Part shown: positions 1-64,000 of the stretch, piece after piece
Position numbering within the stretch: the first letter of the stretch is position 1
Layout: every line of letters starts with the position of its first letter
From: Dactylosporangium sp. AC04546
GTDB taxonomy: Bacteria > Actinomycetota > Actinomycetes > Mycobacteriales > Micromonosporaceae
Reading direction: 5' to 3'
Assembly (NCBI RefSeq): GCF_022095675.1
Contig: NZ_JAHYSG010000009.1
Coordinates: 62,001 to 126,000 of the forward strand
Length of the DNA stretch: 64,000 nt
Notes under the pieces: generated by a model
Told to the model about the DNA's origin: nothing
What the model saw: only the letters and a program-made list of their open reading frames with translations
Database searches by the model: none
Made by a program: the position numbers and the translations under genes

Positions 1-1752
1 GCCACCATCGGCTGGAGCGTCGACCTGCTCGACGACGAGGCCCGCGCGATGTTCGCCGCCCTGTTCGTCTTCGCCGCGCCGTTCACGGTCGCCGCCGCGC
101 ACGCGGTCGCGTGCCCGGACCACACGCTCGCCGCCGCGGCGCGCGTGCTCGCGACGCTGGCCGACCAGCACCTGCTGTACGTCGAGCCCGGCAACCCGAC
201 GAGGTACCACTTCCAGGAAGTCGTGCGCCAGTTCGCCGCGGAACTGCTGGCCGACGCCGCTGGTGAGCTGGAGCAGCGCCACGCACGGTGGGCGGCCGCC
301 GAGCTGACGTCGCTGGCCTCCGCCGAGCACGACGACGCCTGGTGCGCCAGGTTCGACCAGCTCGCGGTCGAGGTGCGCGCGGCGCTCGCCCGTCCGGTCG
401 ACGGCCGGCAGCTGGGCGAGTTCTTCGCCGAGGAGCTCGTGCAGCGCGGCCGCCTGGAGGAGGCGCAGCACCGCTTCGAAACCCTCGCGGCGACCAAAGC
501 CACGGACGCCCACGACCGGGTACACCTCCTGCGCCGGGGCGCCGCGGCGGCGGCAGCCCGGCTGGTGGGAGACGACGCGCTCCGGCTGCTCGACGAGGCC
601 GCGGCAGCCGCCACGGTGGCAGCGGATCCGGGTGCGGCCGCGGATGCGCTCGGCTGGTCGGTGATCTACGCGGCCTTCCACCCGGGGATCATGGCCAACC
701 CGCCCGAGCCGATCGACATCGAGCGTCGCCTTGCCGAGGCGCGGCGCCTGGCGCCGACGGGGTCGCCGGCCGAGGCGACCGTCGCCGCGGCGAGCGCCCT
801 GTGCCTGCCCAACGATGATCCCGAAGCGGAGGCCGCGGGCCGCCTCGCCGCCGAGCAGGCGATCGCGGCCGGGCTGCCCGTCGTCGCCTCCGCCGCCCTC
901 GACCGCGTCTGCGTCAGCCAGGTGCACCGTGGGAACTACGCCGGCGCGCTCGCCGCGGTGCGGGCCCGCGGCGTGCTCATGGATCCGCAGCCGTTGAGCG
1001 CTGCCACGGCGTACGCCTTCAACGACTACCTCCTGATGGGCTGCGAGGTCTCACTGGCTGCCGGTGATCTGCGTGGCGCGAAGGACTACGCCGAGCGCCT
1101 GGCCGTCCTCCCGTGCTACCGCGAGTACGTCCATCCCGCGCTGGCGCGCCGGCTCCAGGTCGACGCGCTGACCGGAGACCTGACCGGAGCCGTCGAACGA
1201 GGTGAGCGCTTCCTGGGCTCCTGGGAGCGGGCCGGTAGACACCGCGCGTCGACCCTCGCCGTCGGCGCCTACGCGCTCGCCCTGGTCCACGGGCTGCTGG
1301 GCGACGACCACCGGCGTGAGGCCTGGAGGAACGTCACCGAACACCTCCGTGACCGCCCGACGACGCCGACGGACGGCCCGGCCATCGGCTGGGCGGCGAC
1401 CTTCGACGCCTGGCTGCTGCTGCATCGCGACCAACCCCACGAGGCGTTGGCGCAGCTGTCCGCCGACCTGCACGACGCGACCTGGAGCACGAGCCCCACC
1501 CTCCTGTTGTGGCGGCCGTGGTACGCCGCCGCGTGGGCCGAAGCGGCAGCACTCACCGCATCCCCGGACCTGGACCAGCGCCTGGCGTCGGCGACCGTCG
1601 TCGCCCGCGGCAACCCCGTGGCCGCGGCCCTCGTCCGCCGGGCCGGAGCCCTCGCGCGAGGCGACCACGAGGAAGTGGCCGCACTCGCGGCCGTCTTCGA
1701 GGACCTGGGCGCGCTGTACCAGCGAGACCGCAGCCGTCAACTCAGCCGGTGA
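1..1752 (+). CDS. C-terminal part of a large AfsR/LuxR-type ATPase regulator (5' truncated)
   Basis: The reading frame is open from base 1, so the true start lies outside the window; 583 residues are visible. The first residues (IGWSVDLLDDEARAMF) match the helical stretch that follows the NTPase core in AfsR/SARP and LAL-type regulators, where a W-S-x-x-L-L-x-x-x-x-R-x-x-F pattern is typical. The rest is Ala/Leu-rich and helical, as in the TPR-like sensor half of these proteins. The C-terminus ends RDRSRQLSR with no helix-turn-helix, so any DNA-binding domain must be N-terminal, which favours the SARP/BTAD layout over LuxR. Walker motifs lie outside the window. It may be unrelated to the sugar operon that begins 130 bp downstream. 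Confidence 0.6.
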   Translation, partial: ATIGWSVDLLDDEARAMFAALFVFAAPFTVAAAHAVACPDHTLAAAARVLATLADQHLLYVEPGNPTRYHFQEVVRQFAAELLADAAGELEQRHARWAAAELTSLASAEHDDAWCARFDQLAVEVRAALARPVDGRQLGEFFAEELVQRGRLEEAQHRFETLAATKATDAHDRVHLLRRGAAAAAARLVGDDALRLLDEAAAAATVAADPGAAADALGWSVIYAAFHPGIMANPPEPIDIERRLAEARRLAPTGSPAEATVAAASALCLPNDDPEAEAAGRLAAEQAIAAGLPVVASAALDRVCVSQVHRGNYAGALAAVRARGVLMDPQPLSAATAYAFNDYLLMGCEVSLAAGDLRGAKDYAERLAVLPCYREYVHPALARRLQVDALTGDLTGAVERGERFLGSWERAGRHRASTLAVGAYALALVHGLLGDDHRREAWRNVTEHLRDRPTTPTDGPAIGWAATFDAWLLLHRDQPHEALAQLSADLHDATWSTSPTLLLWRPWYAAAWAEAAALTASPDLDQRLASATVVARGNPVAAALVRRAGALARGDHEEVAALAAVFEDLGALYQRDRSRQLSR

Positions 1753-1877
1753 CGGCGGATCCGAGCGGACCACTGCTGATCGCTGCCGCGTAGCCGTCCA
1801 CGCCGCGCGGCCATTTCCGGGCGGTTACCGAACTGTGTCCTTGACCTTGGGGGACCTGCGTGGGACTTTGTATCGCA

Positions 1878-1889
1878 ACTTAATGAAGT
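1878..1889. promoter_or_regulatory. possible ROK operator over start codon
   Basis: ACTT-AATG-AAGT is a short inverted repeat in an AT-rich patch just before and over the ROK start codon. It could be an autoregulatory site. With only four-base arms it may be chance. Confidence 0.2.
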
Positions 1890-3127
1890 GGGTGGACGAA
1901 GTGCCGTTGGCGAAGCATGGGGCCGGGCGAGATCTCTCCCGGTCGGCGGTGCTCGCGCTCCTCGGGAGCCGCGGGCCGATGTCCCGCGCGGACATCGCGC
2001 GTGAGCTCGGGCTCAGCCCAGCCGCTGTGTCGCAGATCATGCGCCGGCTGCTCGAGCAGCGGATGGTCGAGGAGGTCGCGCAGGCGCCGTCCAGCGGCGG
2101 GCGGCCCGGGTCGCTCATCGGCCTCGTGGGCGAGGCCGGCCGGGCGCTCGGGGTCAAGGTCGCGGCCGACCACCTCGTGATCGTCAACGTCCGGCTCGAC
2201 GGGCAGATGCTCAGCAGCACCACCCTGGCGTTCGACGCGATGGCCCCCGACGCGCTGACCAGGCTCGCCACCGAGCTGGCGCCCCACACGCACCTCGACC
2301 CCGGGCTGCCCAAGCTCCTCGGCGTCGGCGTGGCGGTGCCGGGCGTCGTGCCGCGGCCCGACAAGGGCATCGTCGACGCCGACGTGCTGCAGTGGCGCCG
2401 GCTGCCGGTCGGCCGGCACCTGCGCGGTGCCCTCGGGCTGCCGGTCGTGGTGGAGAACGACGTCAACGCCCTCGCCGTCGCCGAGGTGCTCTACGGCCAC
2501 GGCCGCGAGGCGGACGACTTCCTCGTGCTGACCATCGGCCGCGGCATCGGCCTGAGCATCGTCGCCGACCGCTCGGTGTACCGGGGCGGCAAGGGCGGCG
2601 CCGGTGAGTTCGGGCACGTGCCGATGGACGACCAGGGGCCGCTGTGCCAGTGCGGCCGGCACGGCTGCCTGGAGGCGTGGCTCGGCGAGCCGGCGCTGGA
2701 GCGCATCGCCCGCGCCGGTGGGGTGATCGGCCCGCGCCAGGGGTTCGCCGCGCTCGTCGCGGCCGCCGACCGCGGTGACGGGCACGCCGTCGAGATCTTC
2801 GCCGACGCCGGGCGGCTGCTCGGCCGGGCGGTCGCCGGCGCCGCGAACATGCTCGACCCGGCACGGATCGTCCTCGCCGGCGAGGGCGTCGCGCACTGGA
2901 TCCACTGGGACGCGACGTTCCGCGCCGAGTTCGCCCGCCGCCAGGTCCGCGGCGGCGACGGGATCGACGTGGTGGTGCACAACTGGGACGACAGCAGCTG
3001 GGCGCAGGGCGCGGCGGCGCTGGTGCTCGCCGCGCCGTTCGACCTCGACGGGTTCGGCGGCGAACAGGCGAACCTCGTCGTCGCCCGCCTGCACGGCGCC
3101 GACGGCGCCGACGGGACGGTGGAGTGA
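1883..3127 (+). CDS. ROK-family transcriptional repressor
   Basis: This 414-residue protein has an N-terminal winged helix (about residues 15-70, with SRADIARELGLSPAAVSQIMRRL) followed by a ROK/ASKHA sugar-binding domain. The ROK zinc motif CQCGRHGC is present, as is the E-N-D-V-N-A core. I chose ATG 1883. GTG 1835 is an in-frame alternative, and neither has a clear Shine-Dalgarno. The stop overlaps the start of the downstream permease, so repressor and transporter are translated together. By family precedent it should repress this transporter/glycosidase operon and be released by a sugar. A short inverted repeat, ACTT-AATG-AAGT at 1878-1889, spans the start codon and could be its operator. 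Confidence 0.88.
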   Translation: MKWVDEVPLAKHGAGRDLSRSAVLALLGSRGPMSRADIARELGLSPAAVSQIMRRLLEQRMVEEVAQAPSSGGRPGSLIGLVGEAGRALGVKVAADHLVIVNVRLDGQMLSSTTLAFDAMAPDALTRLATELAPHTHLDPGLPKLLGVGVAVPGVVPRPDKGIVDADVLQWRRLPVGRHLRGALGLPVVVENDVNALAVAEVLYGHGREADDFLVLTIGRGIGLSIVADRSVYRGGKGGAGEFGHVPMDDQGPLCQCGRHGCLEAWLGEPALERIARAGGVIGPRQGFAALVAAADRGDGHAVEIFADAGRLLGRAVAGAANMLDPARIVLAGEGVAHWIHWDATFRAEFARRQVRGGDGIDVVVHNWDDSSWAQGAAALVLAAPFDLDGFGGEQANLVVARLHGADGADGTVE

Positions 3128-4008
3128 TGGTCGGCCCGCGCGGGTTGCGCAAGGCCGCCGTCGTCGCGCTGTTCCTGCTGCCGAGCGCCGTCCCGCTGCT
3201 GCTGTTCACGATCGTGCCGATGTTCGGCGCGGCCTGGATCAGCCTGCACGACTGGAACCTGCAGTCGCCGATGCGGTGGACAGGCCTGGACAACTACACC
3301 CGGCTGCTCGGCGACGCCGCCACCCGCGACGCGCTGCTGCACACGCTGTACTTCCTGGGCCTGTACCTGCCCCTGGTCTACGTGGTGGGCCTCACGCTCG
3401 CCGTCGGGCTCAACCGCCGGTTCCCCGGGCGCAACCTGCTGCGCTCGATGTACTTCCTGCCGGTCGTCACCAGCTGGGTCGTCGTCGCGCTGACCTGGAA
3501 GTGGCTGCTGAACCCGGCCAACGGCCTGGTCAACCAGGCCCTGGAGGCCGTCGGCATCCCCGGGCCGGGCTGGTGGGCGTCGGCGGGCTGGGCGATCCCG
3601 TCCGCGGTCGTCGCGTCGGTGTGGAAGGACGCCGGGTTCGTCATGGTCATCCTGCTGGCCGGCCTGCAGAGCATCCCGGAGGAGTACCTCGAGGCCGCCC
3701 GCCTCGACGGCGCGTCGGCGTGGCAGACCTTCTGGCGCGTCACGTTCCCGCTGCTGACCCCGTCGAGCTACTTCGTGGTGGTGATCTCGCTGATCAGCGG
3801 GTTCCAGGTCTTCGACCAGATCTACGTCATGACCGGCGGCGGGCCGGCCGGTGCCTCCCGGCCGCTGGTCGAGCAGATCTACGACCTGACGTTCCGCTAC
3901 GGCGACGCCGGCGGCGCGTCGGCCCTGAGCCTGATGCTGTTCGCGCTGATCCTGGTGGTCACCGTCGTCCAGCAGCGCCTGCAGCGGCGGTGGGTGACCT
4001 ATGTCTAG
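3124..4008 (+). CDS. CUT1 sugar ABC transporter permease (MalF-like)
   Basis: This 294-residue protein is a six-helix inner-membrane permease of the carbohydrate-uptake-1 class. The ATPase-docking EAA loop is visible near residues 183-205 (EEYLEAARLDGASAWQTFWR), followed by the G-containing segment typical of MalF/UgpA homologues. The start is GTG 3124, immediately followed by ATG 3127, overlapping the stop of the ROK gene. The end overlaps the next permease by 8 bp. No ATPase gene is present in the operon. Actinomycete CUT1 systems commonly borrow a shared MsiK-type ATPase encoded elsewhere. Confidence 0.93.
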   Translation: MMVGPRGLRKAAVVALFLLPSAVPLLLFTIVPMFGAAWISLHDWNLQSPMRWTGLDNYTRLLGDAATRDALLHTLYFLGLYLPLVYVVGLTLAVGLNRRFPGRNLLRSMYFLPVVTSWVVVALTWKWLLNPANGLVNQALEAVGIPGPGWWASAGWAIPSAVVASVWKDAGFVMVILLAGLQSIPEEYLEAARLDGASAWQTFWRVTFPLLTPSSYFVVVISLISGFQVFDQIYVMTGGGPAGASRPLVEQIYDLTFRYGDAGGASALSLMLFALILVVTVVQQRLQRRWVTYV

Positions 4009-4804
4009 GCGCCTGCTCGCCGCGGTGCTCGCCGTCGGCGCACTGCTCATGATCTTCCCGTTCGTCTGGACCTTCGTCACCTCGATCACCGCCGGCGGAG
4101 ACGTGCTCACCACGCCCCGCCTGATCCCCGAGCAGGCCGGCCTCGACGGGTACCGAAAACTCTTCGAGGTCCTGCCGTTCTGGCGGATCACGCTGAACAG
4201 CCTCGTGCTGGCCGCGGTCTCCACGGCGCTGCTGCTCATCACCAGCTCCACGGCGGCCTATGCCTTCGCGCGGCTCGACTTCCCCGGCAAGAACGTCGTC
4301 TTCGTCGGCTACCTCGCGACGCTGATGATCCCCATGCAGGTGCTCGTCGTGCCGCTGTTCATCGAGGTCCGCGCGTTCGACCTGGTCGACACGTACGCCT
4401 CGCTCATCGTCCCGACGATCGCCTCCGCGTTCGGCGTGTTCCTGCTGCGCCAGTCCGTCGCCGTGCTGCCCAAGGAGCTCGACGAGGCGGCGTTCGTCGA
4501 CGGGGCCGGACACATCCGCATCTTCCTGCGGATCACGCTGCCGCTGATCCGCCCCGCCCTGGTGACCTACGGGCTGTTCGCGTTCATGTCCAGCTGGAAC
4601 GCGTTCCTGTGGCCGCTCGTCGTCATCCGCTCCCGCGAGTTCATGACCCTGCCGCTGGGCCTGGCCAGCCTCAGCGGCGAGTACACCGTCCAGTGGAACG
4701 CCATCATGGCCGGCTCGGTCGTGAGCATCGTTCCCATCCTCGCCCTGTACGCCGTGGCGCAGAAGCACATCGTGCAGAGCGTCGCCCAGGCCGGCCTCAA
4801 GTAG
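4001..4804 (+). CDS. CUT1 sugar ABC transporter permease (MalG-like)
   Basis: This is a 267-residue multi-spanning permease, partner of the preceding one. The EAA motif is clear (KELDEAAFVDGAGHIRIFLR, about residues 162-181). It begins with ATG inside the end of the upstream permease (8-bp overlap), indicating translational coupling. It should form the heterodimeric channel with the 3124-4008 product and receive substrate from the lipoprotein encoded next. Confidence 0.93.
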   Translation: MSRRLLAAVLAVGALLMIFPFVWTFVTSITAGGDVLTTPRLIPEQAGLDGYRKLFEVLPFWRITLNSLVLAAVSTALLLITSSTAAYAFARLDFPGKNVVFVGYLATLMIPMQVLVVPLFIEVRAFDLVDTYASLIVPTIASAFGVFLLRQSVAVLPKELDEAAFVDGAGHIRIFLRITLPLIRPALVTYGLFAFMSSWNAFLWPLVVIRSREFMTLPLGLASLSGEYTVQWNAIMAGSVVSIVPILALYAVAQKHIVQSVAQAGLK

Positions 4805-4838
4805 CCAGACACCCCACACCCCGATTGTGAGGACCAGC

Positions 4839-6116
4839 ATGTCCGCTCGACCCCGGCTCCGGTTACACCGGGCCGTCGCCCTGATCGCCGTCGCCGCGCT
4901 CGCCCTCGCCGGATGCTCGAAGGGCTCCGCCACGAAGGACACCTCCGAGGGCGGCGTCACCACGGTCCGCTACCTGACGTTCTCCGCGGCGCCGGACCAC
5001 CTCGACGACCTCAACAGCATCGTCGCCGCGTTCGAGAAGGCCAACCCCGACGTCAAGATCTCCGTGCAGACCGCGCCGTACAAGGACTACTTCACCCAGC
5101 TGCAGACCTCGATCGCCGGCGGCACCGCGCCCGACGCCTTCGAACTGGACTACCAGAACTTCGTCACCTACGCCCAGGCCGGCTCCCTCGCCGACCTCGC
5201 CGGCCCGGCCGCCAACGACAAGACGTGGCAGCCCTCGGTGCTCTCGCCCGCCGCGCTCGACGCGTTCAAGCACGGCGGCAAGCAGTACGGGCTCCCCGAG
5301 TCCTTCTCGACCGTCGTGCTCATCTACAACAAGGCGCTGTTCGACGCCGCCGGCGTGGCCTACCCGACGGCCGACTGGAAGTGGTCGGACGAGACGGCCG
5401 CCGCGCAGAAGCTCACCGACAAGGCCAAGGGCATCTACGGCGACTACCAGCCGGTCAGCTTCTACGAGTTCTACAAGTCCGTGAACCAGGCCGGCGGCAC
5501 GTTCCTCAGCGCCGACGGCAAGTCGGCCACGTTCAACAGCCCGCAGGGCGTCGCGGCGGCGAAATGGCTCATCGGCAAGCCCGGCGCGACGATGCCGACG
5601 CTGACCGAGATCGGCAACACCCCGGACTTCGACACCAACCTGTTCAAGGCCGGCAAGCTCGCGATGTGGCACAACGGCAACTGGCAGTTCGACACGCTCA
5701 AGAGTGTGCCGTTCGGCTGGGACGTGGTGGTCGAGCCCGGCGACGCGCAGAAGGCCAGCGCCGTGTTCCAGAACGGTGTCGCGGTGTCGGCGAAGAGCAG
5801 CCACCAGGACGCCGCGTTCCGCTGGCTGAACTTCCTCACCACGTCCGAGCAGACCGTCACCGCGCGGATCAACTCGTCGTGGGAGCTGCCGCCGCTCGCC
5901 GACGCCTCGAAGCTGTCCGGCTACCTCGACAAGACGCCGCCGTCGAACCGTAAGGCGGTCATGGACGCGCTGGGCAAGCAGTCGCTGCTGCCGGTCATCG
6001 CCAAGGAACAGCAGATGCAGGACATCGTCAACGACGCCCTGACCAAGGCGGCCGCCGGTGCGGACCTGCAGAAGACCCTCGACGACGCGGCCAAGCAGGT
6101 CACGGCCCTGCTCTGA
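4839..6116 (+). CDS. CUT1 sugar-binding lipoprotein (family 1 solute-binding protein)
   Basis: This 425-residue protein has a type II signal peptide with lipobox LAGC; the lipidated cysteine is residue 26. The mature part starts with VRYLTFSAAPDHLDDLNSIV and contains the family 1 pattern KANPDVKISVQTAPYKDYFT, typical of maltose/oligosaccharide-binding proteins. I chose ATG 4839 because GAGGA at 4829-4833 is correctly spaced; GTG 4827 is less likely. Its place between permeases and two glycosidases suggests it binds an alpha-glucooligosaccharide that is then cut inside the cell. Confidence 0.92.
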   Translation: MSARPRLRLHRAVALIAVAALALAGCSKGSATKDTSEGGVTTVRYLTFSAAPDHLDDLNSIVAAFEKANPDVKISVQTAPYKDYFTQLQTSIAGGTAPDAFELDYQNFVTYAQAGSLADLAGPAANDKTWQPSVLSPAALDAFKHGGKQYGLPESFSTVVLIYNKALFDAAGVAYPTADWKWSDETAAAQKLTDKAKGIYGDYQPVSFYEFYKSVNQAGGTFLSADGKSATFNSPQGVAAAKWLIGKPGATMPTLTEIGNTPDFDTNLFKAGKLAMWHNGNWQFDTLKSVPFGWDVVVEPGDAQKASAVFQNGVAVSAKSSHQDAAFRWLNFLTTSEQTVTARINSSWELPPLADASKLSGYLDKTPPSNRKAVMDALGKQSLLPVIAKEQQMQDIVNDALTKAAAGADLQKTLDDAAKQVTALL

Positions 6117-6147
6117 CGGCCATTCCTAGCAGCGTAAGGAACAGCAC

Positions 6148-7218
6148 ATGCGCGACCTGGTCGAGCACAGCATCAAGGTGATCAACCGCGAGCAGGCGCC
6201 GAGCGGCGCCTACCCCGCCTGTTCGAACTTCCCCGTGTACGGCTACGCGTGGCTGCGCGACGGCGCGTTCGTCGCCGACGGTCTGCGGGCGCACGGCATC
6301 GTCGACGGGCCGCGGGCCTTCCACGAGTGGACGGCCCGGGTCGTCGGCGAGCGCGCGGGGCGGATCGAGGCGGTCGTCGCGGCGCTCGCCGCCGATGAGG
6401 AGGTCGACCAGGCGCGTTTCCTGCCCACCCGCTACACCCTCGACGGCGAGGACGGGTCCGAGTCCTGGTGGGACTTCCAGCTCGACGGCTACGGCACCTG
6501 GCTGTGGACGCTGGAGCGCCACCTCGCCGGAACCTCCGACCGCGCGTTCGCGGAGGCGGTCGCCCTGACGGTGCGCTACCTCTGCGCCGCGTGGCGGCTG
6601 CCCTGCTACGACTGGTGGGAGGAGCACGCCGAGCGGGTGCACGTCGCCACGCTCGCGTCGGTCGAGGCCGGGCTGCGCGCGGCGACGCGCACCGGGCTGC
6701 TCGGCGACGGCGACGCCGGCGCGGCGATGTCCGCCGCCGACGAGATCGCCGCGGTCATCGCCGGGGAGGGCAGCGTCGACGGGCGGCTGCGCAAGTGGCT
6801 CGGCTCCGACGCCGTCGACGGCAGCCTCCTCGCCGCCGTCGCGCCGTTGCGGGTCGTGGACGACGCCACGGCGGCGCGCACGGTCGCCGCCGTGGAGCGC
6901 GACCTGCTCGACGACGGCGGTGTGCACCGGTTCCGGGCCGACGTGTTCTACGGCGGCGGGCGGTGGCCGGTCCTGGCCGGCCTGCTCGGGCAGGCGTACC
7001 TCCGGCTCGGCCGGACCGGCGACGCCGGCCGCCAGCTCGCCTGGATCGCCGGCACCGCCGCGCCCAACGGCGACCTGCCGGAGCAGGTCAGCGACCGGCT
7101 GCTGCACCCGGAGCACCGCCAGGAGTGGCTCGACCGGTGGGGTCCGGTCGCGACCCCGCTGCTGTGGTCGCACGGCGCGTTCCTGTCCCTCGCCGCCGAA
7201 CTGGAGGTGACCCTGTGA
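6148..7218 (+). CDS. GH15 glucohydrolase, catalytic domain only
   Basis: This 356-residue protein matches the (alpha/alpha)6 barrel of GH15 glucoamylase-like enzymes. YAWLRDGAF near the N-terminus is the substrate-pocket motif. YDWWEEH (E158, with E159) aligns with the general-acid WEE motif, and LPEQ (E312) followed by PLLWSHGAF aligns with the general-base region. No signal peptide is visible, so it should act in the cytoplasm. The N-terminal beta-sandwich of bacterial glucoamylases is missing. That short build is known for isomaltose-type glucohydrolases of GH15, which supports isomalto- or short alpha-glucooligosaccharides as substrate (inference). The stop overlaps the start of the GH31 gene. 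Confidence 0.8.
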   Translation: MRDLVEHSIKVINREQAPSGAYPACSNFPVYGYAWLRDGAFVADGLRAHGIVDGPRAFHEWTARVVGERAGRIEAVVAALAADEEVDQARFLPTRYTLDGEDGSESWWDFQLDGYGTWLWTLERHLAGTSDRAFAEAVALTVRYLCAAWRLPCYDWWEEHAERVHVATLASVEAGLRAATRTGLLGDGDAGAAMSAADEIAAVIAGEGSVDGRLRKWLGSDAVDGSLLAAVAPLRVVDDATAARTVAAVERDLLDDGGVHRFRADVFYGGGRWPVLAGLLGQAYLRLGRTGDAGRQLAWIAGTAAPNGDLPEQVSDRLLHPEHRQEWLDRWGPVATPLLWSHGAFLSLAAELEVTL

Positions 7219-9392
7219 TCCGGCACCGGCCTTTCGGCTCCGGCCACGCCTACCAGCCGTCCATCGACCAGCGCCTGCCGGTGCGGCCCCTCGCGGGCGA
7301 GCCGGTGAACCTCGGCGTCGCCGCCGCCGCGTCCGTCACCTCGGTGCGCTGCGAGTGGGACGGCGGCGGGTTCGACCTGCACCGCGAGGGCGCGCCGACT
7401 GGGCCGACGGCCGGAGCCGAGGGGCACCTCGCCACGGCCGCCGCCGGGCAGCGGGGCCGCAGCGTCCGCTGGGCCGCCGACAGCCCGCCGCTGCCCGCCG
7501 GTCGGCGGGTCCGGTACCGGTTCGTCGCCACCGACGGCACCCGCACCCGCCGCACCCGCTGGTTCGAGGTGGGCGGCGCCGCCTGGTCGCCGGCCGGGGG
7601 CACGCTCACCACCCACGGAACGAGCCGCCTCGTGCCGGACAGCACCTCGTGGCTCGTCGACCCCGACGGGGTCCACAAGGTGCGCTTCGCGCTGCGGCTG
7701 AGCGCCGGCGAGCACCTGGTCGGGTTCGGGGAGCGCTTCGACCGGCTCGACCAGCGCGGGCACGCACTCGACGCGACGGTCTTCGAGCAGTACAAGGGCC
7801 AGGGCGCCGCCGGGCGCACCTACCTGCCGATGCCGTTCGCGCACGTCCTCGGCGGCTCCGGGTGGGCGTTCCACGTCGACACCGCCGAGCGGACCTGGTT
7901 CGAGGCCGGCACGGACCTGTGGGTCGAGGCCGACGTGGTGGGCGGGCGCCTGGACGTCCGCTTCTACGACGGCACCCCCGGCGAGATCCTGCACCGGTGG
8001 CTCGGCGAGGTCGGCCGGCCGCAGCCGCTGCCCGACTGGGTGTTCCGGCTGTGGGCCAGCGGCAACGAGTGGAACACCCAGGAGCGGGTGAGCACCGAGA
8101 TGGCGCTGCACCGCAAGCACGACATCCCGGTCGGGGTCGTGGTCGTCGAGGCGTGGAGCGACGAGTCGACGTTCGTGGCGTTCCGCGACGCGCGGTACGA
8201 GGTCCACGACGACGGCCGCCCGCACGGCCTGGCCGACTTCACGTTCCCGCCGGACGGCGCCTGGCCGGACCCGAAGGGCATGGTCGACGACCTGCACGCC
8301 GACGGCGTCAAGGTCGTGCTGTGGCAGATTCCGCTGCACAAGATGCGCCCCCACCCGACCGGCCAGGCCGCCGCCGACGCCGCCACCATGGTGGCCCGCG
8401 GCTACGGGGTGCGCGAGGGCGACGGCCGGCCCTACCGCAACCGTGGCTGGTGGTTCCCGACCGCGCTCATGCCGGACCTCACCAGCGCCGAGGCGCGAGA
8501 CTGGTGGCTGGCGAAGCGACGCTACCTCGTGGAGGACGTCGGCATCGACGGGTTCAAGACCGACGGCGGCGAACACGCGTGGGGCCACGACCTGCGCTAC
8601 GCCGACGGCTCGGTCGGCGCCACCGGCAACAACCGCTTCCCGGTGCACTACGCCGCTGCGTACGGTGACCTGCTGCGCTCCTGCGGCAAGGCGCCGGTCA
8701 CGTTCAGCCGGGCGGGCTTCACCGGCTCGCAGGCGCACGGCGTGTTCTGGGCGGGCGACGAGGACTCCACGTGGGAGGCGATGCGGTCCTCGCTGCGGGC
8801 CGGGCTCACCGCGGCGGCGTGCGGGATCGTCTACTGGGGCTGGGACCTGGCCGGGTTCTCCGGGCCGGTCCCCTCGGCCGAGCTGTACCTGCGGGCCACG
8901 GCGATGTCGGCGTTCCTGCCGATCATGCAGTACCACTCGGAGTACAACCACCACCGCAGCCCGTCTCGCGACCGCACCCCGTGGAACATCGCCGCGCAGA
9001 CCGGCGACCCTGCGGTGCTGCCGGTGTTCCGCCGGTACGCCCACCTGCGCGAGCGGCTGGTGCCGTACCTCGCCTCCTCGGCGGCCCGAGCGGTCGAGAC
9101 CGGCTGGCCCATGCTGCGGTCGGTGTGCCTGGCCGCGCCGGACGACCCCGGCGCCTGGCAGCACCCGTACGACTACCTGCTCGGCGACGACCTGCTGGTC
9201 GCGCCGGTGGTCGCGGAGGGTGCCACGGCCCGGTCGGCCTACCTGCCGCACGGACGCTGGCTGGACCTGCGCACGCAGGAGGTGCTCGACGGCGGCCGCG
9301 TGGTGGAGGTCCCGGCCCCGGTCGACGAGATCCCGGTCTGGTGCCGCCTGGAGTCGGCGGATCGCCACCGCGACCTGTTCACCGCCGGCTGA
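7215..9392 (+). CDS. GH31 alpha-glycosidase
   Basis: This is a 725-residue protein without a signal peptide. Residues about 160-190 carry the N-terminal GH31 sandwich signature (GFGERFDRLDQRG). The barrel begins near PLPDWVFRLWASGNEWN. The nucleophile is D450 in GFKTDGGE, and D515 in FWAGDEDSTW fits the acid/base. KTDxGE resembles the YicI/alpha-xylosidase branch more than WxDMNE alpha-glucosidases, so alpha-xylosidase or an unusual alpha-glucosidase are both possible. The start is GTG 7215, overlapping the stop of the GH15 gene, so the two hydrolases are co-translated and likely act in sequence on the imported oligosaccharide. Confidence 0.88.
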   Translation: MIRHRPFGSGHAYQPSIDQRLPVRPLAGEPVNLGVAAAASVTSVRCEWDGGGFDLHREGAPTGPTAGAEGHLATAAAGQRGRSVRWAADSPPLPAGRRVRYRFVATDGTRTRRTRWFEVGGAAWSPAGGTLTTHGTSRLVPDSTSWLVDPDGVHKVRFALRLSAGEHLVGFGERFDRLDQRGHALDATVFEQYKGQGAAGRTYLPMPFAHVLGGSGWAFHVDTAERTWFEAGTDLWVEADVVGGRLDVRFYDGTPGEILHRWLGEVGRPQPLPDWVFRLWASGNEWNTQERVSTEMALHRKHDIPVGVVVVEAWSDESTFVAFRDARYEVHDDGRPHGLADFTFPPDGAWPDPKGMVDDLHADGVKVVLWQIPLHKMRPHPTGQAAADAATMVARGYGVREGDGRPYRNRGWWFPTALMPDLTSAEARDWWLAKRRYLVEDVGIDGFKTDGGEHAWGHDLRYADGSVGATGNNRFPVHYAAAYGDLLRSCGKAPVTFSRAGFTGSQAHGVFWAGDEDSTWEAMRSSLRAGLTAAACGIVYWGWDLAGFSGPVPSAELYLRATAMSAFLPIMQYHSEYNHHRSPSRDRTPWNIAAQTGDPAVLPVFRRYAHLRERLVPYLASSAARAVETGWPMLRSVCLAAPDDPGAWQHPYDYLLGDDLLVAPVVAEGATARSAYLPHGRWLDLRTQEVLDGGRVVEVPAPVDEIPVWCRLESADRHRDLFTAG

Positions 9393-9419
9393 CCGGAGTC
9401 GCGCGTTTCCGTAAGGTGC

Positions 9420-10253
9420 ATGATCGTGCACCTGCGACTCGCGCGACTCCATGCCGGGGGCGGCGCAACCGCCGCCCCCGCTACGGCGGACGACATCGAC
9501 GAACTGGCCCACGTACTGGGCGTACCCCTCCCGCCCACGATCCTCGCGATCTACGAGGATCATGAGACCGAAGCGTCAGGTTCCGGGCCGCTTCGGCTCA
9601 TGAGCCCCTCCGAAGCGGCCGAGGCCATCACCGCCCTGCGTGACTTCGGCGTCCCCTTCGACGATCACGAACTCGGCACGTTCTGGACCGACGACAACAG
9701 CAACTACGCCGGCGTGTTCGCGTCCGGAGACCTGGCGGGTCGCGTCTTCAAGATCGATCACGAGGAGCCGGGTCCGGAGCCGTGCTGGCGAAGCGTCGAG
9801 TCGTTCTACGACGCACTGTTGGACGCCAGGGACTCCGGGCTGGACTGGTGGGACCTGGCCACCGACTATCCGCGCGAGCCGGCCGACCAGCGTCCCGACG
9901 ATGACGCACTCGCGCACCGGCTCTTCGCGCTCTACCACGAGCGGCCGGATTCCCCCGTCGGACAGCGCGCGGTCCACCAGGCGCTCGCCCTCAGCTCGGC
10001 CACGCACGAAGCGCAGGTCGTCTCCCTCCTGCGCTCCGACGACATGTGGATCCAGGAACGAGCGGTGCAGATCCTCGGTCACTGGCGCTGGGAGCCGGCC
10101 GTCGCCAGCATCACCGAGGTCGTCCGCAACGGTCAGCACAACGGTCGTACGGCGGGAATCCACGCGCTCAAGCGAATCGGGTCGCCAGCCGCAGACGCTG
10201 CCCTGCGATCCCTCAGCCAGGAGCTCGGCGACTCGTATCGCGTCTACTGCTGA
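9420..10253 (+). CDS. SMI1/KNR4-like plus HEAT-repeat protein
   Basis: This is a 277-residue cytoplasmic protein. Residues about 20-150 (DIDELAHVLGVPLPPTILAIYEDHE, later YAGVFASGDLAGRVFKIDHE and SVESFYDALL) fit the SMI1/KNR4 fold. Residues about 165-275 form HEAT-like helical pairs (VVSLLRSDDMWIQERAVQILG, AGIHALKRIGSPAADAALRSL). SMI1/KNR4 proteins are often immunity partners of polymorphic toxins in bacteria, but no toxin gene is visible nearby. ATG 9420 follows a short TAAGG. It is 15 bp upstream of the next unknown gene and probably co-transcribed with it. Confidence 0.6.
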   Translation: MIVHLRLARLHAGGGATAAPATADDIDELAHVLGVPLPPTILAIYEDHETEASGSGPLRLMSPSEAAEAITALRDFGVPFDDHELGTFWTDDNSNYAGVFASGDLAGRVFKIDHEEPGPEPCWRSVESFYDALLDARDSGLDWWDLATDYPREPADQRPDDDALAHRLFALYHERPDSPVGQRAVHQALALSSATHEAQVVSLLRSDDMWIQERAVQILGHWRWEPAVASITEVVRNGQHNGRTAGIHALKRIGSPAADAALRSLSQELGDSYRVYC

Positions 10254-10268
10254 CGCTTGCCGTGCCGC

Positions 10269-11270
10269 ATGATGATGGCCGTGATCTGTTTCGTGTACCG
10301 CTCCCCGTACGAGGGGGTGCTGGGTAAGCACCTGCGGTGGCTCTCGGACGACACGGTGCTCGACTGGTTCCGCCGCGGCTGGAACGAGGCCGCCGCCGAT
10401 CCCGACGCCTGGCTGCAGCACGAGTTGGGCGTCGACGTCTATGGTCTCGACAGCATCTTCAGCGCCGCGGCCGAGCACGACCTTCCGAGCCCGACGTCCA
10501 CGAACCAGCTGCGCGAACTCCTCGAACAGCATCTGTACGTGGAGGGCGAGGTCCTCGTCGACGACCTCAGCGTGCGCGCGTCGACGGACGATGACGAGGT
10601 CCCTCTCGCATACTTCTTCCTCGACCGCCGGTTGCTCGCTGCATACCCGGACCGGCTTGCCTATGCCACGCATGAGGACTGGCCACTGCCGGCCGAAGCG
10701 CCTGGACCCGGTGACGCCGAGCCGGCGACGACCGTCGTTCTGTCGCTGCTGGGAGACGTGGACTGGGATACGCAGGCCGCGGTGGTGCGGCTGCCCGGTA
10801 TCCGGCTGCCCGACCTCGCCCGGCATCTCCGTGCGGCCGAAGTGTCTGAGGAGTGGCTGGACGAACTCACCCTCCTGCGGGCGGCGGTCGGGCCGGACGA
10901 CGACCTGGAGCAGGCACTCCGAATGATGAACCGGTGGGCCGCGTGGAACCATCAGTATCTCGACGTCGCCGGACTCGATGGGGACCAGGTCGAGGCGCAC
11001 CGGATCGCCCGCTCGGTCATGGCCGACGTCGCCGGACTCGACGAGGTGCCGGGTCCGCTCGGCACGCGAAGGCCGAGCCTCGGCCGGATCGTCGTGGCCG
11101 AGCATCTCGCCCAGGCGGTGTTTCACCTCCACGACCAGTACGGCTATCAGCAACTGTTCGTGTTCGACGACGTGTGGGCCGGCAGCCACCGCGATCTGGC
11201 GTCGTCGTTGCTGCGATGGTTCAACGGAACGTGGGATCCGCTGCAGGGCGTCCCGGATTCGTTGACGTAG
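10269..11270 (+). CDS. Uncharacterised protein
   Basis: I do not recognise this 333-residue protein. It is acidic, without signal peptide or membrane segments, and contains YRSPYEGVLGKHLRWL at the N-terminus and a conserved-looking C-terminal part (VFHLHDQYGYQQLFVFDDVWAGSHRDLASSLLRWF in two pieces). Three ATG codons (10269, 10272, 10275) are possible starts; I give the first. It follows the SMI1/HEAT gene by 15 bp, which suggests a shared role, possibly in a contact-dependent or housekeeping immunity function. That link is only inference. Confidence 0.5.
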   Translation: MMMAVICFVYRSPYEGVLGKHLRWLSDDTVLDWFRRGWNEAAADPDAWLQHELGVDVYGLDSIFSAAAEHDLPSPTSTNQLRELLEQHLYVEGEVLVDDLSVRASTDDDEVPLAYFFLDRRLLAAYPDRLAYATHEDWPLPAEAPGPGDAEPATTVVLSLLGDVDWDTQAAVVRLPGIRLPDLARHLRAAEVSEEWLDELTLLRAAVGPDDDLEQALRMMNRWAAWNHQYLDVAGLDGDQVEAHRIARSVMADVAGLDEVPGPLGTRRPSLGRIVVAEHLAQAVFHLHDQYGYQQLFVFDDVWAGSHRDLASSLLRWFNGTWDPLQGVPDSLT

Positions 11271-11302
11271 TTCGCGTGCGCGGCGACTTGTGGTCCGGGG
11301 TG

Positions 11303-12358
11303 TCAGTCCGTGACCACGAACTCGGCGCCCGCGGCCAGCGCAACCTCGGGGCCGAAGAGCCTGGCCGGGGTGAACGCGCCGGGACGGCCCTCGCCCTTGG
11401 CCAGGCGCTGGGCCACCTCGGTGACGGCGCCGACGGTGAACGTCATGGCCTCGCCGGTGCGCAGCCAGCCCTCACGCACGTGGCCGGACGGCCATTCGAC
11501 CCGGGCGCGGGCCCAGGACGATCGGCGCGGGCGCTCCCTGGCCGTGGTCGTCGTGATGCGTGCGAGCCGCCGGGTGGCGAAGCCGGCCAGGCCGGGCAGG
11601 CGCAGCACGCCACCGATTGCCGGCAGTGCCGCCCGGGCGGCCGGGTTGGCCGGGGCGAGGGCCGAGGCGGCGATCACCGACGGGGCGCCGCTGGCCTGCC
11701 AGGCCGCGAAGAGCTCGCCGCTGCCCAGGGCAGCGGTGGTGACCACGTCGCCGTCGGGGGTGGTCAATCGCTCGGCGGCACCGCCGGCCCGGGCGCGGGC
11801 CATCCGGCCCTGCCGCACCTCGCGGCCGCCGTCGAGCAACGCCTGCACGATGGTGGCGGCCAGGGCTTCGCCGAGGGCGCCGGGTTCGGTCGCGACTGAC
11901 GCGACGGCGTCGACGCGGACTCGCGAAGGCTGTTCCTCGGCCGCCAGCAGGTGCAGCAGGATGCTCTCGGTCGCGAGCACGCCGAAGCCGGCCCCGCTGA
12001 CCAGCGTGCGACCGGTCGCCGCCGCCTCCCGGTCCATGCCGTGGAGCAGCTCGAACGCGCTCAGCTCGTTGGCGACGTCGACGTAGTGGGTGCCCGGCGG
12101 GCAGGCCCGCGCGACCTGCGGCGCCGTGACCGCGAACGGGCCCACCGTGTTGATCACGACGGCCGGTGCCTCGGTGGCCAGCCGCGCGCAGACCTCGTCG
12201 AGCGAGCCGGTCACCGCCCGGGCGTCCGGACTCACCTTGCTCAGCCGTTCCCGGTCGCGGCCGGCCACCACCACCTCGGCGCCCGCCCGCTGCAGACGCT
12301 CCACCGCCTCCCGGCCGACCCGTCCGGTCGCGCCGAGCACCCAGATCTCACCCGTCAT
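11303..12358 (-). CDS. Saccharopine dehydrogenase-like NAD(P)-binding protein
   Basis: This 351-residue protein starts with a Rossmann motif (VLGATGRVGREAVERL) and VVVAGRDRERL, followed by INTVGPFA and THYVDVANE, the pattern of saccharopine dehydrogenase-like and trans-acting enoyl reductase-like proteins. The reaction is not predictable. It is transcribed away from a TetR regulator, and the 81-bp gap contains two copies of a palindrome (12378-12390 and 12409-12421), so the TetR protein very probably controls it. Confidence 0.75.
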   Translation of the reverse strand: MTGEIWVLGATGRVGREAVERLQRAGAEVVVAGRDRERLSKVSPDARAVTGSLDEVCARLATEAPAVVINTVGPFAVTAPQVARACPPGTHYVDVANELSAFELLHGMDREAAATGRTLVSGAGFGVLATESILLHLLAAEEQPSRVRVDAVASVATEPGALGEALAATIVQALLDGGREVRQGRMARARAGGAAERLTTPDGDVVTTAALGSGELFAAWQASGAPSVIAASALAPANPAARAALPAIGGVLRLPGLAGFATRRLARITTTTARERPRRSSWARARVEWPSGHVREGWLRTGEAMTFTVGAVTEVAQRLAKGEGRPGAFTPARLFGPEVALAAGAEFVVTD

Positions 12359-12377
12359 GTTCGACTCCCTCAGTCAT

Positions 12378-12421
12378 GGCACGTCGTGTCATCACTATTG
12401 CATGTTACGACACGACGTGTC
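12378..12421. promoter_or_regulatory. double palindromic operator in the dehydrogenase/TetR divergent gap
   Basis: Two near-identical sites lie 31 bp apart: GGCACGTCGTGTC at 12378-12390 and GACACGACGTGTC at 12409-12421. Each is close to the perfect palindrome GACACGwCGTGTC, and each is followed by ATCACTA, so a 13-base direct repeat (CGTGTCATCACTA) starts at 12385 and 12416. A spacing of about three helical turns would place two TetR dimers on one face of the DNA. The sites cover the only space available for both promoters, which fits autorepression and repression of the dehydrogenase gene. Confidence 0.75.
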
Positions 12422-12439
12422 ATCACTAGAATCTGCCGC

Positions 12440-13018
12440 ATGGGTCGATGGCAGCCGGGTGCGCGAGAACGGCTCGAGCGGGCCGCGCTCGATCTCTTCC
12501 TTGAGCAGGGCTTCACCGAGACGACCGTGCCGCAGATCACGGCGCGGGCCGGGCTCACGACCCGTACGTTCTTCCGGCACTTCACCGACAAGCGTGAGGT
12601 GCTGTTCGCCGGCGAGGAGTTGGTACCCGAGCGGGTGGCCCGCCTCATGGCCGAGGCCCCACCGTCGCTCGGCCCGATGGCATTGATCACCGAGGGCCTG
12701 GGCCCCGCCGCGGCCGAGATCTTCGAGGGCCGCAGCCTCGACTACCTGCTGCGCCGACGGGCCGTGATCGACGCCGAGCCCGCCCTGCGGGAGCGCGAGC
12801 TGCGCAAGTTCTCGCTGATGTCGGAGGCCCTGGAGCGGGGCTTCCGCGACCGCGGCGTCGACGACCTGACCGCCCAGCTGGCAGCCGAGATCGCCGTGAC
12901 CACGTTCCGGATTGCGGCGACCCGCTGGCTCAACCAGCACGGCGACCCCGACCTCCCGGCCACCATCAACCAGACCCTGGCGGCGATGCGGCACCTGACG
13001 AATACGCCGTCGACGTAG
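12440..13018 (+). CDS. TetR-family transcriptional regulator
   Basis: This is a 192-residue protein with an N-terminal TetR helix-turn-helix (RERLERAALDLFLEQGF, then VPQITARAGLTTRTFFRHF, about residues 8-52) and a helical ligand-binding C-terminus. I chose ATG 12440, which places the start just after the double operator; there is no strong Shine-Dalgarno. It faces the dehydrogenase gene, the usual layout for a local TetR repressor and its target. The inducer is unknown. Confidence 0.88.
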   Translation: MGRWQPGARERLERAALDLFLEQGFTETTVPQITARAGLTTRTFFRHFTDKREVLFAGEELVPERVARLMAEAPPSLGPMALITEGLGPAAAEIFEGRSLDYLLRRRAVIDAEPALRERELRKFSLMSEALERGFRDRGVDDLTAQLAAEIAVTTFRIAATRWLNQHGDPDLPATINQTLAAMRHLTNTPST

Positions 13019-13131
13019 AGGCCCTCGTCAGCCACCCGCCGTGCCGCGGGTGTAACGCTTCGGGGCTCGATGACGCTCATAGGAACGGGTCTGAACAGTT
13101 GGCTTGCCGGGCCCGGCGGCTGGTGAGACCC

Positions 13132-13173
13132 CCGGCGCCCCCGCGCACTCCCCAGTGTGTGCGGGGGCGCCGG
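13132..13173 (+). terminator. 17-bp stem hairpin, probable terminator
   Basis: CCGGCGCCCCCGCGCAC pairs with GTGTGCGGGGGCGCCGG (one G-T pair) around an eight-base loop at 13149-13156. No T tract follows, as is common for actinomycete terminators. It lies between the TetR gene and the GH20 gene and would insulate the two. Confidence 0.75.
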
Positions 13174-13218
13174 CCCGCCGGGACCTCTGGACGTCCACAT
13201 GCGACGGTCGGCGCGCCA

Positions 13219-13236
13219 TTTGTAAAGCACCTTGCC
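13219..13236. promoter_or_regulatory. predicted ROK half-operator upstream of GH20 gene
   Basis: TTTGTAAAGCACCTTGCC differs at one position out of 18 from TTTGTAAAGGACCTTGCC at 18977-18994, which is the right part of the palindrome between the ROK repressor and the CUT2 transporter. The match sits in an AT-rich patch about 110 bp before the GH20 start. It suggests that the same repressor controls the secreted hydrolases. Confidence 0.65.
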
Positions 13237-13346
13237 TTTTGCTCGGGCCCATGCCATCCTGGCTGAACTGGGGATCGTCAAATGCAAATGCCTAACGGTG
13301 GGCGCGAGCCCGCCCGCAGGCCGATGCGTTCTGCGAGAGGACCGTT

Positions 13347-14948
13347 ATGGCCACCCCCTCCCTGCCACGACGACTCGGCGGGGCCCTCACCGGCCTCGGC
13401 GTTGTCGCCGCCCTCCTTTCCGCCACTACCGCTCCCGCCGCCGCTGCGACCGCTGTCGCGTTCAGCTCGGTCGTCCCGGTCCCGGTCACGGCTACCGCCA
13501 CGCCCGGGGTCAGCCACAGCATCACCGCGTCCACCACCATCTACGCCGCGCCCGGTTCCGCACCGGCGGCGGCCATCGCCAACCAGCTCGCGACCCGGTT
13601 GCGGGTCTCGACCGGGCTGCCACTGCCGGTCGTCACCACCGTCGCCGGCCCGGCCGACGGGATCGCCCTGCTGCTCACCGGTGCGCCGCCCGGCGTCGGT
13701 GCCGAGGGCTACCAACTCGACGTCACCGCGAGCGCGATCACCATCCGGGCGAACCAGCCCGCCGGGCTGTTCCGCGGTGTGCAGACGCTGCGGCAGCTGC
13801 TGCCCGTGACCGCGGACGCGGCGACACTCCAGTCCGGACCGTGGCCGGTGCCGGGCGGGCAGATCGTCGACTACCCGCGGTTCGCGCACCGCGGTGCGAT
13901 GCTCGACGTGGCGCGGCACTTCTTCACCGTGGCCCAGGTCCAGCGGTACCTCGACCAGCTCGCGCTGTACAAGATCAACGTGCTGCACCTGCACCTGTCC
14001 GACGACCAGGGCTGGCGCATCGCCATCAACTCCTGGCCGAACCTGGCAACCTACGGCGGCGGCACGCAGGTCGGCGGCGGCCCGGGCGGCTACTACACCC
14101 AGGCGGACTACACCGCGATCGTGAACTACGCGGCCGACCGGTACATCACGATCATTCCCGAGATCGACATGCCCGGGCACACCAATGCCGCGCTCGCCTC
14201 GTACGCGCAGCTCAACTGCAACGGCGTGGCGCCGGCCCGGTACACGGGCACGCAGGTCGGGTTCAGCTCGCTGTGCGTGCCCCTGGAGCTGACGTACACC
14301 TTCATCGACCAGGTGATCGGGGAGATCGCCGCGCTGACCCCGGGGCCGTACGTGCACATCGGCGGCGACGAGGCCAGCTCCACCACCGCAGCCGACTACT
14401 CGTACTTCATCAACCGGGTACAGCAGATCGTCGCCGCGCACGGCAAGACCGTCATCGGATGGCACGACGTGGCCAACGCGACCCCGCTGCCCTCGACGGT
14501 GGCCCAGTTCTGGGGCACCACCACCAGCAACGCGCCACTGGCCGCGGCGGTCGCGAACGGTACCAAGGTGGTCATGTCCCCGGCCAACAAGTCCTACCTG
14601 GACATGAAGTACCGCAACAACACGAGGCTCGGGCAGAAGTGGGCCGGTCTCATCGAGGTGGACACGGCCTACGGCTGGAACCCGGGCGCCTACCTCACCG
14701 GTGCCGGCGAGACCGCCGTGCTCGGCGTCGAGGCACCGCTGTGGACGGAAACGATCGTGACCACGGCCGATATCGAATACATGGCCTTCCCGCGGCTGCC
14801 CGCGATCGCCGAACTGGGCTGGTCGCCATGGAGCACGCACGACCTCACCGCGTTCAAGCAGCGCCTCGGTGCACAGGGACCGCGCTGGCGCGTCATGGGC
14901 ATCAACTACTACCACTCGACCCAGGTCACCTGGCCGAGCGGCTCGTAA
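13347..14948 (+). CDS. Secreted GH20 beta-N-acetylhexosaminidase
   Basis: This 533-residue protein has a signal peptide (Arg-rich start, hydrophobic core, cut near APAAA about residue 34). An N-terminal GH20b-like alpha/beta domain spans about residues 50-150. The TIM barrel follows, with RGAMLDVARHF, HLHLSDDQGWR, IPEIDMPGH and the catalytic HIGGDE, where D341-E342 are the assisting Asp and acid Glu. It should release GlcNAc from the non-reducing end of chitin oligomers or glycans outside the cell. ATG 13347 has GAGAGGA upstream. It is followed 60 bp later by a secreted GH2 enzyme and is probably co-regulated with the ROK/CUT2 locus through the 13219-13236 site. Confidence 0.92.
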   Translation: MATPSLPRRLGGALTGLGVVAALLSATTAPAAAATAVAFSSVVPVPVTATATPGVSHSITASTTIYAAPGSAPAAAIANQLATRLRVSTGLPLPVVTTVAGPADGIALLLTGAPPGVGAEGYQLDVTASAITIRANQPAGLFRGVQTLRQLLPVTADAATLQSGPWPVPGGQIVDYPRFAHRGAMLDVARHFFTVAQVQRYLDQLALYKINVLHLHLSDDQGWRIAINSWPNLATYGGGTQVGGGPGGYYTQADYTAIVNYAADRYITIIPEIDMPGHTNAALASYAQLNCNGVAPARYTGTQVGFSSLCVPLELTYTFIDQVIGEIAALTPGPYVHIGGDEASSTTAADYSYFINRVQQIVAAHGKTVIGWHDVANATPLPSTVAQFWGTTTSNAPLAAAVANGTKVVMSPANKSYLDMKYRNNTRLGQKWAGLIEVDTAYGWNPGAYLTGAGETAVLGVEAPLWTETIVTTADIEYMAFPRLPAIAELGWSPWSTHDLTAFKQRLGAQGPRWRVMGINYYHSTQVTWPSGS

Positions 14949-15008
14949 CCCGCCGGCGGAGCCGTAACGCCACCGGCGTGCGGCTCCGCACACCCGTGGA
15001 GGTGCAAA

Positions 15009-17669
15009 ATGTCACGAAATCGGATGATGTACCGGCGGGCGCTGACCGCGCTCCTGCTCACCGTGACGTCGGTCCTGACCATCGGTGCGCTCGGCCCCGG
15101 CGGGGCCTCGGCCGCCACCGTGGGCTCCGCCGAGCTGACCTCGGGCTGGGCCCTGCGCTCCGCCACCGGCCTGGCCGACACCGGCGCCACGATCTCCCAG
15201 GTCGGCTACCCGACCGCCGGCTGGAGCCCGGTCACCCTGCCCTCCACCGTGCTGGCCGGGCTGGTGGCGAACAACGTCTACACCAACATCTATGCGGGCA
15301 CGAACCTGCAGTCCGTGCCGGACCTGACCGGCCAGGACTGGTGGTACCGCGGCCAGTTCACCGCCGCGGCCGCCAGCCCCGGGCAGGTCTTCTGGCTGCG
15401 GCTGCAGGGCCTGAGCTACCGCGCCCAGGTCTGGCTCAACGGCACGCAGCTCGACGCGAACGCGGTCGGCACGTTCGTCTCGCACGAGTACAACGTCACC
15501 GGCGCCATCGTGCCCGGCGCGGTGAACGCCATCGCGATCCGGGTGACCCCGCCGCGGCACGCCTGCGCCGACCTGTCGGTGTGCACCGTCGACTGGAACC
15601 CCGAGGCGCCCGACATGAACGCCGGTATCTGGGGCCGCACGTTCGTCGACACGACGGGTCCGGTCGCCGTCCGTGACCCGTACGTCAAGACCGTCCTGCC
15701 GTTGCCCGCCACCAACGCGGCCGATCTCACCGTCTACGCCGACGCGATCAACGCGACGGCGGCGCCGGTCACCACGACCGTCACCGCCACCATCAGCAAG
15801 CCGGGCCAGCCGACGATCACGGCCAGCCAGACCGTGACGCTGGCGGCGGGGGAGCGCCGCGAGCTCGTCTTCGATCCCGCCGGTTACCCGCAGCTGCATG
15901 TCGTCAACCCCGTGCTGTGGTGGCCGTACCAGTTCGGCAGCCCCGAGCTCTACCAGGTCACGACGGCGGCGAGCGTGTCCGGGGCGGCGTCCGACAGCAA
16001 GACGGTCAATTTCGGTGTACGGCAGTTCACCGACTACCGCACGACGGTGCAGGGCACCTCCTTCGTCGGGTACAAGGTCAACGGCCAGCCGATCCTGTTC
16101 CGCGGCGGCGGGTACGTCTGGGACCTGCTGCAACGGTGGGACACCAGGACGAACAAGGCACACGTCGACTACGTGAAGGGCATGGGCCTCAACACGATCC
16201 GCCTCGAAGGGACGCTCGGCAACCAGGAGCTGTATGACCTCGCCGACGCGGCCGGCATCATGATCATGCCGGGATTCGTCTGCTGCAGCGCCTGGGAGAA
16301 CGACAGCGGCTGGACGGCGGAGCAGACCAGCGTCGCCCAGGCGTCGCTCGACACCCAGATGCGGGCCCTGCGCGCGCACGCCAGCACGTTCATGTGGAAC
16401 TACGGCAGCGACCAGCCGCCGACGGCGGCGCACCTGAGCGCGTACAAGAACATCGCCGCTGCCCTGCACTGGCAGAACCCCACTGTGGACAACGTCGCGA
16501 CCTGGTCCAACGCGAACGCGGGCATGAAGATGGACGGTCCCTACAAGTGGGAGCCGCCGGTGCTGTGGTGGGACCTCACCCGCCAGGGTTCGGCATTCGG
16601 CACCACTGGTGAGGAGGGCACCGAGGCGCCGCCGCCCCTGGAAAGCCTCTCGCGGTTCCTCACCCCGGCACAGACCTGGCCGGTCGGCAACGCGGCCTGG
16701 AACTACCACGTCGGCCGCGGCGGCAGCGTCTTCGACAACACCGACGTCTACACCACTGCCCTCAACCGGCGCTACGGCACCACGACCAGCGCCGCCGACT
16801 ACTCGAAGAAGTCCGAGGTGATGAACTACGAGAACACCCGGTCGTTCTTCGAGGCGTGGAGCGCCCGGCAGCACACCCAGTCGTTCGGCAGCATCTGGTG
16901 GATGCAGAACAACGCCTGGCCGGCGCTGCACTGGAACCTCTACGACTACTACTTCAAGCCGGGCGGATCGTTCTACGGCACGCGGAAGGCGACCGAGCCG
17001 GTCCACATCGCCTACGACTACTTCAGCCGCAACGCATACGTGGTGAACTCCACCCTCACCGCCCGGGCCGGGCTGACGGCCACCGCCACGGTGTACAACA
17101 TCCCCGACCTGACCCAGAAGTACACCACCAGCGTCCCGGTCACCGCGTCCGCGAACGCGTCCGCGCCGATCCTGACCCTGCCGGCCGTCACGGGGCTGAC
17201 GTCGACGTACTTCGTCCGCCTGCAGCTGAAGGACTCGAGCGGCGCGACCGTCAGCAACAACCTCTACTGGTACTCCACCACGCCCGACGCCCTCGGCAAC
17301 AAGAAGAACTGGTACTCCACCAGCGTCAAGACCTACGCCAATCTGACCGGCCTGAACAGCCTCGCCACCAACACGGGCGTCACCGCGGGTGTGTCCCGAT
17401 CGGTCGCCGGCGGGAACGAGACGGTCACGATCACCTTGACGAACACCAGCCCGACGAACGTCGGCTTCTTCCTGCGTCCGGAGGTGACCGCCGGCAACGG
17501 CGGCAACGAGGTCGTGCCGGTCGCCTACACCGACAACTACGTCTCGCTCTTCCCGGGCGAGTCGACCCAGGTCACGGCGACCTACGCCACCGCCGACCTG
17601 GGCGGGCAGGCCCCGTACCTGCGGGTGCGCGGCTACAACGTCCCGACCGTCTCGGTGCCGGTGCCCTGA
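15009..17669 (+). CDS. Secreted GH2 exo-beta-D-glucosaminidase (CsxA-like)
   Basis: This is an 886-residue secreted protein with a signal peptide cut near GGASA (about residue 36). The order is sugar-binding sandwich (DWWYRGQF, GLSYRAQVWLNG), immunoglobulin-like domain, TIM barrel (FRGGGYVWDLLQRW, IRLEGTLGNQELYDLADAAG) and C-terminal beta domains. D468 in NYGSDQPP and E539 in GEEGTEAPPP fit the catalytic pair; their spacing is within one residue of the D469/E541 pair I recall for Amycolatopsis CsxA. CsxA removes glucosamine from chitosan oligomers. A strong GGAGGTG precedes ATG 15009. Mannosidase-type GH2 enzymes are the main alternative, but the glucosaminidase subgroup motifs fit better. 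Confidence 0.83.
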   Translation: MSRNRMMYRRALTALLLTVTSVLTIGALGPGGASAATVGSAELTSGWALRSATGLADTGATISQVGYPTAGWSPVTLPSTVLAGLVANNVYTNIYAGTNLQSVPDLTGQDWWYRGQFTAAAASPGQVFWLRLQGLSYRAQVWLNGTQLDANAVGTFVSHEYNVTGAIVPGAVNAIAIRVTPPRHACADLSVCTVDWNPEAPDMNAGIWGRTFVDTTGPVAVRDPYVKTVLPLPATNAADLTVYADAINATAAPVTTTVTATISKPGQPTITASQTVTLAAGERRELVFDPAGYPQLHVVNPVLWWPYQFGSPELYQVTTAASVSGAASDSKTVNFGVRQFTDYRTTVQGTSFVGYKVNGQPILFRGGGYVWDLLQRWDTRTNKAHVDYVKGMGLNTIRLEGTLGNQELYDLADAAGIMIMPGFVCCSAWENDSGWTAEQTSVAQASLDTQMRALRAHASTFMWNYGSDQPPTAAHLSAYKNIAAALHWQNPTVDNVATWSNANAGMKMDGPYKWEPPVLWWDLTRQGSAFGTTGEEGTEAPPPLESLSRFLTPAQTWPVGNAAWNYHVGRGGSVFDNTDVYTTALNRRYGTTTSAADYSKKSEVMNYENTRSFFEAWSARQHTQSFGSIWWMQNNAWPALHWNLYDYYFKPGGSFYGTRKATEPVHIAYDYFSRNAYVVNSTLTARAGLTATATVYNIPDLTQKYTTSVPVTASANASAPILTLPAVTGLTSTYFVRLQLKDSSGATVSNNLYWYSTTPDALGNKKNWYSTSVKTYANLTGLNSLATNTGVTAGVSRSVAGGNETVTITLTNTSPTNVGFFLRPEVTAGNGGNEVVPVAYTDNYVSLFPGESTQVTATYATADLGGQAPYLRVRGYNVPTVSVPVP

Positions 17670-17676
17670 GGTGGAA

Positions 17677-17711
17677 CCGGGGGCGGCAGGTCAGCGGCCC
17701 GCCGCCCCCGG
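17677..17711. terminator. bidirectional terminator between convergent genes
   Basis: CCGGGGGCGGC at 17677-17687 pairs perfectly with GCCGCCCCCGG at 17701-17711 (11-bp stem, 13-base loop). It lies in the 64-bp gap between the end of the GH2 gene and the end of the leftward ROK gene. Confidence 0.75.
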
Positions 17712-17733
17712 GCCGGGCCGGTGGCCGTCGATG

Positions 17734-18933
17734 TCAGCGGGCCGGCGCCGTGCGTTCGAGGACCAGGTCGCGTGCGTCGGCCAGGCCGACGGCGAGCGCG
17801 CCGAGCAGGACGGCGTCCGTGCCGAGGGTGGAGACCTCGATGCGCGGCGGGCGCAGCGCGACGAGATCGTGCAGCCGCTCGGCGACCGGGCCGGTGAGCA
17901 GGTCGCCGGGCTGGCTGCCGACGCCTCCGCCGAGGACGACCAGTTCCGGGTCGAGTACCGCCGTGATCCCGGCCAGCGCGTGGCTGACGTGGTCGACCAC
18001 GCGCGCCACGGCCAGCCGTGCGGTCTCGTCGCCGGCGCGGGCGCTGTCGAAGACGTCCTTCGCCGTCGCCGCGGTGTGCAGGCCCAGCCGGTGCGCCAGC
18101 GCGACCACGCCGTCGGCCGAGGCCACCGATTCGAACATGCCGCGGCGTCGCGCGGCGGGCTGCTCCAGCAGGGGGTCGCCCTCGCCGACGGGCAGGTAGC
18201 CGATCTCGCCGGCCGCGCCGCGGAACCCGCGGTACAGCTTGCCGTCGATCATGATGCCCATGCCGGTGCCGGTGCCGATGGACACGTACACGAAGTGCCG
18301 CACGCCGCGGCCGAGTCCGTAGGTCGCCTCGCCGACGGCCGCGAGGTCGACGTCGTTCTCCACCACGTACGTCGAGCCGGCGATGCCGGCCAGCCGTTCG
18401 ACGCTGCCGCGGCGGTCCCAGCCGGGCAGGTTCGGTGCCAGGTGCAGGGCGCCGGTCGCCTTGTCGTGGATGCCGGGGGTACCGAACACGGCGAGCGTGA
18501 TGTCGTCGCGGGTGATGCCGGCCGTGGCGGCCAGCTCCTCGGCGAGGCGGGTGAGCTGCGCGACGAGGTCGCGGGCGCGGGTGCCGCGCGAGGGCTCGTC
18601 CTTGCGCGCGACGATCGTGCCGACCAGGTCGGCAAGCCCGACGCGCACGTACGAGCGGCCGACGTCGACGGCGAAGACCCAGCCCGCCTCGGGGCGCACC
18701 TCGTACAGCACCGCGGACCGTCCGGCGGCGCCCGCGCGCGTCCCGACCTGGCGCAGGAGCCCGGCGCGTTCGAGGTTGGTGAGCGCGACGGCCACGGTGG
18801 GCTTGGACAGCCCGGTCTGCTGGGCCAGTTCAGGGCGCGACACCGTCCCCAGCCGGAAGGTCTCGGCGAAGACGGCCCGCTCGTTCATCACCCGCAGCAC
18901 GCTGGTCGTACTGGCGGTACCGGTGGTCTGCAC
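17734..18933 (-). CDS. ROK-family repressor lacking the zinc motif
   Basis: This is a 399-residue protein with an N-terminal winged helix (RPELAQQTGLSKPTVAVALTNL, about residues 33-54) and a ROK domain (VDVGRSYVRVGLAD, VVENDVDLAA, GTGTGMGI, GAAGEIGYLPVG). The cysteines of the usual CxCGxxGC zinc motif are absent, so ligand sensing may differ from NagC-type proteins. It is divergent from a CUT2 transporter, and a long palindrome fills the gap. The S. lividans chitosanase repressor CsnR is also a ROK protein near glucosaminidase, ABC transporter and ROK kinase genes. That parallel supports glucosamine or chitosan oligomers as signal (inference). Confidence 0.87.
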   Translation of the reverse strand: MQTTGTASTTSVLRVMNERAVFAETFRLGTVSRPELAQQTGLSKPTVAVALTNLERAGLLRQVGTRAGAAGRSAVLYEVRPEAGWVFAVDVGRSYVRVGLADLVGTIVARKDEPSRGTRARDLVAQLTRLAEELAATAGITRDDITLAVFGTPGIHDKATGALHLAPNLPGWDRRGSVERLAGIAGSTYVVENDVDLAAVGEATYGLGRGVRHFVYVSIGTGTGMGIMIDGKLYRGFRGAAGEIGYLPVGEGDPLLEQPAARRRGMFESVASADGVVALAHRLGLHTAATAKDVFDSARAGDETARLAVARVVDHVSHALAGITAVLDPELVVLGGGVGSQPGDLLTGPVAERLHDLVALRPPRIEVSTLGTDAVLLGALAVGLADARDLVLERTAPAR

Positions 18934-18960
18934 GGGACCAGCGTGCCATACGCATTAAGA

Positions 18961-18991
18961 AAGGTCATTTATCAATTTTGTAAAGGACCTT
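18961..18991. promoter_or_regulatory. 31-bp palindromic ROK operator
   Basis: AAGGTCATTTA (18961-18971) and TAAAGGACCTT (18981-18991) are inverted copies matching at 10 of 11 positions around a nine-base AT-rich centre. It lies between the divergent ROK repressor (start 18933) and the CUT2 binding protein (start 19054). Its right arm with flanks reappears upstream of the GH20 gene. The AT-rich base composition stands out against the surrounding GC-rich DNA. Confidence 0.8.
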
Positions 18992-19053
18992 GCCACGGGG
19001 CTGCCGGGTGGCCCAACATGCTCGCAGAACCCTCCGAGGAAAGGTGTCCCTCC

Positions 19054-20130
19054 GTGAGAGCCAGATGGTTCGTCGCAGTCGTGGCCGTCGCGGCCACCGT
19101 CGTCAGCGGGTGTGGCGGCAGCACCGGGGACAAGCAGGCCGGCGGGGACGCGCCGACGATCGCGTTGTTCCTGCCGGAGTCCAAGACGACCCGCTACGAG
19201 GCGTTCGACCGGCCGCTGTTCGAGGCCAAGGTCAAGGCGCTGTGTGCCGACTGCAAGCTGCTCTACGCCAACGCTGACCAGGACGCCGCCAAGCAACAGC
19301 AACAGGTGGAGTCCGCCCTCGCCCAGGGCGCCGACGTGCTGGTCCTCGACGCCGTCGACGCCAGCGCGGTCGCGTCGCTGGTGAACCAGGCCAAGCAGAA
19401 GAAGGTCCCGGTCATCGCCTACGACCGGCTGATCTCCGAGATCACCTACGAGTACTACGTCTCCTTCAACAACGTCCGGGTCGGCGAGATGCAGGGCCAG
19501 GCCCTGCTGGACGCGCTCACCAAGGCCGGGACGGTCGACAAGGGCAAGATCGTCATGATCAACGGCGCTCCGACCGACCCCAGTTCGGCCGACTACAAGA
19601 CCGGCGCGCACAAGGTCCTCGACGGCAAGGTCCAGATCGGCCGCGAGTTCGACACGCCCGACTGGAGCCCGGACAAGGCCCAGCAGGAGATGGAGCAGGC
19701 CATCACCGCGCTCGGCCGAGACACCATCGTCGGCGTGCTGTCCGCCAACGACGGCATGGCCAGCGGTGCGATCGCGGCGATGAAGCGCGCCGGCTACCCG
19801 ACCCTGCCGCCCATCACCGGGCAGGACGCGGAGCTCGCTGCGGTACAACGGATCCTCACCGGAGAGCAGTACATGACCATCTACCTCGACATCCGCCAGG
19901 AGGCGGAGAAGTCGGCGGAACTGGCCGTCGCGCTCGCCAAGGGCGAGAAGCCGGCCGCGCCGGCGAAGGTCGCCAACGGCACCGGGGACATCCCCGCGTT
20001 CCTGCTCGACCCGATCGCGGTCACGGCGGACCGGATCAAGGACACCATCGTCAAGGACGGCTTCTACAAAGCCTCGGACATCTGCACCGGCCCGGTCGTC
20101 CCGGCGTGCACCAAGGCGGGAATCCAGTAG
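19054..20130 (+). CDS. CUT2 sugar-binding lipoprotein (XylF/ChvE-like)
   Basis: This 358-residue lipoprotein has lipobox VSGC (lipidated Cys20). The mature part begins IALFLPESKTTRYEAFDRPLF and continues with NADQDAAKQQQQVESALAQGADVLVLDAVD and VIAYDRLI, the pattern of periplasmic-binding family 4 proteins for xylose and related monosaccharides. I chose GTG 19054 because GAGGAAAGG at 19036-19044 precedes it; ATG 19018 is an in-frame alternative. It heads the transporter/kinase operon and stands divergent from its probable ROK repressor. Confidence 0.9.
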   Translation: MRARWFVAVVAVAATVVSGCGGSTGDKQAGGDAPTIALFLPESKTTRYEAFDRPLFEAKVKALCADCKLLYANADQDAAKQQQQVESALAQGADVLVLDAVDASAVASLVNQAKQKKVPVIAYDRLISEITYEYYVSFNNVRVGEMQGQALLDALTKAGTVDKGKIVMINGAPTDPSSADYKTGAHKVLDGKVQIGREFDTPDWSPDKAQQEMEQAITALGRDTIVGVLSANDGMASGAIAAMKRAGYPTLPPITGQDAELAAVQRILTGEQYMTIYLDIRQEAEKSAELAVALAKGEKPAAPAKVANGTGDIPAFLLDPIAVTADRIKDTIVKDGFYKASDICTGPVVPACTKAGIQ

Positions 20131-20849
20131 TGCTCGCCGCCTCGAACATCAGCAAACGCTACGGTGCGGTCCAGGCTCTCGACGGGGTGAGCCTGGACCT
20201 GCCGGACGGCGAGGTGGTCGCCCTGGTGGGCGACAACGGCGCCGGCAAGTCGACCCTCGTCAAGGTCCTGTCCGGCGTCGTCACCGCGGACGACGGGCTG
20301 ATCGAGCAGGACGGCCACCTGGTCCGGATCGCGAGCCCGCACGAGGCGCAGCAGCTCGGCGTGTCGACCGTCCACCAGGACCTCGCGCTCTGCGAGAACC
20401 TCGACGTCGTCGGCAATCTGTACCTCGGCGCCGAACGCCGTCGCTGGACGGTGCTCAACCACATCCGGATGGAGCGCTCGGCACGGGACCTGCTGTCCTC
20501 GCTCGACGTCCGGATCCGTGACATCCGGGTGCCCGTCGCCATGCTCTCCGGCGGCCAGCGGCAGTCCGTCGCCATCGCCCGGGCGCTCATCGGCGAGCCG
20601 CGGGTCGTGATCCTCGACGAGCCGACCGCCGCGCTCGGCGTCGAACAGACCGCGCAGGTGCTCGACCTGATCCGCCGCCTGCGCGACCGGGGGCTGGCGG
20701 TACTCGTCATCTCCCACAACCTGGCCGACGTCCGCGCGGTGAGCGACCGGATCGTGGTGCTCCGGCTGGGCCGCAACGCCGGCGACTTCAGCACCGCGGA
20801 GTCCACCCCGGAGGCCGTCGTCGCCGCCATCACCGGAGGCGCCCTGTGA
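20130..20849 (+). CDS. CUT2 sugar ABC transporter ATPase, single domain
   Basis: This is a 239-residue ABC ATPase with Walker A GDNGAGKST, signature LSGGQRQ, Walker B VVILDEP and H-loop VISHN. GTG 20130 shares its first base with the upstream TAG stop. Most CUT2 ATPases have two fused ABC domains (about 500 residues). This one has a single domain, as in the FrcA/actinomycete xylose-type systems, so it probably works as a homodimer. Confidence 0.92.
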   Translation: MLAASNISKRYGAVQALDGVSLDLPDGEVVALVGDNGAGKSTLVKVLSGVVTADDGLIEQDGHLVRIASPHEAQQLGVSTVHQDLALCENLDVVGNLYLGAERRRWTVLNHIRMERSARDLLSSLDVRIRDIRVPVAMLSGGQRQSVAIARALIGEPRVVILDEPTAALGVEQTAQVLDLIRRLRDRGLAVLVISHNLADVRAVSDRIVVLRLGRNAGDFSTAESTPEAVVAAITGGAL

Positions 20850-22021
20850 CCACGACGCTCGTCAAGCCACTGCAACCGTTGCGCGCGGCGGCGACGCGTA
20901 CCGACCTCGGCGCATGGCCGGTCGTCGGCGGCCTGATCCTGATCGCGGTCGTGTTCGGGTCCCTCAACGAGCACTTCCTGTCGGCCGAGAACCTCACCAA
21001 CCTGGCCCTGCAGATGGCGGCCACCGGCACCATCTCACTCGGCATCATCATGGTGATCCTGCTCGGCGAGATCGACCTGTCGGCCGGCTCGGTCAGCGGC
21101 CTGTGCGCGGTCGTCATGACGATCCTGTCCGTACGCCACGGCTGGAACCCGCTGCTCGCGGTCGCCGCGGCGCTCGGCTGCGCCGTGCTGGTGGGCCTGC
21201 TGCACGGCTGGATGTTCACCAAGCTGCGGATGCCCTCGTTCGTCGTCACGCTCGCCGGGCTGATCGGCTGGCAGGGCCTGATGCTGTACCTGCTGGGCCG
21301 CGGCGGGACGATCAACCTGCCGTTCGACGGGTTTCTCGCACGGTTGAGCGACACCTGGCTGCCGCCGTGGGCGGGCTGGCTGGTGGCCGCGCTCATCGTC
21401 GCCGGCTGGAGCGCCGGCGCACTGGTCGACCGGCGGCTGCGCCGCGAGGCCGACCTGCCGGTCACCTCCGGCCTGTGGCTGACCCTGCGTCTGGCCGGCC
21501 TGGCCGGCGTCCTCGCGGTGGTGGTGCTGGTGCTGTCGGCCGACCGCGGGGTGCCGCTGCTGCTCGTCATCTTCGGCACCCTGGTCGTGTGCCTCGACCT
21601 GATGCTGCGGCACACCGTCTTCGGCCGTCACATGTACGCGGTCGGCGGCAACGCCGAGGCGGCCCGCCGGGCCGGCATCAACATCACCCGGATCCGGGTC
21701 CTCGCGTTCGTCGCCGGGTCCACCCTGGCCGCGTTCGGCGGGATCCTCGCGGCCAGCCGGCTCGCCGCGGTCAACCAGAGCTCCGGCGGCAGCGACACCC
21801 TGCTCATGGCGATCGCCGCTGCGGTCATCGGCGGCACGTCGCTGTTCGGCGGCCGGGGCCGGGCCTACGCCGCGCTGCTGGGGATCCTGGTGATCCAGTC
21901 GATCACCAACGGCATGCTGCTGCTCAGCGTCGACTCCTCGGTGCGGTACATGGTCACCGCCGCGGTCCTCGCCATCGCCGTGGCGATCGACTCGCTCGCC
22001 CGGCGGGGGCAGCCCAGGTGA
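20846..22021 (+). CDS. CUT2 sugar ABC transporter permease (XylH-like)
   Basis: This is a 391-residue, roughly ten-helix permease with the family segments LGIIMVILLGEIDLSAGSV and YAVGGNAEAARRAGINI, and GGTSLFGGRGRAYAALLG near the C-terminus. GTG 20846 overlaps the ATPase stop by 4 bp. It should form the channel for the monosaccharide bound by the 19054-20130 lipoprotein. Confidence 0.92.
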   Translation: MTTTLVKPLQPLRAAATRTDLGAWPVVGGLILIAVVFGSLNEHFLSAENLTNLALQMAATGTISLGIIMVILLGEIDLSAGSVSGLCAVVMTILSVRHGWNPLLAVAAALGCAVLVGLLHGWMFTKLRMPSFVVTLAGLIGWQGLMLYLLGRGGTINLPFDGFLARLSDTWLPPWAGWLVAALIVAGWSAGALVDRRLRREADLPVTSGLWLTLRLAGLAGVLAVVVLVLSADRGVPLLLVIFGTLVVCLDLMLRHTVFGRHMYAVGGNAEAARRAGINITRIRVLAFVAGSTLAAFGGILAASRLAAVNQSSGGSDTLLMAIAAAVIGGTSLFGGRGRAYAALLGILVIQSITNGMLLLSVDSSVRYMVTAAVLAIAVAIDSLARRGQPR

Positions 22022-22899
22022 CGCGGCAGGTACTGGCGATCGACTTCGGTGGCACCAAGGTCGCGCTGGGCACGGCGGCCGTCGACGCGCCCGACGGCCG
22101 CCCGCACACCATGATGCGCCTGCGCACCCAGGGCGACGGGGGAGCGCTGCAGGTCGTCGAGCGCACCCTGACGGCCGCGCGGGAACTGCTGAGCACCCCG
22201 GCAGCGGTGGGGGTCTCGACCTTCGGCGTGGTCCGCGACGACGTGATCCGCCTGGCCCCGAACGTGCCCGGATGGGACGGCATGGCGCTGCCACAGCTCC
22301 TGCGGGCCGAGTTCGGCGACACTCCCGTCGCGATCGACAACGACGTCAACGCCGGTGCCGCCGCCGAGCTGCGCTGGGGAGCCCTCCGTGGCGTCGACAT
22401 CGGCCTCTACGTCAACCTGGGTACCGGTCTGGCCGCCGCGCTGGTGGCCGGCGGCCGGGTCCTGCCCGGTGCCCACGGCGCGGCGGGCGAGATCGGCTAC
22501 CTGCGCGACGCCGCCTCCGCTCCGGCCTTCGCCGACGGCCACGCCCCGCTGGAGGAGGCGGTCTCCGGCAGCGCCCTGGCCCGCCGCGGCTCAGCCCTGC
22601 TCGGCCGGGAGGTGACCGCCGCCGAGCTGTTCGACCTGCACGCCGAACCCGGCGTCGGTGAACTGCTGGACGAGGCCCTGGACACCCTGTCCCGGACGAT
22701 CGCCAACCTCTGCATCACCCTCGACCCGCAACGCGTCGTCATCGGCGGCGGCCTGATGGGTGCCGCCGCGCATATCCTCCCGCGGGTGGCAACGGCCCTC
22801 AGCCGCTCGGTGCCCTTCCCGCCGCAGCTGACGACCGCCACCTTCGTCGACGACGCCCCGCTCGTCGGTGCCCTGGCCCTGGCCCTGGCGCTGGCGTGA
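22018..22899 (+). CDS. ROK-family sugar kinase
   Basis: This is a 293-residue kinase without DNA-binding domain. ATP-binding DFGGTKVALG lies at residues 8-17, and IDNDVNAGAAAE contains the catalytic Asp. The sugar-site helix (HGAAGEIGYL) is present, but the CxCGxxGC zinc motif is not. GTG 22018 overlaps the permease stop by 4 bp. It probably phosphorylates the imported monosaccharide; in context glucosamine or GlcNAc are the leading candidates, but glucose or xylulose-type sugars cannot be excluded. Confidence 0.83.
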   Translation: MTRQVLAIDFGGTKVALGTAAVDAPDGRPHTMMRLRTQGDGGALQVVERTLTAARELLSTPAAVGVSTFGVVRDDVIRLAPNVPGWDGMALPQLLRAEFGDTPVAIDNDVNAGAAAELRWGALRGVDIGLYVNLGTGLAAALVAGGRVLPGAHGAAGEIGYLRDAASAPAFADGHAPLEEAVSGSALARRGSALLGREVTAAELFDLHAEPGVGELLDEALDTLSRTIANLCITLDPQRVVIGGGLMGAAAHILPRVATALSRSVPFPPQLTTATFVDDAPLVGALALALALA

Positions 22900-22938
22900 T
22901 CCGACCGGAAAGGACGTCCGCCGCCACCTCACGAGCCG

Positions 22939-23628
22939 TCAGTACGTTGCCCGTCCGCCGCTGATGTCGTAGACGGCGCCGGTGGAGAAGCTGCACCGGT
23001 TGGAGACGAGCCAGGCCACCAACTCCGCCACCTCCTCCGGGCGGCCGAGCCGGCCCATCGGGATCAGGCTGGTCAGCCCGGAGAGCACCTCCGGTGCCGT
23101 GTGCTCGTTCATCGGCGTCCGAATAACGGCGGGCGCGATCGCGTTGACCAGTACACCGGTCGTCGCCAGCTCCTTGCCCAACGACTTGGTCAGTCCGATC
23201 ACGGCCGCCTTGCTCGCCGAGTAGGCGGACAGATTCGGGTTGCCGTCCTTGCCGGCCATACTGGCAAAGTTGACGATGCGACCCCACCCCCGGTCGCGCA
23301 TCGTCGGAACAACCGCGCGGCACAGATTGAAGGTGCCGGTCACATTGACCGCGAACGTCTCGCGCCATTCGCTGTCGCTCACCTCCCACAGCGGCTTGTT
23401 GGGCCCGACGATGCCGGCGCTGTTGACGACGATGTCGACCGGACCGACCGCCGCGACGGCCTGGGCGACCGCGTCCGGGTCGACGACGTCGACCACCACG
23501 TCGGCGCCAGCCGACACATCGAAGCTGATGGCATTGATGCCGTCCTGAGCGAGGCGGGAGGCGCAAGCCTGGCCCAGGCCGCTTGCCCCGCCGGTGACGA
23601 CGGCGACCCTCGCGCGCGTCTCTTCCAC
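22939..23628 (-). CDS. SDR-family oxidoreductase
   Basis: This is a 229-residue classical short-chain dehydrogenase: TGGASGLG cofactor motif, NSAG, Ser in NFASMAG and the catalytic YSASK. The C-terminus carries GRLGRPEEVAELVAWL and a substrate loop. I prefer GTG 23628, preceded by GGAGG; GTG 23640, which overlaps the MFS stop as TAGTG, is possible. It is the last gene of a leftward seven-gene operon starting with the creatininase-like gene. Confidence 0.88.
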   Translation of the reverse strand: MEETRARVAVVTGGASGLGQACASRLAQDGINAISFDVSAGADVVVDVVDPDAVAQAVAAVGPVDIVVNSAGIVGPNKPLWEVSDSEWRETFAVNVTGTFNLCRAVVPTMRDRGWGRIVNFASMAGKDGNPNLSAYSASKAAVIGLTKSLGKELATTGVLVNAIAPAVIRTPMNEHTAPEVLSGLTSLIPMGRLGRPEEVAELVAWLVSNRCSFSTGAVYDISGGRATY

Positions 23629-23639
23629 GTCATCCTCCA

Positions 23640-25055
23640 CTATTGGGTACGACCATCGATGAGGGCGCCTCCCGGCAGTAGCCCATCGTGGACTCTGAGG
23701 CGGCCCACGACGACGGTGGCCAGCAGGGCAAGGGCCGCCATGGACAGCCCAATGACAGCGAAGGCGGCCGAGTATCCCAGCACACTACGAGCCGCCAATC
23801 CGACCAGGACTCCGGATGCGCCGGTGGTGAGGCTGCTCATCGTGGTGTCGGCAACTTGCAGCGCGGACGCGTCGGCGGCTCGGTCATTCGCGGTGGTCCG
23901 TTCGAGCACCAGCACGTTCGCGGTCGGTATCGCGAGGCCGAGGCCGAAACCGGCCAGCACCCACATCGGGTTCATCAGCCAGCTCGGCGCCGTCGGCTGG
24001 CTGAGCCAGATGAGGGACGCATTCGAGCAACAGACCATGACGAGCCCCCAGCGCGCCAGTTGGATGCGACGCCGGAGGGCATCAGGCCCGGTCACGCGGC
24101 CCAGCCACCACGAACTGATCGCACAGGGCAATCCCGCGCAGGCGAGGGGAATCGAGGCCTGCAAGGGACTCAGGCCATGCTGCGTCGCCATCATCAGCGG
24201 CAAGATCGACTCGACACCGAAGAACGCACCAGCCGTCAGGCCGCGTAGCGCGACCGGCGCACCAATCCCCGGCCGGGCAGTCGCCGTGCCCCGTGGCAGA
24301 AGCCCCCGGAGTCCCCAGACGAGGGCCACGACCCCCACTGCCGCGGCCGAAAGGGTAGTGACATCAGGATGCTGTGCACCGCGCTCGACACATCCGATGC
24401 CGATCGCGACGGCAACGGCGCTGCGGATGCGGGACGGGTTGGCGTTGTCGGTCCGGGGTTCGGCGGGGTGGACGGCCCACAGCGTGGGTAGCAGCAGTGC
24501 CGCTGCCGCTACCGCGACGGGTACGAGGCCGAGGAACACCCATCGCCAGCCGACGTGCTCGGTGAGTGCGCCGGACATGGTCGGGCCCACGATGCCCGGT
24601 ATCACCCAGCAGAACGAGATCACCGCGAACAGCCGTGGCCGCAACACCTCCGGGAACAGGGCGCCGACCATGACATAGACGGTTGTCATCAGACCGCCAC
24701 CGGCGAGTCCCTGGATGACTCGTCCGGCGATCAGCGGGAGCATTGCCGTCGCGGTTCCGGCGAGCAGCAGGCCAACGATGAACAGCGCTACCGCGGTGAG
24801 AATGGTGACGCGTACTCCATGTCTGTCGCAGAAGTACGCGGCGCTCGCCATACCGATGACACTTGCGGCGAGATACCCCGTAAACACCCATCCGTAGTCG
24901 GCGAGGCCACCCAGGTCGCCAACCGCGGTGGGGAGCGCAGCCGCTACACCCATCCCTTCGAAAGCGTTGAGCGAGACAAGCGCGCAGATGCTCCAACTTG
25001 CCAATCGGTATGGGCCTCGCAGCAATGACAGGCGGGATTCGCTGTCAGGTCCCAT
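23640..25055 (-). CDS. MFS transporter (DHA2/EmrB-like)
   Basis: This is a 471-residue integral membrane protein with the MFS loop motif DRHGVRV between helices 2 and 3, and VIQGLAGGGLMTTVYV and VGWRWVFLGLVPVAVA as in drug:H+ antiporters with 12-14 helices. ATG 25055 lies inside the end of the upstream PLP gene (11-bp overlap); GTG 25076 is also in frame. In this catabolic operon it may import a substrate or export an intermediate. Confidence 0.88.
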   Translation of the reverse strand: MGPDSESRLSLLRGPYRLASWSICALVSLNAFEGMGVAAALPTAVGDLGGLADYGWVFTGYLAASVIGMASAAYFCDRHGVRVTILTAVALFIVGLLLAGTATAMLPLIAGRVIQGLAGGGLMTTVYVMVGALFPEVLRPRLFAVISFCWVIPGIVGPTMSGALTEHVGWRWVFLGLVPVAVAAAALLLPTLWAVHPAEPRTDNANPSRIRSAVAVAIGIGCVERGAQHPDVTTLSAAAVGVVALVWGLRGLLPRGTATARPGIGAPVALRGLTAGAFFGVESILPLMMATQHGLSPLQASIPLACAGLPCAISSWWLGRVTGPDALRRRIQLARWGLVMVCCSNASLIWLSQPTAPSWLMNPMWVLAGFGLGLAIPTANVLVLERTTANDRAADASALQVADTTMSSLTTGASGVLVGLAARSVLGYSAAFAVIGLSMAALALLATVVVGRLRVHDGLLPGGALIDGRTQ

Positions 25056-26232
25056 CTGATGCCGCCTGGACGACACTCACGATCCGTTCGCCGATCTGAG
25101 CGCCGTCACCGGCCGTGAGTCCCAACGGGTTGACGATCAGGACGTCGCGCCACGCGTCCTGCTCGCTGAGTTGGATGCGCGGCGTTCCCCGGTCCAGTTG
25201 CCGCGCCACCTCATCCGCATTGATCGCCGCCCCGGAGAAGTCGATCGCAAGGGTCATGACATCCATGAACGTGTTGTGCTGGCGAGTCACCCGCAAGGTG
25301 TCACAAGCCATCAATGCCCGTTCGCACGCGGCGAGCTCGGCCGCATAGTGGCCGGCCCACCGATCCGGTTCCGCGACATGCTCGCAGACCGCGACGAGCA
25401 GGCCGATGATCTGTTCCCGGCCGACCTTCATCCCGCGACCGATGCCCTCGCGCCCCCCTTTCGGCCACAGCCCGGTGATGTCGGATGCCTGCCACGTCGC
25501 CTCTCGCAGGTCCATGTCCAGGTGGTGCAGCGCCACATCACGGATGAGGTCCGCTCGCCCGCACAGCACCCCGGACGCCTGCGGGCCGCGAAACGACTTG
25601 CCTCCCGAGATCGCGACCAGGTCCGCCCCGTCGTCCAACAGCTGCTGCAGCCGCGAGATCGGCGGTACGTAGTCGGCCGCGTCGACGATCACCGGGACAC
25701 CCGCGGCATGGCTCAGCTCGGCGACCGTCCTCAACGGCAGCATGTCCCCGTTTCCGCCGAGGCGGTGGAGCACCGCCGCGACCGTGTCGTCAAGCTCACG
25801 GGCGAGCTCGTGCGTGCGCGTCGAGTAGGGATAACCGATCTCGGTCAGGCGCAGACCCACCGCTGTGATCGCATGGTCATAGGGATCGCGGTGGGCCATC
25901 TGCACGATCACGCGGGAACGCGCCCCGGTCATCGGCAGCTCGTCCACGCCGCGAGAGTCGCCTCCGACGGCGCAGACCGCCGCGGCCAGGGTCAGTCCGG
26001 CAAACGCCCCGCTCGTGACGTATGCGGCCGGGACGTTCAGCAGGCGCGCGAGCTCGATCCCCACCGTCTCCTGGAGTTCGTCCATCCGGACGTTCGTGGC
26101 CACCGCCCAACGCATCGCCTCAATCACCGTGTCGGACAGCGGCAGGCCACCAAGCCTCGTCACCGGGCCGAGCCCGTTCACCACGGGCCGCAGGCCGAGT
26201 TCGCCGTAGGAGGATGCGGTGGGGACACTCAT
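25045..26232 (-). CDS. SelA/DgaE-like PLP-dependent enzyme
   Basis: This is a 395-residue PLP enzyme of the selenocysteine synthase-like group, with YVTSGAFAGLTLAAAV (cofactor phosphate pocket), IVDAADYVPP and the Schiff-base lysine K212 in AISGGKSFRGPQASG. No selenium genes are nearby. Catabolic members of this group, such as D-glucosaminate-6-phosphate ammonia-lyase, eliminate ammonia from amino-sugar acids, and a similar elimination is a reasonable guess here. ATG 26232 overlaps the upstream stop (ATGA). A RidA-like protein is encoded two genes upstream, which fits an enzyme producing enamine or imine intermediates. Confidence 0.8.
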   Translation of the reverse strand: MSVPTASSYGELGLRPVVNGLGPVTRLGGLPLSDTVIEAMRWAVATNVRMDELQETVGIELARLLNVPAAYVTSGAFAGLTLAAAVCAVGGDSRGVDELPMTGARSRVIVQMAHRDPYDHAITAVGLRLTEIGYPYSTRTHELARELDDTVAAVLHRLGGNGDMLPLRTVAELSHAAGVPVIVDAADYVPPISRLQQLLDDGADLVAISGGKSFRGPQASGVLCGRADLIRDVALHHLDMDLREATWQASDITGLWPKGGREGIGRGMKVGREQIIGLLVAVCEHVAEPDRWAGHYAAELAACERALMACDTLRVTRQHNTFMDVMTLAIDFSGAAINADEVARQLDRGTPRIQLSEQDAWRDVLIVNPLGLTAGDGAQIGERIVSVVQAASDGT

Positions 26233-27425
26233 GGTTGGTCTTCGTCGATGCCGGTATCCGGGATCGCCTGCGGTGCGGTGTAGCGCAGTGACAGGTGCGG
26301 TGTCGGGACCAGCCGCTTCTCGCGGCGGGACCTCAGCGCGGCCTCGATCACTCCGGTGGTCAGCAGCGTCCGGGTCACCGGGTACGGGCTGATGCCGGTG
26401 AGCACAAGGGATTCGATCTGACGGACCAGGAAGGTGAAGTGCCCGTGATCGGGCTCGTCGAGCCAGGGTGACGTCACGACCGTCTTGTCGGGGCCACGGA
26501 CGGCAATCGCGGCCCGGTACGCGTGCAGATCGAAGTTCACCACCGTCAGCGAGGTGCCGTCGAGATACTCGATGAGGAACAGGTCGTTCGCGCAGCTGCG
26601 GGCGAAGCCGATCGGATCGTCGGTGTCGATGCCCAGGGCGCCGACCGCGGCGGCGAACAGGTCCGAGCCGCCGAGCCGCAACACGATCGCCGGTTCCACG
26701 GCCGCGCCGGTCACCGCCGTGACGGTTGCGACTCCCGTTTCGCCGCCGCTTCGGCGTTCCAGCAGCGCCTGGGCGAATTCCAGATCGTGGAAGCCGTTCA
26801 TCTCGGTCGGCCGGCAACCGGGCTCGGTCGCCGCGATTCCCGCGACGACAGCCTCGGAGATCGGCGCGCCGTAGGGCCAGTTCGCACCGGTGGGGGTGCG
26901 CCAGGCGAGCGGCAGGGACGAGCCAGCGAGGAGCGGGATGCCCAGCCGGTCGGCGTCGGCAACCATGCTCGCGGCGTCGGTGAAGCTCCACGCCAGGTGC
27001 TTGTCGACGAAGATCGGCACGGTCCGGCCGCCCGCGACCATGGCCGCCACGCTGGCGTCGAACATTCGCCGCCGAGGGTACAGCTTCTGTTCGAATTCGC
27101 CCCATCCGTAGTCGCCGTGCTCGCCGATGATCAGCACACCGTCAACGTTCACGCCTGACCCGCCGAGGGAAATCGCTTCACCGACGGACTTGAACATCGG
27201 AATCCCGTGCGCGCGCAGCGTCTCCGTGCCGATGTCGATGCGTGATATGGGCTCGAAGTCATGCGAACCGAGCTGCTCAAGGTAGACCGACGCCACCTCG
27301 ATCCGCGCATCCTGGTGTGCGCCGCCGAAGCGGTACCCGTCCAGCAGACGTCCGACGATCACATCGGCATGGGAGCCCTTGAAGTAGACCGTGCACAGCA
27401 CGGCGACGCGCGGCCTGTTGCCCAT
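26229..27425 (-). CDS. Uncharacterised Gfo/Idh-related conserved protein
   Basis: This is a 398-residue soluble protein. The N-terminus (VAVLCTVYFKGSHADVIVGRLLDGY) and VDGVLIIGEHGDYGWGEFEQKLYPRRRMF define a family I have seen in bacterial catabolic clusters but that has no known activity. The fold looks Rossmann-like and distantly like Gfo/Idh dehydrogenases, without a clear GxGxxG. It is co-translated with the SelA-like gene (ATGA overlap) and probably acts on the same substrate. AAGGAG precedes ATG 27425. Confidence 0.6.
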   Translation of the reverse strand: MGNRPRVAVLCTVYFKGSHADVIVGRLLDGYRFGGAHQDARIEVASVYLEQLGSHDFEPISRIDIGTETLRAHGIPMFKSVGEAISLGGSGVNVDGVLIIGEHGDYGWGEFEQKLYPRRRMFDASVAAMVAGGRTVPIFVDKHLAWSFTDAASMVADADRLGIPLLAGSSLPLAWRTPTGANWPYGAPISEAVVAGIAATEPGCRPTEMNGFHDLEFAQALLERRSGGETGVATVTAVTGAAVEPAIVLRLGGSDLFAAAVGALGIDTDDPIGFARSCANDLFLIEYLDGTSLTVVNFDLHAYRAAIAVRGPDKTVVTSPWLDEPDHGHFTFLVRQIESLVLTGISPYPVTRTLLTTGVIEAALRSRREKRLVPTPHLSLRYTAPQAIPDTGIDEDQP

Positions 27426-27441
27426 GATTGTTCTGTTCTCC

Positions 27442-28200
27442 TTATGCTGTCAGAATCGCGCGTGCGGAGAGGCGTTTGCAGCCGAGCTCGACCTCCAGGT
27501 CGACCACCGGTGGGCGGGCGGGCCAGTGGTGCAGCCCGTGCTGGGCGATGGAGCCGAACGTGCCGGTCAGCACAGCCTGCAGCCAGTCCGGAGGCTGCGC
27601 GATGTACACATCGACAATGCGCGCATCGTCGGTGGACAGGCCCAGTGCGTGAGAGCGGGCGGCGATCTCACCGGCCACGAAGTCGACCTTCGCGCGCAAG
27701 CCGGCCATGCTGGTGTCGCGGTAGGCGATGGTGTTCTCTGGACCGAGCGCACCACGGATCTCGGCCACCCCGGACAGCACGAAGTCGGCGCCGTCCGCGG
27801 CGGCGTCCGGCTCCACCACCTGCACCGCGCGCACCGACGGCTGGTCCAGCAACGACTCGACGGGAGCCACGTTCGTCCGGGTCAGGGGACTGGGCTCGCC
27901 CTCGCTCAACGGGTAGTAACGGCCGAGCAGATCGAGGTAGTACGCGTTGAAGGACGCGAAGCCCTCGAGATCGAACGGCACCGGCGACCGTAGGTCCACA
28001 CCGGCCAGCGCTTCCCAGCCCTGGCCGTGGGAGGCGAGTTCCCGCCCGACCCGATCGAAGGCGATCTCAAGTGGCTGCGGCGTGGCGAACTCCCACTCGA
28101 CGATCCGGAAACCGGGCTCGACGGCCAGGCCGTTCGAGAACGTCGCGCCACCGGGCAGGTACCGGTAGGCGCCACTTCGATGTGTGACGGATGTGGTCAT
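27442..28200 (-). CDS. RidA-like (YjgF) tandem-domain protein, tentative
   Basis: This is a 252-residue soluble protein whose two halves each resemble the RidA fold. The first half shows AFDRVGRELASHGQGWEAL, GFASFNAYYLDLLGRYYP and PLTRTNVAPVESLL. The second shows FVLSGVAEIRG, DDARIVDVYIAQPPDW and PPVVDLEVELGCKR. RidA proteins hydrolyse reactive enamines or imines released by PLP enzymes, which fits the SelA-like gene two positions downstream. The assignment rests on pattern and context only. Confidence 0.5.
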   Translation of the reverse strand: MTTSVTHRSGAYRYLPGGATFSNGLAVEPGFRIVEWEFATPQPLEIAFDRVGRELASHGQGWEALAGVDLRSPVPFDLEGFASFNAYYLDLLGRYYPLSEGEPSPLTRTNVAPVESLLDQPSVRAVQVVEPDAAADGADFVLSGVAEIRGALGPENTIAYRDTSMAGLRAKVDFVAGEIAARSHALGLSTDDARIVDVYIAQPPDWLQAVLTGTFGSIAQHGLHHWPARPPVVDLEVELGCKRLSARAILTA

Positions 28201-28208
28201 GTGCGCTC

Positions 28209-28760
28209 CTAACTCCGTTGGCGCGCGCGGAAGGCGGCGGCGTTGACCCGGTTGCCACAGGTACGGCTGTCGCAGTACGCCCGCGACCGGTTGCGAGAGA
28301 AGTCGACCAGCACCCGGTTGCAGTCCGGTGCGGCGCAGACGCGCAACCGGCCCGCCTCACCCGCTACGAGCAGGAAGGCGAGCGCCATGGAGCAGTCGGC
28401 GTTGAGATGTTCGGCCAGCGACGCGTAGGGCGGGAAGAAGTGCAGGTGTACGCCGAGGTCGTCGTGTTCGACGACGCGTGGTGTAACAGTCGCGTTGGCG
28501 AGCGCGTCGTTGATCAGTCGATTGCGGGCCTGGTCGTCCGGCGCGACGAAGATCGCGGCCAGCCGGGCTCGGACGCGATGCACAGGCTCGACATCGGCGT
28601 TCGTCGGCGGCGCCACCTCGGTGATGATCCGTTCGGTGACGAATCTGCGCAGCGCTTCGGCGTCGGGCAGTTCCTCGGTCCCGCTCGCATGCGGGCTGGT
28701 GTTGACCAGCGTGGTGATGGTGCCGAGCACATGGTCGAGGTGGTGCCGCGAGGTCACCAT
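28209..28760 (-). CDS. CGNR zinc-finger transcriptional regulator
   Basis: This is a 183-residue protein. The N-terminal two thirds form an ABATE-like ligand domain (LGTITTLVNT, RARLAAIFVA). The C-terminus is a CGNR zinc finger: C-A-A-P-D-C, then AYCDSRTCGNRVNAAAFRARQ. CGNR proteins are predicted stress or catabolic regulators. It starts one base after the stop of the creatininase-like gene, with GGAGG for ATG 28760, and is the only DNA-binding protein found in this island. It is therefore the best candidate to control the 29647-29833 divergent promoter region. Confidence 0.85.
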   Translation of the reverse strand: MVTSRHHLDHVLGTITTLVNTSPHASGTEELPDAEALRRFVTERIITEVAPPTNADVEPVHRVRARLAAIFVAPDDQARNRLINDALANATVTPRVVEHDDLGVHLHFFPPYASLAEHLNADCSMALAFLLVAGEAGRLRVCAAPDCNRVLVDFSRNRSRAYCDSRTCGNRVNAAAFRARQRS

Positions 28761-28761
28761 G

Positions 28762-29646
28762 TCAGTCCTCCGCCGGGGAACTGGAGATCAATGCACTGGC
28801 AACGTCGCTCCCGCCGGCCGGTGTGGACCGGTGGAACCGCACGAGGAACTTGGCGACGACGGCGACGATCTCGTCGACCAGGACAGCACCGAGTTCGGCC
28901 GTGGCCCTGGCCGCGTCGTCCGTCCGTCCGTCGCTCGCCTCCCAGAGGCCCGGCCGGCGGATGGACGCCCCCGGGATGTCCGGGCGGCCGAGCGGTGTCC
29001 ACTCGGTGGGGTCCGTCGCGCGGCGGTCGAGATGGACGAGGTCCGGCTCCAGCGCGAGCATCAGCGATGTCTCGAAGTGTCCGGCGTGACCAGGCGAGAC
29101 GAACCCGTGCGCACGCAACACGTCGTCCGCGAGAACCCAGTACGACGCCGCGGCGATGTGCACATCGAGCTGTTCCTCATGGACGATCCGGTCCACGGCG
29201 AGGCGGATGGCGGAGTCGTTGCCGCCGTGCCCGTTCAGCAGCACCACGCTGCGGTACCCCTCGCGCACGGCACCGCCGACCAGGTCGCACAGCAGGTTGA
29301 CGTAGGTCGAGGCGGTGAGGCTCAACGTGCCGCCGAAGGGCAGGTGGTGGTGCGCGCAGCCGAACGGCAGTGTCGGCGCGACCAGGACGGGCACCTGCTC
29401 GGCGGCCAGTCGGGCGGATCGGTGCGCGATGGCGTTCACGCACGCGGCGTCGGTGCGCGTCGGAAGGTGGTGGGCGTGTTGTTCGGTGGAGCCGAGGGGA
29501 AGCACGAGCGTCGTCGCGGCGGCGGCCGAGTTCAGCTCGTCACGGGTAAGCACGTCGAATGCGATTGGCTCCGGGGGGACCCGCTCGACGACGTGGACGG
29601 GGGCGCGCATGCCGCAGACCATAGCGTACGTAAGTCCCGTAGTCAT
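28762..29646 (-). CDS. Creatininase-family amidohydrolase
   Basis: This is a 294-residue protein with the metal-binding motifs of the creatininase/MftE family: LPLGSTEQHAHHLPTRTDA, VLLNGHGGN and GHAGHFETS, which supplies the conserved Glu. Members hydrolyse cyclic or peptide-like amides, so it may open a lactam or remove an amide in the pathway. The start is uncertain: ATG 29646, 29622 and 29610 are all possible, none with a good Shine-Dalgarno. It is the first gene of the leftward operon. Confidence 0.82.
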   Translation of the reverse strand: MTTGLTYAMVCGMRAPVHVVERVPPEPIAFDVLTRDELNSAAAATTLVLPLGSTEQHAHHLPTRTDAACVNAIAHRSARLAAEQVPVLVAPTLPFGCAHHHLPFGGTLSLTASTYVNLLCDLVGGAVREGYRSVVLLNGHGGNDSAIRLAVDRIVHEEQLDVHIAAASYWVLADDVLRAHGFVSPGHAGHFETSLMLALEPDLVHLDRRATDPTEWTPLGRPDIPGASIRRPGLWEASDGRTDDAARATAELGAVLVDEIVAVVAKFLVRFHRSTPAGGSDVASALISSSPAED

Positions 29647-29696
29647 GTTTGCTCATGTGCCGATTTTCGTAAGGACCAAAGTGCAATTGCTCGTGC

Positions 29697-29725
29697 TTGA
29701 CGCTCCTACCCAGGCGCCTTATGTT
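29697..29725 (+). promoter_or_regulatory. predicted sigma70-type promoter of the rightward island operon
   Basis: TTGACG (29697-29702) and TATGTT (29720-29725) are separated by 17 bp, about 110 bp before the binding-protein start. It lies in the 187-bp divergent gap 29647-29833. I see no convincing operator palindrome in that gap. Confidence 0.5.
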
Positions 29726-29833
29726 CTCCGTACTCAGCAACCGTGCTTACGGTCATGACGCGGGGCGAGGTTCGTATCCGGGTGCACCTGAGGAGCTCAG
29801 TTGTTGTCAAGCAAGCCTTAAGGAGACAGACCT

Positions 29834-31171
29834 GTGAAGAGACGCTCCTACCTCGCCGGCGTCGCCGCGCTCGCGGCGTCGTTGGCGCTGACCGCGTGTA
29901 GCGACGGCGGCACCGAAGACTCATCCGAGCCGCTCAGCGGCGCCGGCAAGACCCTTGTCGTGCAGGGGAGTGCCTACTTCCTCCCAGTCTTCAAGGAGAT
30001 CGGCGCGCAATTGCAGCAGCAACTGCCTGGTCTGCAGATCAGGTACGACGAACTGACCGGAGAACAGGAGACCTCGACCAACCTGCAGGTCGTCACCTCC
30101 GACGCCGCTCCGGACGTGGCGGACATACCGACCAACCTGCCCCCGTACCGGACCTTGCTCAAGGCCAAGCAGTTGATCCCGCTCGACGATGTGTGGGCGG
30201 CCGACGACCTGGAGAACGGGTACGGCAAGGACTTGGCGAACTCGCTCAAGGCCGGTGACGGCCACCCGTACGTCGTCTCCTACAGCCGTACCCTCTACGG
30301 CGTCGTCTGGTACAACAAGGAGATCTTCTCCAAGCTCAACATCTCGGTCCCGGCCGATCACCAGATCGCGACGATGGCCGACCTGCTGACGATCACCAAT
30401 GCTCTTCGTGCCGGCGGGTACCAGCCACTGGCGGCCGGCGGTGCGTCGAACTACCACCTGACGTGGATCCTGGACAGCCTGCTGCCGACCTCGGCGACGC
30501 CGGAGCAGCTGAACAACTTCGTCAACAACTTCGACCAGAAGGTCCCGATCACGGTCGACTACACCGACAAGTCGTTCACCGCGGTGCTCGACCGGCTCAA
30601 GGAGATGTACGACAACAAGGTCTTCCAGGACGGGACCCTCGGGATGGATTCACCGACGACGAACGCGTTGTTCGCCTCGGGCAAGGCCGGGATGCTCATG
30701 GGTCATGACCTGTCACCGACAGGTGCCAAGAAGACGAGCAAGACGGACCTGGATCTGGACTTCCTGTTCCTTCCGCCGATCAACCCCGGTGCCAAGACGC
30801 TCCCGGTGAACTACGCGGGCAACACCCTCGCCATTCCGAAGAAGGCGAAGAACCCTGCCATCGCCAAGGAGTTCCTCAAGCTGTTGATGAACAAGGAGAA
30901 CCAGGCGAAGGCGATCAAGTGGAGCGGCGGTGCCGCGCCCGCCATCGACCTGCCCACCTCGTTGCTGACCGAGGGAAAGCCGGCGAACGAAATGGGTCTG
31001 CTCAGCTACGGCGCCGCGAATGGGACTCGCGACGGGTGGGCGTCGATCGTCCCCGCCAAGCTGGGAACGACCGACCCGTACATCGAGAAGCTGTTCACCG
31101 GCGCGATGAACTCCGCAGAGATCGGCAAGGCGTTGAACGGCATTCGGGATGAGCTCAGGTCGAGTTCCTGA
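29834..31171 (+). CDS. CUT1-type substrate-binding lipoprotein
   Basis: This 445-residue lipoprotein has lipobox LTAC (lipidated Cys22) after KRR and a hydrophobic stretch. It shows family 1 features: ELTGEQETSTNLQVVTSDAAPDVADI, YGVVWYNKEIF and ALFASGKAGMLMGHDL. GTG 29834 is preceded by AAGGAGA. It delivers an unknown, probably sugar-like, solute to the two permeases that follow. The codon use has more Lys and Asn than its neighbours, but this is normal for such proteins. Confidence 0.92.
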   Translation: MKRRSYLAGVAALAASLALTACSDGGTEDSSEPLSGAGKTLVVQGSAYFLPVFKEIGAQLQQQLPGLQIRYDELTGEQETSTNLQVVTSDAAPDVADIPTNLPPYRTLLKAKQLIPLDDVWAADDLENGYGKDLANSLKAGDGHPYVVSYSRTLYGVVWYNKEIFSKLNISVPADHQIATMADLLTITNALRAGGYQPLAAGGASNYHLTWILDSLLPTSATPEQLNNFVNNFDQKVPITVDYTDKSFTAVLDRLKEMYDNKVFQDGTLGMDSPTTNALFASGKAGMLMGHDLSPTGAKKTSKTDLDLDFLFLPPINPGAKTLPVNYAGNTLAIPKKAKNPAIAKEFLKLLMNKENQAKAIKWSGGAAPAIDLPTSLLTEGKPANEMGLLSYGAANGTRDGWASIVPAKLGTTDPYIEKLFTGAMNSAEIGKALNGIRDELRSSS

Positions 31172-32144
31172 TCCTGTGCGCACCGCAGATACCGCCGGTC
31201 GCCACGAGTGGCCACCGGCGGTCCATCCCAGAAAGCTGTTGTGGACTGTGACCCCTCGTGCGTTTCGCCGGCGCGGTACGACCGCCAAGGTCCCCTGGCC
31301 CCTGGCCGTGATGCTCAGCCTTCCGGCGCTGGTCGGGATCGTCATCGTGTTTCTGGTGCCGTTCATCGGCACGATTCGGCTCTCGTTCACGACCTGGTTC
31401 GGCGTCGGCGAGGCCGAACCGGTCGGCCTGAGGAACTACGACGCGCTGTTCAGCGATCCCACGTTCTACTCCTCGATCCGCGTCACCGTTCTCTACACGC
31501 TGCTCTCCGCGCTCGGCATCGTCCTCCTCGCCACCGTCACGGCGATGTCCGTGCGGCGGGGGCGCCTCGCCACGGTGCTGCGGATCATCTGGTTCCTCCC
31601 GGCAATCGCGCCGGGCACCGCAGTCGCGGTGTTCTGGGCGTTCGCCCTGCAGCCGGTGTCCGGGGCGGTGAACGGCCTTCTCGGCATTGTCGGACTCGGT
31701 GACACGCACGCCTGGCTGGCGTCGCCCCGTGACGCGATCTACGTCGTCATCGCGGTCACGATCTGGGCCGGCGTCGCGTTCCCGTTCCTGCTCATCGTGG
31801 GCGCGGTCGAACGGGTCGCCCCGGAGATCTACGAGGCAGCCCAGCTCGACGGCGCAGGGGCTGCTCGCCAGGCGTTTCACATCACGCTGCCGCTGATTCG
31901 GCCTGTCCTCGCGATGGTGACCGTGCTCGAACTCATCTGGAACTTCAACTCATTCACGACGGTGTGGGCCATGACCAAGGGTGGCCCGGCGGAGGCGACG
32001 AACACGCTGCCCGTGCGCCTCTATGTCGACGCGTTCCAGAACTTCGAATTCGGGGAGGCGGCGGCGCTCGGTGTGATGACCAGCGTGGTACTGGTCGTGA
32101 TCGGGCTGGTCGGCCTGCGCTTCGCCAACCGGAGCGCCGTATGA
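31149..32144 (+). CDS. CUT1 ABC transporter permease (MalF-like)
   Basis: This is a 331-residue permease with an N-terminal cytoplasmic extension of about 50 residues and six helices. The EAA loop is PEIYEAAQLDGAGAARQAFH. The start ATG 31149 lies inside the end of the binding-protein gene (23-bp overlap); GTG 31176 would shorten the extension. No ATPase gene lies in the operon, so a shared ATPase is expected. Confidence 0.91.
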   Translation: MSSGRVPDPVRTADTAGRHEWPPAVHPRKLLWTVTPRAFRRRGTTAKVPWPLAVMLSLPALVGIVIVFLVPFIGTIRLSFTTWFGVGEAEPVGLRNYDALFSDPTFYSSIRVTVLYTLLSALGIVLLATVTAMSVRRGRLATVLRIIWFLPAIAPGTAVAVFWAFALQPVSGAVNGLLGIVGLGDTHAWLASPRDAIYVVIAVTIWAGVAFPFLLIVGAVERVAPEIYEAAQLDGAGAARQAFHITLPLIRPVLAMVTVLELIWNFNSFTTVWAMTKGGPAEATNTLPVRLYVDAFQNFEFGEAAALGVMTSVVLVVIGLVGLRFANRSAV

Positions 32145-32992
32145 AGCCTTCGCTGAAGCTCCGAAACGGCGCCGGCAAGGGCGCGTCGTGGCTGCTCAAG
32201 CTCGTCTGGACACTGCTGATCGTCGTTCCGTTCGTGCAGATCATCCTCTTGTCGCTGCGGTCGATGGCGAGCATCTACAACGACCCCCTCGGATTCTCCG
32301 GGGACTGGGTTCCGCAGAACTTTCCCGACGCGTGGGCCGGCCCTTCCGGTACCGCAGGCTTCGGCCTGTACGCCCGTAACTCGGTGCTGGTCGCGGTGGT
32401 CGCATTGGCCGTGTCGTCCGCGTTCGGCTCGCTGGCGGCGTACTTCACCGCGACGTTGCCCCCGAAATGGCGGCGGCGGTCCATGCTCGTGCCGCTGATC
32501 GCGACCACGGTGCCCACCATCGCCTTGTTGATCCCCTTCTTCCAGGCCTTCAACATCCTCGGCACACTGAACAGCCCGAGCGCCGTGGGTGTTCTCTATG
32601 GATTGCTGTGCCTGCCGACCACAGTCCTGGTGCTGCACGCGTTCTTCCTGGACTTTCCGGAGGACATCCGCGAAGCCGCCGCCATGGACGGGTTGGGCCA
32701 CATCGGGACCTTCTTCCGCATGGTGCTGCCGTTGTCCACCGGTCCGCTCGGCGCGGTCGGGCTGCTCAATCTGATCTGGGTCTGGGGTGAGACGCAGATC
32801 GGTCTGGTGCTGCTGCACTCATCGGACGCCCAGACGATCCCCCTCGGGCTGCTCTCCTTCCAGGGGCGTTTCGTCAGCGACCTCGGCCCGATGTTCGCGG
32901 GCCTTGCGATGGCCACCGTCCCGATCATCGTGGTGTACATCGTGTTCCACCGGACCATCAACAAGGGGATCTCGCTCGGCGGGTTCCGATGA
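32141..32992 (+). CDS. CUT1 ABC transporter permease (MalG-like)
   Basis: This is a 283-residue permease with EAA loop FPEDIREAAAMDGLGHIGTF. ATG 32141 overlaps the previous stop as ATGA. It pairs with the 31149-32144 permease. Confidence 0.92.
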   Translation: MKPSLKLRNGAGKGASWLLKLVWTLLIVVPFVQIILLSLRSMASIYNDPLGFSGDWVPQNFPDAWAGPSGTAGFGLYARNSVLVAVVALAVSSAFGSLAAYFTATLPPKWRRRSMLVPLIATTVPTIALLIPFFQAFNILGTLNSPSAVGVLYGLLCLPTTVLVLHAFFLDFPEDIREAAAMDGLGHIGTFFRMVLPLSTGPLGAVGLLNLIWVWGETQIGLVLLHSSDAQTIPLGLLSFQGRFVSDLGPMFAGLAMATVPIIVVYIVFHRTINKGISLGGFR

Positions 32993-34167
32993 CACGTTCA
33001 GAAAGCGACAGGCCCTTGACTCCCAGAGCACCGCTCAGCCCTCCCGAGGACATCCCAGAACTCGACGGGAAGGTCTGGCTGTACACCGGTGCGGAAGGGC
33101 CACCGCTGGCCCGGCAACAGGCGGCATTTCAGGCGTACCTGAACAATCGTGGGCTCGCCGAGGCGGGCCGCGCCGCGCACGCCGCAGTGGAGGAACGGTT
33201 GCGGGGGCGGCTCGCCGCGATGCTCGGGCTCGGGCCGGAGTCGGTCGCGCTGGTGTCCAACGCCAGTGAGGCGATCAACCTCGTTGTCGGAAGCGTCCCG
33301 CTGGTTCCGGGCGACAACGTCGTGTTGAACGCGATGGAGTACCCATCGATGGTGCAACCCTGGTTGCGCTGGGTCTCCCGTGGGGTCGACGTCCGGATGG
33401 CGCCGGCGATCGGTGGTGACGTACCGACCAGCTCGATTACGGACCTGATCGACGACCGGACGAAGGTGGTCGGGGTCAGCCACGTCAGCTACCTCTCCGG
33501 CTGGCGGCACGATCTGGTTGCGATCACCAAGGCCGCCGAGGCGGTCGGTGCGCTGACCCTGGTCGACGCGACGCAGTCGCTCGGCGTCGTGCGAGTTCCC
33601 GGTGATCTGGTCGACGTGGTGATCAGCAGTTCGTACAAGTGGCTGCTCGGCGGCCACGGTCTCGGTATTCTTGCGTGGAATGCGGCTCGCCGGCCACTGC
33701 CTGAACCCCCGGCCGTGGGCTGGCGATCAGTGGGCGAGCTCTTCACCGACGATCGCATGGAGCGCTACGACCTGCACACCACGGCGCGACGCTTCGAGGT
33801 CGGCCTGCCGTCCTACCCCAGCATCTACAGCCTCGACGCGTCCCTGGCCTGGCTCCTGCAGTTCGCTCCAGAGGAGGTGGAGGAGCACGTCCTCGCCCTT
33901 ACCGGCCGACTGGTCAATGAACTCTCCGAGCGCGGATGGGACGTGCTGACCTCGGCCGACGGCGCACACCGTGCCGGAAACGTCAGCATCAGGGCGCAGA
34001 ACGGCGCCGATCTCGCCGTCGATCTCGCCGGCCGCGCCGTGCATTGCTGGGGCGGAGACGGCAGGCTGCGGTTCTCGCTGCATCTGTTCAACGGCGATGC
34101 GGACATCGACCGCCTGCTGGCCACGCTGGAGTCGGTGCGTCGTCCCAGCAGGGCGGATGCGTCATGA
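32989..34167 (+). CDS. Class V aminotransferase-like PLP enzyme
   Basis: This is a 392-residue PLP enzyme. VSNASEAINLVVGSV forms the cofactor pocket, LVDATQSLGVV contains the ring-binding Asp, and K217 in SSSYKWLLGGHG is the Schiff-base lysine. The class V fold includes cysteine desulfurases, kynureninases and isopenicillin N epimerases. The catalytic cysteine loop of desulfurases is not visible, so a lyase, epimerase or transaminase role is more likely. ATG 32989 overlaps the permease stop (ATGA). Confidence 0.82.
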   Translation: MTRSESDRPLTPRAPLSPPEDIPELDGKVWLYTGAEGPPLARQQAAFQAYLNNRGLAEAGRAAHAAVEERLRGRLAAMLGLGPESVALVSNASEAINLVVGSVPLVPGDNVVLNAMEYPSMVQPWLRWVSRGVDVRMAPAIGGDVPTSSITDLIDDRTKVVGVSHVSYLSGWRHDLVAITKAAEAVGALTLVDATQSLGVVRVPGDLVDVVISSSYKWLLGGHGLGILAWNAARRPLPEPPAVGWRSVGELFTDDRMERYDLHTTARRFEVGLPSYPSIYSLDASLAWLLQFAPEEVEEHVLALTGRLVNELSERGWDVLTSADGAHRAGNVSIRAQNGADLAVDLAGRAVHCWGGDGRLRFSLHLFNGDADIDRLLATLESVRRPSRADAS

Positions 34168-35603
34168 GCCGAGGCGCCGATCTCGTGGTTCGGCATGGCC
34201 ACGTCATCACGATGGACGACGACCGTACCCAGATTGCGGACGGTGCTGTAGCGGTCATCGGCGACACCATTGTCGCGGTTGGTGCCGACCGGGACGTGGC
34301 GGCGCAGTTCACGGCGACCGCGGAGATCGACGCTGCCGGCGGACCCGTCCATCCAGGACTCATCGAGGCCCATCTCCACGCCTCGTACGGGCTGTTTCGT
34401 GGAGCGCTGCCGGATCAGATGCCTGAGGACGAGACGTTCGACAGTTTCGAGAGCGTCTTCTACAACCAGGTGCGAGACGAGGACGAGTACCTGTCGGTCG
34501 CTCTGGCCGGTGTGGAGATGATCCGCAACGGCACGACGTGTTTTCTCGAGGCGGGGACGATCCTCTCGCCGGACAGTGGCGCCGCGGCGGCGGAGCACGT
34601 CGGGATCAGGGCGCTGCTCGGGGACGCGTTCATCTGGGACCAGCCGCATGGCTTCGCGATGGGCACGACCGAGGACCAGGCGCACCAACGGCCGGTGCTC
34701 GCGCGCACTCCGCAGTCACTGGACGAAGCACTGGCGAGTCTCGGTACGCAACTGTCCCGCAACGGCAGGGAGGGCCTTGTCCGCGGGCACGTGGCCGTGC
34801 TCGGTCTCGGAACCGCCAGCGAACACCTGCTGGTCGAAGCGAAGCGGGTGGCATCATCCGCCGGCGTCGTCCTCAACATGCACCAGTCCTACAGTCCAGC
34901 CGACACGGCAGCGGATCGCAGCCGGTTCGGCACCGACCCTCTGGTCCGGCTGCACGAACTCGGACTGCTCGACGGTAACGTCACGCTCGCTCACGTGAAC
35001 CACCTCACCGACGCGGAAGCCGAGGTCGTCCTCGAGTCCGGGGTCAACATCGCCTGGGCCCCGGCCGCATCGATGATGTGGGGCCATGGCAGCACCCTGC
35101 ACGGCCGCCACGCCGAACTGTGGCGGCGCGGCGGCAACATCGCTCTTGGGTCCGACTCGCCGAACTGGTCGAACAGCTTCGACGTGTTCCGCCAGATCAT
35201 GTTGGCCGTGCTCGGGGCGCGCGATGCACACCAGAGCCGGACCTACCTCACCGCCGAGGACGGCCTCTACATGGCCACCCGCGGGGCCGCGCGGGCGGTG
35301 GGGATGGCCGAACGGATCGGCTCGCTGGAGGTGGGCAAGAAGGCCGACATCGTGATCCACACACTGGACCGGCCGGAACTCGTCCCCACCACCGACATGA
35401 CACGCAACCTCATATACTCGTCGGGGTCGAAGTCCGTCGACACCGTCGTCATCGGCGGGACCGTGGTGCTGGAACACGGGGCCTTCCGCCGCGTCGCCGA
35501 GCGAGAGCTGTACCGGGAGGTTCGCGCGGCGTCACAAGCGCTGCTGCGGCGGATGGACCGCGCTGTCACCCCCAACACGCCGACCCGGCGGCCCCAGCGA
35601 TGA
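34164..35603 (+). CDS. Amidohydrolase/deaminase (TrzA/AtzA-like)
   Basis: This is a 479-residue metal hydrolase with HLHASYG (metal ligands, about residue 70), NMHQSYSP, LAHVNHLTDAEAEV and IALGSDSPNWS, the order of the cytosine deaminase/chlorohydrolase subgroup. The C-terminus returns to the small beta domain (GKKADIVIHTLDRPE). It should hydrolyse a C-N bond in a ring or side chain. ATG 34164 overlaps the previous stop as ATGA. Confidence 0.87.
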   Translation: MSRGADLVVRHGHVITMDDDRTQIADGAVAVIGDTIVAVGADRDVAAQFTATAEIDAAGGPVHPGLIEAHLHASYGLFRGALPDQMPEDETFDSFESVFYNQVRDEDEYLSVALAGVEMIRNGTTCFLEAGTILSPDSGAAAAEHVGIRALLGDAFIWDQPHGFAMGTTEDQAHQRPVLARTPQSLDEALASLGTQLSRNGREGLVRGHVAVLGLGTASEHLLVEAKRVASSAGVVLNMHQSYSPADTAADRSRFGTDPLVRLHELGLLDGNVTLAHVNHLTDAEAEVVLESGVNIAWAPAASMMWGHGSTLHGRHAELWRRGGNIALGSDSPNWSNSFDVFRQIMLAVLGARDAHQSRTYLTAEDGLYMATRGAARAVGMAERIGSLEVGKKADIVIHTLDRPELVPTTDMTRNLIYSSGSKSVDTVVIGGTVVLEHGAFRRVAERELYREVRAASQALLRRMDRAVTPNTPTRRPQR

Positions 35604-36586
35604 GCGCGGTCACGATCGAGCTCGAGCCAGTGGCCTTCGGGCGGGCCGCGCAGATCCTGGTACGCCACGGCGACCTGTCGGCAGCAACCTTCCGCTACGG
35701 CAGCGGGGTGTGCGGCCTCGCCATTCGACATGGCTCCGCAGAGCTGGAGTTGCTGCCGTTCCAGGGCCAGCAGGTATGGCGGGCCAGGCTTGGCGGGCGG
35801 GAGCTGACCATGCGCTCCATGTTCGACGAGCCGCAGCCCACGCTGGAGTACCTGGGCACCTACGGGGCGTTGTTCATCCACTGTGGAGCGCTGGCCATGG
35901 GCAACCCCGGCCCTGGGGACCACCACCCACTGCATGGAGAGCTACCCAACGCCCCGTATCGCCAGCCACAGCTCGTGGCTGGATCGGACGCGCATGGCAG
36001 GTTCCTCACCCTCACCGGCACCTATGAGCACGCCACCGCGTTCGGCAACCGCTACCTCGCCACGCCACGGCTGACCGTGCGTGAGGGCAGCACCCGGCTC
36101 ACCGCACGGATGTGCGTTCGCAACATCGGCCACCGCCCGATGCCGCTGATGTACCTCGCACACGTCAACTTCGCCCCCGTCGACGGCGCGCAGCTGATCG
36201 ACTCGTTGGGGATCGAGACGATCGAGCCTGGCCGGCCGGTCGATCCCGAGCGGGTCACCACGCGCCACCCCACCGCGGACGCGAACGGCTGGGCGCACGC
36301 ACTGCAGCTGCACCCCGACGGCGGCGCCGACTTCGTCCGCCACCGCCCGGAGGAACTCGACCATGCCTTGCGCTGGCTTGTGCGCGACGGCGACCAGGAC
36401 GCACTGGGGTTGGCGCTACCCGCGACGGCGGAGGTCGAGGGCGTGCAGCGAGAGACTGAGAAGGGAAACGTGCGACAGCTGAGTCCAGGGGAGGAGTTCA
36501 CGTGCACCGTCGAGTTCGGTGCGCTGGACGCTGCGGATGCGGCCACGATGGTGTCCGCGATGAGGTCTGGGGCACTTGATGGCTGA
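35600..36586 (+). CDS. DUF4432 aldose-1-epimerase-like protein
   Basis: This is a 328-residue protein of the galactose mutarotase-like beta-sandwich superfamily. HCGALAMGNPGPGDHHPLHGELPN and LMYLAHVNF are DUF4432 hallmarks. Family members occur in sugar-catabolism operons and are thought to epimerise or mutarotate sugar substrates. Its presence argues that the pathway substrate or an intermediate is a cyclic sugar or sugar derivative. ATG 35600 overlaps the previous stop (ATGA). Confidence 0.8.
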   Translation: MSAVTIELEPVAFGRAAQILVRHGDLSAATFRYGSGVCGLAIRHGSAELELLPFQGQQVWRARLGGRELTMRSMFDEPQPTLEYLGTYGALFIHCGALAMGNPGPGDHHPLHGELPNAPYRQPQLVAGSDAHGRFLTLTGTYEHATAFGNRYLATPRLTVREGSTRLTARMCVRNIGHRPMPLMYLAHVNFAPVDGAQLIDSLGIETIEPGRPVDPERVTTRHPTADANGWAHALQLHPDGGADFVRHRPEELDHALRWLVRDGDQDALGLALPATAEVEGVQRETEKGNVRQLSPGEEFTCTVEFGALDAADAATMVSAMRSGALDG

Positions 36587-37550
36587 TCGAGGGCCTACGG
36601 TCGCCGTGATCGGCCTCGGCGCGTTCGGGCAGGCGCATCTTCAGGCGTATGTGCGGGCCGGTGCGCGGATTGCCGCGGTCGCCGATCGCGATGGTGGCCT
36701 CGCGCGCCGGACGGCCGAGGAGTTCGACGTCCCCGCCTCGTTCGCCAACGGCGTGGATCTCCTCGACGCGGTGTCGGTTGACGGCGTTTCCGTCGTCACC
36801 TCCGCAGCGTCGCATGTGGAGTTGGCTCGCGAGGCGACGCTGCGCGGGCACAAGGTGCTACTGGAGAAGCCGATCGCGATGACGGCCACGCAGGTGGCGC
36901 TGCTGCCCGCCGCTGCCCGGTCCCGGATCCTGCCGGGGCACGTCCTGCGCTTCGAGCCGCTGCACCAGCGGTTACGAACCGAGATCACGTCCGGACGCAT
37001 CGGCGCCGTCCTGGGAGTCGCGGCCGGCCGCAGCCGGACCCGCGACCACCAGCGGCTCTACGCCGATGTCCATCCGGCGCGGATGACCGGCATCCACGAT
37101 ATCGATCTCATTGCCTGGCTGACCGGCTCGCCGATCCGGCGGGTCGTCGCGTCGGCCGAGGGGGAACCGCCGAGCCTGGTCCAGGCGCACCTGTTCTCGG
37201 CGTCGGGCATCGGAAGCTCGATCCGTACGTCCTGGCTGCTGCCCGACGATGCCGGTGCCGAGGACGAGTTGGAGGTCTACGGGCAGGAGGGCGTGGCCCG
37301 GCTGCGGGTCGACTCCACGGGCGCGGTGCTGTACGGGCAGTCACGCGAGCGGCCGTGGGCCAGTGCGCCGCCGGCTGACGCGCCGGGCCTGGACGCCGAG
37401 ATCGTTCACTTTCTCCGGTGGCTGCGCGACGACGTCGAGCCGCTCGTGAGCTTCGCCGAGGCCGCCCACGCCGTAGCTGTCGCCGATGCGATCGTCGCCT
37501 CAGGCGCGGCGGGCGGCGCGCCGGTCGATGTCCTGGAGGTGCCGTCATGA
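36579..37550 (+). CDS. Gfo/Idh/MocA-family oxidoreductase
   Basis: This is a 323-residue protein with N-terminal Rossmann motif IGLGAFGQAHLQAYV, VTSAASHVELA and KVLLEKPIAM, which contains the family EKP lysine. The C-terminal alpha/beta domain has DIHDIDL-like HDIDLIAWL. It probably oxidises a hydroxyl of a sugar or cyclitol with NAD(P). ATG 36579 lies 8 bp inside the upstream gene. Confidence 0.9.
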   Translation: MADRGPTVAVIGLGAFGQAHLQAYVRAGARIAAVADRDGGLARRTAEEFDVPASFANGVDLLDAVSVDGVSVVTSAASHVELAREATLRGHKVLLEKPIAMTATQVALLPAAARSRILPGHVLRFEPLHQRLRTEITSGRIGAVLGVAAGRSRTRDHQRLYADVHPARMTGIHDIDLIAWLTGSPIRRVVASAEGEPPSLVQAHLFSASGIGSSIRTSWLLPDDAGAEDELEVYGQEGVARLRVDSTGAVLYGQSRERPWASAPPADAPGLDAEIVHFLRWLRDDVEPLVSFAEAAHAVAVADAIVASGAAGGAPVDVLEVPS

Positions 37551-38800
37551 ACGAAGCGGTGACGAACGCGTACGCCACGGTCGAGGCCGAACTGGACCGG
37601 CGGCGTGCCGACCTGGAGGCGCTCGTCTTCGAGATGGTCTCCATCAACAGTCAGATCCCGCCGTTCGGTGACGAGCGCGCGATCTGCGCGTTTCTCTCCG
37701 CGGCGCTCGGCCGCCTCGGGTTGCCCGAGGCCGAGATCCACGCCCTCGACCCCGAACGGCCCAATCTCCTCGTACGGATCCCCGGCACACCTGGCGGCAA
37801 ACGGCTGGTGCTCTGCGGTCACATCGACACCAAGCCCGTTGGCGACGCTCGCAGCATCTGGCGATCCGAGCCGCTCACCGCCACGGTTATCGGCGACCGG
37901 GTCTACGGCCTCGGCACCAGTGACATGAAAGCCAGTGTCGGCGCGATGATCACAGCCGTCGCGGCGATCCGGGCGTGCGGTATAGATCTCGCCGGCGACG
38001 TGCTGCTGGCGCTGGTTGCCGACGAAGAAGCCGGGGCCACCTTCGGTGCGAAGTTTCTCGCCCCGCGCATCGCCACTGATGTCGATGCGGCGCTGATCGG
38101 CGAGCCGTCCGGCTGGACCCGGGATTGGGAGGGCATCCACCTTGTCTCCCGCGGACTGTGCTGCTTCAAGGTCCGGGTGCACGGCACCCAGATGCACAGC
38201 AGCCTCTCAGACCGCATGCCGTCGGTGAACGCGAACCTCGAAATGGCGCGTCTGATCCTGCAGCTGCGTGACGAGTTCGCCGCAGCGCCCATCTCGCAGC
38301 CACGCGACGGCCTACGCCCAACCGCCAACATCGCCGTCACTACCAGCGGCGGGGTGTTCTACGGCGTCGTACCGGGCGAGGCGGCGTTCGGCTGTGACCT
38401 GCGCATCGTGCCGGGCATGTCGGAGGGCGAGGTCCGCGCATTTCTCGGCGACTGGGCGCAACGGATGACCGACGCCGGTCCAGCGCAGGTCTCCGTCGAG
38501 TACGACGACGTGCTGAGCTGGATACCGAGCGCCGCTCTTTCCGCGAACCATCCACTGGCCGCGTCCGCCGTCGCGGCGACTCGTACCGTGCTGGGCGCCG
38601 ACGTTCCGCTGTCGACCTTCCCCGGCACGACTGATGCGCCCTGGTTCGAGAGGGCTGGCGTGCCGACAATGCCATCGCTCGGCCCCGGCATCCTGACGTA
38701 TGCCCACGGTCCCAACGAGTTCGTGAGCCGGGAGGCGATCCACGAAGCCGCCAAGATCTACGCGCACATCGTGCTCAGCTACTGCGGCGTCGCGCGGTGA
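37547..38800 (+). CDS. M20-family deacylase/peptidase (ArgE/DapE-like)
   Basis: This is a 417-residue zinc hydrolase: LCGHIDTKPV, GTSDMKASVGA (bridging Asp), ADEEAGATFGAKF (catalytic Glu-Glu) and the dimerisation-domain histidine region VHGTQMHSSLSDRMPSVNA. ArgE/DapE/carboxypeptidase G2 relatives remove acyl or amino-acyl groups from amines. ATG 37547 overlaps the previous stop (ATGA). It probably deacylates the pathway substrate. Confidence 0.87.
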   Translation: MNEAVTNAYATVEAELDRRRADLEALVFEMVSINSQIPPFGDERAICAFLSAALGRLGLPEAEIHALDPERPNLLVRIPGTPGGKRLVLCGHIDTKPVGDARSIWRSEPLTATVIGDRVYGLGTSDMKASVGAMITAVAAIRACGIDLAGDVLLALVADEEAGATFGAKFLAPRIATDVDAALIGEPSGWTRDWEGIHLVSRGLCCFKVRVHGTQMHSSLSDRMPSVNANLEMARLILQLRDEFAAAPISQPRDGLRPTANIAVTTSGGVFYGVVPGEAAFGCDLRIVPGMSEGEVRAFLGDWAQRMTDAGPAQVSVEYDDVLSWIPSAALSANHPLAASAVAATRTVLGADVPLSTFPGTTDAPWFERAGVPTMPSLGPGILTYAHGPNEFVSREAIHEAAKIYAHIVLSYCGVAR

Positions 38801-39648
38801 GCCTCCTCGCCGATGCCCACGTACATTTCTTCGCGACCGGATACCCAGGCGAAGCGCGGTCCCCGGTTCCCGGGGCAGGTGAGGAGGTCGCCGCCTACGA
38901 ACGGATCCGCATCAGCTCGGGCGTGGGCGACGCTCTCGTCGTCGGGTTCGAAGGGGCGGACTTCGCGGCCGGCAACAACGACTACATCCGGACCCTCGCC
39001 GCCGAGCGCGACTGGATGCACACAACCGCCTACGTCGCGGCCCACGGACGTCCGTCAGCGGCCCGGGCCCGAGCGATATTCGCGGCGGGTCATATCGGGA
39101 TCTCGATCTACGCGGCCGACACCGTGGCGGGCCGGACGATCCGTGACTGGCCCGCTGAGTTCTGGTCCGAGTGCGATCAGTCGGGCGCCGTGGTGTCCGT
39201 CAACGCGACGCCGGAGGCGGTCGAGCAGTTGGCAGGCCTGCCGAGAACGGCACCGAACTGCGCCTTCCTCTTCGCCCACCTCGGCCTACCGGGGCGGTAC
39301 GCGGTCGCGCCGAGTGCGCAAGTGGCGAGGACGCGCCTGGAGCCGCTGCTTCGGCTCGCTGAACACCCCAACTGCTTCGTGAAGATATCGGGCTTGTACG
39401 CCGTCGCCGATTCCCGCACCGCTGATCCGCACGACGGGGCAACGCCGTTCGTTACCGCCTGCCTGCGGGACTTCGGCGCCAGTCGGTGCCTCTGGGGCTC
39501 CGATTTCGCTCCGGCTCTCGAGTACGTCAGCTTCGAACAATGTCGCGACCTGCGGCAGTTGGACAGCCTCTCGGTAGCTGCCCGGCAACTGGTGATGGGC
39601 GACAACCTTCGGCGCCTGCTCGCGTTCGGTCCAGGCATGCGCCGCTGA
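38797..39648 (+). CDS. Amidohydrolase 2-family protein (possible lactonase)
   Basis: This is a 283-residue metal-dependent TIM-barrel hydrolase. DAHVHFF at residues 6-12 is the N-terminal metal site, FLFAHLGLPG and CFVKISGLYAV follow, and RCLWGSDFAPAL carries the C-terminal Asp. The family contains decarboxylases and sugar lactonases such as fuconolactonase. A lactonase would fit after the Gfo/Idh dehydrogenase. GTG 38797 overlaps the M20 stop (GTGA). Confidence 0.8.
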   Translation: MSLLADAHVHFFATGYPGEARSPVPGAGEEVAAYERIRISSGVGDALVVGFEGADFAAGNNDYIRTLAAERDWMHTTAYVAAHGRPSAARARAIFAAGHIGISIYAADTVAGRTIRDWPAEFWSECDQSGAVVSVNATPEAVEQLAGLPRTAPNCAFLFAHLGLPGRYAVAPSAQVARTRLEPLLRLAEHPNCFVKISGLYAVADSRTADPHDGATPFVTACLRDFGASRCLWGSDFAPALEYVSFEQCRDLRQLDSLSVAARQLVMGDNLRRLLAFGPGMRR

Positions 39649-39705
39649 TGGAGTCCGCATGACCCCACGGTCCGCTCGCAGGTGCGGCGATGATGAGGAG
39701 AAGAG

Positions 39706-40464
39706 ATGAAAGAGTTCGATGGTCTCGCTGCCATCGTGACCGGCGGGGCGTCCGGGATCGGGCTCGCCACCGCGCGGCTGCTGGCTGAGCGGGGCGCCCG
39801 GGTGGCGGTGCTGGATCTCAACGTCGACGGCGTTGGTCCGGAGTTCCTCGCGTTACAGTGCGACGTCACCGATGACGCGGAGGTCACCGCGGCGGTCGCG
39901 GCGGCCGAACGGGATTTCGGCCGGCTCGATGTCGTGATCAACAATGCCGGCATCGGCGCTCAGGGCACGGTCGACGCCAACGACCTCGACGAGTGGCGGC
40001 GCGTCCTCGACGTCAACCTGCTCGGCGTGGTCCGCGTGGCCCGGGCCAGCCTGCCGGCCCTGCGCAGTTCGCCGGCGGCGTCAATGGTCATCACCTCGTC
40101 GATGGCGGCCACGGTCGGCCTGCCACAGCGGGCGCTCTACAGCGCGACCAAGGGCGCCCTGCTCTCACTCACCCTGGCGATGGCCGCCGACCACGTACAT
40201 GAGGGGATCCGGGTCAACTGTGTGGCCCCCGGCACCGCGGACACGCCCTGGGTCCAGCGCCTGCTGGCTCGGGCGGGCGATCCGGTCGCCGAACTCGCCG
40301 CTCTGGGGGCCCGCCAACCCATCGGCCGGTTGGTCAGCGCGCCGGAGGTGGCCGAGGCGATCTGCTACCTGGCCAGCCCGCGCTCCGCGTCGACCACCGG
40401 CACGGCGTTGCCCGTCGACGGAGGCGCCCAGAGCCTCCGCCTGCCTGTCGGGCTCGCAACGTAG
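39706..40464 (+). CDS. SDR-family oxidoreductase
   Basis: This is a 252-residue classical SDR with TGGASGIG, NNAGIG, Ser in ITSSMAATVG, catalytic YSATK and C-terminal PVDGGAQSL. It resembles sugar-acid dehydrogenases such as 2-keto-3-deoxy-fuconate dehydrogenase in overall pattern, though substrate cannot be read. GAGGAGAAGAG precedes ATG 39706. It is the last gene of the rightward operon, 57 bp after the lactonase-like gene. Confidence 0.88.
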   Translation: MKEFDGLAAIVTGGASGIGLATARLLAERGARVAVLDLNVDGVGPEFLALQCDVTDDAEVTAAVAAAERDFGRLDVVINNAGIGAQGTVDANDLDEWRRVLDVNLLGVVRVARASLPALRSSPAASMVITSSMAATVGLPQRALYSATKGALLSLTLAMAADHVHEGIRVNCVAPGTADTPWVQRLLARAGDPVAELAALGARQPIGRLVSAPEVAEAICYLASPRSASTTGTALPVDGGAQSLRLPVGLAT

Positions 40465-40486
40465 GTTCGGTCGTCGTGAGCGTGCC

Positions 40487-40753
40487 TCAGCGCTGATGAG
40501 CGTGATCGACCGGCTCGACCTGCGGCTTCGGCGACGGGTGGTCGTCGGCGATCTGGCCGCTGAGCGGCTGCCGACCCGGCTGTGCCTCGGCCTTGGCGTC
40601 GACGTCCTCCTCCGCGAGGCCCTTTGTCTCGGCCTTGATGATCCGCATCGAGCGGCCGAGCGAACGCGCCGCGTCAGGCAGGCGCTTGGCGCCGAACAGC
40701 AGGATCAGTACCACCACCAGCACGAGGATGTGCCACGGCTTGAGTGCACCCAT
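40487..40753 (-). CDS. tatA: Twin-arginine translocase subunit TatA
   Basis: This 88-residue protein has one N-terminal membrane helix (WHILVLVVVLILLFGAKRLPD) with the TatA FG hinge, then an amphipathic helix (AARSLGRSMRIIKAE) and an acidic, Pro-rich tail. I chose ATG 40753 because AGGTGG precedes it at the right distance; GTG 40768 is in frame. The main tat genes are normally elsewhere, so this is probably an accessory copy. The next gene on the same strand encodes a Tat substrate. Confidence 0.88.
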   Translation of the reverse strand: MGALKPWHILVLVVVLILLFGAKRLPDAARSLGRSMRIIKAETKGLAEEDVDAKAEAQPGRQPLSGQIADDHPSPKPQVEPVDHAHQR

Positions 40754-40814
40754 GTGAAGCCACCTCACTGTATTGGCCGCTGACCGGCCCGCCCGTCCAG
40801 GTTGTGCAGTCGCC

Positions 40815-40848
40815 CTGGGGTCCCACCCACGCTGAGGTGGGACCCCAG
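40815..40848 (-). terminator. perfect 13-bp hairpin terminator
   Basis: CTGGGGTCCCACC at 40815-40827 pairs perfectly with GGTGGGACCCCAG at 40836-40848 around an eight-base loop. It lies 20 bp past the stop of the leftward sugar-isomerase-like gene and before tatA, so it should separate the two transcripts. Confidence 0.8.
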
Positions 40849-40867
40849 ACTCGGTAGAACTGTTGCG

Positions 40868-41896
40868 CTACTTGCGCCCGGAGGTGTTGATGTGGTCCAG
40901 GGTGCTGCAGCCTCGCCAGACCGTGTTCACGGACCCGGGCGGGTTGAGCGTCGGGTCGCCGGCGTCGTCGTGCTCCAGGAAGAACCGGTAGTTCCGGAGG
41001 TCCTTGATCGCGGACAGTGCGCGGGTCCAGTCGATGTCGCCCTTCCCGACGTCAACGAACCGGAACTTCTTGCCTGCCGCCCGGGTGCCCGCAGCCGCCG
41101 TGCGGTTGCCGTTCGGGTCCCACTTGATGTCCTTGATGTGGAACGCGATGAACCGCTCCCCGTGCTCCTTGATCCACCAGTACGGGTCCTCACCGGCGAC
41201 CGAGACCCAGCCCAGGTCGACCTCGAACTTGACGTACCGGGGGTCGGTGCGCTCGAGGAGGGTGTTGTAGATGGGGACGCCGTTCTCGAGCGCGAACTCG
41301 CGGTCGTGGTTGTGGAAGAAGAAGCCGGCGAAGCCCTGCGAAACGGCGTGCTGGCCGCACTCGTTGAACTTCTCGGCCATGGCCTTGAAATAGTCGCTGG
41401 TGTTCTCGCCGGACCCACCGCCGGGGAAGCCGATGGCGCTACCGGTCCCGACGTAGGGGAACCTGCCCAGCGTCTGGGCGTCCTCGAAGATCTGCATCCG
41501 GCCGTCGTAGGTCGACCACGGGTTCGGGAGGTTGAGGCCGCGCGGGCCGAAGTGGTTGCTCACGATGCGAAGCCCGTACGACTGGACGATGGACTTGAGC
41601 TGGGCCGTCGTCTTCTCGTAGTAGTTGCCGGCAAGCTCGAGCTCCCTGACGCCGGCGTCGTAGACCGCCTCCAGTGCGATCTCGAGGTTCTTGAAGTCGC
41701 TGCCGATCAACTGGCGGACGGTGAAGATCTGCAAGCCGATGCGGTCGGCGGGAATCACGTTCGGCCCGCCGGCGGGCTGACCCTGCGACGAGGTTGCAAC
41801 GGCGGAGGCTGGGCTCGCAGTGGCGGCGATCGCTCCGGCGGCCACAATGCCGGCGCCGGCGCCGAGCATGGCGCGACGACTTAGCTTGTTTTCCAC
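40868..41896 (-). CDS. Tat-exported TIM-barrel sugar isomerase/epimerase-like protein
   Basis: This is a 342-residue protein. Residues 3-30 are a Tat signal: KLSRRAMLGAGAG, hydrophobic core, then ASPASA. The mature part is an AP-endonuclease-2/xylose isomerase-like barrel (IGLQIFTVRQLIG, ELELAGNYY, FFFHNHDREF, VKFEVDLGWV, AFHIKDIKW) with histidine and acidic metal ligands in place. Exported members are usually annotated sugar phosphate isomerase/epimerase, but act outside the cell on unknown sugars. GTG 41896 follows AAAGGAGG, which decides the start. It is divergent from a ROK regulator. Confidence 0.87.
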   Translation of the reverse strand: MENKLSRRAMLGAGAGIVAAGAIAATASPASAVATSSQGQPAGGPNVIPADRIGLQIFTVRQLIGSDFKNLEIALEAVYDAGVRELELAGNYYEKTTAQLKSIVQSYGLRIVSNHFGPRGLNLPNPWSTYDGRMQIFEDAQTLGRFPYVGTGSAIGFPGGGSGENTSDYFKAMAEKFNECGQHAVSQGFAGFFFHNHDREFALENGVPIYNTLLERTDPRYVKFEVDLGWVSVAGEDPYWWIKEHGERFIAFHIKDIKWDPNGNRTAAAGTRAAGKKFRFVDVGKGDIDWTRALSAIKDLRNYRFFLEHDDAGDPTLNPPGSVNTVWRGCSTLDHINTSGRK

Positions 41897-42316
41897 GGGT
41901 CCTCCTTTGGTCGTTGCGCGGCCCTGCGTCCGCCGTAGTAAAGGGGCGGAGTGGGGTGAAAGGGACGGGGCTCCTCGAACGGCCGCGCGGTGACGACCAT
42001 ATGGCGGCGGCCGAACATTTGACAAGCGTTAGACAGAAGTCGGTTGATCACAGGCATAAGTTGTCGGATTGGCGGCATATAGGCGGCATCGGCGCTGGCC
42101 AGATCTCGATGCCGGCATGCCAACGACCTGGCCAGGGGCCACCGGCGGCTCCTGAGAACCGCAGCGCCTTGGCCTTCGGGCAGAACGGACGTCCGTGCCG
42201 AACGTGCCGAGGACGGCACCGCCGGCCCATCGATCGCTCTTGTTCGACGACCGAACAGAAGTTGCTTGCAATTCAGCGAGATCGCCTTGTGTGCCGCCAT
42301 ATGATTCACTTCGACC
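41897..42316. promoter_or_regulatory. 420-bp divergent regulatory region
   Basis: No gene is supported. The 11-base word CATATGGCGGC occurs at 41998-42008 and as its exact inverse GCCGCCATATG at 42293-42303, one near each divergent gene. A related GGCGGCATATAGGCGGCATC lies at 42071-42090. On the minus strand, TTGTCA (42025-42020) and ATATGG (42002-41997) are 17 bp apart and could be the promoter of the Tat-substrate gene, with the repeat over its -10. These words are candidate operators of the ROK protein encoded at 42317. Confidence 0.4.
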
Positions 42317-43585
42317 ATGCCCCAGTCCGCATCCGCGCCTCGTGCGCCCGTTCATCACGGCGCGGCGGTTACCGGCGGGTTCACCGGACCCGGCTCCGGG
42401 GCTCCCGGCGCCGGGGAACTGCTCCAACTCCTTCGCGACGGGCAGCCCCGCACCCGTGCTGAGCTGGCCAGACTCACCGGGCTAGCCCGGTCCACCGTCA
42501 GCCTCCGCGTCGACGCCCTGCTCGCCAGCGGTCTGCTTGCGCCCTCGGGCGAGGCGGCCTCGACCGGCGGCCGCCCTCCGGCCAGGTTCGCCTTCAACCC
42601 GCGGGCCCGGGTCGTCGTCGGCGTCGACCTCGGGGCGACCCATGGTCATGTCGCGCTCACCGACCTCACCGGCCAACCCCTGTCCGAGGTCGAAGAGCGC
42701 ATCGAAATCTCGGCCGGGCCGACCACAGTCCTCGACTGGGTCGTCGCGACGACACGACGGCTGCTCGACGAGGCGGACCGGGACGTCAAGGACCTCGTCG
42801 GTATCGGGATCGGCTTGCCGGGCCCGGTCGAGCACTCCAGCGGCAGGCCGATGCGCCCGCCCATCATGCCGGGGTGGGACGGCTATGACGTGCCCGGACA
42901 CGTGCGGCACCACTGGGACGTTCCAGTCCTCGTCGACAACGACGTCAACATCATGGCCCTCGGCGAGCACGTGACGGCCCACCCGGAACTCGATCACCTC
43001 CTGTTCGTCAAGGTCGCCACCGGGATCGGCGCCGGGATCATCAGTGGTCGTCGCCTGCTCCGGGGCGCGGTCGGGGCCGCCGGCGACCTCGGCCACGTGG
43101 CGGCCCCCCACGCCCCCGACGTCCTGTGCAAATGCGGCAACACCGGATGCCTCGAGGCCGTCGCGAGTGGCCACGCGATCATCAAACACCTCACCACGGC
43201 CGGGGTGCCCGCAACGACGAACAGCGACGTCGTCGCACTCGTCCGCGGCGGCAACATCACCGCCGCACACGCGGTTCGCCAGGCCGGACGCACGATCGGC
43301 GAAGTCCTCGCGACATGCGTGAGCCTGCTCAACCCCCAACTCGTCGTCATCGGTGGTTCACTCGCCCAGGCCGGCGAAAGCCTCATCGCCGGGGTGCGGG
43401 AGGTCGTCTACGGCCGCTCACTCCCGCTCGCCACCGCCCACCTGCAGATCGTGCCGGCAACGACCGGCACCCACGCCGGCGTCATCGGCGCGGCGACGAT
43501 GGCCATCCAGCACGCCCTCGCCGCCGAGCGCATCGACGAGGCACTCGCGAAAGCGTCATCGCCTCCGATCGCAGCTGGCGCATGA
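42317..43585 (+). CDS. ROK-family transcriptional regulator
   Basis: This is a 422-residue protein with a winged helix at about residues 35-80 (TRAELARLTGLARSTVSLRVDALL) and a ROK domain with VDLGATHGHVAL, VDNDVNIMALGE and zinc motif CKCGNTGCLEA. It has an unusually long Gly/Pro/Ala-rich N-terminus before the HTH. It faces the Tat-exported isomerase gene and probably controls it. ATG 42317 has no strong Shine-Dalgarno, so a later start before the HTH is possible. Confidence 0.86.
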   Translation: MPQSASAPRAPVHHGAAVTGGFTGPGSGAPGAGELLQLLRDGQPRTRAELARLTGLARSTVSLRVDALLASGLLAPSGEAASTGGRPPARFAFNPRARVVVGVDLGATHGHVALTDLTGQPLSEVEERIEISAGPTTVLDWVVATTRRLLDEADRDVKDLVGIGIGLPGPVEHSSGRPMRPPIMPGWDGYDVPGHVRHHWDVPVLVDNDVNIMALGEHVTAHPELDHLLFVKVATGIGAGIISGRRLLRGAVGAAGDLGHVAAPHAPDVLCKCGNTGCLEAVASGHAIIKHLTTAGVPATTNSDVVALVRGGNITAAHAVRQAGRTIGEVLATCVSLLNPQLVVIGGSLAQAGESLIAGVREVVYGRSLPLATAHLQIVPATTGTHAGVIGAATMAIQHALAAERIDEALAKASSPPIAAGA

Positions 43586-43704
43586 ACCCTTCATCGATGT
43601 AGGGCGAGGGCGTCGGGTCGTGCACCACGGCGGCGGCAACGTGCATCGGCGTATCCGGGGACCGAGCGCCGCGGGTTCTGACATCACCGACCATCCACCG
43701 GGCC

Positions 43705-43745
43705 GTCAACGCACCTCTTGACGAGTTGTCTACGCTGGTGTTGAC
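43705..43745. promoter_or_regulatory. regulon operator pair A (upstream of amidohydrolase)
   Basis: Two sites of the form GTCAA-N8-TTGAC lie 23 bp apart. Site A1 at 43705-43722 is GTCAACGCACCTCTTGAC with perfect arms; site A2 at 43728-43745 is GTCTACGCTGGTGTTGAC with one arm mismatch. They lie 126 bp before the amidohydrolase start. I find no convincing -10 here. Confidence 0.65.
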
Positions 43746-43870
43746 TGCGGACCAACGAGCCACTGCCCGTCGCTACCTGGTGATGGCCAAGTGCTGTCCG
43801 TGGCGCCTTGGACGAGTGCGGCGACGGGCCATCACAGTGCGCCCGGCGAAGTCATGCAGGAGGGACCGCC

Positions 43871-44998
43871 GTGGAGGACGACGTCTTCATCATCGACTCT
43901 CTCGTACACGCACTGAACTGGACCGAGGAGAACTGGGCGGACCCTGTCGCCGCCGGGTCGTCTGCTGAGGCCGCCGCCTATACAGCCGCGCACCAGGGAT
44001 CCGGCGCCTACGACATGCCCCGGGAGCTCTTCCTGCGCGACTGGACGCCGGGGGACTCCGCGAACCTTCTCTTCCGAGAGAGCACGACAAGTGTCGGAGT
44101 CTTCAACCCGCAGCCGTTGTTCGTGTTCAAGGACGGCCAGACGTCCGTCGAGAAGGCGATCGAGGCGATCCGCAGGTACCCCACGCGCTTCATCGGGGCG
44201 TACGCCGCCATCGACCCGCTGCGCGACGGCTGGCGGTCATACCTTGCCGAGCAGGTCGACGCGCTCAAGCCCCTGGGGCTCAAGGTCTATCCGGCAAGCT
44301 GGCAGGAAAAGGGCATGCAGACCTGGGGCCTGAACGACCCCAAGGTCGCGTTCCCGCTGTTCGAGCACGCCCTCGAACTGGGCATCCGGCACATCGCGAT
44401 CCACAAGGCGCTGCCGATCGGACCGATGGAGTACCGCGGCGCCTTCGGCCCGTCCGACGTCGAAGGGGCGGCGGCCCGGTTCCCCGACATCGAGTTCGAG
44501 ATCGTCCACGGCGGGATGTCCTTCACCGAGGAGACGGCCTGGCTCTTGGCGAAGTTCAAGAACGTCCACATCAACCTCGAAAACATGAACATCGTGGTTG
44601 CGCGACGGCCGAAGACCTTCGCCAAGATCCTGCTGTCGCTGCTCCATGTCGGCGGGAACACGGTCTACGAGCGCATCCATTGGGGGACCGGCACCTTCCA
44701 GTTCCACCCGCGACCGTGCATCGAGTCGTTCCTCGACTTCGAGTTCCCCGAGGATCTGCTCGAGGAGACCGGCCTCTACCACCCGGTCGAACAGATCACC
44801 CTCGACCACAAACGGGACATCCTCGGCCGCAACTTCGCCCGGCTGCACGGCCTTGACATCGCGGAACTCAAGCGGAACATCGCCGGCGACGAGTTCAGCC
44901 GCCCGGACGGCGAGCCGCTGCCGGCCCCGTACTCCACGCTCGACTGGATCCCACCGGACGTGCACGCGAGGACCTTCACCCCCCTGGGTGCCAGGTGA
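43871..44998 (+). CDS. Amidohydrolase-family protein (monooxygenase-operon type)
   Basis: This is a 375-residue TIM-barrel protein. The N-terminal metal site is unusual: DSLVHALNW in place of D-x-H-x-H. Later segments (LKVYPASW, IAIHKALPIGP, FEIVHGGMSF, RIHWGTGTFQF) keep barrel histidines. Such proteins, together with a DUF59 partner, occur in binuclear-iron propane monooxygenase operons of actinomycetes, but no such oxygenase is visible here. GTG 43871 is preceded by GGAGG at 43859-43863, which decides the start. The stop overlaps the next start (GTGA). Operator pair A lies upstream. Confidence 0.78.
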   Translation: MEDDVFIIDSLVHALNWTEENWADPVAAGSSAEAAAYTAAHQGSGAYDMPRELFLRDWTPGDSANLLFRESTTSVGVFNPQPLFVFKDGQTSVEKAIEAIRRYPTRFIGAYAAIDPLRDGWRSYLAEQVDALKPLGLKVYPASWQEKGMQTWGLNDPKVAFPLFEHALELGIRHIAIHKALPIGPMEYRGAFGPSDVEGAAARFPDIEFEIVHGGMSFTEETAWLLAKFKNVHINLENMNIVVARRPKTFAKILLSLLHVGGNTVYERIHWGTGTFQFHPRPCIESFLDFEFPEDLLEETGLYHPVEQITLDHKRDILGRNFARLHGLDIAELKRNIAGDEFSRPDGEPLPAPYSTLDWIPPDVHARTFTPLGAR

Positions 44999-45369
44999 CC
45001 CGCGGCTGGTCGCTGCCCGGTGACCTGGCCCCGGACGTGGAGCGGCACCTCGATCAGATTGTCGACCCGTGCAGCACGGCCAGCGTTCTTTCGATGAGCA
45101 TCCTCGCGATGGGGCTGATTCGTGACGTGACGTTCTCGGACGATGGCGTGCTCACCGTGCATCTCCGGCTGACGTCACCGTCCTGCATGATGGTGGGCTA
45201 CATCGCGCGTGAGGCGACGGCGCGCCTGCGAACCCTTCCCGGGGTGACCGAGGTGCTCGTCGGGCCCGACGAAGGGCTGGATTGGGATCCGTCCATGATG
45301 GACGCCGCTGTGGCGCAGGAGCGCAACAAGCGGCTCCGGCTGCTCGACCTGAGCAACGTCATCGCCTGA
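44995..45369 (+). CDS. DUF59/MIP18-family metal-sulfur cluster assembly protein
   Basis: This 124-residue protein carries the DUF59 core: IVDPCSTASVLSMSILAMGLIRDV, then VHLRLTSPSCMMVGYI, where the Cys is the likely functional ligand, and GVTEVLVGPDEGLDW. DUF59 proteins help mature iron-sulfur or iron enzymes. Its likely clients in this regulon are the amidohydrolase or the ferredoxin (inference). GTG 44995 overlaps the previous stop. The stop is one base from that of the convergent aldo-keto reductase gene. Confidence 0.82.
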   Translation: MTRGWSLPGDLAPDVERHLDQIVDPCSTASVLSMSILAMGLIRDVTFSDDGVLTVHLRLTSPSCMMVGYIAREATARLRTLPGVTEVLVGPDEGLDWDPSMMDAAVAQERNKRLRLLDLSNVIA

Positions 45370-45370
45370 C

Positions 45371-46327
45371 TCAGGACACCAGGCCCGCGAAGTCCATCTC
45401 AGGCGCCGACTGCGCAATCGCCCGCATCTCAATCAGATCGTCCGCAGTGAGCTTCAAGCGCATGGCGGTCTGTAGCGCGTCGATGTGCGCTGGAGCCTGT
45501 ACACCGACCAGCGGTACGACCGGTGCGGCCCCGGAGGCGGCCCACGCGACGGCGAGGTCGGCAAGTCCGACGCCGTGCCGCTCCGCGATCGTCGCGAGCT
45601 TGCCGGCCGCCTGAACGCGCATGGCGTAACGCTCACCGGAGAAGTCCGGGGCGCTGCGGCGGAAGTCGTTCTCCGCGAACGCGGGCTCGGGCCCGAAGGT
45701 GCCGGAGAGGAAGCCCTGCGCGAGCGCCGCGTATCCCATGACCATGATTCCGTTGCGGCGGGCGAACGGCAGGACCTCATCCTCGACGCCCCGGCTGAAC
45801 AGGCTGTACGGCACCTGGATGGCGTCCAGCTGCGTGGTCTGACGAAACGTGGTCATCTGCTCGACCGTGTAGTTCGAGACTCCGACGTACCGCGTCAGCC
45901 CCTCGTCGACGAACGACTGCATCGCTCCCGCGACCTCTGGCAGCGGAACGTCGGGGTCGTACCAGTGCACGAGGTAGTAGTCGAGATGCTCGATGCCGAG
46001 CCGGGACAACGACTTGGTCAGCGATGCGCGCAAGAACGCGGGCCGCGAGTTGGGCGCGAACGGCGTGGCCGACCCCTCGCGGTGGCGCAGCTCGAGGCCG
46101 CCCTTCGAGCAGAGCACGAGGCTGTCGCGGTCGGCGACGAGCTCGCGTGAGAACAGTTCACCGAGGACGGACTCGGCGCGTCCGTACGCATGTGCCGTGT
46201 CGAAGAACACCAGGCCCTCGGTGACGCCGCGGCGCAGTGCGGCCTTGGAGCTGTCAAGGTCGCTGCCCCAGGCCGCGGCCAGCGTGTACGTTCCCAGGCA
46301 GACCGGGGGCAGGCTGAGGTTCGTCAT
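45371..46327 (-). CDS. Aldo-keto reductase
   Basis: This is a 318-residue (alpha/beta)8 NADPH-dependent reductase. FFDTAHAYGRAESVLGELF supplies catalytic Asp and Tyr, LCSKGG contains the lysine, YYLVHWYDPDVPL has the His region, and YVGVSNYTVEQM follows. It reduces a carbonyl of an unknown pathway intermediate or runs in the oxidative direction. ATG 46327 overlaps the thioesterase stop (ATGA), so the two are co-translated under the divergent promoter region B. Confidence 0.88.
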   Translation of the reverse strand: MTNLSLPPVCLGTYTLAAAWGSDLDSSKAALRRGVTEGLVFFDTAHAYGRAESVLGELFSRELVADRDSLVLCSKGGLELRHREGSATPFAPNSRPAFLRASLTKSLSRLGIEHLDYYLVHWYDPDVPLPEVAGAMQSFVDEGLTRYVGVSNYTVEQMTTFRQTTQLDAIQVPYSLFSRGVEDEVLPFARRNGIMVMGYAALAQGFLSGTFGPEPAFAENDFRRSAPDFSGERYAMRVQAAGKLATIAERHGVGLADLAVAWAASGAAPVVPLVGVQAPAHIDALQTAMRLKLTADDLIEMRAIAQSAPEMDFAGLVS

Positions 46328-46956
46328 GCCGCGTCCTCGCGGAGGATGACCCACAGGCCCTCGGCCGTGGCAAGGACATCCTCGCCGAGGCACAGATCGC
46401 CTTCCAGGAAGATCTTGCGACGCTCGGTCTTCGTGACGCGACCCCTGACCCGCAACGGCGTGCCGATCGGGGTGATCTTGAGGTAGTTCACGTGGAGGTA
46501 TGCGGTGCGGGTAGGCGGACCTGAGTTGGCGAGCCGGCCGAGGCACTCGTCGAACAGCATCGCGATCGCACCACCGTGCGCGGCGGAGCCGCCACCCAGG
46601 TAGAAGGGGGAGAACGCGACGGATCCCTCGACATGTTCGCTCGAGAGGCTTGTGAGCTGGACCGGGAGCAGGAGCGGGTGGCCGCGGTTCTCCGCGTCGC
46701 CGCGGAGCCCGGAGTGCTGTCGGCCCGGCTCGACCCGGCTGTCGCCCAGTGTGCCGGCGGCCTGTCCGATCAGCGCCCGCGCGGCCTGCGCCACCGCAGG
46801 CGACGGGTCGGAGCAGGTGACCAGGTCCTGGAGCTCACGTAACGCGCTCACCAGCTCGACGTAGGCGGTGCCGCCCGGTGCGAATCCGGAGGTGTCGAAA
46901 CCCCAGAACTGGCGCGGATCGGCGGTGGAATCGGGCATCGCTGGTTCTTCGAGCAC
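46324..46956 (-). CDS. PaaI/hotdog-fold thioesterase
   Basis: This is a 210-residue protein with an extra N-terminal region of about 100 residues before a hotdog domain: GSVAFSPFYLGGGSAAHGGAIAMLFDECLGRLA, which has the HGG and acidic catalytic residue, and TAYLHVNYLKITPIGTPLRVRGRV. It probably hydrolyses an acyl-CoA of the pathway. GTG 46956 is chosen because GGAGG (46970-46966) precedes it by nine bases; ATG 46938 is the alternative. Confidence 0.83.
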   Translation of the reverse strand: MLEEPAMPDSTADPRQFWGFDTSGFAPGGTAYVELVSALRELQDLVTCSDPSPAVAQAARALIGQAAGTLGDSRVEPGRQHSGLRGDAENRGHPLLLPVQLTSLSSEHVEGSVAFSPFYLGGGSAAHGGAIAMLFDECLGRLANSGPPTRTAYLHVNYLKITPIGTPLRVRGRVTKTERRKIFLEGDLCLGEDVLATAEGLWVILREDAA

Positions 46957-46992
46957 GGCGGCCGGCCTCCTACGGGTCAGGGCTGCTGAGTT

Positions 46993-47044
46993 GTCAATGT
47001 ATGCGTTGACGAAGCGGCCGACAAGAATCTACATTGGTGTTGAC
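46993..47044. promoter_or_regulatory. regulon operator pair B with divergent promoters
   Basis: Site B1 at 46993-47010 (GTCAATGTATGCGTTGAC) has perfect arms; site B2 at 47027-47044 (ATCTACATTGGTGTTGAC) has a degenerate left arm. Rightward promoter: TTGACG 47006-47011, 18-bp spacer, TACATT 47030-47035. Leftward promoter: TTGTCG 47024-47019, 17-bp spacer, TACATT 47001-46996. B1 thus covers the rightward -35 and leftward -10, and B2 covers the rightward -10. A repressor here would silence both the P450 gene and the thioesterase/aldo-keto reductase pair. Confidence 0.75.
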
Positions 47045-47068
47045 GCAGTCACACAGAGGGAGCCGCAC

Positions 47069-48337
47069 ATGCCTGACAGTGCGAGCCAGGTGCTCGACGC
47101 CGATGGGATCGACCTGGACGACCTCTATGGGGATCTTGCAACGAACCACCCCGACGTCTACTACGCACACGTCCGCAAGGCGGATCGTGTCTACTACAAC
47201 CGGCGCTGGGGTGGGTGGATCGTCACCGGCTTCGACGAGGTGGCGGCGGGCTACCGCGACCATGCCCGGCTCAGCTCGGAACGCATGGCCGGCCCGTGGG
47301 GTGAGAAGAACAACCGGCAGAAGGGCTCAGGGGAGCTGTCGGCCGTCTTCAAGGTGATGGCGTCGTTCTTCGGCTGGATGGACCCCCCGGATCACACCCG
47401 CTTCCGCAAGCTCCTCCAAGCGGCGTTCACACCGGTCAGCCTGGAGGATATGCGCCCACGGGTCGGCGAGCTCGTTCGCGAGTACGCCGCGGGCATCCCG
47501 GACGGCGCCCCGTTCGACTTCATCAACCGGTTCGCCTTCCATCTGCCGGTGACGGTCATCTCGGAGTACCTCGGCGCTCGCGTGGAGGATCGGCACCTGA
47601 TCGGGGAGTGGTCCGAGGATCTCGGCCACACCATCTTCGCCAGCAAGAACGGCATGACGGTCGATGAGCGCGCCAGGCTGGGGGAGCGGGCGATCAACAA
47701 CTTCATCGCCTACTTCACCGAGATCATCGAGGATCGCCGCAGAAGCCCGCGGGACGACCTGATCTCGCGGCTCGTCCTCGCTGAGCCGGACGGCGATCCC
47801 CTCACCCATGAGGAGATCGTCGCGCAGAGCATCGTGATGCTCTTCGCCGGTCACGAGACGACCACCAACCTGCTGGCCAATGGCATGGTGGCCTTCGCGC
47901 GCTTCCCCGAACAGTGGCGCAACATCCGAAAGGACCCTGCACTGGTCCGGCCCGCGACCGAGGAAATGCTGCGGTTCGACGGGCCGATCGGTGCTCAGGG
48001 CCGATGGGCCAGGACGTCGTTCGAATTCGGCGGAAAAGCAATTCGCGAGAACGACCGCGTCATGCTCGTTCAATGGGCGGCCAATCGTGACCCGGAGGCG
48101 TTTGAGGCTCCGGACACCTTCGACATCACGCGGAAGCGTATTCGACATTTGGGCTTCGGTCACGGCATTCACACCTGCCTGGGGTCGCCGTTGGCCCGTA
48201 TCGAGGTGCAGGAGACCCTCCGGTATCTCACCGGGCGGTATGGCTCAGTGGAACTGGCGACCGAACCGCTGACCTACAAACCGACGCTGACGTCGCGTAG
48301 CTTGACCAAGCTCGACGTCGTTCTGCAGCCTGCTTGA
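47069..48337 (+). CDS. Cytochrome P450
   Basis: This is a 422-residue soluble bacterial P450. The I-helix AGHETTTN lies near residue 260, the ExxR motif is in EEMLRFDGP, and the heme loop FGHGIHTCLG carries the cysteine ligand near residue 370. FGWMDPPDHTRFRKLL is the typical C-helix region. It should hydroxylate the substrate using the ferredoxin and reductase encoded at 61275-62663. ATG 47069 follows AGAGGGA. It is transcribed from the operator-covered promoter B. Confidence 0.94.
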   Translation: MPDSASQVLDADGIDLDDLYGDLATNHPDVYYAHVRKADRVYYNRRWGGWIVTGFDEVAAGYRDHARLSSERMAGPWGEKNNRQKGSGELSAVFKVMASFFGWMDPPDHTRFRKLLQAAFTPVSLEDMRPRVGELVREYAAGIPDGAPFDFINRFAFHLPVTVISEYLGARVEDRHLIGEWSEDLGHTIFASKNGMTVDERARLGERAINNFIAYFTEIIEDRRRSPRDDLISRLVLAEPDGDPLTHEEIVAQSIVMLFAGHETTTNLLANGMVAFARFPEQWRNIRKDPALVRPATEEMLRFDGPIGAQGRWARTSFEFGGKAIRENDRVMLVQWAANRDPEAFEAPDTFDITRKRIRHLGFGHGIHTCLGSPLARIEVQETLRYLTGRYGSVELATEPLTYKPTLTSRSLTKLDVVLQPA

Positions 48338-48452
48338 CGGCCGGTCGCGGCCAACTGTCGAGGGATCGAGCGAAAGGGATGCGCTATAGTGCCAGCGGAC
48401 CGGCTCGTGCCAGCAGCCGGTCGCGGCGGTTGCGAGATCGGGGTGTACGACG

Positions 48453-49106
48453 TTGTCGAGCGGAATCGGTCGGCGTCGCCAGGCGGCGCGCTCGGGTGGG
48501 CGGGACTCGTACCAGGAGCGCCGTCGTAAGCTGATCGATGCCGCCGCCAAGGTCTTCCAGGAGAAGGGCTACGGCGCCGCCAGCTTCGGCGACGTCGCGA
48601 ATGAGCTCGGCTCGGATCGGGCATCGCTCTACTACTACGTCTCCAGCAAGGAAGAGTTGTTCCACGCCGTGGTCTTCCATGCCGCGGAGGAGAACGTCCG
48701 GCTGGCCGAAGAAATCCGCGACAGTGATGCCCCAACCGCCGTAAAGCTCGAGCGGCTGATTACGGCACTGATGCTGTCCTATGAGAAGCACTATCCGTAC
48801 CTCTTCGTCTATGTTCAGGAGAAAATGAGCCTCTTCGGCCCGGAAGAGGACAGTTCAATCTGGGCATCGGATATGTGGGACCTGAACCGGCGCTACGAGG
48901 ACGTGGTGGTCGGTGTGGTCGAAGAGGGCATGAAGGAAGGCGTCATCAAGTCGCTCGGGCGTCCACGTGTCGTGGCCTACGGCATCATCGGCATGGTTGC
49001 GTGGACACACCGATGGTTCCGTCCCGAGGGGCCCTCCACCGGCGAGGAGATCAGCCGCGCGTTCGCCGAGATGGTGATGCGCGGGGTGCTCGCGGACAAG
49101 AGCTGA
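48453..49106 (+). CDS. TetR-family regulator, candidate master repressor of the P450/CoA regulon
   Basis: This is a 217-residue protein. The N-terminal HTH spans about residues 20-65 (RRKLIDAAAKVFQEKGYGAASFGDVANELGSDRASLYYYV in two parts), followed by a helical C-terminal ligand domain like that of KstR2-type regulators. The first in-frame start is TTG 48453. A TATAGT at 48385-48390 may be its -10. It is the only regulator in the block bearing the TGTCAAC-N6-GTTGACA sites and is the natural candidate to bind them. I see no such site in its own upstream region, so it may not be autoregulated. Confidence 0.87.
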   Translation: MSSGIGRRRQAARSGGRDSYQERRRKLIDAAAKVFQEKGYGAASFGDVANELGSDRASLYYYVSSKEELFHAVVFHAAEENVRLAEEIRDSDAPTAVKLERLITALMLSYEKHYPYLFVYVQEKMSLFGPEEDSSIWASDMWDLNRRYEDVVVGVVEEGMKEGVIKSLGRPRVVAYGIIGMVAWTHRWFRPEGPSTGEEISRAFAEMVMRGVLADKS

Positions 49107-49111
49107 ACCCA

Positions 49112-49161
49112 CCGGCGGCACGCGTCCGCCGGCCGTCAACGCGCGGTTGCCGCCCGCGCGT
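49112..49161 (+). terminator. tandem hairpins after the TetR gene
   Basis: CCGGCGG/CCGCCGG (49112-49118 with 49126-49132) and ACGCGCGG/CCGCGCGT (49139-49146 with 49154-49161) form two short GC-rich stems with seven-base loops, directly after the TetR stop. The first may act as a terminator before the next promoter. Confidence 0.5.
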
Positions 49162-49229
49162 GCTTTCGTGTGTCCATCGCCGCCCCCCATTTGTTGGCGT
49201 TCTGCCTGGTCAGGGGTCTCTTCTCAGTT

Positions 49230-49284
49230 GTCAACGCGGTTCTCGACAGGGGTGTTGACAGATTTGGAAGCACGCTCGTAACGT
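49230..49284 (+). promoter_or_regulatory. regulon operator pair C and promoter of the first binding-protein gene
   Basis: Site C1 at 49230-49247 is GTCAACGCGGTTCTCGAC; the overlapping site C2 at 49242-49259 is CTCGACAGGGGTGTTGAC. The promoter is TTGACA (49255-49260), 18-bp spacer, TAACGT (49279-49284). The right arm of C2 is part of the -35 box, so repressor binding would block polymerase. Confidence 0.7.
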
Positions 49285-49347
49285 CTGCGCTACACGCAGG
49301 TCGGTGACCCGGGTCACCCACTGCCGTAGAACCCCAGGAGGGGTGTG

Positions 49348-50547
49348 ATGCGCAGAAACCTCGTTATCGCGGCAGGATTGAGTCTGCTGCTTCTCACTGC
49401 GACGGCATGCGGCGGAACTGGCGACAGCGCAGGTGGCGCTTCGTCGTCCGAACCCATCAAGGTCGGGGTGGACCTCGACCTCTCAGGCCCGTTCTCGATC
49501 GGTGGTCAGGGCGCGTTGAAAGGCATCAAGGCCTACTTCGACGCGGCGAACAAGTCCGGCGGCATCGCCGGCCGCCAGGTGCAACTGATCACCTTGGACA
49601 GTGCGGCGGACGTCAACCGCGCCCTCAGCAACGTCCAGAAACTCATCAACCAGGATCAGGTCGACGCGCTCCTCGGTGTCTCCGTCAGCAGCATCTCGGA
49701 GGCCCTGGACGACGTGGTGACCGAAGCCAAGATCCCGCTCGTCTCGGTCGCGGCCGCGCCGAGCCAGATCTTCCCCAAACCCAGTGCCTGGGTCGTCATG
49801 GCGCAGTCGGTGCAGAACCAGCAGGTCGGCCCGACCGTCGAGCTGATCGCGAAGCTCGTCCCCGGCACGCCGAGGGTGGCGTACATCCATTTCGATTCGG
49901 CGGCGCAGCATGGGTTCGGTGACGGTCTGTCCAAGGCGGTGCAGCAGCGTGGCTGGACGTTGGCGGCGAAGGAGATCGTGCCGTTGACGGCGAGTCCGGA
50001 CGTTCGGGCGCAGGCGTCGAAGCTGGTCGCGGCGCAGCCGGACGTGGTGGTCAGCCTGATGACGGACAAGAACTCGAAGCTGTTGCAGGAGACGTTGCGG
50101 GTGCAGGGGTTCAAGGGTCCGATCATCCAGAACCCTGACACCGGGCCGGACATCCTGAACCAGATCAACGACCCGGACTTCTACCTGATGACCCACTCGT
50201 ACATCGACAACACGCCGAACGACAAGATCACCGGCGACGAGAACTGGGCCAAGATGAAGAGCGCGTTCGACGCCGCCGGCCTACCGGTCGGCACGGCCTA
50301 CGCCGTCCGCGGCTACCTGAATGCCTTGGTGCTCGGCACCGCGCTCGAACAGTGCGGTGGGTGCACGGGCGAGAAGCTGCGCGAAGCCCTCGTGGGCGCG
50401 ACGGTCCCGGCCAACGGCATCACCCCGGGCGATCTCAGCTTCACTGCGGACAGCCATCAGGGCGTCAAGGGCGTGCCGATCTATCGACGCAACAACGGCG
50501 TCGAACTGGTCGGGGACTTCAAGACCGGTACCGGGCTCACCGGTTAG
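49348..50547 (+). CDS. Liv-type ABC transporter substrate-binding lipoprotein, copy 1
   Basis: This 399-residue lipoprotein has lipobox ATAC (lipidated Cys21). The family 6 binding-protein pattern is visible: VGVDLDLSGPFSIGGQGALKGIKAYFDAANKSGGIAGRQ (in two pieces), RALSNVQKLINQDQVDALLG and the C-terminal GYLNALVLGTALEQCGGCTG. ATG 49348 follows AGGAGG at 49336-49341. Such proteins carry amino acids, but in catabolic operons also aromatic and other carboxylic acids. It stands alone under promoter C. The middle third (49870-50251) is almost identical in DNA to the next gene, while the rest differs clearly. Confidence 0.91.
   Translation: MRRNLVIAAGLSLLLLTATACGGTGDSAGGASSSEPIKVGVDLDLSGPFSIGGQGALKGIKAYFDAANKSGGIAGRQVQLITLDSAADVNRALSNVQKLINQDQVDALLGVSVSSISEALDDVVTEAKIPLVSVAAAPSQIFPKPSAWVVMAQSVQNQQVGPTVELIAKLVPGTPRVAYIHFDSAAQHGFGDGLSKAVQQRGWTLAAKEIVPLTASPDVRAQASKLVAAQPDVVVSLMTDKNSKLLQETLRVQGFKGPIIQNPDTGPDILNQINDPDFYLMTHSYIDNTPNDKITGDENWAKMKSAFDAAGLPVGTAYAVRGYLNALVLGTALEQCGGCTGEKLREALVGATVPANGITPGDLSFTADSHQGVKGVPIYRRNNGVELVGDFKTGTGLTG
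49870..50251 (+). repeat. 382-bp near-identical block, copy 1
   Basis: It matches 51393-51774 at every base but one (G at 50002, A at 51525, giving Val versus Ile). The block is internal to both binding-protein genes, in the same frame, and ends abruptly on both sides in diverged sequence. Its codons favour TTG, CGT and GGT more than the flanks. Confidence 0.97.
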
Positions 50548-50870
50548 GCCCGGCTCGACACTGGGCGGCGGGCCGTGAGACGTACGGCCGCTGCGTGCCC
50601 GTCGCCTCCCGAGGTCGGCATCGGCACCACCGAGGTTGACCAACTCGGACATGAACGAAGGCGTCAGGACTCGGCGCCATCGCTTGACGGAGCGGATCCG
50701 CATCAGGCGACTGCCCGTCATCACTTGCTGGCTGAGCTGGTAAAAGACCACTCTCGCCGCATCCTTCAACACATCTGTTGACAGTTCCCCGAGGTGCTCG
50801 TAACCTCATCGAAACGCAGCGCAGGGTGGCGCCGGTGGGCGTTCTCCTCGCTGGAAACAGGAGGGCATCG
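50548..50870. other. 323-bp gap between the two binding-protein genes
   Basis: No gene is supported. GGCCCG (50547-50552) and CGGGCC (50569-50574) could form a weak terminator just after the first gene. Operator D and a promoter lie at 50765-50806, and the Shine-Dalgarno of the second gene ends the region. Confidence 0.6.
50765..50806 (+). promoter_or_regulatory. regulon operator D and promoter of the Liv/CoA operon
   Basis: Operator: TTCAACACATCTGTTGAC at 50765-50782, one mismatch from perfect arms. Promoter: TTGACA (50778-50783), 17-bp spacer, TAACCT (50801-50806). The -10 neighbourhood GCTCGTAACCT repeats GCTCGTAACGT of promoter C, so the two promoters share more than the operator. It should drive the genes from 50871 to about 59933. 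Confidence 0.75.
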
Positions 50871-52067
50871 ATGCGCAGGACCGTTCTCACAACGGCCGGT
50901 ATAGGCGTGCTGATGGTCGGGGTCACCGCGTGTGGAGGCGGTGACGCGGCGGGCGGAAACTCCTCCGAGCCCATCGTCATCGCGTACAACGGCGATCTGT
51001 CCGGCGGCTTCTCCATCACCGGTCAGGGTGCGCTCAAGGGGATGAAGGCGTACTTCGACGCGGCGAACGCCGCGGGTGGCGTCGCCGGCCGACAGATCAA
51101 ACTCGTGACCGCCGACGACGCCGCGGACGTCAACCGCGCGCTCAGCAACGTGCAGCAGCTGCTCAACCAGGACAAACCAGCGGTCTTGACCGGCATCACG
51201 GTCAGCAGCATCTGTCAGGCGCTCGGTGACACCGTGGCCGAGGCCAAGGTGCCGCTGTTCTGCACGGCCACCGCGCCGTCCCAGATCTCGCCGCCCACCC
51301 CGAACCCGTGGGCGTTCCAGCCGCAGTCGGGCCCCAATTTCCAGGTCGCCCCGACCCTCGCGCTGATCAAGGATCTGGTGCCGAAACCGGCTCCGAGGGT
51401 GGCGTACATCCATTTCGATTCGGCGGCGCAGCATGGGTTCGGTGACGGTCTGTCCAAGGCGGTGCAGCAGCGTGGCTGGACGTTGGCGGCGAAGGAGATC
51501 GTGCCGTTGACGGCGAGTCCGGACATTCGGGCGCAGGCGTCGAAGCTGGTCGCGGCGCAGCCGGACGTGGTGGTCAGCCTGATGACGGACAAGAACTCGA
51601 AGCTGTTGCAGGAGACGTTGCGGGTGCAGGGGTTCAAGGGTCCGATCATCCAGAACCCTGACACCGGGCCGGACATCCTGAACCAGATCAACGACCCGGA
51701 CTTCTACCTGATGACCCACTCGTACATCGACAACACGCCGAACGACAAGATCACCGGCGACGAGAACTGGGCCAGGATGGTGAAGGCGTTTGAGGCCGCC
51801 AAGCTGCCGCTCACCACGTCCTATGCCGCCCGCGGCTATCTCTACGGCGCCGCCATCGCGGCCGCGCTCGAGTCGTGCAACGGCTGCACCGGCGACAAGC
51901 TGCGCGAGGCGATCCTCTCGTCGACGGCGCCGACCGACGGCATCACCCCTGGCGACATCAGCTTCACCAACGACAACCACCAGGGCGTGAAGGCGCTGCC
52001 GATCTACCGCAGGAACAACGGCGTCGAACACGTCGGCAACTTCGACATCGGCACCGGCCTCAGCTAG
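50871..52067 (+). CDS. Liv-type ABC transporter substrate-binding lipoprotein, copy 2
   Basis: This 398-residue lipoprotein has lipobox VTAC (lipidated Cys21). It is paralogous along its whole length to the 49348-50547 protein; residues about 175-301 are identical except for one Val/Ile, whereas the N- and C-terminal parts differ at many positions. Both keep a CxxC near the C-terminus (SCNGCTGDKLREAI). ATG 50871 is preceded by AGGAGGG. The next genes encode the permeases and ATPases, so this copy is the operon's own binding protein. The two copies may give different ligand ranges. Confidence 0.92.
   Translation: MRRTVLTTAGIGVLMVGVTACGGGDAAGGNSSEPIVIAYNGDLSGGFSITGQGALKGMKAYFDAANAAGGVAGRQIKLVTADDAADVNRALSNVQQLLNQDKPAVLTGITVSSICQALGDTVAEAKVPLFCTATAPSQISPPTPNPWAFQPQSGPNFQVAPTLALIKDLVPKPAPRVAYIHFDSAAQHGFGDGLSKAVQQRGWTLAAKEIVPLTASPDIRAQASKLVAAQPDVVVSLMTDKNSKLLQETLRVQGFKGPIIQNPDTGPDILNQINDPDFYLMTHSYIDNTPNDKITGDENWARMVKAFEAAKLPLTTSYAARGYLYGAAIAAALESCNGCTGDKLREAILSSTAPTDGITPGDISFTNDNHQGVKALPIYRRNNGVEHVGNFDIGTGLS
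51393..51774 (+). repeat. 382-bp near-identical block, copy 2
   Basis: Second copy of the block at 49870-50251, with one mismatch. See the finding on gene conversion. Confidence 0.97.
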
Positions 52068-52098
52068 AGGACACGAACCAGCAACGAACGGATCGACG

Positions 52099-52977
52099 AT
52101 GACTCGAGATCTCAGCACCCTGTTGATCGGCACGGTGATCGACGGATCGCTCTACGCGATCATCGGCGTCGGCTTCGTGATCCTCTTCCGATCCACCGGC
52201 GTCATCAACTTCGCGCAGGGGGCGTTCATGGCGCTCAGCGGTTACCTCTACCTGGTGGCGGTGAACGCCGGGCTGCCATGGGCGCCGGCGCTCGCCGCGG
52301 CCATCGTGATGTCGGGCCTGATCGGCGCCCTTGCCTACGTGCTGCTGTTCCGCAGGCTCGTGGGTGCCGAACTCTTCCCGCTCGTCATCGCCACCCTCGG
52401 GCTGTCCACCGTGCTGACCGTGGTGATGATGCTGATCTGGGGACCAGAGATCCGCAGCCTGCCATCGCCGTTCCAGATGCGGCCGCTGTTCTTCATCGGT
52501 GGGATGCCGGTCACCGGGCTCGACGTCTTCGTCGTCGTCCTCGGAGTGGTCGCCATCGGCGCCGTCACGTGGATGGTGCAGGGCACGAAGGTCGGCACAC
52601 GCATGCGTGCCGTGGCCAACAGTTCGCTGTTGTCCGGCCTGATGCGGATCGACGTGCACAGGGTCTCCGCGCTCGCCTGGGGGCTGTCGGCCGGGCTGAC
52701 TGCGGCGGCCGGCGTGGCGTACGCGCTGCGGACGACGATCGACCCGGTGACGGCACAGGGCTTCGGCCTCGTCGCGTTCGCCGCCGTGCTGATCGGCGGC
52801 CTGGACTCCCTTCGCGGGGCGATCACCGGCGGGTTCATCCTCGCGTTCGTCCAGACGGCCGCCGTGCTGATCCTCGGCGGTTCCTGGTCCGAGGTGACCG
52901 CGTACGTCGCGCTGCTGGCGATCCTCTTCACCCGCCCGCAGGGCATCTTTGGCAGCCCCAGCGTGGTGCGGCTATGA
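52099..52977 (+). CDS. Liv-type ABC permease (LivH-like)
   Basis: This is a 292-residue membrane protein: GSLYAIIGVGFVILFRSTGVINFAQGAFMAL (in two parts) is the LivH N-terminal signature, and GLVAFAAVLIGGLDSLRGAITGGF matches the conserved C-terminal loop. It forms one half of the channel with the LivM part of the next protein. The stop overlaps the ATG 52974 option of the next gene. Confidence 0.92.
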   Translation: MTRDLSTLLIGTVIDGSLYAIIGVGFVILFRSTGVINFAQGAFMALSGYLYLVAVNAGLPWAPALAAAIVMSGLIGALAYVLLFRRLVGAELFPLVIATLGLSTVLTVVMMLIWGPEIRSLPSPFQMRPLFFIGGMPVTGLDVFVVVLGVVAIGAVTWMVQGTKVGTRMRAVANSSLLSGLMRIDVHRVSALAWGLSAGLTAAAGVAYALRTTIDPVTAQGFGLVAFAAVLIGGLDSLRGAITGGFILAFVQTAAVLILGGSWSEVTAYVALLAILFTRPQGIFGSPSVVRL

Positions 52978-53003
52978 CCGTCGTCCGCCAAGGAGCGTCA
53001 CCC

Positions 53004-54821
53004 ATGACAAGGCTGCTCGGCTACGCCAACCGCTTCGGCTGGGTGGTCTTCCCTATCGCGTTCCTCGCGGTCATCGTCTCCGACGACCGCTACTGGCAGT
53101 TCGTGGCCGGCCAGGTCATCATCTACGCGCTCAGTGCTCTCGGCCTGGACTGGCTGATGGGGCGGGCCGGCGTCGTCTCCCTCGGAAACGGCGCGCTGAT
53201 GGCGGCGGGCGCCTTCAGCGCCGCGTACATCTCCCGCGAGGAATGGGCTTCGTTCCCGCTGACGCTGCTGATCGTGACGCTCATGGGCTGCGTCCTCGGC
53301 CTGTTGATGAGCATCCCGGCGGCCCGGCTGCGCGGGATCTACTTCGCGCTCGTCACGCTCGCGATGCACTTCATCGTGGTGTTCATCGGCCACCAGTATC
53401 AGACGACCTCCACGCGGTATCTGGGCGGCGTCCCGGTCGCCCGGCCGGAGCTCTTCGGCTATCGCCTGGAGGCCGGGAGGCCGTGGCTGCTCTTCCTCGG
53501 GGTGCTGCTCGGCCTCGTCTGGTTGCTGCTGCGGAACATGTACGCCACCAACCCGGGCCGCATGTGGCTCGCCATCCACGAGAACGAACTGGCCGCCCGC
53601 ACCATCGGCGTGGCCTCGCCGCGGTGGAAGCTGACCGCATTCGTCGGCAGTTCCGGGCTGATCACGCTGTCCGGGGGGCTGATGGGTTACTACACCGGCC
53701 GGGTCTCGGCCGACACGTTCACCCTGACGTTCGCCATCAGCTTCGTCGTCATGGTGATCGTCGGTGGCCTGCGCTCGATTCCCGGTGCGTTGTTCGGGGT
53801 TACGGTGGTCACCGTCGCACCGCTGCTGTTCGGTCAGTTCGCGCGGGACCTCGCCCCCGGCTCCGCGGGAGCCATGGGCTGGCTCAGCGACAACGTGTTC
53901 TTCATCAACAGCGGCCTGTTCGGTGTCTTCGTCCTCGTCGTGCTGCTCTACCTGCCGCGCGGGGTCGTGCCGAGTCTGCGGGAGTGGGTGCGCTCTCGGC
54001 TCGTGCGCAGATCCCGCGCCGTGGCGGATCCGGTCGCAGGCGAGCAGTTGGGCGGCGTCGCGGCCGGCGTGCACGCGGATCCGTTGCTGCGCATCGATGG
54101 CCTACATCTCGCTTATCGCAACGGAGCCCGCGCCGTCAACGGGTTGGCGCTGACCGTCGGCAAGGGCGAATTGCTGGCCATCGTCGGACGCAACGGCGCC
54201 GGCAAGTCCAGCCTGCTGCGGGCGGTGACCGGCTTCTACCGGTCCGAAGGTGTGACCGTTCGCGGCCGGATCGCCATCGACGGCCGGGAAGTCCTCGGCA
54301 GGTCACCGTCGAGGACGTCGGCGCTCGGCATCACGCTCGTCCCGGAGCGCGACAAGGTCTTCGCCGGCCTCACAGTCGGCGAGCAGCTGCGCCATGTCGG
54401 GAATCTCGACGCAGCCCGGGAGGCGATGCCACGCGAATGGGAGTTCCTGCAGAGCAGGTGGGATTCGTACGCCGGACTCCTCAGCGGCGGTGAGCGGCAG
54501 ATCCTGGCGCTCACCCTCGCCGCCAGCCTGCGGCCGCGACTCCTGCTCATCGACGAGATGTCGCTCGGGCTCTCCCCGGTGGCAATTGACCGGGTCGCGT
54601 CGGCGATCCGGGAGCTGCACGCCCGGTCCGGTGTGTCGATCGTGCTCGTGGAGCAGAACGTCGACGTGGCCAAGCGGCTCGCCGACCGGGTCCTGCTGAT
54701 GGAAGCGGGGACGTTGCACCCCGTCGAAGAGCAGTCCGAGGCGGGCAGACAGCCGAGCGGTGCGGTCGAGGTGCTCGCGGGCGCATCTGACGCGGAAGGG
54801 GACCGTGATGCTCGAGCTTGA
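53004..54821 (+). CDS. LivM-LivF fusion: permease and ABC ATPase in one chain
   Basis: This is a 605-residue protein. Residues about 1-340 are a LivM-type permease (IIYALSALGLDWLMGRAGVVSLGNGALMAAGA, split here; later VMVIVGGLRSIPGALFG). Residues about 355-580 are a LivF-type ATPase with Walker A GRNGAGKSS near 394, VPERDKVFAGLTVGEQL, signature LSGGERQ near 492, Walker B LLLIDEM near 513 and H-loop-like EQN. Separate genes are usual; LivM-LivG fusions are the more common joined form. I chose ATG 53004 because AAGGAG precedes it; ATG 52974 (ATGA overlap with livH) would add ten residues. Confidence 0.9.
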   Translation: MTRLLGYANRFGWVVFPIAFLAVIVSDDRYWQFVAGQVIIYALSALGLDWLMGRAGVVSLGNGALMAAGAFSAAYISREEWASFPLTLLIVTLMGCVLGLLMSIPAARLRGIYFALVTLAMHFIVVFIGHQYQTTSTRYLGGVPVARPELFGYRLEAGRPWLLFLGVLLGLVWLLLRNMYATNPGRMWLAIHENELAARTIGVASPRWKLTAFVGSSGLITLSGGLMGYYTGRVSADTFTLTFAISFVVMVIVGGLRSIPGALFGVTVVTVAPLLFGQFARDLAPGSAGAMGWLSDNVFFINSGLFGVFVLVVLLYLPRGVVPSLREWVRSRLVRRSRAVADPVAGEQLGGVAAGVHADPLLRIDGLHLAYRNGARAVNGLALTVGKGELLAIVGRNGAGKSSLLRAVTGFYRSEGVTVRGRIAIDGREVLGRSPSRTSALGITLVPERDKVFAGLTVGEQLRHVGNLDAAREAMPREWEFLQSRWDSYAGLLSGGERQILALTLAASLRPRLLLIDEMSLGLSPVAIDRVASAIRELHARSGVSIVLVEQNVDVAKRLADRVLLMEAGTLHPVEEQSEAGRQPSGAVEVLAGASDAEGDRDARA

Positions 54822-55569
54822 TGGCGTGTCTCTCGCGTTCGGCGGCATCAAGGCCGTCAACGACGTCACGATGCATATATCGGAAGGGATGTGCTTCGGC
54901 CTGATCGGGCCGAACGGTGCGGGCAAAACGGCGCTGCTGAATTGCATCTCCGGCGTCTACCGGCCCGCCGGGGGCGAGATCCGATTCCAGGGACGGCAGC
55001 TGAACGGGCTGGCACCGGACGTGATCTCCGCGCTCGGCATCGGCCGCACCTTCCAGTCGATGGAGCAGTTCGAGCAGTTCCTCGTCATCGACTACCTGCT
55101 CATCTCCCGGACCCGGGAGCTGTCGCGGTCCTCGACGCTCGCCGCGCTGCGGTGGCCGCCGGTCATCCGCCGGGAGCGCGCGGAGCGGCATCGCGCGATG
55201 GAGACGCTGGAGGCGCTGGGGCTCGAGACGCACGCGCAGCACCGCCTGTCGGAGGTGCCGTACGGCACCCAGAAGCTGATCGACATCGCGCGGGTCCTGT
55301 GCTCGGACGCCACGTTCGTGCTGCTCGACGAGCCCACCTCGGGCACCACGTCGAGCGAGCGGCCAGGCATCTCCAAGGCTCTGGACTTCCTGCTGGGCGG
55401 CGAGCGGACCGTCGTCGTGGTCGACCACGACGTCGATTTCGTGACACGCCACGCCGACCGGGTCGCCGCTCTCGATCAGGGCCGACTGATCGCCGAGGGC
55501 ACCAGCCGTGAGGTGATGGCCGACCCGGTCGTGCGCCGGATCTACCTGGGGCTGGTGCACGATGCCTGA
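54808..55569 (+). CDS. Liv-type ABC ATPase (LivG-like)
   Basis: This is a 253-residue ATPase with Walker A GPNGAGKTA, Q-loop GIGRTFQSMEQF, signature region VPYGTQKLIDIARVL, Walker B FVLLDEPTSG and H-loop VVDHD. The D-loop stretch after Walker B (TTSSERPGISKALDF) departs from the usual GLNPxE pattern of LivG. With the LivF part of the fused protein it would make an asymmetric ATPase pair. ATG 54808 follows AAGGGG and overlaps the previous gene by 14 bp. Confidence 0.9.
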   Translation: MLELDGVSLAFGGIKAVNDVTMHISEGMCFGLIGPNGAGKTALLNCISGVYRPAGGEIRFQGRQLNGLAPDVISALGIGRTFQSMEQFEQFLVIDYLLISRTRELSRSSTLAALRWPPVIRRERAERHRAMETLEALGLETHAQHRLSEVPYGTQKLIDIARVLCSDATFVLLDEPTSGTTSSERPGISKALDFLLGGERTVVVVDHDVDFVTRHADRVAALDQGRLIAEGTSREVMADPVVRRIYLGLVHDA

Positions 55570-56326
55570 GCCGCGACACGAGGGTCGCGCCCTGGTGGTC
55601 ACCGGGGCCGGAAGCGGTATCGGGCGAGCCACCGTGCTACGCCTGCTCGCCGAGGGGGCCCGGGTGCTCGCATTCGACATCGTGCCCGAGCGACTCAGGT
55701 CGCTGGAGGAGGAGGCGGGCGAGCGAGCTCGGCTGGTCACCGTCGCCGGAGACGTCGCCGCTCAGGACGATGTGGAACGCGGCCACGCGGCGGCGCTCTC
55801 ATCGTTCGGCGGTTACGACGGGCTGGCCAACGTCGCCGGGGTCATGGACTGGTTCCTGCCCGCGCACGAGGTCGATGACGAGACCTGGACGCGCGTCATG
55901 GACGTCAACGTCCTGGGGACGATGCGCACCAGCCGCCTGGCTCTGCGGCACTTCCTCCAGCGCGGTGCCGGATCGATCGTGAACGTGGCTTCCGAGGCGG
56001 CGACCCGGGGTGCAGCGGGCGGATTCGCGTACACCGCTGCGAAGCACGCCGTCCTCGGGCAGACGCGGTCGATCGCCTGGGCCTACCGGGGCGACGGCAT
56101 CCGGTGCAACGCGGTGTGCCCCGGCGCCGTCGACACCGACCTCGGCAGCTCGGCGCAGCCGCGCAGCGACTTCGGACTCGAGCGGGTCCGGCCGATCCTC
56201 CGCCTGCGCGGTCCGAGCGTTCATCCCGACCGGATTGCCGGCACCATCTCATGGCTGCTGAGCGACGAGGCGGACAACGTCACAGGGGCACTACTCCTTG
56301 CCGACGGCGGCTGGGCCGCCGGCTAG
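55562..56326 (+). CDS. SDR-family oxidoreductase
   Basis: This is a 254-residue classical SDR with TGAGSGIG, NVAGVMDW in the NNAG position, Ser in NVASEAATRG, catalytic YTAAK and C-terminal LLADGGWAAG. It overlaps LivG by 8 bp. It may oxidise the hydroxyl introduced by the P450s, or a beta-hydroxyacyl intermediate. Confidence 0.9.
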   Translation: MPEPRHEGRALVVTGAGSGIGRATVLRLLAEGARVLAFDIVPERLRSLEEEAGERARLVTVAGDVAAQDDVERGHAAALSSFGGYDGLANVAGVMDWFLPAHEVDDETWTRVMDVNVLGTMRTSRLALRHFLQRGAGSIVNVASEAATRGAAGGFAYTAAKHAVLGQTRSIAWAYRGDGIRCNAVCPGAVDTDLGSSAQPRSDFGLERVRPILRLRGPSVHPDRIAGTISWLLSDEADNVTGALLLADGGWAAG

Positions 56327-56347
56327 CGCTCATCAGAAGGGGATCAC

Positions 56348-57889
56348 ATGATCGTACGGGACATCATGAAACGGGCGGTCGACCGGTTCGGCGACCACGT
56401 GGCGCTCACCCAGCACGGCAAGTCCCTGACCTTCGGTGAGGCGTGGGAGCGCGGCTGCCGCATGGCCAACCTGCTCAGCGCGAGCGGGGTGCGCCCAGGC
56501 GATCGCGTCGCGTCACTGGAGGACAACACCATACCGGCAGCCGATCTGCTGCTTGCCTGCACCATCGGGAACTTCGTCCGGGTGCCGTTGTACGTCCGGA
56601 ACGCGACCGCATCGCACATCCACATGGTCGGCCACACCGGCGCCACGGCGTACATCGTCGATGCCGACCACGCCGCCGATCGCGACGAGATCGTCGCCGC
56701 CTGCCCTGACCTCAAGTTCGTCATGACCCGCGGCGATGACTACGAGGACGTACTCGCCGGCTCGGATCCGACCGACCCGCAGCCGAAGGTCTCCGAGAGC
56801 GACTACCACATCATCCGGCACACTGCGGGCACGACCGGGCTGTCCAAAGGTGTGGCCTTCACCAACCGCCGGTGGATGTCGGTGGCCCGGGACTGGCTCT
56901 ACGGCTGGCCGCCGATCGAGCCCGGGGACACCTTCCTGCACCAGAGCCCCATCTCGCACGGCTCCGGCTACTTCTTCACGCCGACCTGGATGGCCGGCGG
57001 GCGCAACTACCTGGTTCGCAAGCTCGTACCGGACGAGGTCCTCGCGCTTGTCGAGCGCGAGCGCATCACCCACATGCTCGGCATCCCCACCATCCTGGGC
57101 ATCCTGCTCAAGCACCCGGACGCGGGGGAACGCGACCTGTCGTCGCTGAAGGCCATCACCGTCAGCGGCGCGCCGATCGCCGACGACACCATCCGATTGG
57201 CGTATCAGACGTTCGGGGACGCGCTGTACACCTCGTTCGGCCAGACCGAGATCAACCCGATCACCTTCATGCACGTGAAGGAGTGGCTGAGCGAGGTTCC
57301 CGGGTCGAATCCGCTGCGCTCCTGCGGCCGGGCGCAGCACTTCGGGCAGATGAAGATCATCGACCCGGCCACGCACGAGGAACTCCCGATCGGGCAGGAG
57401 GGCGAGATCGCCGCCAAGGCGGACGGCCAGATGGAGGCCTTCTGGGGCGATCCGGAGGCCACCGAGGAGCGGATCGTCGACGGCTGGGTGTTCACCGGCG
57501 ACGTTGGAAAGATCGACGCAAATGGATATCTATACATCATGGACCGGAAGAACGACATGATCGTCTCCGGCGGGTTCAACATCTACCCGGCCGAGCTGGA
57601 GAACGTCATTCTCAGCCATCCGGACGTCAGCGAGGTGGCCGTGTTCTCCATCCCGCACGAGCGGTGGGGTGAGGCACCGGCCGCTGTCTGTGTGGTCGAC
57701 GAAGACTCGACGCTCACCGGTGACGAGATCGTCGAGCTGGTGAAGGACAGGCTCGGGTCCTACAAGAAACCGGCCGAGGTGATCGTGCGGACGGAGCCGC
57801 TTCCCAAGAGCGCGGCCGGCAAGCTCCTGAAACGCCAGCTGCGTGAGCCGTACTGGGCGGGTCACGACCGACGCGTCGCGGGCAGTTGA
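56348..57889 (+). CDS. AMP-forming acyl-CoA synthetase
   Basis: This is a 513-residue ANL-family ligase. The P-loop-like HTAGTTGLSKG lies near residue 158, SFGQTE is the A5 motif, WVFTGDVGKIDANGYL is followed by DRKNDMIVSGGFNIYPAE, and SAAGKLLKRQL carries the adenylation lysine. It should activate the imported or oxidised carboxylic acid as CoA ester. AGAAGGGG precedes ATG 56348. Its presence with a CoA-transferase and two thioesterases marks this as a CoA-ester pathway. Confidence 0.92.
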   Translation: MIVRDIMKRAVDRFGDHVALTQHGKSLTFGEAWERGCRMANLLSASGVRPGDRVASLEDNTIPAADLLLACTIGNFVRVPLYVRNATASHIHMVGHTGATAYIVDADHAADRDEIVAACPDLKFVMTRGDDYEDVLAGSDPTDPQPKVSESDYHIIRHTAGTTGLSKGVAFTNRRWMSVARDWLYGWPPIEPGDTFLHQSPISHGSGYFFTPTWMAGGRNYLVRKLVPDEVLALVERERITHMLGIPTILGILLKHPDAGERDLSSLKAITVSGAPIADDTIRLAYQTFGDALYTSFGQTEINPITFMHVKEWLSEVPGSNPLRSCGRAQHFGQMKIIDPATHEELPIGQEGEIAAKADGQMEAFWGDPEATEERIVDGWVFTGDVGKIDANGYLYIMDRKNDMIVSGGFNIYPAELENVILSHPDVSEVAVFSIPHERWGEAPAAVCVVDEDSTLTGDEIVELVKDRLGSYKKPAEVIVRTEPLPKSAAGKLLKRQLREPYWAGHDRRVAGS

Positions 57890-59076
57890 ATCAGCGTGGG
57901 CTCTGGCCGCTGGTCGGCAGGGCGATCGCGCTCGACCTCAACTCCCTCCTGCCGGTGGGCCTGACCGGCGCGCTCGGCGTGCTCATCGTGCAGGATCTCA
58001 ACGCGCCCGAGTCGGCGGGTGGGATGCTGGTCGGCGCCTTCTTCGTCGCCGGAGCGTTCTTCATTCTGCTCGCCGCCTCGGCGATCGACCGGTACGGCTG
58101 GAATGCCGCCGCACTCGCAGGCCAGGCCACAACAGCGGTGGCGCTGCTGGCCTGCGCGGCGACACCGCACCCATGGGGGCTGCTGCTGATCGGGCTGAGC
58201 CTGGCCGGGATGGGCTCGTCCATCTCGCAGCCCGCGACCAGCGTCCTGCTCACCGAGCACGTGCAACCGCGGCGGCGCGGGTTCGCGATGAGCGCGAAGC
58301 TGGCGGCCGTGCCGGCCGCCCTGCTGCTGGCCGGAATCGCCGTGCCGGTGCTGGGCGAGACAGTCGGGTGGCGCGCCTCCTTCGTGATCGCCGCACTCTT
58401 CCCGCTGTCCGGTGTGGTCCTGCTGCTGAGGTTCCGGCCGGTGCCGACCGATTCGGTGCTGGGGGCCGGCCGGGACGTCGGCGAGCTGCGGCGGCCGCGT
58501 CATCGGGCGTTGTGGCTGGCCGGCACCGGCATGCTACTCGGCTCGATGCTGCCGGGCGTGGTGCTCGCCTTCATGGTCCCCTCGATGGTCGACGTGGGCT
58601 TGACGCCGGGCGAGGCGGGCCTGCTCTTCGCGGTACTCAATGTGACGAGTGTGCTCAGCCGCGCCGCCGTCGCCGTGCTCGCGGACAGCCCGCTCTTTCG
58701 CGGGAACGCGGCCATCGTGGCCATGATGACCCTCGGCGGGCTGGGTTCGGCGCTGGTCGCCGTCCCGGCGCTCGGCACGGTCCTGGCCGGGGCGTTCTTC
58801 GCATTCAGCATGGGCTGGGGATGGACCGGGCAGGCGTTCGCCCTGGCGCTCAGGACGTTCACCGAGAGCCCCGGTGGCGTCGCGTCGGTGATGCAGTCGG
58901 GCGGCATGGCGGGGTCGGCACTCGGGCCGATCGTCGGCGCGGCCGCGGTGTACTTCTGGGGGCTGCCCGCGGCCTGGATCCTCTCCGCCTCCGCGTCCGT
59001 CCTCGGTGGCCTGGCGTTCTGGTCGCTGCCGTCGCCGGGCACCGTTGCCCATCGGACCCGGGAGGAGCCCGCATGA
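57886..59076 (+). CDS. MFS transporter
   Basis: This is a 396-residue, roughly 12-helix MFS protein (GRAIALDLNSLLPVGLTGALGVL, LLLIGLSLAGMGSSISQPATSVLL, VMQSGGMAGSALGPIVGAAAVYFWG). The start appears to be TTG 57886, overlapping the synthetase stop as TTGA. It resembles CynX/NimT-like carriers in length. It may provide a second uptake route or export a by-product alongside the Liv transporter. Confidence 0.85.
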   Translation: MNQRGLWPLVGRAIALDLNSLLPVGLTGALGVLIVQDLNAPESAGGMLVGAFFVAGAFFILLAASAIDRYGWNAAALAGQATTAVALLACAATPHPWGLLLIGLSLAGMGSSISQPATSVLLTEHVQPRRRGFAMSAKLAAVPAALLLAGIAVPVLGETVGWRASFVIAALFPLSGVVLLLRFRPVPTDSVLGAGRDVGELRRPRHRALWLAGTGMLLGSMLPGVVLAFMVPSMVDVGLTPGEAGLLFAVLNVTSVLSRAAVAVLADSPLFRGNAAIVAMMTLGGLGSALVAVPALGTVLAGAFFAFSMGWGWTGQAFALALRTFTESPGGVASVMQSGGMAGSALGPIVGAAAVYFWGLPAAWILSASASVLGGLAFWSLPSPGTVAHRTREEPA

Positions 59077-59933
59077 CACATGTCGAGCCACTGGCCGTCT
59101 CGCTCGCGGTGGAGCCGATCGGAACCGACGTCTTCCGGCCCACGGCCCCGTCCAGGCTCGCGACCGCCGACGCCCGCGGCTCGGAGTCGAGCCGCGCCGG
59201 TGACCGCAGGCGCGTCTTCGGCGGGCAGCTGCTCGGCCAAGGATTGCGGGCCGCGTGCGCGACCGTCGACGAGGGGCGCCTGCCGCGTTCGTTGCACGCC
59301 TACTTCATCGCCGCGGCCGATGCCGGCAAGCCGTTGGACTACCACGTCGAGCGGGTCCGCGATGGGCGCGGCGTCTCACACCGCCGGGTCAAGGCCGTCC
59401 AAGGGGCCCGGGAGCTGTTCTCGCTCGAGGCGTCGTTCGACGCCGCGTCACCCGGCTTCGCCTACGAGGACCGCCCGTCGCCGGGAGCCGGTCCGGACGA
59501 GCTGCCGACGGCCTCGGGTGAGGCAGCTCAGCTGTGGAGCGGCGTGCAGGTGAAATTCGCCGAGGCGGGTGCCGGTGCGCACACGGCGCATCGGCGGTTC
59601 TGGATGCGGGCCGCGCAGCCTCTGGGCTCCGATCCGGTGCTGCACGCCTGCGCGCTGGCGTACATGAGCGACCTCTCGCTGCTGCGCGCGGCGCTCGAGC
59701 CGGACGTGGTCCAGCAGGCCGACCGGCCCGTCCGGCTGGCGTCGCTGGACCACGCGATCTGGTTCCACCAGGCGTCGCGCGCCGACGCCTGGGTGCTGTG
59801 CGACAGCATCTCGCCGGTCGCCCACGGTGGCCGCGCCCTGGCCCTCGGGCACCTCTTCGACCCGGCCGGACGGCTCGCGTTGACGGTGGCGCAGCAGGGC
59901 ACGCTACGGCTGCGCCCGGAGGCGCTTCACTAG
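59073..59933 (+). CDS. TesB-family acyl-CoA thioesterase
   Basis: This is a 286-residue double-hotdog protein. RRVFGGQLLGQGLRAACATV and LHAYFIAAADAGKPLDYHVERVRDGRGVSHRRVKAVQ (in two parts) match the first hotdog. LDHAIWFHQASRADAWVLCDSISPVAHGGRALALGHLFD carries the second hotdog, with the Asp-His region. GGAGGA precedes ATG 59073, which overlaps the MFS stop. It ends the operon driven by promoter D and probably frees CoA from pathway or dead-end esters. Confidence 0.9.
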   Translation: MTHVEPLAVSLAVEPIGTDVFRPTAPSRLATADARGSESSRAGDRRRVFGGQLLGQGLRAACATVDEGRLPRSLHAYFIAAADAGKPLDYHVERVRDGRGVSHRRVKAVQGARELFSLEASFDAASPGFAYEDRPSPGAGPDELPTASGEAAQLWSGVQVKFAEAGAGAHTAHRRFWMRAAQPLGSDPVLHACALAYMSDLSLLRAALEPDVVQQADRPVRLASLDHAIWFHQASRADAWVLCDSISPVAHGGRALALGHLFDPAGRLALTVAQQGTLRLRPEALH

Positions 59934-59999
59934 TCAACATGACCGTTGACAACCATCACCGACCGCACCATGATGAGGTTTGTCAACACATCCGCTGAC
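59933..59999 (+). promoter_or_regulatory. regulon operator pair E and promoter of the second P450 operon
   Basis: Site E1 at 59933-59950 is GTCAACATGACCGTTGAC, with perfect six-base arms; E2 at 59982-59999 is GTCAACACATCCGCTGAC. The promoter is TTGACA (59946-59951), 17-bp spacer, CATGAT (59969-59974). E1 covers the -35 and E2 covers the predicted transcription start. E1 begins at the stop of the thioesterase gene. Confidence 0.8.
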
Positions 60000-60022
60000 A
60001 AGCGGTCGTTCGGGAGGTAGCA

Positions 60023-61234
60023 ATGACGGAGACCGTCCCGGCCCGAGACGTCCCCACGATGCGCTTGGACATCAAGGATCCGCAGTTCGTGGTCGACCCC
60101 TACCGGCACCTGGAAGGGGTCCGCGCGCTCGGCCCGGTCGTTCGCGAGTCCGAGTCGGGCTACTACATGGTGACCGGATACCGCGACTGTGCCCGCGTGC
60201 TCGGGCTGGCCAAGCTCTTCGCCTCGGACGTGGAGCACTTCGTCGCCCTGTTCGGCGGGGCAACCATGGAATGCATGGACAATCCGCGGCATGACCAGGT
60301 GAAAAGTATCTGGGCCAAGGACTTCCAGCGGGGCACGCTCGCGCACAAGCGGGGGTTCCTCGAGAAGGTCGTCGACGAGCAGACGCGTGGGGTGGTCGAG
60401 CGGCTGCGGGCCGGCGAGACCGTCGACGCGGTGACCGGCATGACGCGGGCGATCCCGACCATCATCATCGCGAGTCTGATGGGGGTACGGGAGGCGGACT
60501 TCCAGCAGTTCGTCGACTGGAGCGACGCCATGGGCGGCGTCCTGGAGGCACGTGACGACGGCAGTCCTGAGGGCAAGGCCTTGAAGGATCGGGCCAACAA
60601 GGCCACCGCCGAGCTGAACGCGTACCTGGCCGAGGAGGTGATCCGGCGCCGCGGTGAGACCGGGGACGACCTGGTCGGCAAGATGGCCCGCTCGGGCGTG
60701 CCGATGGCCCAGGACGAGATCATCGCCAGCAACACCCAGCTGGTCTTCGCCGGCAACGAGACCACGTCGAAGCTGATGGGTTACACGCTGACCGCGCTCG
60801 CGCAGCACCCGGAGCAGCGCCGCCAGTTGCGCGAAGACCGGTCATTGATCCCGCAGGCGATCGAGGAGGCACACCGCTGGACCAGCGTCCTAGTCTACAA
60901 CCTGCGCTTCGTCAAGGAGGAGGGCACGCCGGTCGGCGGCGTGGCACTTCCGCGGGGCGCGACCGTCATGGTGCTCCAGGCGGCAGCCAACCGCGATCCG
61001 TCGCGCTGGGAGAACCCGCACGTCTTCGACATCCACCGGCCACCGCAGGCCCATCTCGGATTCGGCGCCGGCCTGCACAGCTGTCTCGGCCTGAACCTGG
61101 CCCGCCTGGAGACCGAGGTGCTGGTCAACAAGCTCCTGGACGAGGTCCCCGACTGGACGGTGGGCGATCTGACCTGGGGATCCAATCCGATGGTGCGGGG
61201 AGCGTCGGCGATCCCGATGCGCCTGGCGGCCTGA
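60023..61234 (+). CDS. Cytochrome P450 (second)
   Basis: This is a 403-residue P450. The I-helix is AGNETTSKLMG, with Asn where many P450s have His or Asp in the acid-alcohol pair. The ExxR motif is in EEAHRW, and the heme loop FGAGLHSCLG carries the cysteine near residue 354. It differs widely from the 47069 P450, so two oxidation steps or two sites on the substrate are likely. GGGAGG precedes ATG 60023. It is followed by its own redox chain. Confidence 0.94.
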   Translation: MTETVPARDVPTMRLDIKDPQFVVDPYRHLEGVRALGPVVRESESGYYMVTGYRDCARVLGLAKLFASDVEHFVALFGGATMECMDNPRHDQVKSIWAKDFQRGTLAHKRGFLEKVVDEQTRGVVERLRAGETVDAVTGMTRAIPTIIIASLMGVREADFQQFVDWSDAMGGVLEARDDGSPEGKALKDRANKATAELNAYLAEEVIRRRGETGDDLVGKMARSGVPMAQDEIIASNTQLVFAGNETTSKLMGYTLTALAQHPEQRRQLREDRSLIPQAIEEAHRWTSVLVYNLRFVKEEGTPVGGVALPRGATVMVLQAAANRDPSRWENPHVFDIHRPPQAHLGFGAGLHSCLGLNLARLETEVLVNKLLDEVPDWTVGDLTWGSNPMVRGASAIPMRLAA

Positions 61235-61274
61235 CCTCAATCCGTTCCCACGACGTGCCAGGAGAGCCACAGCC

Positions 61275-61463
61275 ATGAAGGTCTCGATCGAGTCGGACAG
61301 ATGCATCGCCAGCGGTGGCTGTGTGTTCGCCTGCCCTGAGGTGTTCGACCAGGACGACGACGGGATTGTCGTGCTGCTCGACCCGACCCCGGGCGAGGAG
61401 TTGCGCCAGCAGGTCATGGACGCCATTGATGCCTGCCCCGCGGCAGTCATCACCGTGGAATGA
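61275..61463 (+). CDS. P450-type [3Fe-4S] ferredoxin
   Basis: This is a 62-residue ferredoxin: RCIASGGCVFACPEVFDQDDDG at the N-terminus (Cys10, Cys16, Cys20) and ACPAAVITVE at the end (Cys54). The spacing and the PEVFDQDDDG segment are typical of small actinomycete ferredoxins that feed P450s. It passes electrons from the reductase at 61473 to one or both P450s. The extra Cys at position 20 is slightly unusual for a three-iron cluster. Confidence 0.92.
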   Translation: MKVSIESDRCIASGGCVFACPEVFDQDDDGIVVLLDPTPGEELRQQVMDAIDACPAAVITVE

Positions 61464-61472
61464 GCCGCCGGC

Positions 61473-62663
61473 GTGACCGACGTCAAGCAGGCCAGGGTGG
61501 TGATCGTCGGCGGGTCGGCGGCCGGGATGTCCACCGCTACCGCACTTCGCCGGCGCGGGCATGACGGGCCGATCACCGTCCTGAGCGCCGAGCGGCATCT
61601 GCCGTACGACCGCCCGCCCCTGTCCAAGCAGTACCAGACGCATGGCTGGGAGCTGGACCGGCTGCTCCTTCTGCCGGCGGACCGGCTGGCCGCCCTCGCG
61701 CTCGACATCCGGCCGGGCGTCGCGGCCGAGTCGGCGGACCTCGCCGCCGGTGTGGTGCGCGACGACACCGGCGCGCACCACCCGTACGACCATCTGGTGA
61801 TCGCCACCGGCCTGGTGCCGCGCGGGCTGCCGACGTTGGCGGGCCTGCCGGCGCTCCAACTGCGGACGCTCGAGGACGCCGGGCGGCTGCGGGCCGCACT
61901 GCGGCCGGGTACCCACGTCGCGGTGATCGGGGCCGGCTTCATCGGCCTCGAGTGCGCGGCGACCGCGCGGTCGCTCGGTGCCGAGGTGACGGTCGTCGAG
62001 CCGGTCGCCGAGCCACTCGCCAACCGCCTCGGGGCCGACACAGCCGCCCGGCTGCGTAGCCTGCACGCCGACCAGGGCGTGCGGCTGCGGACCGGGGTGA
62101 CGGTCGACGTCGGTGCGCGGCTGCCCGACGGCAGGACTCGCTTGACGCTGGCCGACACGAGCACCGTTGACGCCGACGTCGTGCTCGTCGCGGTCGGCGC
62201 GGCACCCTGTGTCGACTGGCTGCACGACACCGGTATCGACGTCTCGGACGGCGTGCTCTGCGATGAGTACTCGCGGGTCCGCGAGCGGGTCTGGGCCGTC
62301 GGTGACATCGCCCGCTGGCACCACCGGGGCTACGACGAACTGATCCGGATCGAGCACCGGACGAACGCGATCGAGCAGGGACAGCACGTTGCCGCCGGCA
62401 TCCACGGTGAGCTGCGGCCGTACCGGCCGTTGCCGTTCTTCTGGACCGACCACTACGACGTGCGCCTGCAGATGGCTGGCCGGTACACGCCGGCGGCCGT
62501 CGAGACCCACGTCGACGTGCCGGGCCGCGACGACGCGTTCCTCAAGCTCTTCCACGCCGGCGGCGACCTGCGTGCCGTGCTGGCCTGGAACGCGCCCAAG
62601 CAGCTCGTGCCGTACCGCCGGGAGCTGCTCGCGCGCTTGGACAACGATCGGGTGACCGCATGA
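61473..62663 (+). CDS. FAD-dependent ferredoxin reductase
   Basis: This is a 396-residue putidaredoxin reductase-type flavoprotein: FAD motif VIVGGSAAGMSTATAL, RPPLSKQYQ, the second dinucleotide motif VIGAGFIGLECAATARSLG for NAD(P)H, and VWAVGDIARW near the FAD ring. It should reduce the 61275 ferredoxin. GTG 61473 is nine bases after the ferredoxin stop. The stop overlaps the start of the DUF1059 gene. Confidence 0.93.
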   Translation: MTDVKQARVVIVGGSAAGMSTATALRRRGHDGPITVLSAERHLPYDRPPLSKQYQTHGWELDRLLLLPADRLAALALDIRPGVAAESADLAAGVVRDDTGAHHPYDHLVIATGLVPRGLPTLAGLPALQLRTLEDAGRLRAALRPGTHVAVIGAGFIGLECAATARSLGAEVTVVEPVAEPLANRLGADTAARLRSLHADQGVRLRTGVTVDVGARLPDGRTRLTLADTSTVDADVVLVAVGAAPCVDWLHDTGIDVSDGVLCDEYSRVRERVWAVGDIARWHHRGYDELIRIEHRTNAIEQGQHVAAGIHGELRPYRPLPFFWTDHYDVRLQMAGRYTPAAVETHVDVPGRDDAFLKLFHAGGDLRAVLAWNAPKQLVPYRRELLARLDNDRVTA

Positions 62664-62815
62664 AGGAAGTCATCTGCCCGGCCTGCGGGGCGCTCGTCGA
62701 AGGCGAGACGGACGACGAGCTGTACGTCGCGGCCCGGGAACACACCCTGGACGCGCACCACTACGACATCCCGCGCGAGCACGTCATCGCCTCCGCGGTC
62801 GAGGTCGACCAGTGA
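62660..62815 (+). CDS. DUF1059-family small metal-binding-like protein
   Basis: This is a 51-residue protein from ATG 62660 to TGA 62813-62815. It overlaps the reductase stop as ATGA. The N-terminus CPACG supplies two cysteines, followed by VEGETDDEL and an EHTLDAHH histidine cluster, the arrangement of DUF1059 small zinc-ribbon-like proteins. Function is unknown. Its tight coupling to the P450 redox genes suggests a metal or redox role there, or a regulatory one. Confidence 0.72.
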   Translation: MKEVICPACGALVEGETDDELYVAAREHTLDAHHYDIPREHVIASAVEVDQ

Positions 62816-62838
62816 ACCGCCCACGAGCAGGAGCGAGC

Positions 62839-64000
62839 ATGAACGCATTTCAATCCATCCGGATCCTCGATCTCACCCACGGGGTCGCCGGGCCGTACAG
62901 CACGATGATCCTCGGGGATCTCGGCTGCGACGTGCTCAAGGTCGAGCGACCGGGGCGCGGGGACGCGAGCCGCTACATGAATGTCAGCGACCGTTTCCTC
63001 ACCGACATCCCGCTCGTCGGTGGCGACTACTTCATGGCGATCAACCGCAACAAGCGGTCCGTGACGATCGACTTCAAGGACAGCCGCGGGATCGACGTCG
63101 TGCGCCGGCTCGCGGACAACGTCGACATCGTCGTCCAGAACTTCCGGCCCGGCGTCGTAGACCGGCTCGGCATCGGGCCGGCCGACCTGATGGCGCGCAA
63201 TCCGCGCCTCATCTACGCCTCCCTCAACGCCTACGGCGACGAAGGGCCGATCGCCAGCCACCCCGGGATGGACGTCGCCGTGCAGGCGCGGTCGGGTGTC
63301 ATGTCCATCACCGGCCACGGTGGACCGGAAGGCCCGGTCAAGCCCGGTGTCTCGCTGGCGGACTTCTCCGGCGGCGTGCACCTGTCGCTGGCCATCATCG
63401 CGGCGCTCTTTCAGCGGCAGTCGACCGGCAAGGGGGAAGACGTACGCGTCTCCCTGCTCGACGCCACCATGTCGATGCTCATCAACTACTCGGTGGCGGT
63501 CACCGACGGGCGGGCCGACATCGCGCCGATGGGATCCGGCCATCCGCAGCTCGCGCCGTTCGAGGCCATCGCCACCGCCGACGGCTACGTCGTGGTCGCA
63601 CCGGGCACGAACCGGCTGTTCGCCGACCTGTGCCGCCTGCTCGGACGCGAGGACCTCCTGCGCGACGAACGGTTCTCCAGCAACCCGCTGCGGGTCAAGC
63701 ACCGACCGGCCCTGATCGCCGAGCTGGAACCCATCTTCAAGGGCCGCACCACCGCCGAATGGCTCGACGCCCTCGAGAAGGCGGGTGTCCCGTGCGCTCC
63801 GGTGAACACGCTCAAGCAGGCGTTCGCCGACGAGCAGCTGCTCGCCAACGGGATGATCCAGTCGCTGGAACATCCCACGCTCGGCACTGTCACGCAGCTC
63901 GGCTCGCCGTACCGGTTGGGCGGCCGGCAGCCGGAGCTACGGCGCCACCCGCCGCGGCTGGGTGAGCACACCGATGCGGTGCTGAGCGAGCTGCTGGGCC
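62839..64000 (+). CDS. Class III (CaiB/BaiF) acyl-CoA transferase, 3' truncated by window edge
   Basis: 387 residues are visible with no stop, which is close to the usual family length. The N-terminus IRILDLTHGVAGPYSTMILGDLGCDVLKVERPG (in two parts) is the family signature, with the catalytic Asp expected in the MDVAVQARSG region. FRPGVVDRLGIG and GVPCAPVNTLKQAFAD are also conserved. It moves CoA between acids without ATP. AGGAGCG precedes ATG 62839. It probably activates the P450 product, complementing the ligase at 56348. Confidence 0.9.
   Translation, partial: MNAFQSIRILDLTHGVAGPYSTMILGDLGCDVLKVERPGRGDASRYMNVSDRFLTDIPLVGGDYFMAINRNKRSVTIDFKDSRGIDVVRRLADNVDIVVQNFRPGVVDRLGIGPADLMARNPRLIYASLNAYGDEGPIASHPGMDVAVQARSGVMSITGHGGPEGPVKPGVSLADFSGGVHLSLAIIAALFQRQSTGKGEDVRVSLLDATMSMLINYSVAVTDGRADIAPMGSGHPQLAPFEAIATADGYVVVAPGTNRLFADLCRLLGREDLLRDERFSSNPLRVKHRPALIAELEPIFKGRTTAEWLDALEKAGVPCAPVNTLKQAFADEQLLANGMIQSLEHPTLGTVTQLGSPYRLGGRQPELRRHPPRLGEHTDAVLSELLG

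Follow-up and report, generated by a model that had tools for sequence, protein, structure and literature searches.

A TGTCAAC-N6-GTTGACA palindrome as predicted operator of a TetR-family regulator in a Dactylosporangium catabolic block

Genes and palindromes of the block

The window, a stretch of 64,000 nucleotides from Dactylosporangium sp. AC04546, carries the genes and palindromic sites listed in Table 1. The gene starts of the Amidohydro_2 protein (43871) and of P450 (a) (47069) were taken from a heuristic caller, and the two permease or ATPase ORFs other than 52099-52977 were named by eye from the sequence. The nearest solved relatives of the acyl-CoA ligase-like protein included fatty-acyl- and feruloyl-CoA synthetases, the amidohydrolase had no solved relative at E ≤ 1e-5, and the solved structures nearest the P450s and the ligase did not indicate any single substrate compound. 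For P450 (a), TamI and others scored nearly the same as the solved P450 3ejb. An earlier note on this DNA had described the TetR protein as the sole regulator in the block, overlooking the ROK-family gene, which ends 118 bases before operator 1a, the first 20-bp site.

Table 1. Genes and predicted operators in and next to the block (window coordinates; operator scores from the matrix built on other genera)
Feature	Position	Strand	Evidence or score
ROK-family regulator	42317-43585		ROK match, weak HTH matches
Operator 1a, 5' of amidohydrolase gene	43704-43723	.	15.6 bits
Operator 1b	43727-43746	.	24.8 bits
Amidohydro_2 protein	43871-44998	+	PF04909
PF01883 (FeS_assembly_P) protein	44995-45369	+	PF01883 match
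Aldo/keto reductase-like protein	45371-46327	-	NCBIfam matches below cut-offs
4HBT thioesterase-superfamily protein	46324-46956	-	PF03061
Operator 2a, divergent thioesterase/P450 promoter region	46992-47011	.	21.0 bits
Operator 2b, covers the -10 paired with 2a	47026-47045	.	20.3 bits
Cytochrome P450 (a)	47069-48337	+	PF00067
TetR-family regulator (TetR_N + TetR_C_24), proposed repressor	48453-49106	+	PF00440, PF17932
Operator 3a, 8-bp overlap with 3b	49229-49248	.	12.4 bits
Operator 3b	49241-49260	.	15.4 bits
ABC substrate-binding protein 1	49345-50547	+	PF13458
Operator 4	50764-50783	.	26.1 bits
ABC substrate-binding protein 2	50871-52067	+	PF13458, scanned on longer ORF 50778-52067
Branched-chain-type ABC permease and ATPase genes, three ORFs	52099-55569	+	PF02653 for 52099-52977
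Short-chain dehydrogenase	55562-56326	+	NCBIfam, below cut-offs
Acyl-CoA ligase-like protein	56348-57889	+	NCBIfam, below cut-offs
MFS-like transporter	57886-59076	+	NCBIfam, weak
Operator 5a, 5' of P450 (b)	59932-59951	.	27.1 bits
Operator 5b	59981-60000	.	20.8 bits
Cytochrome P450 (b)	60023-61234	+	NCBIfam matches below cut-offs
Ferredoxin, 3' of P450 (b)	61275-61463		by eye
Ferredoxin reductase-like gene, after ferredoxin	61473-62663		NCBIfam matches below cut-offs

The nine 18-bp sites of the form GTCAA-N8-TTGAC that the earlier note had listed were each found at the position given there (43705, 43728, 46993, 47027, 49230, 49242, 50765, 59933, and 59982). The 5+5 arms were perfect at 43705, 46993, and 59933, as claimed; they carried one mismatch at 43728, 49230, 50765, and 59982 and two at 47027 and 49242. 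Places with up to two mismatches numbered 34 in the window, with 12.8 expected, a count that none of 100 shuffles reached. By mismatch count alone, 47027 and 49242 were unconvincing. The matrix built on other genera scored these two weakest sites at 20.3 and 15.4 bits, respectively, and over 80 kb it gave 12 matches above 12 bits against 0.42 expected, all nine sites included; in the shuffle control, 1 of 60 shuffles produced a match of 23.1 bits. Two of the three remaining matches (67313 and 67336) were new and lay past the window. The third, at 1735, is unexplained. The number of promoter regions, given earlier as five, is six, with the regulon extending beyond the window, and the earlier estimate that ten fixed bases would occur about once per million positions had ignored the GC-rich background.

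A comparison of the promoter regions within the shared block found sites retained at six of six promoters in Jiangella. Operator 1a was kept in both D. sucinum and Jiangella, 23 bp from 1b in each, the 49-bp spacing of 5a and 5b was identical in both, and the outer arm of 3a was conserved in Jiangella.

The TetR protein matched the PF00440 N-terminal HTH domain at 52.4 bits (cut-off 24), and its model (pLDDT 86.1) had an all-helical fold like that of solved TetR proteins, the nearest including PfmR, KstR2, AibR, FadR, and DarR. The 115-bp gap 5' of its gene held no matrix match, and the gene is probably cotranscribed with P450 (a).

Distribution of the motif and the TetR clade

Of 21 loci encoding TetR relatives with at least 38% identity, 18 contained the motif, as did one of the 20 other loci; these counts are less independent than they appear because near-duplicate and orthologous loci are among them (window/L017, L080/L081, L087/L088, and L089/L090). 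As the loci were gathered through the TetR protein, they are biased toward TetR and against a regulator encoded elsewhere, a bias from which only the scans of whole genomes are free. In a de novo dyad search of 16 clade loci, GTCAAC-N6-GTTGAC ranked first among 4096 hexamers and 17 spacers, occurring in 12 of the loci, whereas the runner-up occurred in 6 and the control loci had none (0/16). Enrichment was confined to the N6 spacer (22 copies); spacers of 5 and 15 gave one copy each and the other 14 none.

GTCAACN6GTTGAC occurred exactly twice in the whole 13.0-Mb genome, both times within the cluster, at C9:121933 (window 59933) and at C9:129314 (67314 in window coordinates, beyond its end). 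When up to two mismatches were allowed, TGTCAACN6GTTGACA was found at 26 places, 8 of them within the 23.6 kb of C9:105.7-129.3 kb and 18 elsewhere. Neither of the broader distributions raised in the earlier note was observed: the genome scans show that the motif is not equally common in unrelated promoters, and 58 of 62 sites were intergenic by our own gene caller rather than equally common inside genes.

Ten clade genomes contained 31 exact copies, 24 of which were no more than 30 kb away from the TetR gene. Nine of these genomes had 29 exact copies compared with 3 of the backwards-read pattern, and three non-clade genomes had 1, 0, and 0. A survey of 394 genomes from the class found 7 with the exact 14-base motif; 12 genomes had a TetR match, and these included 4 of the 7 (Fisher, 1.7e-5). 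The TetR clade (support, 100/97) spans two phyla, Actinomycetota and Pseudomonadota. The canonical motif was absent near 3 of its 24 TetR rows, two of which showed possible motif variants by eye.

Operator arms and promoter boxes

In 99 site/gene pairs, TAnnnT followed the arm at 17 to 18 bp in 25 cases and at 14 to 16 or 19 to 23 bp in none. Within the block, the right arm of operator 2a (TTGACG) reads as a -35 box with TACATT (47030-47035) at 18 bp, that of 3b (TTGACA) with TAACGT (49279-49284) at 18 bp, and that of 4 (TTGACA) with TAACCT (50801-50806) at 17 bp; for operators 1a/1b and 5a/5b, no strict TAnnnT was found at 16 to 19 bp. By this geometry, the operator arm often doubles as a -35 box in the clade.

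The distances within four site pairs (12, 23, 34, and 23) resembled 11k+1, the fifth pair being at 49, but helical phasing was rejected over 23 pairs (Rayleigh p 0.39), with p 0.55 for the 20 pairs at up to 60 bp and p 0.96 for the 15 pairs outside the window. The pairs of L018, L087, and L090 were excluded from the count as orthologues. Distances of 20 to 24 bp were in excess (8/23 against 1.4 expected), in a range picked post hoc.

Proposed regulation, alternatives, and known systems

We propose, with a probability of roughly 0.83, that TGTCAAC-N6-GTTGACA is the operator of the TetR protein, which would repress six promoters of the block and be released by an acyl-CoA. A TetR dimer is predicted to bind the palindrome at these promoters of a single catabolic block, at about 43.7-77.5 kb in window coordinates. 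In at least four of them, repression would occur by cover of the -35 box, because one arm of the operator reads as the -35 hexamer, TTGAC followed by A, G, or T, and a -10 box lies 17 to 18 bp on. Since the TetR gene lies behind the P450 promoter with operators 2a and 2b, it would be autoregulated. Release would be by a pathway intermediate, most likely an acyl-CoA thioester, as the acyl-CoA-bound structures among the fold neighbors (AibR and FadR) and the CoA ligase gene suggest; DarR, which binds c-di-AMP, is also among the nearest folds, so that an acyl-CoA is only the likelier guess. The earlier idea of a single regulon under the local TetR protein gains support from the motif, which accompanies the TetR clade through several genera in two phyla, and from sites being kept at six promoters.

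A regulator encoded elsewhere might instead bind the motif, the TetR gene being simply a frequent neighbor: three genomes with the exact motif had no clear clade TetR, and 7 of the 31 exact copies lay away from any TetR gene. For two of the seven (G095 C72 and G513 C104), contig breaks are the probable cause, the G513 C104 copy being identical in its letters to G497 C37:45301. We consider an unlinked regulator unlikely, as the motif tracks the clade over two phyla with differing gene content around it, and four loci (L020, L022, L024, and L082) have sites in the gap that separates the TetR gene from a divergently oriented neighbor. It is very unlikely that the sites are no more than strong TTGACA -35 boxes that have a mirror-image copy by coincidence. 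The 25 pairs in which the arm serves as -35 would fit, but the enrichment of the N6 spacer alone, in clade and not control loci, would not, and sites in the other 74 pairs still score as operators.

The chance that the ROK-family protein is the cognate regulator seems slimmer still. Its gene is close to operator 1a and has the domain matches given in Table 1; however, the DNA shared with D. sucinum begins at 43702, two bases ahead of that operator, which places the ROK gene outside the block common with D. sucinum, and no ROK relative at E ≤ 1e-3 was found in the 43 loci searched, against a motif in most clade loci. This comparison of the flank draws on D. sucinum, as the Jiangella contig ends close to the first site. 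A biotin-repressor-like site has next to no probability, even though half-sites resembling these occur in the predicted BirA sites of delta-proteobacteria, given as TGTcAACC-N14-GGTTgACA in an excerpt of PMC545781, and among solved P450s the one nearest P450 (a), 3ejb (E 1.1e-64), belongs to biotin biosynthesis. The spacing between TGTCAAC and GTTGACA is 16 in those sites and 6 here, a GTCAAC dyad with a spacer of 16 was absent from the 16 clade loci, and the scanned subset of flanking genes gave no further biotin-type family.

PfmR of Thermus thermophilus, which we take to be TTHB023, both names being used in its paper, ranks first among the solved relatives of the TetR protein both in the sequence comparison (E 1.4e-25) and by fold E-value. 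The descriptions that follow are from excerpts of the cited papers. The 16-bp PfmR consensus, (a/c)Y(g/t)A(A/C)YGryCR(g/t)T(c/a)R(g/t), is unlike GTCAAC-N6-GTTGAC (PMC7022988). KstR2, the TetR repressor of cholesterol ring catabolism in M. tuberculosis, resembles our protein in fold (TM 0.77-0.79 by query, 26% identity) and has a small set of operators, located near its own gene in the space between divergently transcribed catabolic operons (PMC3068626); its effector is a CoA thioester, HIP-CoA (PMC7807495). Its genes differ from those of the Dactylosporangium block, and its operator, AnCAAGnnCTTGnT, has 14 bp with a 2-bp spacer (PMC3068626), in contrast to TGTCAAC-N6-GTTGACA here and to the top de novo clade dyad. 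The 22 NCBIfam families listed did not include a KstR2 model, and the TetR protein scored 22.9 bits for the KstR equivalog against a cut-off of 280. Mycobacterial KstR is likewise a TetR repressor of a catabolic regulon whose operator overlaps a promoter box and whose half-site contains AAC...GTT, but that operator, TnnAACnnGTTnnA, has a 2-bp spacer (PMC1995591).

MbdR of Azoarcus (3-methylbenzoate), a weak sequence match (E 3.6e-6), represses several promoters of one catabolic cluster from operators over -10/-35 boxes and is induced by the pathway's first CoA thioester (PMC4424350); the predicted operators here likewise cover promoter boxes at multiple promoters within a single catabolic cluster, whereas the MbdR operator is ATAC-N10-GTAT (PMC4424350). 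SRTF1 of Pimelobacter simplex (progesterone), likened by description only, is a TetR protein that regulates an island responsive to steroids and has a 22-bp palindrome (PMC7062782). EdcR, whose operator differs (PMC8700777), and Lcin1 of N. simplex, with TCCCGGT-C/G-ACCGGGA rather than the clade operator (PMC7593942), were set aside. No report of TGTCAAC-N6-GTTGACA was found among the matches listed from the open-licence full-text literature. The operator appears to be new; the kind of system is already known.

The uncharacterised 34-kb catabolic block would be explained as one regulon under this proposal. We give an even chance to the broader idea that the whole clade keeps one operator-promoter word, its arm being the -35 box, that is portable between orders. 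The genes under the shared operator vary, in islands with a P450 or a Baeyer-Villiger-type or luciferase-like monooxygenase; if operator and promoter do form one portable unit, a moving island would carry both its repression and a readable promoter, and the 34-kb block common to Dactylosporangium and Jiangella may have moved between orders in this way. An operator code for a TetR subfamily with many members would make its regulons readable from sequence alone and each of its regulators a candidate biosensor. The TetR relatives comprised 581 protein clusters at E ≤ 1e-20, which measures the size of the subfamily rather than the count of operator carriers.

Operator sites and the shared block

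An earlier note had described nine sites in five promoter regions as one regulon of the local TetR protein. All nine were recovered as described: the 5 + 5 arms are perfect in three, carry one mismatch in four and carry two mismatches in two. Matches with up to two mismatches numbered 34 in the window against 12.8 expected. In a whole-genome scan, the exact 12-base form GTCAACN6GTTGAC occurred twice, both copies inside this cluster, and the 14-base form TGTCAACN6GTTGACA with up to two mismatches at 26 places, 8 of them within 23.6 kb. The five promoter regions stood, but their number did not, as a sixth pair was found beyond the window.

Operators and other features (window numbering, which runs past the window's end at 64,000)
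Feature	Position	Gene or remark
Lone matrix match	1735-1754	13.2 bits; far from the cluster
ROK-family regulator gene	42317-43585	
Operators 1a, 1b	43705, 43728	amidohydrolase
Operators 2a, 2b	46993, 47027	first P450
TetR gene	48453-49106 (+)	proposed repressor
Operators 3a, 3b	49230, 49242	ABC substrate-binding gene 1
Operator 4	50765	ABC substrate-binding gene 2
Near-identical stretches	49870-50251, 51393-51774	substrate-binding genes
Operators 5a, 5b	59933, 59982	second P450
Sixth pair	67313, 67336	acyl-CoA dehydrogenase; L016:7313-7332, 7336-7355

The window spans positions 62001-126000 of contig C9. The assembly (13.0 Mb, 348 contigs) has a listed contamination of 11.5%, but Dactylosporangium sucinum has the same block at 95 to 97% DNA identity. 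The TetR protein shares 99% identity with a D. sucinum protein and 82% with one from Jiangella endophytica; within the family it was detected (E ≤ 1e-30) in 2 of 200 genomes, its own and one of the same genus. At the DNA level, similarity to D. sucinum sets in at 43702, two bases ahead of operator 1a, and similarity to Jiangella extends as far as about 77507, where the run's last gene ends. The ∼34-kb block between these points is common to two orders and probably moved in one piece.

Association of the motif with a TetR clade

A matrix was built from 50 sites (45 distinct), each with no more than two mismatches, in 16 loci of other genera, including Nocardioides, Sphingomonas, Novosphingobium, Collimonas, Acrocarpospora and Amycolatopsis. 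Across 80 kb of the contig that holds the window it scored above 12 bits at 12 places, namely, the nine sites, the sixth pair and the lone match at 1735, against 0.42 expected from 60 shuffles, one of which reached 23.1 bits. Since the pattern that selected the matrix sites derived from the window finding itself, a de novo ranking was added in which each hexamer was paired with its mirror at spacers of 0 to 16. It covered 16 clade loci, including three already known to be motif free. GTCAAC-N6-GTTGAC ranked first, with 22 copies in 12/16 loci (runner-up, 6/16), and was absent from all 16 control loci, whose TetR proteins are more distant (in L042, only a partial match).

Sites were present in 18 of 21 loci whose TetR had 38% or greater identity to the query and in 1 of 20 comparison loci (18 with more distant TetR proteins, 2 without a full match), with duplicates L078 and L094 excluded and several loci mutually orthologous. 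In a tree of 44 TetR proteins, with rows named after their loci, 21 motif-bearing rows and three motif-free rows formed one clade (support 100/97) spanning Actinomycetota and Pseudomonadota. Of the 31 exact 12-base copies in the ten clade genomes, 24 lie no more than 30 kb from the TetR gene; in nine of these genomes, 29 copies compared with 3 of the backwards-read pattern. The exact 14-base motif occurred in 7 of 394 genomes of the class, and four of these belong to the 12 that have a TetR match (Fisher 1.7e-5). No clear clade TetR was found in the other three, a number close to the background set by the backwards-read motif (2 genomes, as counted from the list). A ROK-family regulator gene adjoins the first site at the block edge and lies outside the DNA common with D. 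sucinum.

Two clade members lacking the canonical motif (L083, upstream of TetR; L084, at 9605 and 13982) showed possible variants by eye, namely, spacer-5 TGTCAAC-N5-GCTGACA and CAACA-N4-TGTTG.

Operator-promoter architecture

With a simple gene caller, 58/62 sites from 18 sources were intergenic; the four intragenic sites were all in L087 and L088, where the caller conflicted with the TetR gene. Among 99 site/gene pairs from 13 sources, partly non-independent (orthologues and both directions were counted, and the odd site 1735 included), TAnnnT lay 17 bp past the site in 13 and 18 bp in 12, never at 14 to 16 or 19 to 23 bp, and next most often at 38 and 39 bp (3 each). As read from sequence, the operator arm also serves as the -35 element; in the window's contig this geometry is seen at operators 2a, 3b and 4 and at site 67313. 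At L089:15940, a -10-like box lies at 18 bp on both strands of a single operator, possibly a two-way promoter.

Operators were frequently paired, and spacing was kept across genera at the amidohydrolase (23 bp) and second P450 (49 bp) promoters. The sites of the first P450 promoter are 34 bp apart in each of the two Dactylosporangium genomes; in Jiangella the distance is 44 bp and the second site is off the aligned position. Sites occur at all six promoters in Jiangella and at all five visible in D. sucinum.

Block content and proposed regulation

Alongside a transport system, genes of the block code for an amidohydrolase, two P450s, a CoA ligase, CoA transferases, an acyl-CoA dehydrogenase, hydratases and, as named by its sequence, an aldehyde dehydrogenase-like protein. 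Judged by this content, the pathway is probably a catabolic one that acts on a hydrophobic acid. At other clade loci (25 distinct flanking proteins scanned, part of all), the same operator precedes genes of beta-oxidation and genes for amidohydrolases, cyclase-like proteins and monooxygenases that are PtlE-like (Baeyer-Villiger type; below the curated cut-off), luciferase-like or P450s.

The predicted TetR fold is nearest those of PfmR, KstR2 and AibR (AibR was solved in complex with isovaleryl-CoA); another near fold is that of DarR, a c-di-AMP binder. Given these neighbors, the arm-as--35 geometry and the block content, we propose that the TetR protein would act as a repressor covering the -35 and that an acyl-CoA would free it from DNA. 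KstR2 and MbdR are likewise TetR repressors with operator sets in catabolic clusters, but the operator of each differs from the present motif. No prior description of a TGTCAAC-N6-GTTGACA operator was found among the matches listed in open-licence literature.

The two substrate-binding genes, paralogues otherwise diverged, share 382 bases with one mismatch, a sign of either recent gene conversion or misassembly; in the same region of the Jiangella pair, a 300-base stretch is 84% alike.
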